64,000 nucleotides of DNA from Notamacropus eugenii (taxonomy: Eukaryota; Chordata; Mammalia; Diprotodontia; Macropodidae). Position numbers and translations under genes: made by a program. The notes below the pieces were generated by a model. The model made no database searches. It was not told the origin of the DNA and saw only the letters and a program-made list of their open reading frames with translations. This document shows, in pieces, positions 1 to 64,000 of the stretch; within the stretch, counting starts at the first letter, position 1; the number at the start of each line of letters is the position of its first letter. The stretch is taken from assembly GCF_028372415.1 (NCBI RefSeq), contig NC_092875.1, positions 48,527,271-48,591,270 of the forward strand, written 5' to 3'.

Positions 1-465
1 CTCTGTTTGGCTTTTGAAGCTCTTTATGACCTGGTCCAGACCTTCCTCTTTAGCCTCATTATACCTTACTACTCTTTCTTCACTCAGTGGTCGAGTTAAA
101 CTGACCTTCTCTCTGTTCCTCTCAGAAGCACTCCATGCCCTCTTCTCTACTCGTGCTGTCTTAGCTCCCCTGCCTTGGAGATTTCCTCTTTTCCTTCAAA
201 AGGCAGTTCAAGGACCACTTTCGTAAGAAATGTCTTTCCTGATGATTTCTCTCAATTCCTAGTGTCCTGCTCTCCTTTTGTGTTTATTCTCTCTGTGGGT
301 ATATATCATGGATAGTCTCATGTGAGCATATTTTCTCCTGCAATGCAAGTAAGGTCCGTTGAAAACAGAGAGTGTTTCATTCTTTGGATTTGCATCCCCA
401 GGGTCGTAATACATTGGCTAGCACATAGTAGACCTATAGTAAGCTAACTGACTGACTGAGATACT
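1..465 (+). repeat. L2 LINE 3' fragment
   Basis: Degenerate but recognisable L2 3' region in sense orientation. It carries the CT-rich block with the AAAGGCAGTTCAAG-type segment near 200, then the gtaatacattggctagcacatagtag-type tail near 405-435. It lies in the EP400 intron upstream of the 2198 exon. Confidence 0.6.
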
Positions 466-1359
466 GATTCAGGGAAACTGATTAGGTCAGATTTAAGGGA
501 GGCCAAGAACTCAAGATACTAACATTATTATATCATTTCTTAGTTTTTACAGCGCCATGCATACCTTAAGTGTTCTGTGCTTTCACAAATGTTTTTGAGC
601 AAGGGAGGAGGAGATGATGCAGTAGCAACTGTTTTTTAGGAATATTGATCTTTAAAAAAAAAAAGATTAAACTTAACAGAGATTCAGCAGGAATAATTAA
701 AGCAGAAAATTTGATGTAAGAAGACCAGAAAGTAGATTATTACAGTGAGAGTTATTTGCAGTGAGAGTTAGAGGACCTAGATTTATAGTAGTGGCGGTAG
801 GTACAGAAAGGAAGAGCTTTAGAGGAAAAATAATGGAAATCTTGGAGATTACAAATAAATGTAAAGGAGAAATGAATCCATCACCAGATTTTCAAACTTT
901 TCTTATTAATCTCTTCCCTTTTGTACTTACTGCCACTACTGTAAAGGCTCTCTGACTCACATGCAGATTGTTGTAATAACTTACTTTGTTGTTTCCTTGT
1001 ATGCGGATACTTTGTTCCAATTCATCTTGTTAATCACTTCCATCTTAATGTTTTTATGCCTGTTTCATTTTCCAAAACATAGCTCTGAAGATTTTATTTC
1101 TTAAGTCTTCAAAGTCTCACCACCGTCTGTTGATTAAGGTCCAAGATCCTTAACCTGGCATTCAGGATTACTTAAAAATTTTGAGCCTATGTGGCAATAA
1201 TGGTGTAGATAAATTCTGATTCATGATTAATGTTGAAATGATCTTATTTTGCTATAATCGTTTTCATAGTTATGCAGGAAGCCAGGCTGTTTGGTGGGAT
1301 ATGATAAGGAAGTTAGACTTTTCCTGTATGGTTTTCTGTCACTTGTACTTTCTGACTGG
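466..1359. other. EP400 intron, no recognised feature
   Basis: AT-rich intronic sequence. The short open frames here lack any family resemblance. I see no exon, RNA gene or clear repeat. Confidence 0.5.
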
Positions 1360-1363
1360 TTGA

Positions 1364-2095
1364 CTGTTGGGGTGTAAGCTCAGTTTTCACGTGGACAGTC
1401 TCAGGCAGGTAAAAGTGAGGACTTCTAAACCTCAGAGTTCTCATGAGGCCCCCCCAGGGAACAGTTGGGGATTGAGGCGTGAAACATGGGCTATCTTGTG
1501 TATTTCCACCTCTTCTCAGTGGGAAACTTGCTGGGGAGAGCATCCCACCCTTGAGATTGGTCCGTAGTCTGAGCACACCTGTTGTTAATTAGCCAGGGGC
1601 TGAGAGCACGCACAGTATTCACGTGCAAACTCTGCGGCGGGAGAGCTTAAGTAGGGACAGGAAAGCCTGAAGGCTCTCTTCTTGCGGTAGGGTCCCCTCT
1701 GGGGGCTCTTCTTGCTGCGGGGCCCTTAGAGGGAAGAGGGTCCCTCCCCTCTTCCGCTCCCATCCTCTTGCTGTATGATCCTTGCCCCTTGGGAGGAGGA
1801 GGGTTCCTCTCTCCTGAGGAAGAATTTCACCCTGCATGTGAATACCGTGCGTGCTCTCAGCCTCTAGCTATTTAACAACAGGTGTGCTCAGACCACGGAC
1901 CAATCTCAAGGGTGGGATGCTCTCCCCAGCAAGTTTCCCACTGAGAAGAGGTGGAAATGCATGAGATAGCCTGTGTTTCACGCCTCAATCCCCAGCTGTT
2001 CCCTGGGGGGCCTCGTAGGAACTCTGAGGTTTAGAAGTCCTTACTTTCACCTGCCCAAGACTGTCCACGTGAAAACTGAGTTTACACCCCAACAG
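1364..2095. mobile_element. 732-bp foldback / long-inverted-repeat element
   Basis: Two arms of about 265 bp (1364-1627 and about 1832-2095) are inverted copies of each other at roughly 90% identity by eye. Both outer ends read CTGTTGGGGTGTAA. The central 200 bp is GC-rich, with shorter internal inverted repeats. TTGA flanks both ends (1360-1363 and 2096-2099), a candidate 4-bp target-site duplication. No transposase frame is visible, so it looks like a non-autonomous foldback DNA transposon; I cannot name the family. Confidence 0.75.
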
Positions 2096-2197
2096 TTGAC
2101 ATTAGCCATAAAAGATACACAGCATAGTTTCTTGATGTGATGAATGTTAGAGAATTCTGAGTTTTTCCTAAGTAACTTATTATTTCTTATTGTTTAG

Positions 2198-2393
2198 ACC
2201 CGTGTTCCTACTTCTCAGTTACAAGCTCAAGGGCAAATCCAGGCTCAGACAACTCAGACTGCTCAAGTGGCTCTGGCAAAGCCGCCCGTTGTGTCTGTGC
2301 CAGCAGCTGTTGTATCATCAGCTGGGGTCACAACCCTTCCTATGAATGTTGCTGGGATTAGTGTTGCGATTGGACAGCCACAGAAAACAGCAG
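2198..2393 (+). CDS. EP400: EP400, internal exon (fifth from the 3' end)
   Basis: This exon encodes a Gln/Pro/Val-rich stretch (TRVPTSQLQAQGQ ... VAIGQPQKTA) that I recognise as the C-terminal region of EP400. EP400 is the SWI2/SNF2-type ATPase of the nuclear TIP60/NuA4 complex, which places H2A.Z/H3.3 and supports E1A/MYC-dependent transcription. The acceptor is tgtttag before 2198 and the donor is GTATTT after 2393. Length is 196 nt, so it leaves phase 1, which the next exon takes up. It lies far C-terminal of the ATPase, SANT and poly-Gln parts, which must be upstream of the window. A 732-bp foldback element ends only 102 bp upstream of the exon. Confidence 0.95.
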
Positions 2394-2586
2394 GTATTTC
2401 TCTGGGAATTCTCCCAACAGTAATTTTTGGGAAGTAATCACTTCTCCAGTTTTCACTCAGTTGTTTTTGTTATTGAGAGTAGTTACCAAGTTTGTAGGAT
2501 ATTGAAAAAAATATTTTTATTGGTTGTATTGTGTCAATGTGAAGTTTTGAAATTTTAGTGAGTATAATTATTCATAATGATCTCAT

Positions 2587-2840
2587 TTGAGAGGCAACAT
2601 CGCATAATGGATAGAGGGATAGGTCTTGGAGTCGTTGTCTGCCAAAAGGCAGGACCTGGGTTCAGGTCCTACCTCTTGACACATACTAGCTGTGTGATCC
2701 TGGGTAAGTCACTTAACCTCTTTATACTTCAGGCAACTCCCTAAGACTTAAGTTATAGATGAATTAGTGATCCACATTGGTAGAAAGTATTTCCACATGT
2801 GGAGTTCCCTTCACTGATGAAATAACAGGTCTAAACCAGG
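2587..2840 (+). repeat. MAR1/WSINE-like CORE-SINE
   Basis: Typical marsupial SINE. It has a tRNA-like head (gcataatggatagag), the CORE segment (tagctgtgtgatcctgggtaagtc), then the family-specific tail (ccacattggtagaaag ... gagttccctt). It lies between the 2198 and 3142 EP400 exons. Confidence 0.8.
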
Positions 2841-3141
2841 ACCTACAAAAAAGTGTTGGTCCAGCAATCAGATAATTGGACACAAGAAGACTGGAACTTC
2901 CAGGTTTCAAGTTATTTTTTAAATGTAACGAAAAATGTTAGGGACATATTTTGAACTTAGTTTCCTTATGGTAGCTTTGTAAATCTCTATCAAAAAGATT
3001 AACCCTCAATACAGGTGTAGATCTGTGCTAGCATCCACAGGCTTTTTGTTGCATAGTGTCTATTAAGTGACCCAACAAGTGGAGATACGTTCATCAGGTT
3101 GGTCTGAGATTCATCTTAACAGAGTGTTTGGTGATTTGCAG

Positions 3142-3266
3142 GGCAAACTGTGGTGGCACAACCTGTGCATGTCCAACAGCTTCTGAAGCTCAAGCAGCAA
3201 GCAGTTCAGCAGCAGAAAGCCATCCAGCCCCAGGTGGCTCAGGGTCAGACTCCTGCACCACAGAAG
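3142..3266 (+). CDS. EP400: EP400, internal exon (fourth from the 3' end)
   Basis: 125 nt joined in phase to the previous exon (196+125 = 107 codons). It encodes GQTVVAQPVHVQQLLKLKQQ followed by more Gln-rich residues, matching the conserved EP400 C-terminal tail. Acceptor gatttgcag, donor GTATTT; the exon ends in phase 0. The composition is low-complexity Gln/Val/Ala with no catalytic motif, as expected for this scaffold-like tail. Confidence 0.95.
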
Positions 3267-4009
3267 GTATTTTGACATATTAGGCTTAGTGTCCTTTGAT
3301 GTTCATCTAGAGCAACACTTCTTAAACTGCATTTCTGAGGCATTTCTGGCAGCATCATTGTGTTGCATCACGCAGCTTCATGGCAGCCTTGGTTTGGGAC
3401 ACAAAGCGCATGCACTTTGCACTGCACATGCCATCTGGCCACAAAATGCCAAGGAATGCTGCTGAAACGCAAAAGGGTCACAAGTGGAAAAAGGTTAAGA
3501 AACCCTGATCTGGAGAGCACCAGTTCTTTTCTCCTTTTTATCCTTATCCTTAATCATAGGGTTCATACCTAGGGCTACAACCAAGTGAGGTTATTTTGAG
3601 TGTCATTCACATAGACTATACATTTAGTGGCTACTCCCCGAAATTTAAAAAAAAAAAATTTCTTTTATTTTTTCAAAAAGCTTTTCCAGGTCTGAAAAGT
3701 CTTTACATATAGATCAGACAGGCAGTAGGCTACCTGTGATCTTTCAAGTATCAGCCAAGCTATGCTGGGGGTGGGGCGGGGCTCATCACTAGGTGAAATA
3801 AATGTTAATGAATTTTTTTTGTGATCGGAGATGGTGGAAAGAATTACTTACATTGATGAAGTCATAGATACTTGAAATGAGAAGTAATCTAAAAATGATA
3901 TTCCCTTCAAAGTTAATTTTTAATTTAAATTGGCTGGTCACTGTAGCTGGTAAGTTTTTTTAAATCAGAACTTAATTAGCATCATTTAGAATCATGTCTT
4001 TCTTCCTAG

Positions 4010-4156
4010 ATAACTGCACAACAGATAACTGCCCAAGGCCAACAACAGAAAGTAACCTATGCCACCCAGCCAGCCATTAAAACCCAGTTTCTTACTACAC
4101 CCATTTCCCAGGCTCAGAAATTAGCAGGGACCCAGCAAGTGCAGACCCAGATACAA
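4010..4156 (+). CDS. EP400: EP400, internal exon (third from the 3' end)
   Basis: 147 nt = 49 codons, phase 0 to 0. It starts ITAQQITAQG and includes the family-typical TQFLTTPISQAQKLAG. Acceptor ttcttcctag, donor GTGAGT. Skipping it would keep the frame, so it could be a cassette exon, though nothing here shows that it is. Confidence 0.95.
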
Positions 4157-4482
4157 GTGAGTATTTATTAGCAGGCTTGGTGCAGTGGTTAATCTGTATC
4201 TGTTTTCCTGTTAACTGTATGTGAGTCTCCAAAGCAGTCATTTTGGATATATGTACAATCTGCAAAAATGGGAAGTTTGTAATAGAGTTCTTTTCAACTT
4301 TAGGTTATAGTGGAATAATCAACAGTTGGTAAGGATTCACATTGCAAGGAAATCTTATAAATTAGACTTTGGTGGGAGTAATCATATTTGTGCAAAAATA
4401 ATGCAGGATGAAGGAAAGGATACTGGTTAGTGGATACAATGTACCTGAATTTCTTGTAATCAGATTTTTTTTTTTGTTGAAG

Positions 4483-4560
4483 GTTGCAAAGCTTCCTCAA
4501 GTAGTCCAACAGCAAACAGCTGTGGCCAGTATTCAGCAGGTGGCCTCTGCTTCTCAGCAG
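4483..4560 (+). CDS. EP400: EP400, internal exon (penultimate)
   Basis: 78 nt = 26 codons, phase 0 to 0 (VAKLPQVVQQQTAVASIQQV ...). The acceptor follows a T12 tract (ttgttgaag) and the donor is GTAAGA. The sequence is close to the mammalian EP400 tail, where this segment is nearly invariant. Confidence 0.95.
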
Positions 4561-5404
4561 GTAAGATTGGAAAACAGCTTGATAATATTAAGAACACATG
4601 GCATTTTTTGGTGTGTATGTACCGTTAGACTTACTTTCAGTCCTTTTTATGAAGTCCAGAATAATCTTTGTTCTGTTACATGGTCATCTTTTTTTGGCTC
4701 CTCATGAAAATGGAGTTTTAACCAAAAAAAGAGTCCATGTTTTCTGTACTCAGTTAGCTCGTTGACCTCACCAGTGTGGGTATTCTCTCCAGGGATGCAG
4801 ATTGCCACCCATTTGTGCCTGCTCATCCTGTTCACTCAGTGAGCAGATAGCCTTCCTCCTTTCCTCTTGATGTGGCCAGGATGCCAGTGGAGCATACAGG
4901 TTGCCCCTTGGTTATCCTTCTCCCCCATCACAGGAGTGGCCCAGTTTCTTTCTTACACATACGTTTCTTTGATGACATCCTTTCCACCATTTCTCCATCA
5001 TGGCTTCCATGTGCTCTGTTGCAGGCTGCTCGCCCCTGCTGGGGCCTTCCATTGCCTTTGGGGTGAACCTCAACTCCGTGACTGACAGCTGTGCCACAGT
5101 ATCTATTTACAAAACAATCTCTGACAAAAATTGTCATACCGCTCTTATGATTAAGTCCTAGCACAGACGCAGGCAAGCAAAAGCATCTTAAACTTTGCAG
5201 AAGTAGACCATGTGTTCATTTCCTGGATGAGGTCTTTCTTCATCTTTTCTCAAGGACATAAAGTCTTGACAATATGTATTCTTTTATTTTACTGTAGTGT
5301 TATAGAATGGCAGTTATAGCCATTCAGACTACCTGGGGATTATATAAAATCAGGGATTTTGTTTTTTCCTCATTTACATATCGCTGGAAGCTGAAGGCCT
5401 CACT

Positions 5405-5560
5405 TTAAATGAATTCATTAACAAAAATTTATTAATCATCTACTATGTGCAAGACCCTGTACTAGGTTCTAGAGATTTAAAGACAAAATTGGAAGACTCC
5501 CTGCCCCTAAGGAACTAATGTCTTACTGGAGAAGGGGGTGGAGGAAATAGAAAACATGTA
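5405..5560 (+). repeat. MIR3/L2-type 3' CORE retroposon
   Basis: Contains the 'tttattaatcatctactatgtgcaag' type motif and the 'ctgcccctaaggaactaatg' block that recur at 17.6, 24.8, 33.87 and 34.4 kb. Confidence 0.65.
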
Positions 5561-5599
5561 CAGCTTTAATTTGTCAATTTTATGGTTTCATCAATTCAT

Positions 5600-5815
5600 A
5601 CATGGAGCAGCCAGGGTGGCACAGTCTAAAGGACATAGGGTTGGAAGTCACTGGACCTTGGGAAGACATTCCCAGCCCTGCCACTTCCTCCCTGTGTAGC
5701 CTTAGACAAGACTTTCCCCACTCTGGGACTCAGTTTCCTCATATGCACCATGAAGGGGTTGGACTGCTGAAGGGATGCCTGAGGCTCCCTTTCACCTCTA
5801 CATCTAGGAACTAAG
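5600..5815 (+). repeat. MIR-family SINE
   Basis: CORE-SINE with a head (ggcacagtctaaagg), CORE (cctgtgtagccttagacaag) and MIR 3' end (ctcagtttcctcatatgc). It lies in the last EP400 intron. Confidence 0.65.
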
Positions 5816-5951
5816 AGTTTTCAAAGAAGCTCCTCATTTAGTTCTCTCTCCCAGAGGCCCTAGCCACACCCTTTTTTTGTTTCTGTTGTAGCATTTTCAT
5901 AACATATGTGAGATTTTTCAGTTAGCTTGTCTTTTCTTTTCTCTGGGCTAG

Positions 5952-6218
5952 GCGTCACCACAGACCGTGACACTCTCTCAAGCAACAACTGCAGGTCAGC
6001 AGGTCCAAATGATCCCTGCAGTGACTGCAACAGCTCAGGTGGTTCAGCAGAAACTCCTCCAACAGCAGGTGGTGACAACAGCCTCCACGCAGCTTCAGGC
6101 CCCAGGTGTACCCAACCCCGCCCAGGGGCCAGCCAGCTCTGATGGCCAGAGTCAGCAGGCTAAGTTACAGATGAGAATGTCGACTGTCAGGTTAAAGACA
6201 GCTAACAAGCCTAGTTGA
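5952..6218 (+). CDS. EP400: EP400, terminal coding exon with stop
   Basis: 88 codons plus TGA, beginning ASPQTVTLSQATTAGQQVQM and ending in the basic tail RLKTANKPS, the expected EP400 C-terminus. Acceptor gggctag before 5952. Together the five exons give 270 C-terminal residues without frameshift or internal stop, so the gene looks functional. The ATPase, SANT and poly-Gln regions lie 5' of the window. Confidence 0.95.
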   Translation, partial: ASPQTVTLSQATTAGQQVQMIPAVTATAQVVQQKLLQQQVVTTASTQLQAPGVPNPAQGPASSDGQSQQAKLQMRMSTVRLKTANKPS

Positions 6219-7725
6219 GCCAAGCATGGGAAAAGCGGGGATCTTTGTTTTCTTTGGTCAAGCTCCAGCTGCAAAATAGGCACACCCTTTCTATTTCCTG
6301 GTCTTAAGGCAGACAACCACTGTCTTCATAGAGGACATTTTATTTATTTCTGAACCTTGGAAACATTCTCACACCAAAACACACGACCTTTGGAAAATTC
6401 TTGTCAAAACCAAGTAGTGTAATTATTTTATTAAAGTGTATCCTTCTCTTACAGAAAAGTGATCCTTCCTGAAAGCCTCTCTGTACTGTATAACTAATGG
6501 AAACAGTGACCATGGTGATCAGTACTTTCCTTCTTCATTCATGGCAGTGTTTTCTCCAGAGCACTAGTACTGGGTTTTGATAGCCACTTAGTAGAATTCC
6601 TTTGTAGTAATACAACATTTTGCACATTACATTTGTGCTAATTGGTTTGTGCAGTGAGTCATAAAATGGAAAGTCTTTTTAAAACTTAAAAAAAATTCTA
6701 GATAAAGACTTTAACTTAATTCTTTCACCTTATCCAGAAAAGACAAACCATGGTCCTTTTAGTAGAGGGAACAGCTAGAGTCAGTCACCTATAATTGAGT
6801 TTTCATTCCAAAGAGTAGCCATTGTGTTCTGTGCTTTCTAAAAGTGATTTGTTTTCATACTTTTAAAGGAAATGTTTGGTAATGCTATTCATCTAAGCAC
6901 ATTCTAGGTGCATTCCCTGTATTTTGTCTATTGGCTTGTTTTAACATGCATTGGGCTGCTTCAGATTGTTGGGACTCTGATGTCTTGGACTAGTTAGAGA
7001 TAAAGTGCCACAGAAGCGTCATAGGCACCACCTGTTTTATTGCTGTATAATCTATGGTGACCTTAGTCTCAATGTACGTAGAGTGAGAGTAAGACGGAGA
7101 TACAAGAGTAGGGAAGGCAAGAACATTCTGAGGTCCAAGCTTCGGGGGAGCTGAGAAACATTATATATACATATATCTATATGTATGTAGATGGAGCATC
7201 TGAGGGTCCAGAAATAGACCAAGTGATCTATGTATTGTAAATGTGTACAAATTTTTAATACATTGAAAAAAATATGCTAGTCTTATCAAGCAGGATGTTC
7301 TGGGTAGTCACTGCATTTTCGCTTTCCAGGGTCTCTACTTGAGCAAATCTTGGTTCAGCCTAGTAAAGGTGAGAACCGTAACCATCTACTATTTGTGGAG
7401 CTGTATGATATTGAAGGAGAAAAAGGGAAGATTCCTGTTGCAGGTTTTTCTGTTGATGTTGTTTGTTTTAAATAAGGGAAGGCAGTGGATGGAATGTTAA
7501 GTGGCAATGCTGGTTGATGATGGCATCTTACGTACATTATCTTTTGCCATATTTTTAGTATGCAAAAGGAAAAAGCCTAAATAGTACCTTTTCTCCATGG
7601 GTATATTTTGCTCATTTATGTCCAGGGAAGGGTAAGGCTATACTGGGTTTTTTTTCTTTAACAAATGCCAGTTATGTCTTATAGCATTCAAAACAAAACT
7701 TTTACTGAAAAATCTATTTTTCCTG

Positions 7726-7733
7726 TGTAAATA
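7726..7733 (+). promoter_or_regulatory. Candidate Pumilio response element
   Basis: Perfect TGTAAATA in the EP400 3' UTR; a second copy is at 9047-9054. These match the known PUM1/2 consensus. Function here is inferred only from the motif. Confidence 0.35.
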
Positions 7734-9190
7734 CAGTGTTTTTCCTTTAAGTTTCCTTGTTTTAAGTAAATTTGTCAAAGAAGTTCATCCACTTTGTAAT
7801 TTTAAAAAACTAGCATCCTGCAGGTTTATTTGGACTTAAACACTTTGCTAGCTCTAAGTAAATAGGTAGAAAGATAGTAAAGATAATATGTTTAAGGATC
7901 ATAAAACTGAAGTTGTTTGAAAAAGAATGGAGTACTAAAACAACTCACTACTTTTATGAGATTTCATAATTTGTTAAAAGTTTTGATTTTCAAGTGAATT
8001 GTTCACATAGAAATACTTAAAAGTGAAAACATCACATGTGCATGCTGCTTTTCAGTATGACAGTTTCACATATTACAAATATTCTAAACTTGCAGAATTA
8101 AAATGTATAGGAATTCTCCAAACCTATTTCCATTTGCCCACCTTGATAGTTTTTCTTTAGATCTTCAGAGTGAACCTTTTAAAATGATGATAGAATTTGA
8201 ATGCATTTATTTTAGAAATGCTCAAGAATTCTCAAAAGGTAATTAATTAATTGTTTAAATAAAAACCCCCTGTAATCCTATAGCAGTCTGGGTAGACAAC
8301 TTAGAGCCAACTGCAGAAAAAAGTTTTAAAAGTTTAAATACTGGTGTTTTTATAATTGCTGTATGTAATTCTTGTCCCTGTCACTAATGGTGAAAAGGAA
8401 TCTAGTCTCCATATTCTTGGCAAGGAGATTTTAGTTAAACTTCAGTAATCCTAATAATACATAAATTGAATTGATGAGCTCAATGGACTACACCAAGAGT
8501 GTACATATTTAAGACTACAGCATTTAAAAGGTTACTCTTGCCTAAGTAGTGTTCCACACAGTCGTTTGAGCGCTGGCACTTCATCCCCAGTGTTCCATAG
8601 CTTCAGGTTCGAAAGGCCAAGCTTTCTGTTTTTAAGAAGATAATGAAGTTTGGTTCAGCGAAGTTGTCTAGGAAGTTTCAGACTAGTACTGTTAGCAAAA
8701 TTCTGTATTACCATGCAAATCAGGCTTCTCTTATTGCGCTATAATGATTCAAGGGTGTATTTATTCAGGAACACAGCAGCAAAACTGCTGTGAGAGCTTA
8801 CTTTGGCCACCATTGAAACCAGCTACCCAGTTATTCTCTAAGAGATATTGTTTTCATTCAGGTCAGATAGTGTTGTAAAACGTTCAGTGGGGAAGCACAT
8901 TGCCTGCGTCCAAGTGCTGTTCAGATGTTGTGCCTCAAGGGGGAACGGTTTTTCTTTTAATAAATAAAAATGCTGGCTTAAAAAACAAACAACACTGTAA
9001 CCCGGATAGCTGTTGTGTTTTAAAACATACAGGAACAAGTTGAAATTGTAAATACTTTGTAAACATAAACATTTGTACTTGAATAGTAGGATTTTAAAGA
9101 GCACTGACATCCTACCAGATAAAAGGTATAATAAAGTGTCCTTTTTTATAAATCTTTGTTTTGTTTTTCCTAGCACAGTATTTTAGTGAT

Positions 9191-9196
9191 AATAAA
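9191..9196 (+). terminator. EP400: Probable EP400 poly(A) signal
   Basis: This is the last AATAAA of the cluster, with T/G-rich sequence some 60-90 nt downstream. A second AATAAA at 9130 is the alternative. An upstream AATAAA near 8960 could give a shorter 3' UTR. Confidence 0.6.
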
Positions 9197-10257
9197 ACAC
9201 TAAGTCTTCATTATTTGTCTGCAAAATAAGCTGCCTTCTCACATGATTTAGACAGAGGGTCAGTCTTCTCTTGTTGCAAATTCATGCTCCTGGGTCTAGA
9301 GGGGAAGAACTGGAGATTTTTTTCTGTAAATGCTCTTGGTGACAAGGAGAGGAGAAGTCTGTCAGGGTGTCAGGCAGCACTTTGGTTTAGAAAGCTGAGT
9401 CTTGTGCTGAAAGCTTGGGGCAGTCCTTCTGAACTGGGGAATGGGAGGCGCCGGTTTATTTTCAGTGGTAATGGTTCATTTAATTGTGTGGCCTGGTGGT
9501 AAATCACCTTCTCAGCTTGGTCATCTCATCATGGGGATAGTGTATGTTTATATGGAGCCCAGTGCCATCCTCATTGCCAGCCATCACCACCACCACCATC
9601 ATCTTCATCATCTCGTCACCCTCATGGCAGCTGACATTCACACTTGGACACGCACGGTCCCATGTGAGAGCCCCCCTCGCAGTCCTACGCCCGTAGCCTG
9701 GTTAACTAGCAGAGGAAAGGCACCGGGGCCACCGAGGCAAACCAGGAGTCCTAGACTCGGGAAGCTCACATTCTGCTGGGTGGGGCAGGGGCAGAAGGGA
9801 CCACGGGGTCACAGACTCAGCCAGTTCACCCAGGGTACACCCTCTTGCAGATGGGTTAACTGAGGCAACACTGACACACACGGCTGGGTCAACAGTCATC
9901 GGAAAGGGGAGCGCCAGGAAGGCCGGGGCGAGGAGGGAGGGCATTCTGGGCCGGCAGGGCAGCCACCCCGGGCCTGCGTCCCGTGCCAGGGTTTGGAGGG
10001 GAGGGCTAGACAGCCCCCTTCCGAAGGCTGGTCCTGTTCCAGCTTGGCTGGACGAGGACGTGCAGGAAGGGGCGCCGGGATCCAGGGCCAGGCTGGCAAG
10101 GCTCGGTCTTGTAGTTGTTTCTCGGTTTCCGGACGCCTTCGTCGTTCCCTCCGTCATTCCGTCCGAGGCCCCCGGCCCGGGCTGGGCGCTGACCACCGTG
10201 GGGGGGTGGCCTTCCCTCCTGGCTGGCCCGGGCGGCCCGCGCTCGTGCTGCTCCTCC

Positions 10258-10335
10258 GTCAGACTGTGAGCCCCTCGAGGGCAGGGCCGGCCTGTAGCTC
10301 GCTGTACCGTGCGCTGGGCGCTCAATAAAAGTGGG
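10258..10335 (+). repeat. L2/MIR3-type 3' tail embedded in the CpG island
   Basis: The 'ctgtgagcccctcgagggcaggg' to 'gctgggcgctcaataaa' segment is the L2/MIR3 3' end, made unusually GC-rich. It ends with AATAAA. Confidence 0.6.
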
Positions 10336-10437
10336 TGGTTGGAGCCGCGGGGCAGCCGCGGGGGAGCCGCGGGGCAGCCGCGGGACACCCCGGGACACCC
10401 GCGGGACACCCCGGGACACCCCGGGACACCCGCGGGG
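10335..10437 (+). repeat. GC-rich minisatellite in the promoter island
   Basis: First, AGCCGCGGGG-type units; then five to six 10-11-bp units of CGGGACACCC(C/G). It lies about 0.5 kb upstream of the inferred start site. Confidence 0.8.
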
Positions 10438-10862
10438 CTCCTGCACGACTCAAGGGCAGGCTCTCCACGCAGCAGACCAGGACGCCGGCCCGCAGACGTT
10501 GAGATCCCGCCGCGGGGCGGCTCCCCGCCCGCCTCCCGCGCCCTGCTCCCGCGCACCCCCTCCAGGGTGGGCAGGACGAGGCTCCCGGAGGCCGAGAGCT
10601 CCCGCGTGCGCTCCGAGCGCCGGCGGAGCCCTCCTCTTCTCCCTCCCCCGCCTCCATCCGACGCATGCGCCGTGGGATCTCCCTCGGCCCGGGCACATCC
10701 CGCCGCTGTCCGTCCGGGAGCTCGCTGCGCCTGCGCGGGGAGCTCCCGGTCCGGGCGCCCCGACCGCCGGCCCGCCGCGGGACAGCCGCCGCCTCGCCTC
10801 GCGCCCCGCCCGCGGGGCCGGGTCCTCCCCGGCGCAGCGCGTGCGCAGAGGCGCCGCAGGGC

Positions 10863-10901
10863 CGGGGGCGGGGGTGGGGGGTGGGGGTGGGGGTGGGGCG
10901 G
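10863..10901 (+). promoter_or_regulatory. G-quadruplex-forming tract at the core promoter
   Basis: Seven runs of four to six G separated by single T or C, immediately 5' of the inferred first exon. It fits the G4 consensus easily. A role at this promoter is inferred from position. Confidence 0.7.
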
Positions 10902-10904
10902 TCA

Positions 10905-10978
10905 TTGTGTTGGAGGCGAGGAGGAGGCGGAGGAGGAGGAGGCGCCGCCGCGCCCATGGATCTCCTGTCACGCCGCGG
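10905..10978 (+). other. EP400NL: Predicted 5' exon of the EP400NL gene
   Basis: Purine-rich GGAGGCGAGGAGGAGG leader ending at CCGCGG|GTGAGT. The 5' boundary is approximate. An ATG at 10956 (gcgcccATGG) is open to the donor (MDLLSRR plus two bases). When spliced to the 35205 acceptor it stays in frame, with no stop, through 16 codons to the usual EP400 start at 35230. So either the exon is an untranslated leader or it gives an N-terminally extended protein. The donor is canonical; no transcript evidence is available to me. Confidence 0.55.
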
Positions 10979-11429
10979 GTGAGTGGAGGGCCGGCAGGCG
11001 TGACCGCGGGCCAGCCCCTTCCCCTGCGGGCCTCCGCTTCCTCGGCTGCCCGAGGACTGGCTCGGGCCGGCCGCCCGGCTCGTGGCCCCCTCGAGGCCCG
11101 GGTGCCCACCTCCCCGCCTCGGGCCGGGCATTGCCTGGGGGGGAGCCCCGGGGAGAGGCCCGGGGGAAGCCCTGCCCACGTCGGGGCTGAGCACCAGCGG
11201 CCCGAGGGTGTCCCCACTCTGTGGAGAAGGAGGTTGAGGTGGAGAGGCCCCCCCCCCCCTTCCTTGGAGCCAGGCACGGTGGGAGGGAGGCCCTTGAGGC
11301 CCCGGGCCTGCCCCCGGTGCCCCCTCCACAGCCTGTGACTGACCGTGGCACCCAGGGAGTGAGATGGAGGACAGCTTAGGGTCAGAGTAACCCACAGGAC
11401 AAGCAGAGGCCGAGCCCAGAGGCCCGAGT

Positions 11430-12300
11430 TAGGGATGGATGGACAGATGGACACAGCGATGATCAAGTGACTTAGGGATGGTACCAGGGTAAGAGACACC
11501 ACCACCACCACCACCATCACCATCAACTTTTATGCTGCACTTTAAGGTTCACACAGTGATTCACATTTATATGAACTCATTGGATCAGGAGAGAGGTGGG
11601 TAGGGACAGACCAGCTGTGATGAGACAACTAAGTGATGGGTGTGCAGACAAACTGACCAGTTGACAGAAAAGACAGGCTGACAGAAAGACTGATACACAG
11701 GACAGAGACACTTGACACTGAAACGGCAAAGGACCCCGTGCTAGACTTGCCAGGCACCTCTGTGAACTGATGGGCACCGTGTTTTCAGGCAGACAGGCCA
11801 TGAGCACGTGGCTGGCCGTGGTAATAGACATAGGTTGTAATTGACCAACAAAGTGACAGAATTATGGGCTGATGGACTCAGTGACTGAATGAAGGATTGA
11901 TGGTCACAGGGGGGCAGGTGAAGAGACTGGCAGACTGTGAAGGACCTAGGGACTGACTGATGGCAACCCTGGGACATCATGATAGGCAGGCTCATTGTTA
12001 TCATGATAGATACAGGACATTGAGACATGGTGATAGGCTGATAAAGACGCACTCATTTTTATCATGATAGCTATAGAGCGTTGGGACATAAAGATAGTGA
12101 TGACAGTGAGGGACAGGCTGATGGACCAACAGACATGGTGTTGGTTGTGGGATGACTGACGGTGATGACAGGAGGATGGAATAGCTCTACATGGTAACAG
12201 GCCTAGTGATAATGTGGCAAGAACAGGCAGCTGAATGGGCAAAATCACAGGCTGATAGTTGTCAGGAGCACAGGGACGCACTGATTAGCTGGAGGACCTC
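11430..12300 (+). repeat. Decayed GACA/GATA-type tandem repeat
   Basis: About 850 bp is saturated with gaca, gata, ctgatgg and tgac words. At 11991 and 12052 two units of period about 61 bp are still readable (ctcattgttatcatgatag / ctcatttttatcatgatag). A (CAC)n run lies at 11502-11520. Confidence 0.55.
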
Positions 12301-12304
12301 ATGT

Positions 12305-12555
12305 GTCCAGAACTGTCACTCCATCCTCTCCTGTCAGGATTGTCATCCCCATTCCCTGTCCCTTTGCTCAAATCTGTTATGCTTATTTTCATCCTTTCTG
12401 ACCAGAGTTTTCATCTCATCTCTAGTACCCCTGACCAAGAGCTGTCAGTACATTATTGTCCTTTCTGATTAGAGTTGTCACCTACATCCTTATTCCTTCT
12501 AACCAGAGTGGTCATTACATTCCTTTAGTTTCAGAGCTGTCACCCTCTCTGTTCC
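12305..12555 (+). repeat. Second decayed minisatellite
   Basis: Imperfect units of roughly 30-60 bp built on (t)ctgaccagagttgtcat followed by a pyrimidine-rich block, for example near 12400, 12465 and 12505. Confidence 0.45.
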
Positions 12556-13110
12556 CAGAAGGTAACCCACCTTTAGTCTTTCTCTCATTCTAGGTCTGTT
12601 TCAGGTTGTATCTACTAACTAATATCTTTCCCCCAAGTCATACGTTCTCATCCCTCATCTTGGGACCTATCAAATCCCTGCCCCGAACTTAAAGCTCATT
12701 TCTCCAGTTCTCCAAGGTACAGGTTATGTATTGTGCCACTTCTTGGTCTATTCTAATAGCCCTCAGTGGAAGATTCCTTTTTTGTTTTTAGGGAACAAAG
12801 TGAAAGCAGTGTCCCCTAAGCTCAATTTAGCCCAGGTACAGGAAAGACTATTTATGCCTCTTAAAATATCTCAGAAAGCTTACTTCAGGAATAGTCAGAA
12901 GTGGACTAAACGTTGTTTCCTCCTGAGTATCCAGACAAATGGAAACAGATTAAGGAGCTCATGTGATCTTTTTCACAAAAAACTTCTGCAGAAATAGCCA
13001 TCAGTGGTGGTAGAGGAGTCAAGGTTCATGTTACTTTATCAACGGAGACTGGTCCAGGAGTTAGGGAGCTCCCAGGTGAGTAAACACCCTCTACCAATCC
13101 ATGTTGGCAC
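12556..13110. other. EP400NL intron 1, no recognised feature
   Basis: No family match, no splice-supported exon and no clear repeat. Confidence 0.4.
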
Positions 13111-13114
13111 CTTC

Positions 13115-13262
13115 TGAAAGCTGCCTAGAGAGCTGAGTTCAGTGACTTATTGCCCAGAGTCCCGTAACCAGTAGGTGTCAGGCAGGGCTGGAAACAGGTC
13201 TTCCTGGCTTCAGTCAACTCTGTCTCACTGTACCAGCTGCCTCTGACACTTCATCCTCCTTA
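13115..13262 (-). repeat. MIR-type SINE fragment
   Basis: Antisense MIR/CORE-SINE, recognised from the gcccagagtcccgtaaccagtagg and ctcactgtaccagctgcctc segments. Confidence 0.5.
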
Positions 13263-13394
13263 CTTGCAGGCATGTAATATGAGAACTTCAAAGGGTTTAA
13301 AAAAACCACTAGTGATAGTTTATAATACTGCCTGGGAACTAGGTAAATACTCCTTATGTGTAGATCAACTCAATTACAACTTGTAGGGATTAGA

Positions 13395-13585
13395 GGTTTA
13401 GAGCTAGAAGGGACCTGAAAGCCTATGGAATCCAACTCTCTTATTTTACTGAGGCCCAAGAGGTTAAGTTATTTGATTAAGGCCCCACAGATTTAATGCC
13501 AGTTGCCCAAGTGACAGAGACCTATTTTTAATCGGAGTCTTCAAGTTCACCATTCTCTTCACTATACCATGATCCTTCCTGTTAA
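13395..13585 (-). repeat. MIR-type SINE
   Basis: Antisense MIR: 'gagctagaagggacc', 'ttattttactgaggcccaag' and the following gtaagt-like block. Confidence 0.6.
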
Positions 13586-13989
13586 ATGGTTTGCCTAAGA
13601 TTAAGTGGACAAGGCTATATTGGAGCAATCTTTGTCACCTTTCTACATAAACTTCCAGTCTCTTAACTCGTATTTATTAGGATCATCAAGAAGCCTTAGA
13701 TATGTCAGAGGTTTTAAGATTCCCTGTACTATACCAAATATCAGATGGCACCCTGGGTATTATTAAACATCCATGTTTGTAATCCTTCACCAAGTGGCTA
13801 GGTGTCTTGCTTGTCATTTCACACAGTTTTAGAATAATTGCAGTGGATGCTTATAGTTGCCTAGCTTTTAAAATGTGTGGCAGAAATAAAGAAAGGCAGT
13901 GAAGCTTTAGTCATCTGTCCAGAGAGGAATGGAGAAAAAGGAACAATATTCCCTATTCTTAGAAGCTGTGCCTTTTTTAGGTACAGCCC

Positions 13990-14930
13990 TAGATCACATG
14001 AGTTGTTTTTAGCTGTCCCATCATCCTGATACCTCATGTAGAATCTGTGATCCACTCAAGCCCCTAGATCTTTTTCAAACACACTGCTTTTGAACTATAC
14101 CGCTCATTTCTTGTACTAGTGAAGTTGATTTCTTGAATTTGCATAAGATAGCATTTGCCCTGTTAAATATCATCATATTGGATTATGCCCAGGGTTCTGG
14201 CCTTTTCAGATTCCTGACTTTGGCATCCAGTGTGTTAGTTACCTTTCTTAGTTTTGTTTCATCTGCATATTTAATAAGAATGCTGCCTCTGCCTTTCTCC
14301 AAGTCTTTAGTAAAAATGTTAAACAGTGAAAGGCCAAGCACAGTTCCCAGGGAGTGTTACCCTGAAGACCTCCTTCCAAGTTGACATGGAACCATCAATC
14401 AGTCAATCAAGAGGTGCTAGAAGTAAAAGAACAAAAATGAAACACATTTTGCTTTTTAGGAGATATTTCCCCCAGTAGAATATAAAGAATTTATATAAGT
14501 AAACAAAATATTTGCTAAGTGAATACAAAGTACTTTGGGGAGACTTTACCAGCTGGGAAGATCAGGAAAGACTTTAGGAGACGTCATTTTAGCTAAATTT
14601 TGAAGGAAGCCAGGAATTCTAAGAGGTGGACATGAAGCATTCTAGGCATAAGGGACGACCTCTGCCAAGAAATAGAATCAGGATGTAGAACACTGTGTCT
14701 GAGTCTGGCCATTCAGCCAGCTCCAGATCCACACAATTGTAATCTATTATCCAACTCACATCCCACCCCTCCCCATCACCCTTCCCCCATTCCAGGAATA
14801 GCATGAAGGACTTTTTATCAAATGCTTTTCTGAAGTCTAGGTAAACGACTTCTATTGCATCATCCTTCTCCACCAATTTATAAACCCTGTCAAAGAAGCA
14901 AATAACATTAATCTGGTATGACCTAGTCTT
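13990..14930 (-). mobile_element. CR1/L3-type LINE reverse-transcriptase fragment
   Basis: On the minus strand, 14619-14876 keeps the CR1/L3 reverse-transcriptase signature VVYLDFRKAFDK, and the 14300-14400 part corresponds to the 'VPQGSVLGP' neighbourhood in degenerate form. The element is interrupted at about 14395-14640 by a MIR3-like retroposon. It is old and non-functional. Confidence 0.65.
14395..14640 (+). repeat. MIR3-like retroposon inserted in the CR1/L3 fossil
   Basis: The 3' block 'ttttgaaggaagccaggaattct' recurs at 17770 and in other copies. CR1/L3-derived sequence flanks it on both sides. Confidence 0.5.
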
Positions 14931-15144
14931 GGTTCTTCTTTTTGAATATGTGAAGACCCTTCTAAATATTCCTCTCTTCTGTTTTTAAAGAACTATTTTT
15001 ATTCTACTCAGGTAACGTAACATGTATGCTGTGAATCAGATTCTGTACTTTGGGTTTATTTGATTGTCTCCCACAAAAAGGAGATCTAGTAGTATGGGTA
15101 CAGCACGTTCTCCAGGTTTTACAGAGCCACCACTGGGATTGTTC

Positions 15145-15715
15145 ATACACGTTTACTTCTTTTTCCTTTAAATTTATTTTTATCTTCAGTTGCACATTCT
15201 TACCCTCCCTCCACCCCTTCCCCAACCATTAAGAGAGCAAGAAATATATACTCATTATATGTATGCAGTCACACAAAACATTTTTGCATTAGCCATGTTC
15301 TGAATAAAGAAAAATAAAGAAAAGAAAAATGTTTCAGTTTGCACTTGGAGTCCATCAGTTCTCTGTCTGGAGGCAGATAGCGTTTTATATCATGAGTCCT
15401 TTGGAGTTACGGCGGATCGCTCACTGTACTGATGAAAGTGACTAAGTTTTTCACAGTTCATTGTCTTTACGATATTGTCATTATTGTGTAAATTGTTCTT
15501 CTCCTTCTGTTCACTTTACTTTGCATCAGTTCGTATGCCTTCCAGGTTTTTCTGAAACCATCCCCTTCACCATTTCATTACAGTAGCATTCTCTCACAAT
15601 CATATGCCATAACTTGTTCAGCTATTCCCCCAACACGGGTACCCCTCAGTTTCCAGTTCTTTGCCTCCACTACAAAAAAAGCTGCAATAAATATTTTTGT
15701 ATGTATAGGTCCTTT
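15145..15715 (-). mobile_element. L1 3'-end fragment
   Basis: Antisense marsupial L1 3' region: 'ccataacttgttcagctattccc', 'gcaataaatatttttgtatg' and 'ttactttgcatcagtt' are hallmark segments. It is the same region as the sense copy at 54830-55425. Confidence 0.8.
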
Positions 15716-15840
15716 TCCTCTGCTTTCTTTGTATCCCTCTCTTTTCTAACTTAAACATCCCCAGTTTATTCAACCAGTCTTCATAAGGCATGCTTTCTAG
15801 TCCCCTCAGCATCCTGGCTGCCCTCCATTTGATAATATTT
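15716..15840 (-). repeat. CR1/L3 3' fragment
   Basis: Antisense block (catccccagtttattcaacc ... atcctggctgccctcca) typical of the CR1/L3 3' region, directly abutting the L1 fragment. Confidence 0.45.
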
Positions 15841-16506
15841 GTTTGGCAACACTCTTACTAATGTGAAGTGAATATAATTTATTCACCCCAGAGTGCAGTA
15901 AGACGATTCCGCCCCTCGTTCTGGACTCAGTGCCTCTCAGTGCAGCCCCAAGCAGCTTTTGACTGCCATGGCGTACCATTCCCTCACGCTGAGCTTGTAG
16001 TTCTTTAAAACCTCCAGACCTTGAACTGTTGTTTAGCTGGTAGGCATTTAAGCAGGGGAAAACCCCCAAACCTGTTAACATTATGGTTCCAGTAGTAATG
16101 GAATCATGACGATTATGGTGACATAAAGGCTGCGGTGCCTTTTCATCTCTGGCCTAGGCCTTGCAGTTCTCGTGGTTCATGTACTGTGGGGACCTTGGAT
16201 GTGTCCTCTCCTTACCCAAGACATTAGACATACTTTTAACTGAGGAGGCCATTTGTGTCCCTCAGAGTCTTTAAAGATCCTCTGTATGCTCTCCTTCCTT
16301 GAGTCATTCATAGCTGACTCTCTGGCTTTGTTTTTGACAGTTCCCTAAGTGTCTACAAGAACATGACTATATACTTTGAGAGATAGGGAGAGAGAGAGAA
16401 CTTCCATCACACTTTAGGAAGCAGAATTAATTTGCATTGTCCATTTATTGCTTCCAGTTTTGCTACTTGAGGTTAAGCAACACAAGTCTAATCCCTCCCT
16501 TTAATA

Positions 16507-16700
16507 ACAGGATCCTAGATTGAGAGCTGGAAGTGACCTTAGAAGCCATCTAGTCCAGAGACCTTCATTTTACAAATGAGGAAACTGAGGTCCCAAGAGA
16601 TTAACTCTTTGCACAAGGTAGCAAGTGTCAAAGGTAGGCCTTGAACCTGGGTCTTCTGACTCTAGGACTGGTTCTCTTTCTTCTGTATTACATGTCTCAC
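16507..16700 (-). repeat. MIR SINE
   Basis: Antisense MIR: 'gagagctggaagtgacc', 'acaaatgaggaaactgagg', 'gaacctgggtcttctgac'. Confidence 0.75.
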
Positions 16701-16704
16701 TTGA

Positions 16705-17270
16705 TGCTTTTATCAAGTAAAAAGAAAGCTTTCAAAAATCAGTAAAAATCTTATATTTTAAAAAACTTCATCTCGTACCTCAGTAAAAGCTTTTTGTTTT
16801 TAATTCATTTAGTGTGTAGGGCAGTGTCCGCTGAAGTCTCCTGAGGCCTTCTTTTGGCAGAAGGGTGTCATGAGGTTCTTGAAGGCTGTGGCAGTGGCAC
16901 TTGTACAAGGTCTGGCAGGTCTCCCCAAACTAGAAGCTTCAAGAATAAGTCTGCCTGTGGCCTTGGGTCTGTTGTGCAAGGACTAGCCTAATGAGCCGGT
17001 TGGCTACAGCATGATGGATTTTTTTTCCAGAGTAACTTTTGAAAATCAGATTACACAGTTGTAGATGGATTGTTTATAGACATTGGGGGAGGAAATACCT
17101 ATATCAAGGAGATGACCAATTCTTAAAATTAAAGCAGTATGGGGCAGTAGTGATTAGGAGTGATCAGAAGGCCCTGATTCTTCCTGTCTGATGCTTAAAA
17201 TCTTGTTTCTAGATAGTCTGATTCCATAATTTCTAGGTTTTTCAATTCAGTTTTTCAGTTATGTTGAGTA
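16705..17270. other. Intronic sequence without recognised feature
   Basis: AT-rich. A (TA)n tract follows at 17273-17295. Confidence 0.4.
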
Positions 17271-17272
17271 TG

Positions 17273-17295
17273 TGTATATATATATATATATATAT
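17273..17295 (+). repeat. (TA)n microsatellite
   Basis: About 11 uninterrupted TA dinucleotides. Confidence 0.85.
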
Positions 17296-17574
17296 TTATA
17301 TAAATAAAATACGTGAAAGACACTGTGCCGAGGTTCTGTGGTGGCTATGAGACCATCATCCCTTGCATCAAGGAGTTTATAATTCAAATGGGTAAGTAAA
17401 ACACAAGACAACAAGGAAATGTATGCTGTGTGCCAAATGAGTGGTTTAAATAATAAGCAATTTAGGTGTTCAGAGGAAGGAGACACCACTTTGGGCCATG
17501 TAATAACCAGGTAAGGTGGGTAACATGAGCAGGGCCTTGAAGGATAGAGAGAAAGGATTCCAATCAAGCAGTCA

Positions 17575-17880
17575 GTCAGCCAGCATTTCTTAAATATTTA
17601 CTGTGTACCAGAAACTCTGCCAAGCAATGGGGATACAGAGAGAAGACAAAATGGCCCCTGCCCCTACATTCCCTTATGGGGAGACTACATACACATGTAC
17701 ATACAAGATAGAGACTAGCAGTTGAGGGAACCAAGAAACTTCATGCCAAAGGTGGCATTTGAACTGAATCTTGAAGGAAGTCAGGAGTTCTGGGAGGCAG
17801 AAATGAGGAAAAGGCAGGCGAGGGGGAGAGGAGGGTAGGTGGTGGGTGGGAAGGCAGGCAATAACCTGAGCAAAAGCACG
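17575..17880 (+). repeat. MIR3/L2-type retroposon
   Basis: 'atttactgtgtaccag', 'ctgcccctacattccctta' and 'cttgaaggaagtcaggagttct' give the full marsupial MIR3-like order. Confidence 0.65.
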
Positions 17881-18639
17881 AAGGCTCTAGTGGGCATTAT
17901 GTTACATATACACATTCCAATGGCTCTGTGGCATCAGGGATCCAGAAGTTCCCTCCAAGGATGCAGATCCTAGCCCATCCTGTGTGACTCCAACAAAGGA
18001 GGGCCATGCAGTGTTACATCTGAATAAAATCTATAGTGTCACTTTTTCAGCCTCAGAACTGCCATATCCAAAAACTCTCTCAAGCCAGCGAGCATGCCTC
18101 CTCCTTCCCTTTACCACCAAACTTCTCTAAGAAGGAAGTTTGTATCCATGTTTGCACGACCTCACTACCAATTCACCCTTCAGTATTCTGCTTTTTGTCT
18201 TTAACTACATTGGAACCTCTCAGAAGGTCTCTGGAACCTGCTAATTGGCAAGTCCATTGGCTTTTTTTTCCAACCTCATTTTCTCTGTAGCATTTGAAGT
18301 ATTGATCACCTCTCCCATTTTTGAAAGTCTCCTTCTGTTGTTTTTATGAATAGTAATTTGTCCCCGAAATCTTCCATTTAATTCTGAACTTGACATCATG
18401 AACATGTTCCTATGCAAATAACAGATTGCATCTGAAATTGAATCTCCACTACATATAGCATTTTTTGTATTTCAAATGTAAATGGTGGTTCCAACATTGC
18501 CTTGTTTATTTCTGTCCTGAACTTCCTTCTGCTTCTGTGTATTTTTGATGATTCATTGACATTCTTTTCTTTTTTCTTCCATTGATAAAATATCGCTATT
18601 ACTATTTCCACTACCCCTTCTAATTCTCCCCACCCCACC

Positions 18640-19030
18640 CCTCCAGAAAGCCCTCCCTTTGTTACAAATAAATGTAATTATATAGAACAAATCCACACAT
18701 TGGCTGTTTCTGAAAATGCACATCTCAGACTTTATCTCTTGTCTATCATCTCTCTAGCAAGACATGGGAACCATGACTCATTACTTGTCTTGGGAATGTG
18801 ATTGGTCTTTGTGTCAGTCATAATTCTTGAGTCTTGACAGATTGTTTTCCCTTCCAATGCTGTACTAAATACATTTTCTCAGTTCTGCTCATTTCACTTT
18901 GCATCAGTTAATTCAAGGCTTCCTAGGTTTCTCAGAATCTGTTCTATTAGTCATTCACTTGAGCACAATAATATTCTTTGATATAGTGTTTGTTGTTCAG
19001 TTACTCCTTTTTGCCCTTTTCACCCTATTA
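18640..19030 (-). mobile_element. Old L1 fragment
   Basis: Antisense L1 3'-region blocks, e.g. 'tttcactttgcatcagttaattcaa' and 'cacaataatattctttga', at much lower similarity than the 15.1-kb copy. Confidence 0.45.
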
Positions 19031-19999
19031 CTGACTCATTCCCAAGTTGGATTTCCCTGGTTATATATAGTTCTCCTCTGCCCTGAGAAGTTGTTTCCAA
19101 GGAACTGTAATTTTCCCTCAATTTTTTTTAAAGCTCAAAGCCCCCAGCCAGAGATAGCAAAATACTTGACAGAAACCTCACTGTTAGATTGACTTCTCCC
19201 TTTTCTCTGAGGATATTCCTCCTTAAGTTAGTTGACTTCTTATTTTCAATAAGTGTACGCAAAGTGGCAAGGGCCTTGTGGTTATAAAGACAAAGTAAAT
19301 ATTTAAAATCAAAGCAAACAGACTTTCATATTACCTGAAGGAAAGGCTTCTAACTTTTCCTGGAGCCAGAAGGAAGAGAAGCAATTCAAGATTACTGCCT
19401 TCCCTGTAGCTGGTCTAGAGGATTGGAGGGTGGAATTCAGCAACACAACTTCTACGTTGTGTGCGCCTCTCCAAGCAGGTTTGATCTCAAATCTGTGACC
19501 CGTTTCATTATGCTCTTCCATTCTCCCAACTTCTCAGAGTTCTCAGCATTCCTTTGACCCCCATTAGGAGCTGAATTCCCCTTTGAGGCTCTCTCCTCAA
19601 AGGTATGACCTGTGTCATTCTTCATTACATGGCATTATTTCCTTGCTTATTTATTCAAGAGACTTATTAAGACCTCACTGAGGGATCATCTGGTGTGGTC
19701 TAGTTATAAGGCCCTTGTTCTGTAATTAGCTCTGTGAAAGACCAACTAACTTTAAGTTGTATTACATCCATGTCCCATAATTTCTTTAGCCATTCTCCAT
19801 CTGATGGGCATTTACTTTGCTGTGATATAGCGTTCTCTTGGTGTGACTCCAGCTGTTCCTTCCCTGTTTTATTCACTTTGTCTTCTTGTTCCTCGTGCCC
19901 CTTAAATGTTGGCTTTTTCTAGGATTCCATTTTTCAGCCCTCTTTTCTATCTATGCATTTTCCTTAAGTAAGCTTAGATATTACGATAACTTTCAATAT

Positions 20000-20560
20000 T
20001 GATTCTATAAATGACTTCCAAATCTATATCTCTAGTCCTGGCCTCCCCATTTATGCTTTAGGTCAGCATTTCCAGCTATTTCTTAGTGTCTGTGGTATCA
20101 CAAGGCTCCTATCCTTCCTGACCCTTATTTATCAGTTGCCAAGTCGTGTTGATACCACTGCCATGATTTCCCTCAGACCCTTCTTTTCTCTATTCACACT
20201 ATAACTACCCTGCTTCAGGCCCTCTTCACTTCTCCCTTGAACCATTGCAATAGACTCAGGAGTCTCCCTTGTCTCAGATCTCTTCTCTCTCCAAAAACTG
20301 CCAAAGTGATGTTCCTAAACATCAACATTCTAGCTCAAGAAACTTCAGTGCCTCTCTGTTGCCTCTAGAATGAAATAGAAACTTTCATTTCTTTGATTCT
20401 CCTCTGCCTTTCCAGGCTCCCCTGCTTCATGTACCCCATGGTCCAGCTAAACTGGCTTTCTTGCTTGTTTTCACACAGGCTACTCCACCTCTATCCCTCA
20501 TGTCTGAAATACTCTCACCTCTGTTTCTCAGCATCCCTTGCTTCCTTTAAAGCTCAACTC
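20000..20560 (+). repeat. L2 LINE 3' fragment
   Basis: L2 sense segment: 'accattgcaatagactcagg', 'ctgccaaagtgatgttcctaa', 'ggctactccacctctatccc', 'ccttgcttcctttaaagctc'. Confidence 0.65.
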
Positions 20561-20684
20561 AAGCTGAACCAATCAAAGAAGAGATCCAGAATCACCGTGG
20601 ATGTAGTGCTCCACAACTATAGTCCCCATCTGTCTACTCAGAGGAGAAACGTGTGTCTCATCATCTGTCCTCCAGAACTAATAA

Positions 20685-20704
20685 CATATATTATATAATA
20701 TATG
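20685..20704. repeat. 20-bp perfect AT palindrome
   Basis: CATATATTATATAATATATG equals its own reverse complement. It can extrude a hairpin but is low-complexity. Confidence 0.9.
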
Positions 20705-21734
20705 TAATATATAATACAATAATAACTTGGGTATTGCAAGTGTAGCGAGGCTGTTACCCACATGTAACATGGGTGTCGTTTGTGGCTTGGAGGGAGGTGG
20801 TAATAGATGACTCTAGTCTTTTCTCCTCCCACTGTCTTCCAAGGGAGACTTTAATTTCTCCCTTGAGGGGAAGTGGGAGAAGGAGTCAGAAGCTGACTCT
20901 TCTCTCCTCACAGAGAGAAGGCCCTGAACGAAAATGATATCTCTCTACTCCTTTAAATGCTGTTAGTTGAGGAGATGTGGTCTTCGGGTTCAAGTTAAAC
21001 TTCTGATCACAGCTCTTTAATGGGGAGCAGAGGACTTCAAGCTTTATATTAAAGGTTTCACTGCTTTCCCATCAAATGCCAGTTCCATAATGAACACACA
21101 TAGCAAATAGCAAGAAAGCTCATTTTTCTAAGTGGATAAGCAAAACAGAAATCACAGAATATGAAACTGAGAATACTTACCAGATAACATGTTTTGAAAG
21201 AGCTCTTGGCATTGAAGTAACATCTCAGCCAAGAGAGAAGACCCCAGATCTCATCCAATGGGAAGTTCCCTGAACTCTAGTGTAGCAAGCTGGGAGTGGG
21301 GGATATGATTGAAGTTCAACATGTAGGCCTCTTCCCAGAGTCTTTTTTTTCCCTTAGTAACCTCAAGTGGGGTTGGTCTTGCTCATCTCACTTAAAACTG
21401 GAAGACAGAAGAGTCCCAAAGGGATTGAAGAGACTAGATCTTTCTTCTCTGTTGAAATCTGCTCCATATCAACCTCCACTAATGAGGAGAGAGTCCCATT
21501 CTAATGGACTTTGGGTTCCACCTCTGAGATTTCATTGTCTGAGTTCAGATGCTTTATACTATTTTTTACCATTTATTTGTGATCCCTGTGTATATTCTTC
21601 TGGCTCCATGGGACCCTTTCATAGGGCCATAGATTTAGATCTGGAAGAAATGTAAGTGATCAAAATCTAACCTAGTCTCCTTATTTTAAGAAAAGGATAA
21701 GTGAACAGCCTCTCTCATTTCCCTCTGTTCAGTT

Positions 21735-22480
21735 AGTCAGCAGAACTTCTCTCCTCTCCATAGAGTCCCTCATATCCCTTCTCTTCTCTTTGCTCTCTAG
21801 TGCAAGGCTCTCATCATCCCTACCTCAAACAATTGGAAGAGCCTCCTACTTAATGTGTTTCTTTGCCTCTAAGCTCTTGCTTCTCCACAAACCATCCTTT
21901 GCACTTCTAATAGAATCTTCCTAAGGATTAGGTTTGACCATGTACTTCTCTGTTAAAAAAACAAAAAACTCCATTTACTATTTATTTCCCATAGAACAAA
22001 ATGTAAATTTCTCAGACTGGCATATCTAATGCCCTCTGACATTCTGGTTCTGATGTACCTTTCCAGCCTGATTCCTTATTAATCTCACACATTTTATAAT
22101 GCAGCTACACTAAACTGAATGCTATTCCTTGAACTTCTTATGCCATCTTATACGCCTGCCCGTTTAGACTGGTCATCTCCCTATTCTCATAATGTGCTCC
22201 TTCTTTGACTATACGTTTCAAAATCCTTCTCTTTTTGTGAGCTCAGCTCAGATACTACCTCTTTCATTAAATTTAACCTGTCCCACTAAAAGTGTTTTCT
22301 TTGTCTGCTTCCCTCTTTTGCAAATATTTCTCACTACCTTGTAAGTATACTTATCTAACTATGTCTTATCCCCACCCCCCAATAGAATATAAATTCCTCG
22401 AAGGTATTGGGACTGGGTTATTTTTTAGCCTTTGTCTCCCTAGTTCTTGCCCACAATAGATACTTAATAGATATTTGTTG
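21735..22480 (+). repeat. L2 LINE 3' fragment
   Basis: Sense L2 from 'gcttctccacaaaccatcc' through 'ttctctttttgtgagctcagctc' to the tail 'gcccacaatagatacttaatag'. Confidence 0.65.
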
Positions 22481-22654
22481 GATTTATGTGACTTGCAGAT
22501 GCAGAACTGTACAGGTAGCAGATGAAGCCAACGTTTGAACCCAAGTCGTATTTCCATTACCCCACAACTACATCTGATATCTCCACATCACAATGTGACC
22601 TATTCGCCTTTTTATCTTACTGTCTAGTAATTAGTTCTTGTGTGTAGGGACAAG

Positions 22655-23090
22655 GACCTCATTTCAGATATTCTGGACAGCTCTGCGACCACACTGCGAA
22701 GGACATGGATAAGCTGGAGAGTGGAGGGGGGCAACTAGAATGGGAACATCCATGTCCTTGAGTCCATGTCATGAGGATTGATTGAAGGAACTGGGGATGT
22801 TTTGTCTGGATAAGAGACAACTCAGAGGGACATGATAGCTGTGCTCAAGTATTTGAAGGGCTGCTGTGTTTGGATAGAAGTTCTAAAGAGGCAAATTTAA
22901 GCTAGATATTATGGAAAACTTCTTACCTGTCCCAGAGTGGAATGGCTTGCCTTGAAATATGGTTGGCTTCCCTTTCATGGAGGTCTCCACGTAGAGACCA
23001 CAGAGGAGCACTGTCAGGAATATGGGTTTGTGTAAAGGTGGGACTAGATGGCCACAGATGTTTCAACTTTCAGATTCTGGGGTTCCTACA
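22655..23090 (+). repeat. CR1/L3 LINE 3' fragment
   Basis: Recognisable blocks: 'gataagctggagagtggagg', 'aggaactggggatgttt', 'tgctcaagtatttgaagggc', 'ggactagatggcc'. Confidence 0.65.
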
Positions 23091-23159
23091 CCAAAGCCTT
23101 TCCCGATGCCCTTGCCAGCCATAAGTAATTGGTGTGTGTTTTATACAACTTTTTTTAAA

Positions 23160-23335
23160 TTGAGAGGTGGTGCAGCATTGTAGATTTAGAGCTGCCCTCC
23201 AAGCCAACAGTTTGAATTATACTTCTGATACATCCTGGCTCTGGGACCCTGAGCCAGTCACTTGCCATCTCAGTGCTCTAGGCAGCATTCTTAGACTACA
23301 AATTACATGTGGAACTCTCAGTTACTAATAGGCTC
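23160..23335 (+). repeat. MAR1-like CORE-SINE
   Basis: Degenerate SINE head, CORE (ctggctctgggaccctgagccag) and the 'ggcagcattcttagac' tail. Confidence 0.5.
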
Positions 23336-24812
23336 ATGGCCATGAGACAGTTTTTTTTTTTTTAAATGACCCACGTTCTTCATGGTTCTGCCCTTTGAAG
23401 TATAGGGATGAAATGGCTCATGATGATGCCCCCAGTTAGAGAGCAAGAACTCTCCTTCCACAATGACCTCCAGCCTTGTGCTGGAAAAGGCCACAGTCCT
23501 CTCTGGGACTCCTGGAACTGCCCCAGATCCCAGGCCTGAAACGCAGGGACACCAGGAAATGCAAGGATAGAGTTAGCCACAGGTGTTTATGAGAAGTGGG
23601 ATTGGAGTTACTGAATGCCGTCTTTAACAATAAAAATAAAAGGACAATTAGAAATAAGTGCCAGGTATACACAGCTTAAGTAAAGCAGAAGTGGAATAAG
23701 GATGTCTGTTTTCCTCTCAGTACTCCACCTACCTGATGAACTCTTACAATAAAGAAGGAAGAAAGAAAGAAAGAAAGGAAAAAAAGAAAAAGACGCAATA
23801 CACACCATCATTTATCTCTCTCATAGTCTCCTGTGGAGGCTTGGCTTTGGAGAAAGGGACTGAAGATGTTGCTGCCTCCACACACTCACACTGCTGTTTT
23901 GTGTATTTGTGGTTAGCGGCCAGCACCTCCTTTTATCTCCTTGTCCTCTCATTTCTCTTTCCCCAAAGAGACCACTGCACTGGGCAAAACTCGTGCCTTC
24001 AGTTGTGATCTTGTGCTAGCCTCCTCTTTTCTCAAGCAAGGAAGACAATCCCTTTGACCTCAGGGTTTGAAATTTTGAAGTCCCTTGCAAACTCAGATGT
24101 GACAAGGTCGACACCTGTACCTTGCCCCAATTACTTACTAGTCTATAACAGAATAAAGGCTATCGACCAGCATCTAAGGAAGTTATGAGACTGAAGCACT
24201 CCATGGGACACATGTAGCACAATATGGAGCATTACTTGGCAAGTTGCTTTAGTGACTACATGTAGTCTATGTCATACGCACAGTTCACAGAGTCTGGTAC
24301 ATATCCACAAATAAAAATTAAAAGGCATAGAAATCAGAACAATGGTAGACCTACTCAACAACAGGAGAGGCCAAATGGCAAAACTGAGCAAGGTTACAGA
24401 CTAATGGGATTACAAGACAGGCACAATGTCACTATGAAGAAAGAAGACAACTTGAAATAATAACCAGAAGTATATTTGAATAATCCACATCTCTATGCAG
24501 ATAGGTAATTACGTTCAAGGTCAGCATTAACTGGATCATCTGCATACATAGATGATCACATCCTTCGTTTCACCTGGGTCATTATCAGTTAGTCTGGTCA
24601 GTGAGTGTTCTAACCCTCCTGTGACCTATCTGTACTTAGACTTGTACCAGAGGATGGTAAGGGCTGATCATAATCTTCATCATAACTATAGTCTTATCCA
24701 TCTAAATCTGACGTTATAGGGAGCTCAGGTTGGCTAGTAGTGTTAACTGTGTTCTGAGGGAATTGTCTGGCCCCAAGGAGGCTAGAGCCCCAACCTGACC
24801 ATCCAGGAGTCA

Positions 24813-24905
24813 GGCAATAAACATTTATTAAGTGCCTACTATGTGCCAGGCACTGTACTAAGTGCTGGAGATAAAAAAGGAAGGCAAAAACAATCCTTAT
24901 CCTCA
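24813..24905 (+). repeat. MIR3/L2-type retroposon inserted in the gypsy region
   Basis: 'aataaacatttattaagtgc' and 'actatgtgccaggcactg', near the family consensus and so younger than its surroundings. Confidence 0.7.
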
Positions 24906-25811
24906 CAATCTAAGCCAGCACGTGAAAGAAGAGAGAGAAAGCATTTTCTCCATGCTGGGAAAGTCTAGAGGACTGCAGCCAGATGGGAAATGAAGAAATA
25001 GCTAACCTCGGCTCATAAATGGAGGCTGTGGGAGGAGAGGTCTCCACCTTCCAATCAGAGGAAGGGAGGAAGGAATCCCAGGGAAGGAGTGTACTGACCT
25101 GTGAGTTCTGGGACTGATGTCATCTTGCAGAAAGAAGAGGTCCCTGGGGCATGATGGAGAAACCAAGTGGGAAATGAAGAGGGCTGCTGACTCACCAGCT
25201 GGCAATAAGTGATTATGATAAATGATCTTGACTGGGCCCCCACTAGTCTCAGGGACTGTTTGGTCAACACACAAGTTGCCTAGCCTCTCCACAGCTAGGT
25301 ATGGAGCTGCTTTCCATTGGTCTGCTAACTTGTATGACAAGACTTCTTAACAGGACTCTGTCACCTTGTGAAAAGGCCTGACGATGAATAGAAATATTGT
25401 ATCACTGTTTATTTCTTTTATTATTTTCACAGGATGAACACGTAACTGTGGTAAGCTTTATCTGTGCACATCCTGCACCCCCCTCATGTATTCTTTTTAT
25501 TTCTCAACAGATATTTTGGTCATGAATGTTTGTATTCCCCCTTCCCCCCACCCCATCAAGTAGAAGTCAATTGATAAGCATGACTCTCGCCTAAATATAA
25601 ACAAGTGGGTATAAAGCCACTGGTATTATACCAAGTAGAGTTGTACACATGCATAAAGAAAGCCACTGAGATTTTTATTCTGATTTCAATATTCCTAACA
25701 TGTTCATCAGAGAACTGCTGAAATGTTCAGCTTATGGGTCCTCTTGAGAGTTGTTTCCTCAAGATTTGACCTAGCCAGAGCTAACATCCCTTTGAGCATT
25801 TTGCTTTCCTA

Positions 25812-26270
25812 TTCTCTACTTGGTTCTGACTGGGTCCTGGTAGGAAGCCCATTCACTGAGAAATACCTCTCCCTTGGTACTTTAGCAGCTATGGCAGCTT
25901 TCTGGTTCCTGTTTGTATATGCTTGAGCACACCTAGTGAAGTGGTCTGTTATCACTAATATACAATTTATCTTCTTGATAGCTCCTTCCAGAAACAGGAA
26001 ATAAATGGAGACAAGTTCCCAAGATTTGCTAGTATTTATGTTCTCTGAGTAATCAGTATGAGTTGGTAGTACTTTTCTTTGCACACAATAGACACAAGCC
26101 TCAAACTCCTTTATGATATTTGTTGCCATCTTGGGCCAGTAAAGTATGTTTCTCGCTAACTTGAGACTCCTTTCTTGACCTGTGTGGCCAAGATCATAAT
26201 GTAGAGCTTTTGTTACAGACTTATTTGCCTTGGGCAGTACCAGCTGCTTCTTGGTATCACATATGATCTG
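25812..26270 (-). pseudogene. Open integrase segment of the gypsy fossil
   Basis: 153 codons without a stop, running from just after a TAA (complement of 26271-26273) through the HHCC zinc finger and into the integrase core; it ends at the stop covering 25809-25811. Expected catalytic residues are replaced: 'SIYFLFLE' where family members have an Asp, and 'TQSEPSRE' where the second Asp stands. It is most simply a fossil that has stayed open by chance. Exaptation, as happened for GIN1 and other host genes, cannot be excluded. Confidence 0.6.
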
Positions 26271-28229
26271 TTAGAGTCCATGGTGGACCTCCATTGCCCA
26301 GTTCCAGCTCCTGTAATTTCTCAGTGCTGAGGTGCTTTTGGAAGCCAAACACTTCTCTTTTTAGCTAATGTGACTTTCTGCAACTCTTTGTCATCCAATC
26401 TGCTCTCCTCACTGTCAACCACAGACATCTGGAGTTAAGAAGGTTGGTCAATGAAGTGAGTTCCATTTGTCGTTCCCGTATTGTTTGGTGGAAGTCCCAA
26501 ACTTTCAGCTGTACCACCACCTGCTTCAGTGCAGTTCTTTGGTTGTTACATTGAACTTCTGCTGCTTCTTTAGGTGTTGCCACAGCTTTGATGTCCTGTG
26601 GTCTTCAGGACAGTGCATCGACCTTCACATCAGTTTTTCATGGTCAGCAATGAATGCTAAATTCATAGGTAGCTAGCTAGTGCTGCCACCCATCTCTGGA
26701 AAATGGCGTTGAATTTAGCACTAGTCAGTGTGTCAGTGGATTATTGTCAGTCCATACTTGGAACTTTGCTCCATATACATACTCTTTAAATGCCTGTCTG
26801 ATAGCCCACTTCAAAGCTGGAACTTCAGCTTGTGGATGGGGTTGGAGGTCTCACTGCCATTTTAACCTGACTGAACGAATGCAGCTAATTTTATGTGAGC
26901 ATCTTTGTTTCTGCAGCACTAGCCTTCTAAGCTGGCATCTGTGTGCAAGACAGGAGACTTGTTTGGGTCAGCATAGGCCAGCGCTGGCTTATGTGTCCAG
27001 CTTGAAAAGGTTCTTCATGTCTGTGGGTCTAGAGGTTCCCAGAGGGGACAACTTTGTGTTTCTTGCCTTTCTGCTCCTATGCCTTTTCAATCCCATATGC
27101 ATGAGTGAGGTCAGTCTGTGGCTTAGTAAGAGCAGTACAGTTTTTTAAATAAATCTTTAATAGTAATTACCAAATCAAAGAAAATCTCTCAGGTCTCAAA
27201 GGATTTGGGCCGTGTCCAAGTCAGGAGCACTTCTGTCTTTTCTGGGTCAGTGCTCATACTGTGTTGTGCTATCATGTCACCCATATACTTGACAGAGGCT
27301 CTAAAAACCTGCCTCTTGTCAACTGAAAGCTTTTTTCCTCTTGCTTATTCAACAGTTTCATCTTTCTTCATATCCTTCCAGGGTCTTTCTAAAGATAATG
27401 ATGCTATCAATACCCACACTTAAAGGTAGTTCATGTCACCAACTTCTTTATCATTCTTTTGGAAGGTGATAAAACGTCACAGATGCCTTGAGGCATACGT
27501 TTGAGTTGGTAAAATTCAGCTGGACAGATGATAGCAATCTTTTCTTTATCTTTCTCTTAGGAATCTGATAATAGCGACGGGTCTAATACAGCCAGAAAAC
27601 CAATGGCTGATGATCCAGGACACCTTGAACCATTGACATGGTATCCATTTTGGTTCTCTTATTCCAGGTCTGGGTAACACATGATCCTCTAAGTCCTCAA
27701 GTGCCGCCCTTTGACTGAATCCAAACTTCACGGAACAAATCCTTTTGAATAAAAGGCCACATGTGACCTCAAGCCCACAGGCTTCCCACCCTTGACTTAT
27801 TCAGAATCTGGTAGTTTAGACATATACATATTTCCATTCTTCTGTAGTACCATGGGCTATGTATTGGGCCCTTTATATTGCCATGATATGATTTCACTAG
27901 CAGGTTTTTGACATTTTTTCTGAGGTCATTCATCACAGATAAAAGAATGTTTCTAGATCTTTCCTGGAATGGTTGCGAGTCAGTGCCCTTGGTGTTGTGG
28001 GTTGCTCCCCCTGCATATCTTACATCCTACTCTTGCAGGGAGAACATACCCATCCTCTTGCTGAGCTGTCATGCCTCAGGCATGCCTTTTTCTTTGTTAT
28101 TGTCAGATATCTTAGGGTCTACTTCTGTAGTTGAGGATCCAGGAGAGCTTTTCTCATAATCACTGTCACCACTTCTGCACAGGCTTCATGGCTCTGCCTT
28201 CCAGGAGTAGTTCGTATTTCTCCAAGCAT

Positions 28230-31200
28230 TTAGATCTGTCTTGCTTTTTGTGCAGTGTTTTGTAATTGTGTTCATGTGGCTCCTGTGTGTCTGGGCAGAC
28301 AGACTCCCAAATATTTTATATTGCCTGTAGTTACTTTAAATGGAATTTCTTTTTCAATCTCTTTTTTGCTGGATTTTGTTGGTAATATGTAGAAATGCTG
28401 ATAATTTTGTGTGTTTTATGTCCTGTCACTTTGCTAAAGTTGTTAATTGTTTCAATTAGTTTTTTCATTAACTCTCTAGGGTTCTATAGAAACCATCATG
28501 TTATCTGCAAAAAAGTGGTAGTTTTGTTTCCTCTTTGCCTGTGTTTTTTCCTTCAATTTCCTTGTCTGATTGCTATAGCATTTAAATACAATATTGAATA
28601 GTAATGGTGGTAATAGACGTCATTTCTTTACCCCTGATCTTTTTAGAAGGACTTCTAGCTTATCCCCATTACAGATAATGTTTGCTTTTAGATAGATATT
28701 ACTTATCATTTTAAGGAAAGCTCCATTTATTCCTGTGTTTTCTGGTGCTTTTGTTTTTTAAAATAGGAATGGATATTACATTTTGTTGAAAGGTTTTGCG
28801 GCATCTATTGAAATAATCAAGTGATATTTTATTGTTCTTATGATTGATATGGTCCGTTATACTTACAGTTTTCCTACTGTTGTAACAGCTCTACATTCCT
28901 GGTGTAAATCCAGCCTGTTCATTGTGCATGATCTTGGAGTTACATTACTGTAATATCTTTACTAGTATTTTATTTAAATTTACTCCATCAATATTCACCA
29001 GGAAAATTAGTCTCTGGTTTTCTTTCTTTGTTTTGATGTTCTCTAGTTTGAATGTCAAGAACATATTTGTGTAATAGAAGAAATTTGGGTGGAATTCCTG
29101 CTTCACCTATTTTTTCAGTTTATACAGTATTAGAATTAATTATTCCTAAATATTTGATATTTAAATATAAAGTCATCTGATCCTGTTTTTTTTCCTCAGG
29201 GAGCACTTTTATGATTTGTTAAATTTCTTTTTCTAAGATAGGGTAGTTTAAGTATTCTATTTTATATTCTGTTAATCAGCTGAATTTATATTTTTATAAA
29301 TATTCATCCATTTTATTTAGATGGTTAGTTCTGTTGATATCCACTTTGGCAAAATAGTTCTTAATAACTGCTTTTATTTCATCATCATTGGTTGCGAATT
29401 CACTTTTCATTTTTGATATTGGTAATTTGGTTTTCTTTATTTTTTAAAGACAAAATAGCCAATGACTTATTTACTTTATTGTTTTTTTAAACCAGCTCCT
29501 GGTTTTATTGATTAGTTCAGTGTTTCATTTTTTAATGACAAATTTTTATGAATCTCTCCTTTGATCGTCTCTATTTCTATTTTGGTGTTTAATTGGGATT
29601 TTTAATTTGTTCTTTTTCTAGTTTTTTAGGTACATATGCAATTTGTTAATCTCTTTCTCCCTTTTGTTGATTTTAGCATTCAGATATATACATTTTCCCC
29701 AGAGTACTGCTTTGGCTTCATTTCACAAATTTTAGCTTGTTGTCTTGTTATTATCTTTAATAACAAATTACTGATTGTCTCAGTGATTTATTCTTTGACT
29801 CACTCGTTTTTTACGATTAAGTTATTTAGTTTTCAATTTTTAATCTGTGCTTCAAAGACCCTTTATTGGACACCATTTTTGTTGCATTATGATCAGAAAA
29901 AGGCACATTTAATATTTCTGCTTTTCTGCATTTGTTGGTGAGGTTTTTAATGCCCGAATACATGGTTAATTTTTGTAAAGGTGACATGCCCAGCTAAGAA
30001 ATAGGTATGCTTTTCTGTAACCCAGCTGTCTGTATGTTTAATTTTCCCATCTTTGAACCAGTTCAGAGGAGCATAAGGTTCAAGTATTGCTTGTTCACCA
30101 CCATCCCTTATTCTCCCCCTCATTGCATACTTTCTTCCCTGCATATTCCATTTATGTGAAATCATTTTCTCTAGTCTTCCTTTCTATTCTCCCCTCTCCC
30201 AGTGCATCTATTTTCACCCATCCATTATTCTTTTGGGATCATCCCAACATAGGAGAATCATACCTGCACCATCTATCTAAGAAGACTCTCTAATGAGTAG
30301 CTCTAGTGATGATAAAGTTCTGAGAGGTTATGTGTGTCATCTTCCCATATTGGAATGTAAACACTTTAATCTTGTTTAGTCCTTATGATTTCTTATTCAT
30401 GTTTCAATTTTTCATGTGTGTGTGTTTCTCTTGAGTCTTGTGTTTGAATTTAAAATTTGCTATTCAGCTGTGTTCTTTTTGTTAGGAATCCTTGAAAATT
30501 CTCTGTTTCATTAAATATCCATTTGCCACCCCAGCCCGTAGGATTGTACTCAGTTTTGCTAGGTAGGCTATTCTTGGTTGTAGTCCTCGCTCCCTTGCTA
30601 GCTATAATATCATATTCTATGTCCTCCGTTCCTTTGTCATGATAGCTGCTACATCTCGTATGATCCTGACTATGACTCCATGATATTTTAATTATTTTTT
30701 TTCTGGCTACTTGAAATACTTGCTCCTTGATGTGGAAGTTTTGGCTCATATGGTCCTGGGAGTTTTCATTTGGGTTTTCTTTCAGGAGGTGACTAGTAGA
30801 TTATTTCAATTTCTATCATGCTTTCTGGTTATAAGATATCTGTACAGTTTTCTTTATGATATCTTAAAATATGATGTCTTGGCTCTTTTTTTGTTCCTGA
30901 CTTTCAGGTAGTACAATGATTTTTTATTTTTTGCTTTTAGAGGCAGTCAGGGTTAAGTGACTTTCCTAGGGTCACATAGCTAATAAGTGTCTAAAGCTGG
31001 AGTTGAGCTCATGTAACTCCTGACTTCAGGGCCAGTGCTCTGTCCACTGTACCATCTAGCTGTCCCTTAGTCCGGTGATTTTTAAATTATCCTTCCTTGA
31101 TCTATTTTCCTAGTCAGTTTTTTTTCCTATGAGATATTTCATATTTTCTTCTACTTTTTTAGTCTTTTGACTTGTATTGTTTTTTGATGTCTCTTGTAGT

Positions 31201-32508
31201 CATTAACTTCCATTTGGCCATTTCTAATTTTTAAGGAGTTAGTTTCATTAGTATTTTTTGTACCTCTGTTATCAAGCTGTTAATTTTCTTTTCATAGTTT
31301 TCTTGCGTTTCTCTCATTTCTTTTACCAATTTATTCTCTACCACTCATTTTATTTTTAAGATAATTTTTTTACTCTTTTTAAAAATCTTTTTTTTTTTTT
31401 TTAACACTTCTAGGAATTCTTGTTGGGCTTGTATTTAATTTGCATTTTTCTTTGAGACTTTGTTTTTAGATGTTTCCAAGTCATTGTATTCTTCTGTGTT
31501 TGTGTTGAGTTTACTTGTTAGCACAGTAGCTTTCTGTGGTCAGGTTCTCTTTCTTTTTTTTTTGTTTTTTTTTGTCTGCTTATTTTTTCCATCCTATTTT
31601 GTGATTTTGGATTTTATGTGAGTGCTGGGCTCTACTCATTTCTGGTGGCAGGGGTGAAGAGTGTCTCTGGCCTGAACTTCCGTCTTTCATGACTTTCTGC
31701 AATTTTCACAGTTCAGACTGGGGAAGTGTTAAGTTTTTGATGCTTTCAAAATGATATGATCTCAGGAGAGGTCTGTTTACTGCCTTCTTAGTCTGAGCTC
31801 TACAAATTTCTGATCCAGGTTTGGATCTGTTGGCTTGTGTGTAGTTCAGTTTCCATAGACTGTTGCTGGACTCAGTCGTTGTTAGCTCACTAGAAAGTTC
31901 TACAGATTCAGAGTCACTGAACTGCTGGTTCCCCCTTTTGGGGAAACCAGTTGGTTTTTGTCTCCTGCTCTGTTTTATTCTGTTGCAGGCATATGTGTAG
32001 ACCTGAGGGTTTAGAATTGGGGCCCTATTCCATTCTCGGGTTCAGAACTAGGGCTCTGATTCCTTGTGACCTCTCAACTCCCGAAACTGTAACCCAGCAT
32101 AGGGTAGTGAGTAAGAGCTATCTTGTGGCACCTGTTCCTGCTCCAGTAGTCTAGTACAGGGGTTCCCTGGGATTTCTTTCAGCCCTCATATTCATGCCCT
32201 TGCTATCCCTGGGTTCTAGGGCTGCTCCCCGTTGGTGTGGTTGCTGTCACAGCGCTGTACTACTTTCCTGCTGTCACACTACTGCTGTGCTATGCTGTGC
32301 TCTCAGCCAGCTTTCCACCTGAGTGTCTGCAGACGTTTCAGTCTGACTTCCTAAACTGCTTTGAATTGGAAAAATGACTCACTGTGACTTTTTCTTGGCT
32401 TTCCCAATCAGAATTCAGTTTGATGTGCTTTCTAGGTCATTGTGCAGGAGGCTGTAGAGGAGCTAAGGCAAAAATGCTACCTCTCCTTCCACCATCTTGA
32501 CTTTGCCT
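28230..32508 (-). mobile_element. Degenerate L1 (ORF1 and part of ORF2)
   Basis: The minus strand holds L1 ORF2 remnants at about 28.25-29.95 kb (plus-strand text such as 'actttgctaaagttgttaatt'). ORF1 C-terminal remnants lie at 30450-30749, with the L1 ORF1 GGKWIFNETENFQGFL-type segment. The 5' end near 32508 has the 'aagatggtggaagg' type start. Many stops are present, and a SINE interrupts it at 30922-31072. Inactive. Confidence 0.75.
30922..31072 (-). repeat. Marsupial SINE inserted in the antisense L1
   Basis: 'ggttaagtgactttcctagg', 'cacatagctaataagtgtc' and the head 'tgtccactgtaccatctagc' identify it. The flanks tagtacaatgattttt / tagtccggtgattttt are an imperfect target-site duplication. 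Confidence 0.7.
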
Positions 32509-32900
32509 CTTTTTTCTGTTCTTTTTTCTTTCCTTCTCTCTACCTCTCACCCCCCTTTACCCCTTACTCTTTCCTTTTCCCTTCCCCTCCCTCTCTCTCT
32601 CCTGCTCCTTCTCTCTCCATTCTCTCTGTCTCTCTCTTTGACTGTCTCTCTCTCCCTCTTTCCCCTTCTTCCCTCTCAGCTTTCCACTCTCTCGTCTTTC
32701 TTCTTCCTTCTTTTCTTTCTTCCCTCTCTTCTTCCTTCCTTCCTTCCCCTCCTTTCTTTCCCCTTCTTTCTCCCTTCCTTCTCCTCCCTCTCCCTCCCTC
32801 TTTTCCTTTCCCACCTCCCTCCCACCCCCCTTCCTCCCTACCTTCTCCCCCTTTGTTCTCCTTCCCCTCCTCTGTTCCCTTCCTTTCCTCCCCTGTTGTC
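32505..32900 (+). repeat. 400-bp polypyrimidine tract
   Basis: Almost pure C/T (TTCC, CTCT and TCCC words) directly after the 5' end of the antisense L1. The open frames on both strands are low-complexity artefacts. It can form triplex-type structure. Confidence 0.85.
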
Positions 32901-32904
32901 TCCA

Positions 32905-33015
32905 TTGGAATATAAGCTTCTTTAGAGAGGAGTCTGTTTCACATTTATCTTTGTATCCCTAGCCACTATCACAACTGGCTATTTAATATGTGCTTGTTGA
33001 TTGCTTAATTGATAA
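32905..33015 (+). repeat. L2 3' tail
   Basis: 'ttggaatataagcttcttt' ... 'tttgtatccctagccac' ... 'aatatgtgcttgttgattg'. Confidence 0.6.
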
Positions 33016-33686
33016 CCAAAATTTGAATCTGAAATATTTTCATTTTTCTTTTCAAGGTATTGGAGGAAGGAGGGAAGCAAAACACAGGGCTAAATATCAG
33101 GTAATACTGTTTTAAAGTTATCTTTGTAACACAATTTGATATGCACAACAGCATTTCAATATATCTGACAGTGTGAGAGTACTCATCATCTGCCTTTTTT
33201 CATAATAAGTATAATATCAAACTTTGGCTTTCACATTCAAATTTTATGATGTCCTTACTCTTATAAGTAATTGGAGTGCTGTGCATATCACCAGCTGAAA
33301 AAAATTGTTTCAAAACTTCTTCCAAATGTGTTACTTTATCTGACGTAGTTTGCTTGATATGGAAAGGTTTATTTTGAAAGTCGTTATAACTTGAAAACTT
33401 TTCAAAGCCTGATTTATCACATATTCTGAAAGAAAAATAAAATGAATTATGAACCATATTTTTGGTAGCCTCCTGGGTTCTAGAATTCAGCTCCATATTA
33501 TGGTAGAATTCAGTGAGGTGAATTTAGTTTCCTCTGCCTACCAACCCCTTAGACTTGGGAGTAGACAGGTATTATAGGCTGCTTCCCTTGTGGAGCCAGG
33601 ACCAAATACATCAGTTGGCTTTATAATTATATAAATTGTAATTGCAGTGAGAGATGCTTTCATTCATACCAGCTGTTCCAAACTCT

Positions 33687-33707
33687 TTCTGTCTGTCTGT
33701 CTGTCTA

Positions 33708-33779
<72 letters not shown>

Positions 33780-33780
33780 C
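33687..33780 (+). repeat. (TCTG)n(TCTA)n microsatellite
   Basis: About 7 TCTG units, with two TCTA interruptions, then about 14 uninterrupted TCTA units. Likely length-polymorphic. Confidence 0.95.
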
Positions 33781-33864
33781 TATTGCTGTTCATTTGCTCA
33801 GTGCCCATTGTAAGTCTGTTTTATAAAGTTTTCCAAGTTTTGAATAGATAGTCATTCAGATAAC

Positions 33865-34085
33865 AAGCATTTATTTAGTGCCTGCTGTGTGCCAGACACA
33901 GTGCTATATGCTGGAGATACAAAGAAAGTCAAAAGGTCGTTCTTACCTTCAGGGAGTTTACAGTGTAATGGGAGTGACACCATGAAAACAATTATGTACC
34001 TACAAGACATAGAGAGGAGATGTTAAAGGTAATCCATAGAGGGGATATCAAGAAAGAGCTGAGTCAGATGATGGAGTGTTCTGAG
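33865..34085 (+). repeat. MIR3/L2-type retroposon
   Basis: 'aagcatttatttagtgcctgc', 'gtgccagacacagtgc', 'cttcagggagtttac'. An antisense MIR fragment follows to about 34220. Confidence 0.7.
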
Positions 34086-34394
34086 TATTCATAGGATCAC
34101 AGATTGGGAATCTCCCAGAGGTTAAGGGACTTTCTGAAGCCCCCACAGTGGAGTAGATCATCGTCAAGATCTGGATCCAGGGCCGTTTATGCCAAATCTA
34201 GCGTTCTTCTGCCTCGCATAGTGTACTGTTTGAATCTTCAGTTCTGGTGAAGCCCAAATATACTCTGAATACATTTATCCTGATTGTGCAACACGATGAT
34301 GGCAGCTGAGAGACAGCCTGGTGGAGTGGGTGCATGGCTGGTGCCAGTGTGTAGAGGCTGGCCATCTCCATGCTCCAGGCAGCTTTTGGATCCA

Positions 34395-34740
34395 GTCAGT
34401 CAGCAAGCATTTATTAAGTGCCTGCTACGTGCCACGCACTGTGCTAATAAGCACCAGGGATACAAAAAGAGGCAAAAGATAGTCCCTGCTCCCAAGGAGC
34501 TCCCATTCTAACGAGGGAGACAGCATTCAAACAACTCTGTACAGGCAAGCTATCGACCACATAAATGGGAAATACTGAAGAGAGAGAAGGTACTGGAATG
34601 GTTGGGAAAGACTTCTTGTAGAAGATGGGATTTAGTTGGAACTTGATTGCAAATTATAGACGTGTGATCCACGGAGGGAGTTTTCTCTAAGGCGACTAAC
34701 TAGAGTTCCTTATACCAACGAAAACTCAGCACAGCCTCCT
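34395..34740 (+). repeat. MIR3/L2-type retroposon plus MAR1 tail
   Basis: 'caagcatttattaagtgcc', 'ctgctcccaaggagctccc', 'agacttcttgtagaagatgg'. After 34660 comes a MAR1 tail (gatccacggagggagttttc). Confidence 0.75.
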
Positions 34741-35204
34741 GCTTTGCAAAGCAAAACCATAATGTGCTAGCCAGCTGGAAAGGACTGAAGCAGTCGGCTG
34801 GTAGTAATAAATAAGATGTCAGCTTTCCTGCGACATATGAAATGAGACATAGCCATGCACAGAAACTTACTTAAGATAGCTTTATTGCCAAGTGTTGTTT
34901 ACCAATGAGGTTGGCTTAGTTGATATAAAATCAGGGAAATAAATCTGTTTGTTTTATATTTTGAATCTCAAGGTAAACTTTTGAAATTCTCTAAAATATT
35001 TGGTAGAGAAGGATAAAAATCTTTGCTGAGTTTTATTACCATTATATTTGTTTTACCTGATATAAAATCAGGGAAATAAATCTGTGTTTGTTTTATATTA
35101 TGAATCACAAGGTAAACTTTTGAAGTTCTTCAAGATTTATGATATAGATGGTTAGAAAACATATTTTCTTTTACTGAATTTTGTTTTTCTATGGATTTGT
35201 TTAG
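34741..35204. other. 3' part of EP400NL intron 1
   Basis: Contains an imperfect direct repeat of about 75 bp: 34922-34998 and 35058-35131 share 'gatataaaatcagggaaataaa' and 'aaggtaaacttttga', 135 bp apart. No gene is seen. The tract ttgtttttctatggatttgtttag leads into the exon. Confidence 0.6.
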
Positions 35205-36543
35205 AATTTATTTTAAAGAAGAGGTGATAATGCACCATGGCAGTGGTCCTCAGAATGTCCAGCTCCAGAGGTCCAGGTCCTTCACAGGCAGTGAAGGGGA
35301 AGACCAGCTGTCACATTCAAATCTGCCCCAGTCCCCTGCAGCTCCATTTGCTCCTTCAGTAAGCCCATCTGCACCACAGTCTCCCAGTTACCAAATACAG
35401 CAGCTCATGAATAGAAGTCCAGTAGCTGGTCAGAATGTAAACATCACACTTCAGAATGTTGGACCAGTAGTTGGAGGAAACCAGCAGATCACCCTGACCC
35501 CTTTGCCAATCCCCAATCCAACTTCCCCAGGTTTTCAGTTTAATTCTCAGCAAAGAAGGTTTGAGCATGGCTCCCCATCCTACATTCAAGTTACCTCCCC
35601 ATTGCCTCAACAGGTCCAGTCTCAAAGCCCAACCCAGCCCAGCCCTGGACCAGTGCAGGCCTTACAGAGTGTGCGGGCAGGCACTCCTGGTCCTGGACTG
35701 GGTATTTGCAGCTCCAGCCCCACTGGAGGCTTTGTGGATGCTAGTGTCCTTGTGAGACAGATCAGTTTGAGCCCTTCGAATGGCGGACATTTTGTGTATC
35801 AGGAGGGCTCAGGCATTGCCCAGATTGCTCAGGGAGGACAGGTTCAACTCCAGCACACGGGGCCCCCTATTACCGTTCGAGAACGCAGACTTTCACAGCC
35901 CCACACCCAGACAGGCGGCACCATTCATCATCTTGGACCCCAGAGCCCCGTCGCTAGTGGTGCCAGTATGCAGCCTTTGACTAGCTCCAGTCATATTGCA
36001 ACGACCAGCTTGCCACCCCAGATCAGTAGTATTATTCAAGGACAGCTGATTCAGCAGCAGCAAGTACTTCAAGGACAGCAGTTGAACAGACCTATGGGGT
36101 TTGAGAGGCCTTCAGGCGTCTTCATATCTGGAGTTGGAGGCTCTTCAGCCTTTGGGATGACTTCACCACCCCCTGGACCCACCAGCCCTTCTAGAGCTGC
36201 TGTGCCACAGGGTCTTTCCAGCCTTCCTCTTGCTCCTGCAGGAAGTATGGGAGTGAAAAAAGTACCTAAAAAATTGGAGGAAATTCCACCAGCATCTCAA
36301 GAAACAGCTCAAATGAGAAAGCAATGCTTAGATCATCATTACAGAGAGATGGAGGCTCTGAAAGAAAACTTTAAGGAGTATTTGATTGAATTATTTTTCT
36401 TGCAACATCTTCAAGGGAATATGATGGATTTCTTAGCTTTTAAGAAGAAACTGTATGGACCCTTACATACATATCTGAAACAAAATGATTTGGATTTTGA
36501 AGAAGAGGAGGAGGAGGAGAAATCTGAGGTTATCAATGATGAG
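35205..36543 (+). CDS. EP400NL: EP400NL, first main coding exon (EP400-like N-terminus)
   Basis: The acceptor is gtttag|AATTTA. The family start ATG is 35230 ([11 protein letters not shown]), and 438 codons run to the GTAAGA donor at 36544. The protein is Pro/Gln/Ser-rich and matches the N-terminus of EP400 throughout: [75 protein letters not shown], then an acidic EEEEEEE run. This N-terminal block precedes the HSA and ATPase modules of EP400. Position and orientation, directly downstream of the end of EP400, match human EP400NL/EP400P1. It could instead be a second full EP400 copy, since the window ends before that can be tested. I recall a report of human EP400NL as a coactivator linked to MYC-driven transcription; that is knowledge, not seen here. 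Confidence 0.9.
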
Positions 36544-36639
36544 GTAAGAAGTCCAATACTTAATAACATGTATATTATTAGATATACAATGGATATGTTA
36601 TGTGTAGCAAAAATTAGTGAAATTTATTAAAATTTTGCT

Positions 36640-37340
36640 TTTGAAAAATGTAATTTTTAAATACTGCTGTGTACACGGGATATCTGTAATTTTCTTTTGA
36701 ATGAAATTGATGTTGAGGATAGTGCCAGTCCTTAGGATATTTAAGTGAAAAAAAGTTCTTAAACTGTAAATACCAAGTATGTAATTGGTATTCTTTCCAT
36801 TTTCAAGGTGTAAGCTCTAGATGTGCTTTTATATAGAAAAATCTACTAGTATTTGTCCTTGATGCAGAATGTTTTCTAGGTTTTGCTTTCTTTCCAAACC
36901 TCTCCTATTTCCAGTATTCCTTCAGGTTTGTTTTTTTTTTCTGACTATATAAGAAAGAAAAATCTCATTTTTTTCTGTCATTGATCTCATTGAACACATT
37001 ACTTTCCCTTGTAATGAAGAAGATGTGCCCTGGGTTTAAGGCTGGTTGTAGATAATAGCCACATTCTGTGGGAGAGTCTTTGGTAGCACTAGGAACTTTG
37101 GTAGCAGCAGGAAGAAGCAAATGTTCAAAACTGAGAATCCTAAATCTGTGATAAATCAGCAGCATATCCTTTTATATCTGCCCATGGCAAAATGTTAAGT
37201 TTTAAAATAAAAGCTGCAACAGGCTAGATCCTGATACTTAAGCTAGTTTTTCTATCAATTCTGAGAGTTTTGAATTTAGAATCAGTCATATGGAATCTGA
37301 GCTAGAATCTTAAAGGGATAATATGGTAGTTTTTTGGAGG
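36640..37340. other. EP400NL intron 2, no recognised feature
   Basis: AT-rich unique-looking sequence. The open frames are not family-like. Confidence 0.4.
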
Positions 37341-37344
37341 GGAC

Positions 37345-37465
37345 CGGAAGTTAAGTGATTTGCCCAGGGTCACACAGCTAGTAAGTGTCTGAGGTCAAAT
37401 TTGAACTTAGTATCTCCTGATTTCAGGGCCTACAGTACCCTTTCCACTTTACCAAGTACTTGCCT
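37345..37465 (-). repeat. Marsupial CORE-SINE fragment
   Basis: 'gtgatttgcccagggtcacac', 'ctagtaagtgtctgagg' in antisense. Confidence 0.75.
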
Positions 37466-37809
37466 GAAAATATGGTAAATTTAAAACTTTAAGCATTTTC
37501 TTTTCTTTTGTATTCGAAGAGTGAGTTCTTCATGTTAAATTCTTCTAGAAATATTTGAAATCCATAAAATGATTTAAATGTTTTTATAAAATAAGTTAAC
37601 CAAATGTGCCTTCAGGTTATTTGAATTTTTATATGTAGGATTGATGTTAGAAAACAAAGCACTATACATGTCTTTAATCTTGAGAATAAAATATCCCATC
37701 AATTTTGAAGAAAAAATTTTATTTAAAAATGCTTTAATTTATCTTTCATTTCATAACTATAACAGATCTTTGCTAGGTATGTGGTACAGAGAAAAGGAAA
37801 GAAAGGATT

Positions 37810-38268
37810 TTAGAGTTGAAAAAGACTTTAGGGGTGACTTCTTCCGACCCCTCAATTTGCAGTTAAGGAAACTTCCAGAAAATCCCAGAGAAATTAGGTC
37901 ATTTACCCAAGGTGATTATGATTATGTTTATGACTTCCTTCTTGGAAGCTCCAGCGAGGCTTTCTCCTCACTGCAGCCAGCTCAGAGAGTTTGCCAGGGT
38001 GCTGAGAAATCACGCAGTGACCCTGGAAGCCAGTCCTCCCAAATGTCAGCCCAAGGTCACAGAGCTGGGAGGCTGACTTCAGGGCCTCTGTCTCCATATC
38101 CAAAGCTTGTCCGGCCGTGGATGGCAGCTTCCAGGCTGATAAAGCACTTTTCTTATGCTGTGCATAAGTGTTGTTATCACAGTTTTACAGATGGAGAAAC
38201 AGACTCTGAGAAGTGATTTTAACAGCTGTCAGAGCAGGGAAGCCCGAGTCCATCGCTCTTTCCATCAC
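37810..38268 (-). repeat. Two adjacent antisense MIR fragments
   Basis: MIR-like blocks at 37812-37915 ('aggaaacttccagaaaatccc') and 38040-38268 ('caaggtcacagagctggg', 'tttacagatggagaaac'). The open frame across them is spurious. Confidence 0.5.
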
Positions 38269-38270
38269 GC

Positions 38271-39347
38271 CAGCAGTTCTCAAACTTGGTGATCTCAGGA
38301 CCTTTCATATTCTTAAATGGTATTGAGGATGCAAAGAGCTTTTGTTGGTGTGAGTTATGGCCATTGATATTTACCATGTTATCAGTTAGAACTTAGGACA
38401 TCTTAAAATATTTATTGATTCATCTAAACTAACCATAATTAACTAACCACACGTTAACATAATACATTTTAATGAAAAATAACTGAAACAAAAATAAAAA
38501 GATAATAAAAATAACAAAGAATTTAGTGCGATGACTGGCATTATTTTACATATTTTTTGTAAATCTGTTTAAATGTCTGAATTAGTGAAAAACAGCTGGA
38601 ATCTCATTTTGCACTTTCATTCAATCTATTGCAGTAGGTTGTTATGGCTGAAGTATATGGTGAACATCAGGCCTCAGAAAGATGTGTAGTTGGAAGAGTG
38701 AGGAGCATGTTGTGAGAAACACAGTTGTGGGGATCCTAGGGCTTCCCAGGCAAGGTCTGGGAGTTGGCCCGGGACAAGCTGCCACTGCCCACTGCTTCCC
38801 TTCCCGGAGTGCCCTCTGCAAGACCCATGTGATAGACCCATTCTCACTGAAAGAATTCAGAGTCAGTGGACAGAGAAAGACACTTATTTTTACACTAATC
38901 CAGAGGAAGTAGGTGTGGTGCTCACTAGGAACACCCACACAGATACGGGAGCAGCAGTGAGGTTGCTCAGTTCTACCCTCTCTGGTGGAGTTAGGATTAG
39001 TTCAGATTCCTCACTTTATTTCCCTACATTCCCTCCTTATGTAGATTATGTAGGTGGGGTAGTAAGGCTCGGGTCTAAGCTGTTTGTCAGCCCCGCCAGG
39101 CTGCGATGTGCTTGACCGTCATCCTTGCAGAACAGGTTGTGGTGCTTATCACAAGCTCCCATCAACCTTGGAGTTTTACTATTTTAAAGAACATTTGTAG
39201 AAACCAAACAAGAGCAAAAACAATATCCCTTCTTACAATGTTAATAGGCAGATGATATCTTAATATTATTAGGAGACTCTTGACCTCCTGGGCCTCCTGA
39301 GAGTCACCATTCTCCTGGGGATCCTTGGCCTACTCTGAGAACTGCTT
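38271..39347 (+). mobile_element. hAT-like non-autonomous DNA transposon (interrupted)
   Basis: Terminal inverted repeats AGCAGTTCTCA / TGAGAACTGCT bound an internal sequence with 'gcaaagagcttttgttgg', 'gatatttaccatgttatcag' and 'gatatcttaatattatta'. I recognise these from an old mammalian hAT/Charlie-type repeat. A 527-bp LTR splits it at 38711-39237. No transposase frame is present. Confidence 0.65.
38711..39237. mobile_element. Solo LTR of an endogenous retrovirus
   Basis: 527 bp beginning TGTGAGAA and ending TTCTTACA, with imperfect terminal inverted repeats, flanked on both sides by ATGT (38707-38710 and 39238-39241). The 4-bp duplication suits gammaretrovirus-like (ERV1) elements. There is no internal gene. 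The orientation is unclear: AATAAA is seen on the minus strand near 39015. Confidence 0.7.
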
Positions 39348-39604
39348 CATTATAACAAACCCACATTCAGTGTTTAAGATTTTTATTTTGATCCTCACTA
39401 GAACTGAACTTTCTTCTTGACAAACGAGCCTTTTGACGTTGATGTTGCAGAATTTAAAACACATTGCCAATTGCTGAGCTGTCTGGATAGTGCTGTATCT
39501 TTGGTAACACCTTTGTCCTTTCCTTTTTATTATCAGGTGAACTAATCACAACTAATTGATTTTGAATTCCCTAAATTTACCTTCTGAAGGGGCTTGAAGT
39601 TTGA

Positions 39605-39905
39605 AGGGCTCTAGATTTGGGGTGGAGGGGAGAAACTTTACGATCATCTCATCCAACTCTTTCCCCACCCAACCTCTCCCTCTGTTTTGCAGGTGGGAAA
39701 ACTGAGACAAGAAAGGCTTTACAATCCTAGGAAAATCAGTTTAGCCTGCAGGGACCTTAAGGGCCATCTTAGTATACAACCCCCTCATTTTTAGATGAGG
39801 CTTGAGAGGGGACATGACTTTCCTGAAGATTAGCTTGGAGTAAGTGGCATAAGGCAAGCCTGACCCCAGGTATTCTGACTCTAGGTCTACAAGCTTCTCC
39901 CTTTG
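39605..39905 (-). repeat. Two antisense MIR fragments
   Basis: 'gcaggtgggaaaactgagac' at about 39690 and 'catttttagatgaggcttgag' at about 39790 are two MIR 3' regions in tandem. Confidence 0.6.
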
Positions 39906-40404
39906 CCTTTGGTGCCCCTCCTCCAAGACTCTGTCCTATTTCCTTCCATTTCTACCCTCTACCCTTATGCCCCTCCCATTGCTCTCACTTTTCCCCCAAA
40001 ACCTTCCCATCCCTTCTTTCCCAGGGATTTCTCACATCCTTCTCCTGTTTTGGATGAGACCCTCCCCTCAGGGTCTCATTGACCTCTACTCATTCAGATC
40101 TCTATCATCCAAGTGTTTGTGTCATTCATTGGCCAAAAAAAGTCCTATTAACAGTGTTAACTCTTTCTGAAACTTTAGATGACAGGGTCCTGACTGAAAA
40201 TGCCAAGCAGGACAGGGCTAGTCTTTTGGTTCATAGGGTAGGAGGTTGACTGTATGGTCAGATATGAGAGGCACTGTACGTAGACCTTCTTGCCCCTAAA
40301 TTATCTCCTCCATTAACATCCATATAGTGGGGAGCATTCCTCTCACTGGAAATTCATTCCTTTGGGAAAGAACTCTCCTGAAATCCCTTTTGAAATATGA
40401 AGAT

Positions 40405-40640
40405 GGAAAGCCTTGGGTGACTACAGATACCTGGCCTTGGAGTCAGGCAGACCTGAGTACAAGTCTTTGCCAGTACCAAACATTAATTTTATGAGCCTGG
40501 TCAAATCACCTAAACTTTCAGTTTTCCAGGCAGCCCACTCCTTATTGCAGAACAGTTGTTGATCTACATTGGTAGGTGCAATCTTTCTTCATTCTCTTAC
40601 ACTAGTGAGAACATAGGTTCACTTCTCCCCCCAACATGAA
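40405..40640 (+). repeat. MAR1-like CORE-SINE
   Basis: 'ggagtcaggcagacctgag', 'gagcctggtcaaatcacc', 'ggcagcccactccttattg', 'gttgatctacattggtagg'. Confidence 0.65.
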
Positions 40641-40699
40641 ACTAATCCTGGGAATGGTAGTGATTAGCAACCATTAATATCTTAGATGAATTATCAGAG

Positions 40700-41635
40700 A
40701 CTTAGCTTGTGTGTCAGAGAATGAGAAAGGAGTGCACATTTTTAACTTCATAAGTTGATTTTTAAAAAAGGACTCCAAGTCTTTTTTATTTTCTTGGAGT
40801 ATTATTTTCTACTAGGATAATGGTACATTTTGAATTGTGGTTTATAGTAATCACATTGATTTTGGGAGTTACTTGCTGAATCAATCCGATTTTCTTTCCG
40901 GTTCATTTCAATCATCTTTGTTTTTTTCCCTCTGACTTCCAAGCTGTATCTGGACTCTTGATGTAAAATACTATTTAACTTTAGAGCGGTTTGATATAAA
41001 TTTACTGACTACTAGATTTGAATAGGTTCACTGAGGGAAGTGGTTTATTTCTCCTGGAAGATTTTTCATTAGCTTAACTACTGAAAGCTTTTTTTTTTAA
41101 GTTCTTTTACAAACCTGAAAGCAGTGTGTAAATGTTAGCAACTATTATGACTGATTTTATCCTGTGATGAAATGAAATCATAACATGTCACTGTTACCTT
41201 CTTTGTTTGTCTTCTGTATAGTTGTTGTTTTTCCTTCCTTTTCCTGTTTTAAGCACTTGCAAACCCCAAGACCTCCTTCCCTCTGGGGAAAGTCGATCGC
41301 TTTAGGATCCAAGTTTTAGGATCCAGGGTAGTCAAATGCTGGGTTTGTCTCTTGTCAATGTTCAGGTTCTTCTTGGTAAAGACCATCCTGAGAAACTGTT
41401 GTCTGCTAGGTGAGAACGAAATGTTACCAGCCTGAACTGAATTTCAGATCTGCGAGATCAGTGACCGGCGCTTAAAGTAAATTCTGTTGGAATAGGAGTA
41501 TCCTCTGGTGAAGACTGAATTATGTCCCCTCTTCACTGAGGTTCCACCAGTTTAGCAGGCAGTGGTTGTAAAGTTTTGATCAACTTAAAAATTGTTTTCC
41601 CTTTTCCCCCTTTCCCTCCAAATATCTTCTCTCAG
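40700..41635. other. EP400NL intron 2, 3' part
   Basis: No repeat or gene recognised; AT-rich, ending in a strong polypyrimidine tract before the exon. Confidence 0.4.
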
Positions 41636-41743
41636 GTAAAGGTTGTGACAGGAAAGGATGGGCAGACTGGGACTCCCGTTGCTATTGCAACCCAGCTTCC
41701 TCCAAATGTTTCTGCTGCTTTTGCGTCCCAGCAGCCATTTCAG
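41636..41743 (+). CDS. EP400NL: EP400NL, second coding exon (cassette-like)
   Basis: 108 nt = 36 codons, phase 0 to 0, encoding [20 protein letters not shown] and ending QQPFQ. Acceptor ttctctcag, donor GTACTT. In EP400 the corresponding segment is absent from some isoforms, as I recall. An exon divisible by three, with 5.1 and 3.5 kb introns on either side, fits the same alternative use here. Confidence 0.88.
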
Positions 41744-41759
41744 GTACTTTTCGATGGTT

Positions 41760-42720
41760 CTAAAATGTAGTCTCATCCCAGATTTTAGATTCATCTAGAT
41801 TTGGTATTTCCTAGCATTCCGTGGTTTTCCAAGAACCTCTAATAACCTTATTATTAACCAAGTACATATGTTTGAAAGTTTTTTTAAGCTTCAGAATTTT
41901 AATGCATTATTATTTTTTCTTTTCTCTGAAAAGTGAGGAAATGACATGATTCTCCTTTTGGATTTGGGGCTTGCGTTGAGTGTTTTGTTGTTGTTGCTGT
42001 GATTTCTTGATGCCTTTGGTTCTTTTACGCTTTTTTGTGCATTTGTAGTTTGTCTTGAATGTAAATGCAAATTTTGTTGGCTTTGGGAAACATACTTTTT
42101 AAAAGCGAAATGTTTCTTATAAATTCTCTTCTTTCCTGGAACAAGTTCTTTTAATAGTTGTATTTATAAATATTTGACCTTTTTATTCCAAGAACAGAAA
42201 ATGAAGTGTTAGAAATAAAATAAGCTCAGTAATTATTTTCCTATACATTTTTCTTAGTGTTTCATAGAAGAAGAGGAATATGTTCTTACTGAATTCTCAG
42301 GGAACAATTTCAGAATTTTAAAAAATTGTTTAAGGTTCTTTGTTATATATAATTGTTGCCTGTGATGACTTTGTATTTTAAGTTTACATCATTGATTCAG
42401 GAAAATGCTTTCCCTCTTGTCCTAGGACTAAATTTACATACTTGTCCCATTTCCTGCCTTGTTGGTCCTGTGTTTTACATATAAAAGAATTTTTTACTGT
42501 TCAGCTTTCGAAGGGCTTACTAAGTACAACAGACAGAGTGGGATCATCCCATTCCCAAAACAGCATATTTGTGTTTAAGCAGGCAGACTTACTTATATTT
42601 TTGTACATTCCGTATTTGTTCCTTGCCTCAGGAGAATACATGCTTCTTGAGGTCTGCAGTTATTTTCTTTTTGTTTGTATCCCTGGCACTTAGCACTGTG
42701 CATTGCATGTAGCAGGCCTC
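41760..42720. other. EP400NL intron 3, no recognised feature
   Basis: AT-rich. A run of GTTGTTGTTGCTG lies near 41985. Confidence 0.4.
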
Positions 42721-42724
42721 AGTA

Positions 42725-43330
42725 AGTAAATGTTTGTTGAATTGAATGAAGCCCTTTTCATGGCTCTCTACTATCTATGAAATAAAATTCAGACTCTTTT
42801 AGTTTAGCATTCAATTCAAAGTTCACAACCTGGTTGGTCTCACAACCTTTCTTTCCATCGTTATTCCTACTCTTCTTGTGTATAATTTTTGGGCTCCACC
42901 AAAACGATTTATTTTGCTCAGAACATTTAATTCATTCAAAAAGCATTTATTAAGCACCTTACGTGTATGTGTCAGGCACGGTGCTTCACAGCCTGTACTT
43001 TTTGGCCTCTCAAGTTTTGCTTCTTCCATTACCCACTTTGGAATGCCTTTCCCACTCCTCTCCACTTAAATAAAAATTTTCCCATCCTTGATATATGTGT
43101 TCAAACCTTACTTCCTTTGTAAAACCTTCCCTTGTTACTCTTAGAGTGATCAACTAATGAGATCTTCCCTTTGTCTACCCTAAGAAACAGTTGTCACACC
43201 TGAGGATACCACCTGTCATACCATCTTAGTGTTGCTTCCTTTCCTGTCCTGATTGTCCTTCCCCACCACAAAGTTCTGAGCCTTACTCCCAGATGTGCTG
43301 CTTTTGTAACCTAAATAGCATGAGTGATAC
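42725..43330 (+). repeat. L2 3' fragment with MIR3 insertion
   Basis: L2 sense segments ('catggctctctactatctatg', 'cttactccc') flank a MIR3 piece at about 42925-42985 ('aaaagcatttattaagcacc'). Confidence 0.6.
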
Positions 43331-44069
43331 CTAAAAGCAGCTCAGTGGATTCAAAAAGATCCTTTTGATACATTATTATAGATCTCTTCAGCTTCATTCC
43401 TAGGGTCTAGGGTCTTACTGTGATGTACAGTTATTGGAAGAAGTCCAGAGTCGAGGACAGGCGTAGGCAAGGCTAAAGTAATGGGAATGGACAGTGAGTT
43501 AGTGAGAACAGTACTGAAATGACTGGTTGTGGAATACAGAATAAGGAGATAGTCAGGTGATAAGTACCAGAGTCCTGGGAGTGGCAGCAACCCCCCCTCC
43601 CCCCAAGCACACTTGTCCTGATTTCAGCCCCACCATCACCACCAGCAATAACTACTGCTGACCAGGGGCCACCAACAGGCCCAGGAAGTGGGAGCAACTC
43701 TTGACCACTTGTCTTGCTTACAGTCTGTCTCTCACAGCAATCATTTGGGAAGGGGATCCTTTGGAAGGGGGTTGCTAGTCATCCCCACCAACTGTCAGCC
43801 ATCTGCCGCTCATGGGACGGAAGGGCCAGCCTAGCTGAAGCAGTGAGGCCTCTTCAGAGAGGAGCAGGAAGTAGCATGTTCCAGGCAAATAAAACTATCA
43901 CACCTTGGCCACCATCTCCTCTCATGGAGGCATCCCAGACCCTGACCCCAAGAGCCTTGGGCAGAGTGCTGCTTCTAGCCCAGTGTCCCAACCATCATGC
44001 TGGGGAGCAGCCCCTGTGGAGGGGCAGCCTGGCAACTGACTGCTGAAGTGGGCACCACAGCCACTACTC

Positions 44070-44275
44070 CTAAAGGACCCCAAAAGAAAGTTCTTGTCAC
44101 CAAAGTCCTTCAGCATCAGACATGGATAGGATTTTATCAGTGGGAATAACATTAAAGAAGCGCATTACTTTCTGCTTTGCTTCTGCACCCTAATCACAAC
44201 AGTGCTGAGAATGTACAGCCAAGTCAGGGTTTCAGGGTAGCAGCCAGTTCACCCCAAGGAATGCAGCAATAACAG
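44070..44275 (+). pseudogene. Y-box protein (YBX-type) processed pseudogene fragment
   Basis: From 44084 the frame reads KKVLVTKVL, the residues that open the cold-shock domain of Y-box proteins. A deletion replaces the RNP-1 region. After a 1-bp shift the sequence resumes as GFI..NNIKE, where the family has GFINRNDTKE. A later block near 44245 resembles the cold-shock-domain exit (ccagttca ... atgcagcaa). Frameshifts and deletions show it is dead. No introns are seen, so it is probably a processed copy. The Pro-rich sequence before it (about 43.6-44.05 kb) may be its N-terminal part, but I cannot show that. Confidence 0.45.
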
Positions 44276-44448
44276 ATGAAATTGCTTCAATATATGGCTT
44301 CTAACATATGCTAGCTTCTAGCATAAAGACCTTGCCTTTAAAAAAATATTTGGACAACTGCTTCAATATAATTGATATCCTTTTTAATCCTATTTTTATG
44401 CATTTATAAACATGATTCTCAGAAGGGGTCCATAGGTTTGATTCATCA

Positions 44449-44532
44449 TGCTGCCCAAGGACAAGAGAGAAAGAGGGGAGGAAAAGACAAGGAAAAAAGG
44501 GGAAGAAGGGAGAAAAAGAACGAGAGAGAGAC
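44449..44532 (+). repeat. Purine-rich low-complexity tract
   Basis: A/G-rich run (gagagaaagaggggagg, then similar) of about 85 bp. Confidence 0.8.
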
Positions 44533-44599
44533 ATTCTGATTTGGGTTGGGTCCTTGTTCCAAGTGGAGCCTTAAAAAATAATCAAAAAAAAAATCATGC

Positions 44600-45198
44600 T
44601 TGGGAAACTTGTAAAGCTGGCACCTGTATATTATACACCCAGGATACTTTAGGGTTTCATGAGGACCATGCTGGTTCCACAGAGTTTACTTAAGCTTCCT
44701 TCTGACTTGTGTCATGGAGTTACATTGTGCTTGCCCCCTTCTGCTTAATGATTTGGAGGGTAAGGAGCATTTTTCAGCTGAGCAGATATAATCGCTTTTC
44801 CCAGGAGCACTGAACCCACTCTTAGTTTTGACATACAGATAGTTTCACCAATGAATCAATCCTCATTCATTCATACATTTGATGTCACAATATGAGTCTG
44901 GATATGACATGCCCTAGATGGAGCTTTTGGAGAACAATTCTGCTTTCTCTTCAGCCAATGAAAGACATGTTGGAAAAGCTTATCAGCCTTGCTTATTTTC
45001 TTTTGCTAATTAAGAACCAAGGGGGAGTTTCTTTTGTTTAGGACTTCATTATGATCAGCAGGTACCTTGTGCTCATAATGCCTTTTTGGTTTTGGTCATA
45101 GGAACTATCCGAATTAGTGGAGAGATTCATTATTTAAGTTCAGTGTCATATCAATTAAACGCATACTAAAACTTATAACATTTTTTGTTTTTTAATAG
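44600..45198. other. EP400NL intron 3, 3' part
   Basis: Nothing recognised. It ends in ttttttgttttttaatag before the next exon. Confidence 0.4.
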
Positions 45199-45286
45199 CC
45201 AATGCACACAGATTCGCCAGTAGCTGGAACTGTGACGACTTTAGAAATGGAAACATTTAAGAGACAACAGACAATGACCCAAGAAG
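45199..45286 (+). CDS. EP400NL: EP400NL, third coding exon
   Basis: 88 nt, phase 0 to 1: PMHTDSPVAGTVTTLEMETF then KRQQTMTQE. It aligns with the EP400 segment ending ETDLFKRQQAM. Acceptor tttttaatag, donor GTATGG. Confidence 0.88.
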
Positions 45287-45680
45287 GTATGGAACATTGA
45301 GCTAATGTGCATTTTTTATAAACTTGCAAGATGTCAATAAAGTAGAATTAAACAACTTTTCCTTTTTAAATCATCCAGCACTTATCTTCTCAGAACTTTG
45401 CTAGTCATAGTTTCAAGTCTCTGTTTGAGTCATTATGAAATCTGATTGTTGTGAATGAAATGGTATAACATCTGTTAGAGGTAATATAATTCCTGATGAA
45501 TAATTTTGGTTACTGAAAGTACATGCTGACATTGAAATACACTCTCCTGGGTTTGCAGCATGTGTTCTATGAAATTGTGATATTGTGAACTTATGTTAAA
45601 AACATTATAATACATTTTACTTTGTAAAAATGAACCTGCAACTCTCATATGGTGCCACTCATAGAATTTAAATATTGTAG

Positions 45681-45779
45681 ATTCACCCAAGAGACCTCGG
45701 ATTGATGTGGGTTGTCACTTTCAGTATCCAGCTGTGACTTCAGGAGTCCCTCTTCAGCAATTAATGCCAACAGCACAAG
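45681..45779 (+). CDS. EP400NL: EP400NL, fourth coding exon
   Basis: 99 nt, phase 1 to 1. It encodes SPKRPRIDVGCHFQYPAV, then GVPLQQLMPTAQ; the last part is identical to the EP400 family motif. KRPR may be a small basic nuclear-localisation patch. Acceptor attgtag, donor GTATTC. The intron before it is only 394 bp. Confidence 0.9.
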
Positions 45780-46504
45780 GTATTCTGCCACCAAAGGCCA
45801 CATACATATTTTTCTGCCTAGAGAGTTTGGTGTGGGTGAGTCTAGGAATCTAATTTGGATTTCTAGTTGACTACAGATTCTTATGTATAAGTACTTAGCA
45901 TGTTATATCTGTAGAGTTGGGTGGTGGGCTTTCGAGGTATATGTACAGACTTGGAAATAGTAACAAGTGCTAATTTCAGTCCAGAGTTAGTGAATAGCAT
46001 GGAAACTTTGAAGGATAAGTCACGAATGTGCCTGGCACATGATGGGAGCTGAAGGAATTATAGTTGACTGACTGACTTATCGATTGGAAATGTCTCCTGA
46101 TCTTATATATTAATGCCAATTTCCTATATATATCTTAAATTTTTCAGATGTAATAAATGCAAAGTTTTTTTCTCTACAAATTTCTTTAAAAAATCTAGAT
46201 GCATTGATTTTGCTCATGAAATCTTTTCCAAATGTTATGTAATCACAATTGTCTGATTTGTCTTTTGTGATGATCTCTATTCATTGTTTAGTTCTGCTAC
46301 CCCAGTTTGTGAACAGTATCTTCTGTTGTTTCTAATATTTTAATTATTTAGCTATTTATATTTAGTTTGAATACTCATTTGGAGCTTATTGTAGCAGTAC
46401 ATGTTGTAAGACCACTTCTGCCCACCTGCTTTTTTAGCTTTTCCAATAGTTCTCATCAAACAAGTTCCTCCCCTCGTATTTATATAGGCTTATTTCACAC
46501 TAGG

Positions 46505-46970
46505 TGTGGCAGCAAGGACCCGGCGTGCACAGGAGGGCCTGCTGTACAGGTTCTTAGATCTGCTTTCTAAAAGGAAAGCAACCTTGGAGGGGTCAACAAT
46601 CTACTTTAATCAAGAACATGTATTATTCACTTAGTTTAGGGGAAAAAGTCAGCACCCTGAACTTCAGAGACAATACAGACAGAGAAATAAAGACCCTAAG
46701 CAATATGTAAGTCATAGATCAACAGACAGATCCAGTTGTCCATTACATACACACGTAGTTACCAGAGAGAGAACACCAACATCTGGGTTTTCAAAGCCAA
46801 GGAGGCTCCTTAAGGGCTACCCACAGTATCGTCTGACCAGACAACACTTCCAGTGAGTAGGGCGCCAAAACAAAACCTCACCTCAGAATATATATACACT
46901 TTTCAGAGCCAGAGGGCTCTGACAAGCAATAAGAATACATAGATTCCTGGTGGAATTCTGTAATGGACCA
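46505..46970. mobile_element. LTR-like unit of an endogenous retrovirus
   Basis: TG...CA-bounded block starting TGTGGCAGCAAGG. Its composition and phrases are like marsupial ERV LTRs. No clear target-site duplication and no internal coding region. Boundaries and orientation are tentative. Confidence 0.4.
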
Positions 46971-47109
46971 TTAAACAAATAATTTGTGAATACTTAGAAA
47001 AGACAGAGGTTAGTGACCTTAATTTTAGCAAAATGTTTGGTAAATTCAAATTTTGTAGGTAAGGTGGAGAACTGGGTGATGATTAGGTAGGTGCATTGGC
47101 ATCAGGGTG

Positions 47110-47890
47110 AACCAACCATGAGTACCGATTAATGGAGGTAAGTTTTTGGAGGCTCTGTTCTTGTCTCCTGTTCTGTTTAACATTTTCCTTAATGTTGATG
47201 AAAATATAGAAAGAATATTTATTAATTAATTTGCATATGACACAAAGCTGGTAGGAATAACTAAGACCTTAAATAAGAAAATGAAGATTCAGAAAGACTT
47301 CAACAGGATGGAATAATAGGCCCAAGTTAACAAGATAAAATTGAACAGAGATAAGTATAAAGTCTTACACTTGGATTCAAAGAATCAATTTCACAAAAAT
47401 TGAGAAGTTATGATTTAGCAATTCATTTGGAAAAAGATCTGAGTATTTTCATTTCATTGGCAGAAACCTATTATGAGCCAACATTACTGTAGCTGCTAAA
47501 AAAAAAAAGCTAATGAAACTATGAACTGCACTAAGATAACTATAGTGTTTATTTCAAGAAAGATAATAGTTCCACTGTATTTAGCATAATAATTTATAGT
47601 ACTAAGCATCACATTTTAAGAAACATTAAAAAATCATTGTGTCCTCAGAGGAGGTCAGTGAACAGGTTGGTGAGAGGTTTAGAAAAACCAGGTCACGCAG
47701 AATGATTGAACGAACTAGGCATGTTTAGCCATAAAAAAGGAAGAGGGAGAAACTGGTAGTTTTTGTGTTGGTATAAATTTATAAGAAAGCAGATTTTGTT
47801 TCAGTATGAGAGGTTCAGTAACATTATAAAACAATATTTTGTAAGATAATGAGCTTCCCATCACTGGAAGTATCTAATCAGAGTCTGTAA
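47110..47890 (+). mobile_element. CR1/L3-type LINE 3' fragment
   Basis: Degenerate end of the reverse transcriptase ('cctgttctgtttaacattttc', 'gacacaaagctggtaggaat') followed by the CR1/L3 3' region ('ccactgtatttagc', 'cacattttaagaaacatt', 'gaggaggtcagtgaacagg'). Confidence 0.6.
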
Positions 47891-47906
47891 ATTACTGCAT
47901 AATTAT

Positions 47907-47962
47907 AGGGTGTTCCAAAGGTCTTAGTGCAGGTTCCTGCCCTAAGACCTTTGGAACACCCT
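47907..47962. mobile_element. 56-nt mariner-type MITE hairpin
   Basis: The two 27-nt arms AGGGTGTTCCAAAGG... and their inverse match at 26 of 27 positions and are separated by only two bases (TT). TA dinucleotides flank both ends, as for Tc1/mariner insertions, and the arm resembles mariner inverted repeats. The transcript would be a miRNA-precursor-like hairpin. Confidence 0.8.
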
Positions 47963-47999
47963 GTATAACCTATTCAGTATTTCAAAAGACTTGTGGTTT

Positions 48000-48550
48000 C
48001 ATCACTATGAATATTTCTTCCAGCAATGCAGATTGCAGCCCCCTAAATGCTTCTTCAGTAGACAATTTTGTGACTTTACTGTAGCAGAAGAATTGATTGC
48101 TTAGCTAATTTTCTGATGTTGGGCTTCTCCACAATTAGCTTGGTTGATCCCCAGATAGCAAACACAGAGTTTGATGCCAGATCCATACTTGAGAACATTC
48201 CTGTTTGGGAGCACCTAGGACAGCTTGTGCTCCATTTTCATAGCTTCTGAACATCACAGGCGTCACCTCCATCCCCCAGTGGGGCGCCTGACTCAGGTCA
48301 AAAGATTTGGAGATATCAGCATTGTTGTTGTTCCGACACTATGCTGGAGTTTGGAAGCCCTAAGGTTCTTCTCCATCTCTAAAATTCTAATGGTTTAGGG
48401 TGAAGTTTGGAATTCAAAAAAAAATTAAGCAGTCGTAGGAAATAAATTAAATAATGTGTAAGGTAAAATGTAAAAATCAACTACTTTTAAAAATCACTCA
48501 CTGAAAGAACTGAGCAGTAAGACTTGCATTGTTTGTCCTGATATTCATAG
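48000..48550. other. EP400NL intron 5, no recognised feature
   Basis: No coding or RNA gene seen. A MIR fragment in antisense follows at about 48555-48650 ('cttcagagctagaagggat', 'ttacagatgaggaaatgac'). Confidence 0.4.
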
Positions 48551-48791
48551 TTAATTGTTCATAGACTTCAGAGCTAGAAGGGATTTTAGAGGCCACTTAG
48601 GCCAACCGTTTTACAGATGAGGAAATGACTTGCTCATGTAATACAGTTTTGACAGGTTTTCCAAAGTGGTGTAATACACTGTATTAAAATCTTTAAGTAT
48701 TTCCTCTTTCCTGCTTAATATTTTCTCAGATGAATTTCTCGTTAAATTTGGGCATTTTAAAATTGCTATTTGGTTTCTTGTGGTTTTGCAG

Positions 48792-49195
48792 GCGGAATGC
48801 CTCCCACTCCTCAGGCTGTACAGCTCACTGGACAGAAACCAAACCAACAGCAGTATGATCCATCCAAAGGTCCTCCTGTGCAGAATGCTGCAAGTCTCCA
48901 TACTCCTCCACCTCAGCTTCCTGGGAGACTGCAGCCTGCCAGTGTCCCAGCCACATCCCTCCCATCAACCCTGCAAATCTCACAGCAGCCCCAGCAGCAG
49001 ATGGTGGAGGCTCAGCCCCAACCCCAGCCCCCAATTCTGGTGAAGACCCAGCCACCCAATGTACCCATCCCTGCCACTCTAGCCAGCCAGCCTCCAGCAT
49101 CCCTTCCACAGCCTCTTATGCCAGCACTGCATGTCCAGATGCAAGGGCAGCCAGCTGCTCAAGTCTCTCAGTCTCAGGCTAAAGTACAACAGCAG
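48792..49195 (+). CDS. EP400NL: EP400NL, fifth coding exon
   Basis: 404 nt, phase 1 to 0. It begins GGMPPTPQAVQLTGQK and includes QQQYDPSKGPPVQNAASLHT, a motif I know from this position of EP400. Then follow Pro/Gln-rich, low-complexity sequence and KVQQQ at the end. Acceptor gttttgcag, donor GTATTC. The Gln/Pro bias is higher than in the preceding exons. Confidence 0.92.
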
Positions 49196-49513
49196 GTATT
49201 CAGTGATTTTGTTTTTGCTACATCAAGTTATAGTCTGATTATAAAATGTTTACTTCAAGTGGGGGTTCTAAGTTCATGTGCCACATAAATGATCATCTGT
49301 GTGTATTTTTTGTGTTCACCTGCAAAGGAGCAGAACTTTTTGGTCCTTTTTTTGGGTACTTTTAACTATGAACGTTTTTTTGAAATTAAATTGTTGGATT
49401 TATAATTTGAGAGTGCTTGGTCTGCAACTTCTACTGGGATGTAAATGTTAAAATGTTTTCTGATTTCCATAATGTTTCTTATGTTCATGAGTAACACAAT
49501 ATTTCCTGGACAG

Positions 49514-49810
49514 ACTGTTTCACCGATGAGACCATCTGCAGATCTTGCCCAGGCTTCTCAGCATCTTCCCGCAGATTCTCTGCTTCCCTCATCTCTTCCA
49601 CCATCAGCACCTTCAGGGACAGCGCCGCCCTCTGTGTATCCTTTGCAGCCAATCAGAACTTCCCCAGAGACCAAACCCTCATCCCCTGTTGTACCCGAGC
49701 CCCCAGGTTTAGCTGTAGCTGCAGCACCGACAACTCAAACTCCAGCCCAGAACGCAGCAGGCCTGCCTCCAGAGAGTTCCCAGGACAAACTTGCTGAGCA
49801 AATGAAACTG
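49514..49810 (+). CDS. EP400NL: EP400NL, sixth coding exon (last visible)
   Basis: 297 nt = 99 codons, phase 0 to 0: TVSPMRPSADLAQ ... TPQ-like Pro/Ser/Ala-rich sequence, ending ESSQDKLAEQMKL, which aligns with the EP400 residues just before the HSA-domain region. Acceptor tggacag, donor GTAAGG. Without splicing, the frame would continue only 10 residues (stop at 49841-49843). The next family exon was not found before 64000. Confidence 0.9.
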
Positions 49811-49869
49811 GTAAGGACCGTTTTTCTTATCATTTGGATTTAAGTGATTTTGGTAAGAGGTTTAAATTA

Positions 49870-52300
49870 TTATTATCATTTAAAAAAATTTATTTATTTT
49901 TAGTTTTCAACATTTATTTCCACAAATTTTTGAGTTACATAATTTCTCCCCATCTCTCCCCTCCACCCATCCTAAGACATTGTACATTCTGATTACCCCT
50001 TCCCCCAATCTGCCCTCCTTTCTATCCCATTCCTCTCTTTCCTTATCCCTATCTCCTCTATTTTCTTGTAGGGTAAGATAGATTTCCATACCAAATAGAG
50101 TGTGCCTGTTATTGCCTCCTTAAGTCAAATGTGATGAGAGTAAGCTTCACTTTTTACCTCTCACCTATCCCCTTTTCGCCTGCATTGAAAAAACTTTTTC
50201 TTGACTCTTTTATGAGAGATAATTTGCCCCATTCCATTTCTCCCTTTCTCTTCCCAATATATTCCTCTCTCACCCCTTAATTTTGTTTTTTTAGTTACCA
50301 TCCCTTCCTATTCAACTCACCCAGTGCCCTCTGTCTACTTGTACATAATCTCTCCAACTACTCAAATACTGAGAAAGGTTTCAAGAGTTACCAATACTGT
50401 CTTTCCATGTGGGAATGTAAACAGTTCAACTTTAGTAAGTCTCTTATGATTTCTCTTTCCTGTTTGTCTTTTCATGCTTCTCTTGATTTTTGTGTTTGAA
50501 GGTCAAATTTTCTATTCAGCTCTGGTGTTTTCATCAAGAATGCCTGAAAGTCCTCTATTTCATTGAAAGACCACTTTTTACCCTGAAGTATTATTATACT
50601 CAGTTTTGCTGGGTCGGTGATTCTTGGTTTTAATTCTAGTTCCTTTGACTTTTGGAATATCATATATCAAGCCCTTCGATCCCTTAATGAAGAAGCTGCT
50701 AGATATGGTGTTATCTTGATTGTGTTTCCACAATACTTGAATTGTTTCTTTCTGACTGCTTGCCATATTTTCTCCTTGATCTGGGAACTCTGGAATTTGG
50801 CTGCAATATTCCTAGGAGTTTTTCTTTTGGGATCTTTTTCAGGAGGTGATTGGTGGAGTCTTTCAATATTTATTTTGCCCTCTGGTTCTAGAATATCAGG
50901 GCAGTTTTCTTTGATAATTTCATGAAAGATGATGTCTAGGCTCTTTTTTGATCATGGCTTTCAGGTAGTCCCATAATTTTTAAATTGTCTCTCCTGGATC
51001 TGTTTTCCAGGTCAGTTGTTTTTCCAATGAGATATTTCACATTGTCTTCCATTTTTTCATTCTTTTGGTTTTGATTTGTGATTTCTTGCTTTCACTTAAA
51101 GTCATTAGCTTCCATCTGCTCATTCTCATTTTTAAAGAGCTATTTTCTTCAGTGAGCTTTTGAACCTCCTTTTCCATTTGGCTCATTCTGCTTTTTAAAG
51201 CATTCTTCCCCTTATTGGATTTTTGGCTTCTTTTGCCGTTTGGGTTAGTCTATTTTTAAAGGTATTTTCTTCAACACTTTTTGGGTCTCCTTCAGCAAGC
51301 TGTTGACTCACTTTTCATGATTTTCTTGCATTGCTCTCATTTCTCTTCCCAGTTTTTCCTCCACCTCTCTTAGTTGATTTTCAGAATCCTTTTTGAGCTC
51401 TTCCAGGGCCTGAGACCACTGCATATTTTTTTTGGAGGTTTTAGATGTAGAAGCCTTGGCTTTGATGTCTTCCTCTGATGGTGTGCTTTGTTCCTCCTCA
51501 TCCCAAAGGATGGAAGAAAATGCCTGTTCACCAAGAAAGTAGCCTTCTCTAGTCTTATTTTTTCCCTTTTTTGGGCATATTCCCAGCCAGTTACTTGGCT
51601 TTTGAGTCCTTTGTCAAGTGGAGGGTGTACTCTAGGGACCTGTAAATTCTCAGTTCCTCCAAGGTGGCACAATCAAGGGAGAGGAGTTTACTCCTCTCCT
51701 GGCCTCTGTTGTGGTCTGGGAGCAACCATAAGCTTTTCTGCCTAGGATCTGCGACTGGGGTTCCCTGTCCAGAGTCTCCACCAGCTCCACCACACTGGTA
51801 CTTCTCCTCACCCCAGGACCTACCACTCAGAACTGAGACCCAGATCAGCTGCTCAGTTCACCCAGGGTCTTTGGGTGGAGGGCTCCAAAATTGGATGCTG
51901 CTGCCACGTTGGGGCCAAGGCTAGGGCCAGATCCTGCTCCCTTCTCACCTAGGTGAAAGAACTTTCTTACTGACCTCTGAAGCTGTCTTTGGCGTTTGTG
52001 GGTTGAGTAATTTGGGAACCTCAGCTGCTACCCGTGATTCTGCACCCTGAAACCTACTGCAGTTGTGTCCAGTGCTGTGCAGCATGGCAGAGGCTGGGAT
52101 GTGCTCTACTCTGAGCCCAGTGAGAAACCTTTCCTGTTGGCCTTCCAGCCTGTATTGAGCAGAAAATCTTTCACTCTGTTATTTTGTGGCTTCTGCTGCT
52201 CTAGAATTTGTTTAGAGTCATTTTTTACAGGCATTTTATGGGCTATTGGGGTAGAGCTAGAGCAGGTCCATCCTTCTATTCTGCCATCTTGGCTCCACCT
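49870..52300 (-). mobile_element. Half-L1 (HAL1-like) element, copy 1
   Basis: Minus-strand element with the same plan as the copies at 56.4 and 59.8 kb. It has a GGTGGAGCCAAGATGGCAGA-type 5' end near 52300, a degenerate L1 ORF1 at about 50.5-51.4 kb, then a purine-rich 3' UTR and an A-rich end near 49880. ORF2 is absent. Stops break ORF1. No clear target-site duplication was found. Confidence 0.75.
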
Positions 52301-52309
52301 TCTAATTAG

Positions 52310-52495
52310 GGCTTTCTTAAAATGGAATGGGATGCCTTGAGTGGGTGGGGTTTACTCTCATTGGAGTCTTCAAGTACAGGCTGTAAGATCACTTGTCTGC
52401 TCTTTTCAAGAATAGATTGCAGTAGATGCTATGAAGGTATTTTTAATTCTGAAATTCTTGGATTCTGCAACTTTGGATTACTATTAAGTATGTTA
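52310..52495 (+). repeat. CR1/L3 3' fragment
   Basis: 'aaaatggaatgggatgcctt', 'ggagtcttcaagtacaggctg', wedged between HAL1 copy 1 and the L1. Confidence 0.55.
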
Positions 52496-53172
52496 AGGAC
52501 TTCTGGTGCCAAGGTGGTGGAGTGAAGAAGGAACCCTCAAAAGCCCTTCCATATCCCCTTCCAAACAACTAGAAAACCACCTCAAAATTAATCTTGGTGC
52601 AGCTTGTAAGCATGGTGGGAAAGGTTTGTCTCACTGGAATGGGAGGGGAGCAAGGTCCAAGAGCAGAAGCAGCAGCAAGCCTCACAGAAGGGGGCCTGCA
52701 GCAAGACTTCAAGCTTGGAGCAATAACTAGGGAGGCCGTACTCTTCTGCAAACCAGCAGTCCCCAGTGAGCAGTCTGTGCAGGACAGCGAGGCCCTACCC
52801 CACTGACCCCACTCCCAGAACAAGCCCCAGTGAGGCCTTGACTCTATTGCTGACCAGTAGTGAAGCCTACACCTGGGGCCTCCCAGCAGAGAGGCCCAGT
52901 TTCCATAGCAACCCAGAAGCAGAATCCCACCCCTGGAGCAAACCAGAAGTTAAACCCCACACCCAGGGGAGACCTACAGAGAGGCCCTACCCCCCACTTC
53001 AAACCAAAAAAAGCCTACCCACCAGATACAAAGCAAGCAGCTAAACCCTGAATCTCAGTGAAAGCTAGCAATAAGACACAGAGCCCCAGAATAAAAAACT
53101 GGGGCACAGTGTAGGACCAGAGTTGAAGTCTCACATTAAAAGCACCAAGTCACAAAAAAAAGACATAAAAAA

Positions 53173-53592
53173 ATGAGCAAAAACCAAAAAAAGAATGTGA
53201 TTGTAGAACGTTACTATGGTGATAGGGAAGATCAAGGCATAAACTTAGAAGTGGACAATAGTATCAAAATGACTACATGTGAAACCTCAAAGAGAAAATT
53301 AATTGGGTCTCAGGCCCAAGAAAAATACCTTGAAGAGCTAAAAAGGATTTTTAAAAAACAAATTAGAGAAGTAGAAGAAAAACTGGGAAAAGAAATGAGA
53401 GTAATGCACAAGAATCATGAAAAAAGAGTCAATAGCATGAGAAAAGATATACAAAAATTTGCTGAGGAAAATAACTCCCTGAAAAATAGAATTGGCCACA
53501 TGGAAAAGGAAGTATACAAGCTCCCCGAAGAAAATAATTCCTTAAAAATTAGAATTGAACAAATGAAAACTAATGACTCTATGAGATACTGA
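53173..53592 (+). pseudogene. L1 ORF1 N-terminal remnant
   Basis: 139 codons, Lys/Glu-rich coiled coil of the L1 ORF1 type (KEVYKLPEENNSLKIRIEQM), ending at a premature TGA at 53590. It has lost its RNA-binding and C-terminal domains to the stop and the SINE insertion. Confidence 0.7.
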
Positions 53593-53676
53593 GATATGAT
53601 AAAACAAAACAAAAAAAGTAAAAAAATAGAACCAAATGTGAAATTTCTCACTGGAAAAACAGATGACCTAGATAAT

Positions 53677-53989
53677 GTGTGTGTTCGTCTTTCATTGCCA
53701 AATAAGACCATGCCACCAGAGAAATGATGACATGACTTGCACTTGACTTTGTTTTGAGTGAGAGAGGGTTGTGCAGGTCACCAGCCTCACTTGTCCTTCA
53801 GAGCCATCTGAATCCAGTGACCAGATATTCATCAGGATGACTGGAGATGACTCAGGATGAGGCGATTGGGATTAAGTGACTTGCCCAAGGTCACACAGCT
53901 AGTGAGTGCCAAGTGTCTGAGGTGAGATTTGAACTCCGGTCCTCCTGACTCTTGCACTGGTGCTCTATCCACTGCACCAACTAGCTGCC
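53677..53989 (-). mobile_element. tRNA/RTE-type marsupial SINE
   Basis: In antisense: RTE-like 3' tail first (gtgtgtgttcgtctttcattg), then the CORE ('cacacagctagtgagtgcc') and the tRNA-like head ('ctctatccactgcaccaact'). TGACCTAGATAAT flanks both sides (53663-53676 and 53990-54003), a clean 13-bp target-site duplication. Confidence 0.9.
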
Positions 53990-55429
53990 CTGACCTAGAT
54001 AATAGATCCAGGAGAGATGACATAAGAATTATTGGACTACCTGAAAGTCATAATAAAAAAAAAATCCCAAACAACACGATGAAAGACAACATCTTGCAAG
54101 AAATTTTCAAAGAAAACTGCCTTGATTTATCAGAACCAGAGGGCAAAATGAAAATTGAAAGAATACACTGATTATTGCCTGAAAGAGATTTCCAAAATGA
54201 AAACTCCCAGGAATATCACAGCCAAATTCCAGGGCTTACAGATCAAGGAGAAAGTATTGAAAGCAACCAAAAAGAAGCAATTCCAATATTGGGGAGCTAC
54301 AGTCAGGATTTTACATGATTTGCAGCTTCCACATTAAAGAACCAGAGGGCTTGGAATATGACATACCAGAAAGAAAAGGAGTTCGGACTGCAACCAAGAA
54401 TCTCCTACCTCACAAAACTGAATGTAATTTTTTTGGGGAAAAATGAATAGTTAAGGAAATAGAGGCCTTTGAGGCATTTCTAATTAAAAAATCAGAGTTA
54501 AATAAAATATTTGACTTCTAAATACAAGACTCAAGGGAAACATAAAAATGTAAAAAAGAGACAAGAAAGAGAAATAAGAAATTCAATTAAACTATTTATA
54601 TTTTGTGGCAAGATAGTATTTGTAACTTTTAACAACTTTATTACTGTAAGAGCAATTCGGAGTATATGTAGACAAGAGCATGTGGATATAAGGTCACTTT
54701 GATGGGATGATACCCCAAAAAACAAAATAAAGGGGTGAGAAAGAAAATTGCACTGGAAGAAGAAAGAGAGGGGAAATTGAATAGGGTAAATTATCCCACA
54801 TAAAAGAGGCATGAAAGAACTATTATAATGGAGGGGAAAATGGGGGTAGAGTGGGATGGATCTATTTGTACAAAAATATTTATAACAGCTCTTTTTGTAG
54901 TGGCTAAGAATTGGAAATTGGGGGGATTCCTGTCAGTTGGGGAATGGCTAAACAAGCTGTGGTATACGATTATAATGGAATATTATTGTGCTATAAACAA
55001 TGACAAGTAGGATGATTTCAGAAAAACCTGGAAAGACTTACATAAACTGATGTACAGTGAAGTGAACAGAATCAGGAGAACATTGTACGCAGTAATAGCA
55101 ATATTGTATGAATTTGTGAATGACTTAGCTCTTCTCAGCCATACGATGATCTAAGACAGTCCCAAAAGACTCATGATGAGGCATGCTATCCATCTCCAGA
55201 GAAAGAACTGATACTGATTGAATACAAATTGATGCATGCTATTTTCACTGTCCTTCATTTTTTCTTTTATCTGAGTCTTTTTATACAAAATGGCTAATAG
55301 AGAAATGTTTTACATAGTTGCATATGTATAATCTATATCTGATTGCTTACCATCTCAGGGAAGGGGGAGGGAGGGATAGAATTTGAAGTTCAAAACTTGA
55401 AATAAAAAACTTTAAAAAAAGTGACAGCA

Positions 55430-56100
55430 AATACAGCTCGCCTTAAAGTGTCAGGAGGGCTGAAGTGGCATCCTGCAGAGCCTTCTGACCCCCTGAACTG
55501 CCATCTTATCATGATTGTGTCCTCTTGGAAGAGCCATAAAATACTGTCTTTATTGTTATAAGCAATGGAGGGAAAAGTTAAACTACTTGCTTCAAAAGCC
55601 AAATCTTTATGAGGTGGATAGCATAATTTTATTTGTATTAAGTCCTTCACTGGTAAGACTAAGGGGTTTGTGTTCTTTAGTTAAGGAGATCTCTGTGAAT
55701 CATTGGTTCTATTATTTTATTAAATGCAAATAATCACCAGGGTAATAACCGAAGAGGAAACAGATGAAAAGTTTGGGAAGCATGACAAGCCTGGCCCAGA
55801 GGCATGAATGAAGTTACAGTGATGGGGACTGTCGGTTACCTACACACCTGCTGGAACACTTTGTATTCCAAAAGCAGAATAACTAATAACCTCCTCTCTT
55901 GTCTTAGTGGTAATTTCCTCTTTCAAAAAGTAGAGAAACCAACACAGAGAAATTTTCTTTTGAATCTGATTTGTACCAAAGAGAAACACTGGCCACTGGA
56001 GTGGAGTGGAAATGAAGGGCAGGTGACCACTTCCCCTTTGAGTTTACTGCAGAGAAGGGGAGAGCTGAGTTTAGGCTGCCATGCCCTAAATTTTAGGAAA
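55430..56100. other. No recognised feature
   Basis: Unique-looking AT-rich sequence in the last visible intron of EP400NL. Confidence 0.4.
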
Positions 56101-56427
56101 GATTTCAGAGGATTCTGAGAAAGGACAGGTAGGATGCCATGGACCAAAATTCTAAACAGCCCAAGAAGGATCGAATGGTCTCCTGGTTTAGGTGAATGGC
56201 ATCCTTGGTTGCTGAAATAACACTGGTTGATGTAGCTATTGCACTCTGGTGATTGAATTTTGAAGGACTAAAAAAGAGGAGAGGTACCACAGGACCAGAG
56301 AAGGGCAGATGTTGTCCTGATTCCTCTCTCTCTCGCCCCAACCCCTGCTTTTTTTTTTCTCTAAAGAGAAGAGAATGGAATCTGTGAAGTATAGACCAGT
56401 TAGGTTTTGGTTCCTAGTAAAATTTTA

Positions 56428-58621
56428 TTTTATTTTATTTTTATTTTTTTTATTTTTTTATTTAATTTTTAACAGTTATTTTCACACAATTTTGGGTTAC
56501 AAATTTTCTCCCCTTTTATCCCCTCCCCCCCCCAAACCCGAGCTTTCTAATTGCCCCTGTGACCTATCTGCTCTCTCCTCTATCCTCCCTCCCTGCCCTT
56601 GTCTCTGTCTTCTCTTTTTTCCTGTAGGGCCCGATAGCTTTCTTGACCCCTTAACCTGTATTTCTTGTTACCCAGTGGTAAGAACATTACATTTGGTCCT
56701 AACACTTTGAGTTCCAACTTCTTTAGCTCCCTCCCTCTCCACCCCTTCCCCTTGGAAGACAGGCAATTCAATATAGGCCATATCTGTTTAGTTTTGCAAA
56801 TGATTTCCATACTAGTTGTGTTGTATAGGACTAACTATATTTCCCTCCATCCTATCCTGTCCCCCTTTACTTCTATTTTCTTATGGTCCTTTCCCTCCCC
56901 ATGAGTGTCGACCTTGTATTGCATTCTCCTCCCCATGCCCTCCCCTCCATCCTCCCCCCCACCCTGCTTGTGCCCCTGTCCCCTACTCTCCTGTATTATG
57001 AGATAGGTTTTCCTATCAAAATGAGTGTGCATTATATTCTTTCCTTTAGTGGAATGTGATGAGAGTAGACCTCATGTTTTTCTCTTGCCTCCCCTCTTTA
57101 TCCCACCACTAATAAGTCTTTTGCTTGCCTCTTTTATGAGAGATAATTTGCCCCATATAACTTCTCCCTTTCTCCTCCCAATATTTCTCTCTCACTGCTT
57201 GATTTCATTTTTTTTTTTTTAATATATGATCCCATCCTCTTCAATTCACTCTGTGCACTCTGTCTCTATGTATGTGTGCGTGTGTGCATGTGTGTGTGTG
57301 TGTACTCCCACCCAGTGCCCAGATACTGAAATGTTTCAAGAGTTATAAATATTGTCTTTCCATGTAGGAATGTAAACAGTTCAACTTTAGTAAGTCCCTT
57401 ATGACTTCTCTTTGCTGTTCACCTTTTCATGGTTCTCTTCATTCTTGTGTTAGAAAGTCAAATTTTCTTTCCAGCTCTGGTCTTTTCATCAGGAAAATTT
57501 GAAAGTCCTCTATTTCATTGAAAGACCATTTTTTCTCCTGAAGTATTATACTCAGTTTTGCTGGGTAGGTGATTCTTGGCTTCAGTCCTAGTTCCTTTGA
57601 CTTCTGGAATATCCTATTCCATTCCCTTCTATCCCTCAATGTAGAGGGTGCCAGATCTTGTGCTATCCTGATTGTATTTCCACAATACTTGAATTGTTTC
57701 TTTCTAGCTGCTTGCAATATTTTCTCTTTCACCTGGGAATTCTGGAATTTGGCCACAATGCTCCTAGGAGTTTCTCTTTTTGGATCTCTTTCATGTGGTG
57801 TTCTGTGGATTCCTTGAATATTTATTTTGCCTTCTGGTTCTAGGATCTCAGGGCAGTTTTCCTTGATAATTTCATGGAAGATGATGTCTAGGCTCTTCTT
57901 TTGATCATGGTTTTCAGGTAGTCCCAGAATTTTTACATTGTCTCTCCTGATTCTATTTTCCAGGTCAGTTGTTTTTCCAATAAGATATTTCACATTATCT
58001 TCCATTTTTCGAATCTGTGCGGTATGTTCTGAGATATCTGTCTTTCTCGAAAAGTCCTTAGCGTCCATCCGTACCATTCCAGTTTTGAAAGATCTATTTT
58101 CTTCAGTGAGCTTTTGAATCTCCTTTTCCATTTGGTTAATTCTGCTTTTGAAAGCATTCTTCTCCTCATTGGCCCCTTGCACCTCCCTTGCCAGCTGAGT
58201 TAGGCTAGTTCTCAAGGTGCCAATTTCTTCAAGATTTTTTTGGTTCTCCTTTAGCAGGGAGCTGATCTGCAGCGCGACGGACCTTTTGCGAGAGGTTTGC
58301 AGGTCCCTCTGTGGGTGGGGGGACCTGCGTGGCCGCTGGAGATCCCGTCCCTGTAGCCCTCTCGGATCTTTTCCTCTCAGTGTCGTGGCCGCGGCAGGGC
58401 TGCACTCTGCTCCCCGTCCCGGCGCCCAGTCCACGGCGCGAAGGACCCCCCGCGAGAGGTTTGCAGGTCTCTCCGGAGCAGAAATCTCCCTCGCTCCAAT
58501 ATTCCGTGGTCTCTGGGTGCAGAATTCGCCCTGGCTTGGTCCCCTCTAGCCGTTCTGTGGTTTGTGGGTTCAGAGCTATGTGTATGTGCGTCTTTCTACT
58601 TCGCCATCTTGGCTCCGCCCC
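56428..58621 (-). mobile_element. Half-L1 (HAL1-like) element, copy 2, with intact ORF1
   Basis: About 2.2 kb with a 5' end near 58615 (GGCGGAGCCAAGATGGCGAA), one open ORF1, a 3' UTR of about 1 kb (T/C-rich on the + strand) and an A-rich terminus at 56428. Its target-site duplication CCTAGTAAAATTTTA is perfect (56413-56427 and 58622-58636). ORF2 is absent. It has the layout of HAL1, known from mammals including opossum. Confidence 0.85.
57439..58434 (-). CDS. L1-type ORF1 protein (HAL1 ORF1)
   Basis: 331 codons, intact, minus strand. Domains by residue: a basic, Pro/Arg-rich leader (1-50); coiled coil (about 55-160, EKEIQKLTEENRSFK); RRM (about 160-258) with the signature RRDNVKILGLPE; C-terminal domain (about 259-331) including KLSIILQEKKWSFNEIEDF. 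L1 ORF1p is a trimeric RNA chaperone that binds the element RNA and needs ORF2 from another L1 to move. The start at 58434 is the first Met. The leader is unusually GC-rich and lies inside the element's own CpG-containing 5' end. The product is from a mobile element, not a host gene. Confidence 0.85.
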   Translation of the reverse strand: MDWAPGRGAECSPAAATTLRGKDPRGLQGRDLQRPRRSPHPQRDLQTSRKRSVALQISSLLKENQKNLEEIGTLRTSLTQLAREVQGANEEKNAFKSRINQMEKEIQKLTEENRSFKTGMVRMDAKDFSRKTDISEHTAQIRKMEDNVKYLIGKTTDLENRIRRDNVKILGLPENHDQKKSLDIIFHEIIKENCPEILEPEGKINIQGIHRTPHERDPKRETPRSIVAKFQNSQVKEKILQAARKKQFKYCGNTIRIAQDLAPSTLRDRREWNRIFQKSKELGLKPRITYPAKLSIILQEKKWSFNEIEDFQIFLMKRPELERKFDFLTQE

Positions 58622-58799
58622 CCTAGTAAAATTTTAGACTGTATTATTGAAGATATATTTATTGAGCGTCTAGGAGAGGAGTCAGTGATCGCAAGGGCCA
58701 TCATGGTGTCATCCAGAGCAGGTCATGACATACTAATCTTATTTCTTTCCTCACAGTTACCAAATTGGTAGATTGTTGTATTGCCAAAGTTACGGTTTA

Positions 58800-59790
58800 C
58801 CATAATTTTTAGAAAATGATGATAATAAAAGTAGCAGCTTTCACACAGCACTTTTGGGTTTGCAGTTGTTTCACAAATGTCAGACATTGCATAAGTCTTA
58901 TTGTAGTTTTAAGCTCTTAGACCTCAAAACTCAAAACAACTGTTTCTGTGGCATTAAGAAGCACCTTGCAGGAGAGAAATCTGTCTCCTCTTTCTTGTAT
59001 TTGGCCTGCAGAGGGCAGTATCTTATCCTCAATGTAGAACTGGAAATTGAGCCTACCCTTGCTTTGGCAGTCATCCTGCAGAATAAAGCAAAGCCTTTCT
59101 CCTGCTCCCTTCTCACTGGTTCAGAATTTTCCCCACTTTGCACATCTCTGGACCAGAGGTCTGTGGGCAGTTGGCAGACTCTTTCTTAATTTTCACAACC
59201 CAGTCATATATATGGAGGGATGGAAGGGATTTATTTGAAATGAGTGCTTCATTCTTAGGAATCTCTCTGGCTTCTGGACTTTGAGGGGCTTTGAATATCC
59301 CTATAACTTGTAGCTTTTTATTTTTCCTAAATGAAGATATACTTGGAGCCAAGAGAAAGTGGATAGACTTGGAGCCATGAGAAGGTTGCTACTGGAGTTG
59401 CCAGTGCCCAGGGACTTAAGTCTTATCCCTGTTTTGCTAATAGTTTTTGTTTGGAATTGAGGTTCTTTTGAGATAACACTTGGAGGCCAGTTCAAAGTTG
59501 TACACTTCCCCCTCTAAAACTCCAAGTATTTGGTTGGTATGTGGCTTATTTATTTTCCCATTTATCCCTCTTGGGAATATTAACTGCTTTCTATGGGCTG
59601 GTCCTGGAAGTTGATCCCTTTTATTAAAACTTAAATATAGGAAAGGTCTTTTGGTTCTCATGTTAATGTTACTATACTTCCCCTCTCCTTAAATTCTGCA
59701 GACTTGGCAGACTGCATTTTATGTCTGGGATGCCAGATGAGAAACTGGAGACTGGGGAATGTGACTGAGATGAAATTAGTTCCCTGACAT
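58800..59790. other. No recognised feature
   Basis: Intronic sequence between HAL1 copies 2 and 3. The short frames have no family resemblance. Confidence 0.4.
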
Positions 59791-59802
59791 GTTTAAACTC
59801 TT

Positions 59803-62592
59803 TCATTTTGCTTTAAATCTTAAAAAAATATATTTATTTATTTTTAGTTTTCAACATTCATTTTCATAAGATTTTGAGTTGCAAATTTTCTCCACATCTC
59901 TCCCCTTCCCCAGCCCAAGACACCGTGTCTTCTAATTGCCACTTTCCCCAATCTGCCCTCCCTTCTATCTCACCCCTCCTTTTCCTTATCCCCATCTTCT
60001 CTCTTTTTTGGTAAGGAAAGATAGATTTCTGTACCCCATTACCTTGTATTTCTTATTTCCCAGTTGCATGCAAAAACAATTCTCAACATTTGTTCCTAAA
60101 ACTTTGAGTTCCAACTTCTCTCTCTTCCTCCCTCCCCACTCCCCTGAGAAGGCAAGCAATTCAATATAGGCTATATATGTGTAGAGATACAAAAACCTTC
60201 CATAATAGTCATGTTGTGAAAGACTAAGTATATTTCCCTCTATCCTGTCTTACCCCCCATTTAGTCTGTTCTCTCTTTTGACCTTGTCCATCCCCAGAAG
60301 TGTTTACTTCTAATTACTCCCTCCTCCCATTTGGTCTCCCTTCTATCATCTCCCTCACACCCCACTTATCCCCTTCTCCCCTCCTTTCCTGTAGTGTAAG
60401 ATAGATTTTCATACCAGATTGAGTGTGCATATTATTCCCTTCTTAAGCCAAATGTGATGTGAGTAAGCTTAACTTTTTACCTCTCACTTCCCCCCTTTCC
60501 CCCTCCATTGGAAAAGCTTTTTTTTGGCCTCTTTTATGAGAGATAATTTGCCGCGTTCCATTTCTCCCTTTCTCCTCCCAATATATTTCTCTCTCACCCT
60601 TAATTTTATTTTTTTTAGATATCTTCCCTTCATATTCAACTCACCATGTGCCCTCTTTCTATATGTATATAATCCCTCCAACTACCCAAATACTGAGAAA
60701 AGTCTCAGGAGTTACAAATATTATCTTTCCATGTAGGAATGCAAACAGTTCAACTTTAATAAATCCCTTATGATTTCTCTTTCCTGTTAACCTTCTCATA
60801 CTTCTCTTGATTCTTGTGTTTGAAAGTCAAATTTTCTATTCAGCTCTGGTGTTTTCATCAAGAATGCTTGAAAGTCCTCAATTTCATTGAATGACCACTT
60901 TTTACCCTGAAGTATTAGCCTTTGTCGTGTAGGTGATTCTTGGTTTTAATTCTAGTTCCTTTGACTTCTGGAATATCATATATCAAGCTCTTCAATCCCT
61001 TAATGTAGAAGCTGCTAGATTTGGTGTTATGCTGATTGTATTTCCACAGTACTTGAATTGTTTCTTTCTAGCTGCTTGCCATATTTTCTCCTTGATCTGG
61101 GAACTCTGGAATTTGGCTACAATATTCCTAGGAGTTTTTCTTTTGGGATCTTTTTCAGGAGGTGATTGGTGGATTCTTTCAATATTTATTTTGCCCTCTG
61201 GTTCTAGAATATCAGGGCAGTTTTCTTTGATAATTTCATGAAAGATGTTGTCTAGGCTCTTTTTTTGATCATGGCTTTCAGATAGTCCCATAATTTTTAA
61301 ATTGTCTCTCTTGGATCTATTTTCCAGGTCAGTTGTTTTTCCAGTGAGATATTTCACATTGTCTTCCATTTATTCATTCTTTTGGTTTTGATTTGTAATT
61401 TCTTGGTTTCTCATAAAGTCATTAGCTTCCATCTACTCCATTCTAATTTTTAAAGCACTATTTTCTTCAGAGAACTTTTGAACCTCCTTTTCCATTTGGC
61501 TCATTCTGCTTTTTAAAGCATTCTTCTCCTCATTGGCTTTTTGGATCTCTTTTGCCATTTGAGTTAGTATATTTTTAAAGGTATTTTCTTCAGCATTTTT
61601 TGGGTATTCTTTAGTAAGCTGTTGACTTGCTTTGCATGATTTTCTTGTATTGCTGTCATTTCTCTTCCCAATTTTTCCTCCACCTCTCTTATTTGATTTT
61701 CAAAATCCTTTCTGAGCTCTTCCATGGCCTGAGGCTACTGTATATTTATTTTGGAGGTTTTAGATGCAGAAGCTTTGACTTTTATGTCTTCCTCTGATGG
61801 TATGCATTATTCTTCCTCATCTGAAAGGATGGAAGAAAATGCCTATTCACCAATAAAGTTACCTTTATGGTCTTATTTTTTTCCCTTTTTCGGACATTTT
61901 TCCAACATGTTACTTGATTTTTGAGTCCTTTATCAAGTAGAGAGTGTACTCTAAAGACCTGTAAGTTCTCAGTTCATCCAAGGTGTCACAATCAAGGGAG
62001 AAGAGTTTGCTCCTCTCCTGGCCTGTGCTCTGGTGTAGGAGCAACCACAAGCTTTTCTGACCAGGATCTGTGAGCAGAATTCCCTCTTCAGAGCCTCCCC
62101 CAACTCTACCAGGCCAGTGGTCCTCCTTACCCCAGCACTACCAGTTGGGGAGATTCAGATCAGGCACTTGATTCCCCCAGGGTCTTACAGCTAAGGGCTC
62201 CTAAAATGGATGCTGCTGCTTCAGCAACTGCCCCTGACCTGGGGCCAGGGCCAGATTGCATTCCCTTCTCATCCAGGTGAAAGAGCTTTCTCACTGACCT
62301 TTGAAGGTGTCTTTGGCATTTGTGGGTTGAGGAATCTGGGAAGAGCAAGTGCTTCCATCCTGTCCTTGCCAGCACCATGTGGCCAAGGTTGGGCTGTGCT
62401 CCACTCTGAGCCCAGTGTGATAGACTCTTCCTTTCAGCCTTCCAGGCTGTCTTGGGCTGGAAATCTCTTTTACTCTGTTTTTTTTGTGGGTTCTGCTGCT
62501 ATAGAATTTGTTTAGAGTCATTTTATGGGCTTTGGCGGGAGAGTTAGAGTAGGTCAGTCTTTCTACTCTGCCATCTTGGCTCCACCCCCTAG
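59803..62592 (-). mobile_element. Half-L1 (HAL1-like) element, copy 3
   Basis: About 2.8 kb, same plan as copies 1 and 2: 5' end near 62590 (GGTGGAGCCAAGATGGCAGA), ORF1 broken by several stops (best piece 60992-61369, with SKRDNLKIMGLSESH) and a long purine-rich 3' UTR. A candidate duplication atgttta(a/g)actctt lies at 59789-59802 and 62593-62606, with one mismatch. It is older than copy 2. Confidence 0.8.
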
Positions 62593-62609
62593 ATGTTTAG
62601 ACTCTTACT

Positions 62610-63540
62610 ATGCTCCCTGCCTAATCATTGGAGCTGGTAGAGAGATGCTTGGAAGCTTGATAGTCATCTGGCCAGGTGGGGTTCTTGAGAGAGAAGTCTC
62701 CTTTTCAGTGCTGGAGAGTATTGGTTCTTGAAACTGAAGTTACTGAACATCCCAGACTTGGAAGTCTTCATGAATCAAGCAAGTGTGGCATGCCCATCCT
62801 AGCCTCCATATTCCTTCCCTACTCTTTAGTCCTCATTTTAAAAACAAACCCACCTGTGCCAAGAGTAATTTACGTGAAATTGTAGGACTAGTCTCACCCT
62901 ATATATAGGTTAGTGATTAGATTAGATGAATGGATAAATGGCCCATCCCACTTACGAACTGTCTGTGTTACTATCACTGAGCATTGGTGCTCCAGTGCCT
63001 TTCCTTCACCTTAAGATGGAATTCATCTATTTCTGCCTTGCTGAAGCCACCCTTTTCTTGAGTGGGGTGAGGTAGATCTTGAAGGTGTCTTGGGGAACCC
63101 AAAGGACATTTGCATATTGGGTGCCCATTTTAAGCTTCTTTTTTAGTAATCTGTTATCAAGAAAATGTTTGTTCTCCTTGCATAGTCCAGTTTGACCCCC
63201 TTGTTCTCTTGCTCCTTTCTTTTCAATGCTATTCTGAATGAAGAAGCTATGGCTTGCAGAAATTGTGCTGAGATCACCTCCCCTGCTCCTGGCCATCTCC
63301 TTACCTATTCATCTTTTCCACTCCCTTCCATTCTGGTTGGAAATCAGAGGCTGCCAGCCAAGGCCTTTAGGCACTTCTGTATAATTCTATGGGTTTTATG
63401 GGTGTTTTCTTTTGTTTTTTCCTTTGGTTTTTATTTTAATTGTTCTTCAAAATCAACAGGTATTTGGAAACATAGGAAAACTCTCACCAATGGTTGCTGT
63501 TAGTTAGATCAATAAAGATCTTGACTAAAAAAATCAAACT
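62610..63540. other. No recognised feature
   Basis: No exon of the EP400 family and no clear repeat are visible here. Confidence 0.4.
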
Positions 63541-63544
63541 CAGG

Positions 63545-63715
63545 TGGGTGCTATTTCTATCCCCTTTTCACAGATAAGGAAACTGAGGCAGGCAGAAGTG
63601 AAGTGACTTGCTCAAGGTTACACAGCTAATATGTGCCTGAGTCTATATCTGAATTCAAGTCTTCCTGACTCCAGGCCTGGCGCTCTGTCCATTGTACTAT
63701 TCAGTTGCCTCCTGG
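63545..63715 (-). repeat. MIR SINE
   Basis: Antisense: 'cagataaggaaactgaggc', 'cttgctcaaggttacacagc', 'ctctgtccattgtactattc'. Confidence 0.8.
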
Positions 63716-63900
63716 AAAACCATTTGATAAAGTGTCTCATATTATTTTTGTAGGAGAGATGAAGAGAAATGGGCTCTACAATAGTACATTTAGATGGATT
63801 TGGAATGGTGGGACCTAAAAAGTATTCTGTGTTACCTTGGTGGTCTCCAATGGAGTGCCAGTGGGATCTGGGCTTGACATTGTGTGTTTTTTTAAAACTA
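63716..63900 (+). repeat. CR1/L3 reverse-transcriptase fragment
   Basis: 'accatttgataaagtgtctc' encodes the FDKVSH-type motif of CR1/L3 reverse transcriptases. Degenerate sequence follows. Confidence 0.5.
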
Positions 63901-64000
63901 ATTATCCACACATATATTAAGGCCTAATAGGTACAGAGCTCATGGTGATGCCTTCCCCTCCTCTTTCCTTCATCACCCCTGTCTCACATGAAGAGGTGGC

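Follow-up and report, generated by a model that had tools for sequence, protein, structure and literature searches.

A second EP400 gene, probably complete, begins directly downstream of EP400 in a marsupial genome

Gene content of the window

The window, that is, the whole stretch of 64,000 nucleotides analysed from the marsupial Notamacropus eugenii, is gap-free (0 N in the sequence). On its + strand, the C-terminal exons of EP400 (gene 1, 2198-6218) are followed by a CpG island and then by six in-phase exons of a second gene (gene 2), and the two genes lie head to tail on the same strand of uninterrupted sequence, as originally predicted.

The coding exons of gene 1, all on the + strand, were assigned by translation at 2198..2393 (TRVPTSQL...QKTA, 98% to platypus EP400 over 66 aa), 3142..3266, 4010..4156 (96% to platypus EP400 over 51 aa), 4483..4560, and 5952..6218, the last of which carries the stop, matches human EP400 and is also placed by a tree. 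The five exons translate to 270 aa and a stop, and the product aligns with residues 2888-3156 of human EP400. In the tree of the C-terminal region, which was built without Anolis (anchor motif not found) and without Vombatus (no C-terminus), gene 1, platypus EP400, and human EP400 form one group (support 100/99), and the union of gene 1 with p400-like proteins was rejected (p 3e-4). Judged by its sequence, gene 1 is EP400. Its probable 3' UTR (6219..9215, + strand) was placed from poly(A) signals, with AATAAA at 9130 and 9191, among others. An Rfam scan that allowed for a hosted snoRNA (SNORA49, for example) gave 0 matches at the gathering threshold.

The CpG island at 10001..11250 (GC 0.72-0.81 and CpG o/e 0.76-0.91, measured in 500-base windows within it) is the presumed promoter of gene 2. 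A putative non-coding exon 1 is placed on the + strand with a plausible donor after 10978 and a provisional start at 10900. Exon 2 (35205..36543) contains the ATG at 35230 and contributes 438 of gene 2's 770 codons; it is followed on the same + strand by exon 3 (41636..41743, 36 codons), exon 4 (45199..45286), exon 5 (45681..45779), exon 6 (48792..49195), and exon 7 (49514..49810), which were assigned from frame and splice sites. All six donors of gene 2 are GT, and AG acceptors precede exons 3-7 (five) and exon 2 (ending at 35204). Fused from 35230-36543 onward, the six coding exons stay in phase over 770 codons with 0 stops, which upholds the open frame first described, and the other two frames of the exon 2 coding part hold 20 and 19 stops. 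When stop gain was simulated under neutrality (300 runs, substitutions only), 35 amino-acid changes gave a mean of 2.1 stops with 13% of runs stop-free, and 70 changes gave a mean of 4.1 stops with 2% stop-free. The simulation is only mildly informative on the open frame, and constraint on gene 2 is supported only indirectly.

The 770 codons align with residues 1-776 of human EP400, and the EP400_N domain (Pfam PF15790) is present, matched over profile positions 1-490 of 490 at E 2e-243. Human EP400 has an exon 3 of 36 codons in the corresponding position, and its isoform 2 (3123 versus 3159 residues, 36 fewer) departs from the alignment at the exon 3 junction. The joint of exons 4 and 5 in gene 2 reads DSPKRPR, as in p400-like proteins, where human and platypus EP400 instead have EQSKRPRLEVGH. 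After the residues of exon 7, the relatives of gene 2 continue into the HSA region, the exon for which lies outside the window.

Identity of gene 2

Human EP400 is p400, the ATPase of the TIP60/p400 complex, and its HSA domain type binds actin/ARP4; mammals are generally regarded as having a single copy of this ATPase. The top matches of gene 2 are p400-like proteins of the same paralogue in four other marsupials, namely Vombatus (wombat, 91%), Sminthopsis (dunnart, 90%), Gracilinanus (agile opossum, 89%), and Trichosurus (brushtail possum, 85%), over 770 residues. We label this paralogue EP400L, or copy B; databases file it as 'E1A-binding protein p400-like'. In the four marsupials it is 2599-3092 aa long, the Vombatus form (isoform X7) being without the C-terminal part, and a long p400-like protein is also found in one lemur. 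The long relatives carry EP400_N, HSA, SNF2, and helicase-C, like human EP400; in Sminthopsis P0102 and lemur P0212, the HSA, SNF2, and Helicase_C matches exceeded the cut-off. Monodelphis P0001 was considered as EP400 and dropped (19 aligned differences plus gaps against Gracilinanus p400-like).

Gene 2 falls inside the marsupial p400-like clade in the tree of exons 3-7 (100/99) and in the marsupial clade in the tree of exon 2 (99/99), in keeping with the marsupial origin first proposed. The first tree of exons 3-7 held 20/25 rows, without human, Callithrix and Chlorocebus EP400NL, Chrysochloris, and elephant; the later one held 18/25, with the same five dropped together with Microcebus and Equus asinus, which read into unlike sequence. 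The later exon 2 tree held 22/25, without Callithrix, Equus asinus, and Chrysochloris. A grouping of gene 2 with EP400 was rejected for exons 3-7 (p 4e-23), the EP400 N-termini compared being those of placentals and platypus and none marsupial, and the second gene thus stands as distinct from EP400.

These results bear on a misassembly or false duplication, by which gene 2 would be the N-terminus of the sole EP400 misplaced after its C-terminus. Exon 2, with 438/770 codons, does closely resemble other mammalian EP400 sequences, but this similarity tells little about orthology because the phylogeny of exon 2 is disturbed by gene conversion elsewhere (see below). The absence of N from the window, the rejected union of exons 3-7 with placental and platypus EP400, and the presence of a p400-like protein of the same type in four other marsupials all make an assembly error very unlikely, as does the human gene list excerpted from PMC10137620, which gives the order PUS1, EP400, SNORA49, EP400NL, DDX51 without strand. 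In that list, human EP400NL/EP400P1 (Q6ZTU2, 'putative EP400-like protein') comes after EP400, as gene 2 does here.

The original prediction had also taken gene 2 for a partial duplication of the EP400NL type. If so, it would encode an N-terminal fragment only, like the human gene; the short human and monkey forms (human P0040, 430 aa, and Chlorocebus P0034, 708 aa, from a search that could show only 423-1347 aa) fit this, and a tblastn search with six p400 proteins (2599-3117 aa, E up to 1e-3) found no more exons in 49811-64000, the 14.2 kb beyond exon 7. Such an exon-less stretch also fits a repeat-rich intron, and the nearest relatives, at 85-91% over the 770 residues, are long proteins, so that a truncated gene is improbable. 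The partial-duplication claim calls for revision, since the orthologue in other marsupials is 2599-3092 aa long and includes ATPase and helicase domains. Because its closest relatives are long p400-like proteins in which HSA, SNF2, and helicase-C occur, gene 2 probably represents the beginning of a second EP400 that is complete, EP400L, which in this window adjoins EP400 downstream on the same strand (gene 1 ends at 6218).

Age of the duplication

In the HSA-ATPase tree, in which human is the sole placental EP400 and has a long branch (0.32), platypus and human EP400 (100/100) stand against five p400-like rows (99/98). In this region, 38 columns separate all five p400-like rows from human and platypus EP400; one of these is E1117D, next to Walker A. 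The groups for the AU tests were picked once the first trees had been seen. A therian-only duplication was rejected for the HSA-ATPase region (AU p 4e-7) and for exons 3-7 (p 4e-5), and the grouping of human EP400 with lemur p400-like was rejected for HSA-ATPase (AU p 6e-6). An origin before the amniote split was rejected weakly (p 0.024) in a test without exon 2, human, and Vombatus.

Trees of three regions date the duplication to before monotremes and therians separated. The predicted age, older than the marsupial-placental split, was therefore right as far as it went, but the trees put the event still earlier, before monotremes diverged. The sole monotreme protein listed is EP400, and copy B would therefore be lost or unannotated in monotremes. 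Recent and independent duplication in marsupials and primates would account for the clustering of copies by clade in the exon 2 trees; it is barely credible given that the HSA-ATPase region unites lemur and marsupial p400-like against EP400 and that a grouping of lemur p400-like with placental EP400 was rejected for exons 3-7 (p 0.001).

Among the best 120 of 1427 matches, lemur p400-like is no closer to marsupial p400-like (75-77%) than to sauropsid EP400 (71-78%), a point against the main reading; the same lemur ATPase search (best 120 of 1427, candidates of 1594-5071 aa) returned no placental p400-like besides Eulemur. At its C-terminus, copy B changes more rapidly than EP400 does. At the 38 diagnostic HSA-ATPase columns, the state common to all sauropsid rows is kept by copy B at 17 and by EP400 at 7, and because copy B keeps it more often, EP400 may be the one of the two that has changed more.

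Exon 2 and EP400NL

In exon 2 alone, the copies group by species or clade, unlike in the other regions, and a copy-B clade was rejected (p 6e-4). Because the other regions unite copy B, exon 2 as the odd one out fits gene conversion between neighbours, of which we take its conflicting phylogeny to be the mark. The middle of exon 2 in human EP400NL is nearly identical to EP400 (268/271 aligned positions in 121-400, against 25/50 in 1-80). The exon ends in HYAPLQAYL in Gracilinanus, Trichosurus, and Monodelphis, as in placental EP400, and in LYGPLH in the window, Vombatus, and Sminthopsis; Trichosurus p400-like retains the human stretch QEWCDRIGRCKDIHIYRLVSGNS.

EP400NL and PD-L1 are reportedly the subject of one paper. 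The name EP400NL was assigned here to P0040 ('unnamed protein product [Homo sapiens]') and P0084 ('HSA domain-containing protein'), both of which contain the 22-residue peptide given for EP400P1 in the extract of PMC7320927. According to that extract, the human EP400NL form has EP400_N as its only domain, and EP400P1 is filed as a pseudogene, yet peptides are reported. Exon 3 of primate EP400NL has KVVA, common to lemur p400-like only, and Chlorocebus P0084 has IEFQEKQK, residues that point to copy B; in a tree of the HSA piece, Chlorocebus EP400NL leans towards EP400 (74/97), and a place with copy B was not rejected (p 0.225). Since the marsupial orthologue is long, with ATPase and helicase domains, primate EP400NL is best read as a secondarily truncated relic of copy B. 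LYGPL, a motif close to where exon 2 ends, is carried by 5/8 copy-B rows (window, Vombatus, Sminthopsis, Eulemur, and Microcebus) and was dropped as a marker of every copy-B protein. It occurs in 5/7 EP400NL-type rows with HFEVINDE and is missing from the HFEVINDE rows P0018 and P0038, Callithrix P0095, and Chrysochloris P0029.

Interpretation

We consider it likely that the window holds the junction of an old tandem duplication of the whole EP400 gene, with gene 2 as the first part of what is probably a complete second p400 remodeller. Expression of EP400L would be driven by the CpG island near 10.9 kb; the protein would bind actin/ARP4 through its HSA domain and could serve in TIP60/p400-type complexes as an alternative ATPase subunit. 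The two neighbours may exchange exon 2 sequence by gene conversion, as suggested outside this species' own gene pair, and the catalytic part of EP400L would have been lost in most placentals, leaving the short EP400NL (EP400P1) in primates. A fuller history is possible, if short of probable: a tandem pair of complete p400 genes in the mammalian ancestor, of which marsupials run both while conversion homogenises the N-terminal exon, most placentals have lost the catalytic portion of the second, and some primates keep the EP400NL stump as an N-terminal regulator of TIP60/p400.

No second long EP400 gene in mammals was found in literature titles and abstract openings, mostly of non-subscription papers. 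If marsupials have a second complete copy, the composition of the p400 complex would vary among mammalian lineages, and human EP400NL would have the history of a whole-paralogue relic, not of a partial duplication. Over very long times, one exon would show gene conversion and three other regions would not.

Sauropsid 'p400-like' proteins of Mauremys, Pangshura, Strigops, and Patagioenas, and a short turtle 'EP400-like' protein (P0046), stood outside the trees, and horse P0019/P0022 and Chrysochloris P0029 outside the assignment to copies; the 'p400-like' protein of Harpia falls with birds in the HSA-ATPase tree.

Layout of the locus

Five exons at 2198-6218 (+) coded for the final 270 residues and stop of EP400 (gene 1). 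Next came AATAAA at 9130 and 9191 as probable poly(A) signals, then a CpG island at 10001-11250 and a putative non-coding exon with its donor after 10978. The six coding exons of a second p400-type gene (gene 2) followed at 35230-49810 (+). The original observation of EP400 C-terminal exons, a CpG island, and a stop-free second frame holds: gene 2 had GT-AG sites and in-phase joins giving 770 codons with 0 stops, and the window contained 0 Ns. Its protein matched human EP400 1-776 and covered the EP400_N profile in full. No further p400 exon was found in 49811-64000, where L1-type ORFs were present.

Gene identity and age of the duplication

Gene 1 is EP400. The C-terminus tree (14 rows, 279 columns) placed it in a clade with human and platypus EP400 (support 100/99), and its grouping with p400-like was rejected (AU p 3e-4). 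Identity was 85.2% to human EP400 (270 positions), 90.5% to platypus EP400 (242 positions), and 63-65% to four p400-like proteins.

Relatives of gene 2 were searched using a long query with scoring on residues 1-770. Among the best 120 of 871 matches, the top four were marsupial "E1A-binding protein p400-like" from Vombatus (an isoform X7 of 2599 aa that lacks the C-terminal part), Sminthopsis (3092 aa), Gracilinanus (3046 aa), and Trichosurus (2986 aa). Precomputed domains included EP400_N, HSA, SNF2, and helicase-C in 4/4, and rescanning the Sminthopsis and lemur (Eulemur, 2898 aa) p400-like proteins left the result unchanged. From helicase-C on, 544 Trichosurus residues aligned along their full length to human EP400 1891-2436, including the identical stretch QEWCDRIGRCKDIHIYRLVSGNS. 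Walker A was DDAGLGKT in 5/5 p400-like rows and DEAGLGKT in human and platypus EP400 and 11/11 sauropsid rows. On exons 3-7, gene 2 with EP400 was rejected (p 4e-23). Gene 2 is a paralogue other than EP400 (EP400L, or copy B), and its earlier label, EP400NL from a partial duplication, is probably wrong, as its closest relatives are long proteins with HSA, SNF2, and helicase-C. What is new here is that a second, probably complete EP400 is recognised, together with the likely origin of EP400NL (EP400P1).

Built from 19 rows and 669 columns, the HSA-ATPase tree split mammals (99/98) into platypus plus human EP400 (100/100) and the five p400-like rows (99/98). AU tests, with groups picked once the tree had been seen, rejected three arrangements: duplication in therians only (p 4e-7), platypus joined to p400-like (p 2e-6), and lemur p400-like joined to human EP400 (p 6e-6). 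The exons 3-7 tree (18 rows, 335 columns; EP400 100/99, p400-like 89/87) also rejected a therian-only duplication (p 4e-5) and lemur p400-like with placental EP400 (p 0.001). Because both regions reject a therian-only duplication, an origin before the monotreme split is supported, which upholds the antiquity first proposed (before the marsupial-placental split) and pushes it further back. Platypus P0171, the sole monotreme protein among the matches listed, is EP400. The C-terminal tree gave no settled order among the two mammalian groups and sauropsids, and a pre-amniote-split origin was weakly rejected (p 0.024; 13 rows, 2574 columns).

Constraint and proposed function

Path lengths from the duplication, summed from the HSA-ATPase tree, ranged from 0.18 to 0.19 across the four marsupial p400-like rows and came to 0.30 in Eulemur p400-like; for platypus and human EP400 they were 0.19 and 0.45. 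These values suggest that the catalytic part is under roughly equal constraint in the marsupial copy and in EP400. A search with the lemur ATPase part ranked sauropsid EP400 (71-78%) and marsupial p400-like (75-77%) together, which fits copy B changing slowly. The C-terminal part of copy B evolved faster than that of EP400. Simulated neutral change (300 runs) left the frame stop-free in 13% at 35 changes and 2% at 70, giving mild support for constraint.

EP400L would be transcribed from its own CpG island. It would serve TIP60/p400-type complexes as an alternative p400 ATPase, a role proposed solely from homology, because its relatives conserve the HSA and ATPase domains and a region that we take to be SANT-type aligns with human EP400.

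EP400NL and exon 2

Primate EP400NL is likely a relic of copy B. Counted in favor were a human gene list in PMC10137620 (PUS1, EP400, SNORA49, EP400NL, DDX51) and three motifs: exon 3 KVVA, common to lemur p400-like and absent in marsupials; IEFQEKQK in Chlorocebus P0084 (our EP400NL naming), with three copy-B residues, among them Q900, which differs from the sauropsid state; and LYGPL. The last stood near the end of exon 2 in 5/8 copy-B rows (those of the window, Vombatus, Sminthopsis, Eulemur, and Microcebus; Gracilinanus, Monodelphis, and Trichosurus had HYAPLQAYL instead) and occurred in 5/7 EP400NL-type rows with HFEVINDE (not P0018 or P0038); it was absent from the Callithrix row. By eye, Chlorocebus P0034 had p400 C-terminus-like stretches downstream of its HSA part, as a shrunken whole gene would show. 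Counted against was the HSA tree (125 columns), where Chlorocebus EP400NL leaned to EP400 (74/97), with copy B not rejected (p 0.225). EP400P1 peptides have been reported from melanoma metastases, according to a passage of PMC7320927.

In the exon 2 tree, one clade of 13 placental rows (100/99) mixed EP400 with lemur p400-like and EP400NL, and the six marsupial copy-B rows formed another (99/99). With 22 rows, exon 2 rejected the copy-B clade of other regions (p 6e-4) and a copy-B clade including human and Chlorocebus EP400NL (p 1e-5). Human EP400NL and EP400 were equal at 25/50 aligned positions in residues 1-80, 268/271 in 121-400, and 60/74 in 401-480, with 0 positions aligned in 81-120. 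Together, at the protein level and with copy B alone as the marsupial rows, this conflict and identity pattern suggest repeated gene conversion in exon 2 between the tandem neighbours.

Repeats and other elements

A long inverted repeat at 1363-2096, within an EP400 intron, looks like a palindromic DNA element (arms 1450-1627/1833-2010, 178 nt, 93%, 205 nt apart; 1363-1454/2005-2096, 92 nt, 91%). An AATAAA at 10324 (region 10250-10330) falls within the CpG island and is presumably part of a SINE-like tail (gagggcaggg...gctcaataaa), not a gene end. The open frame at 14622-14984 (-) contains YLDFRKAFDK, which we take to resemble a CR1/L2-type reverse transcriptase; it had no Pfam match at E up to 0.01. 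Within gene 2 intron 1, a 153-codon frame at 25812-26270 (-) that matches the Integrase_H2C2 zinc finger (PF17921, E 2e-9) is perhaps a gypsy-type retroelement remnant or domesticated integrase. A 368-codon frame at 57442-58545 (-) encodes an L1 ORF1p-like protein (PF02994, E 1e-13; PF17490), and an additional fragment lies at 60995-61369 (-).
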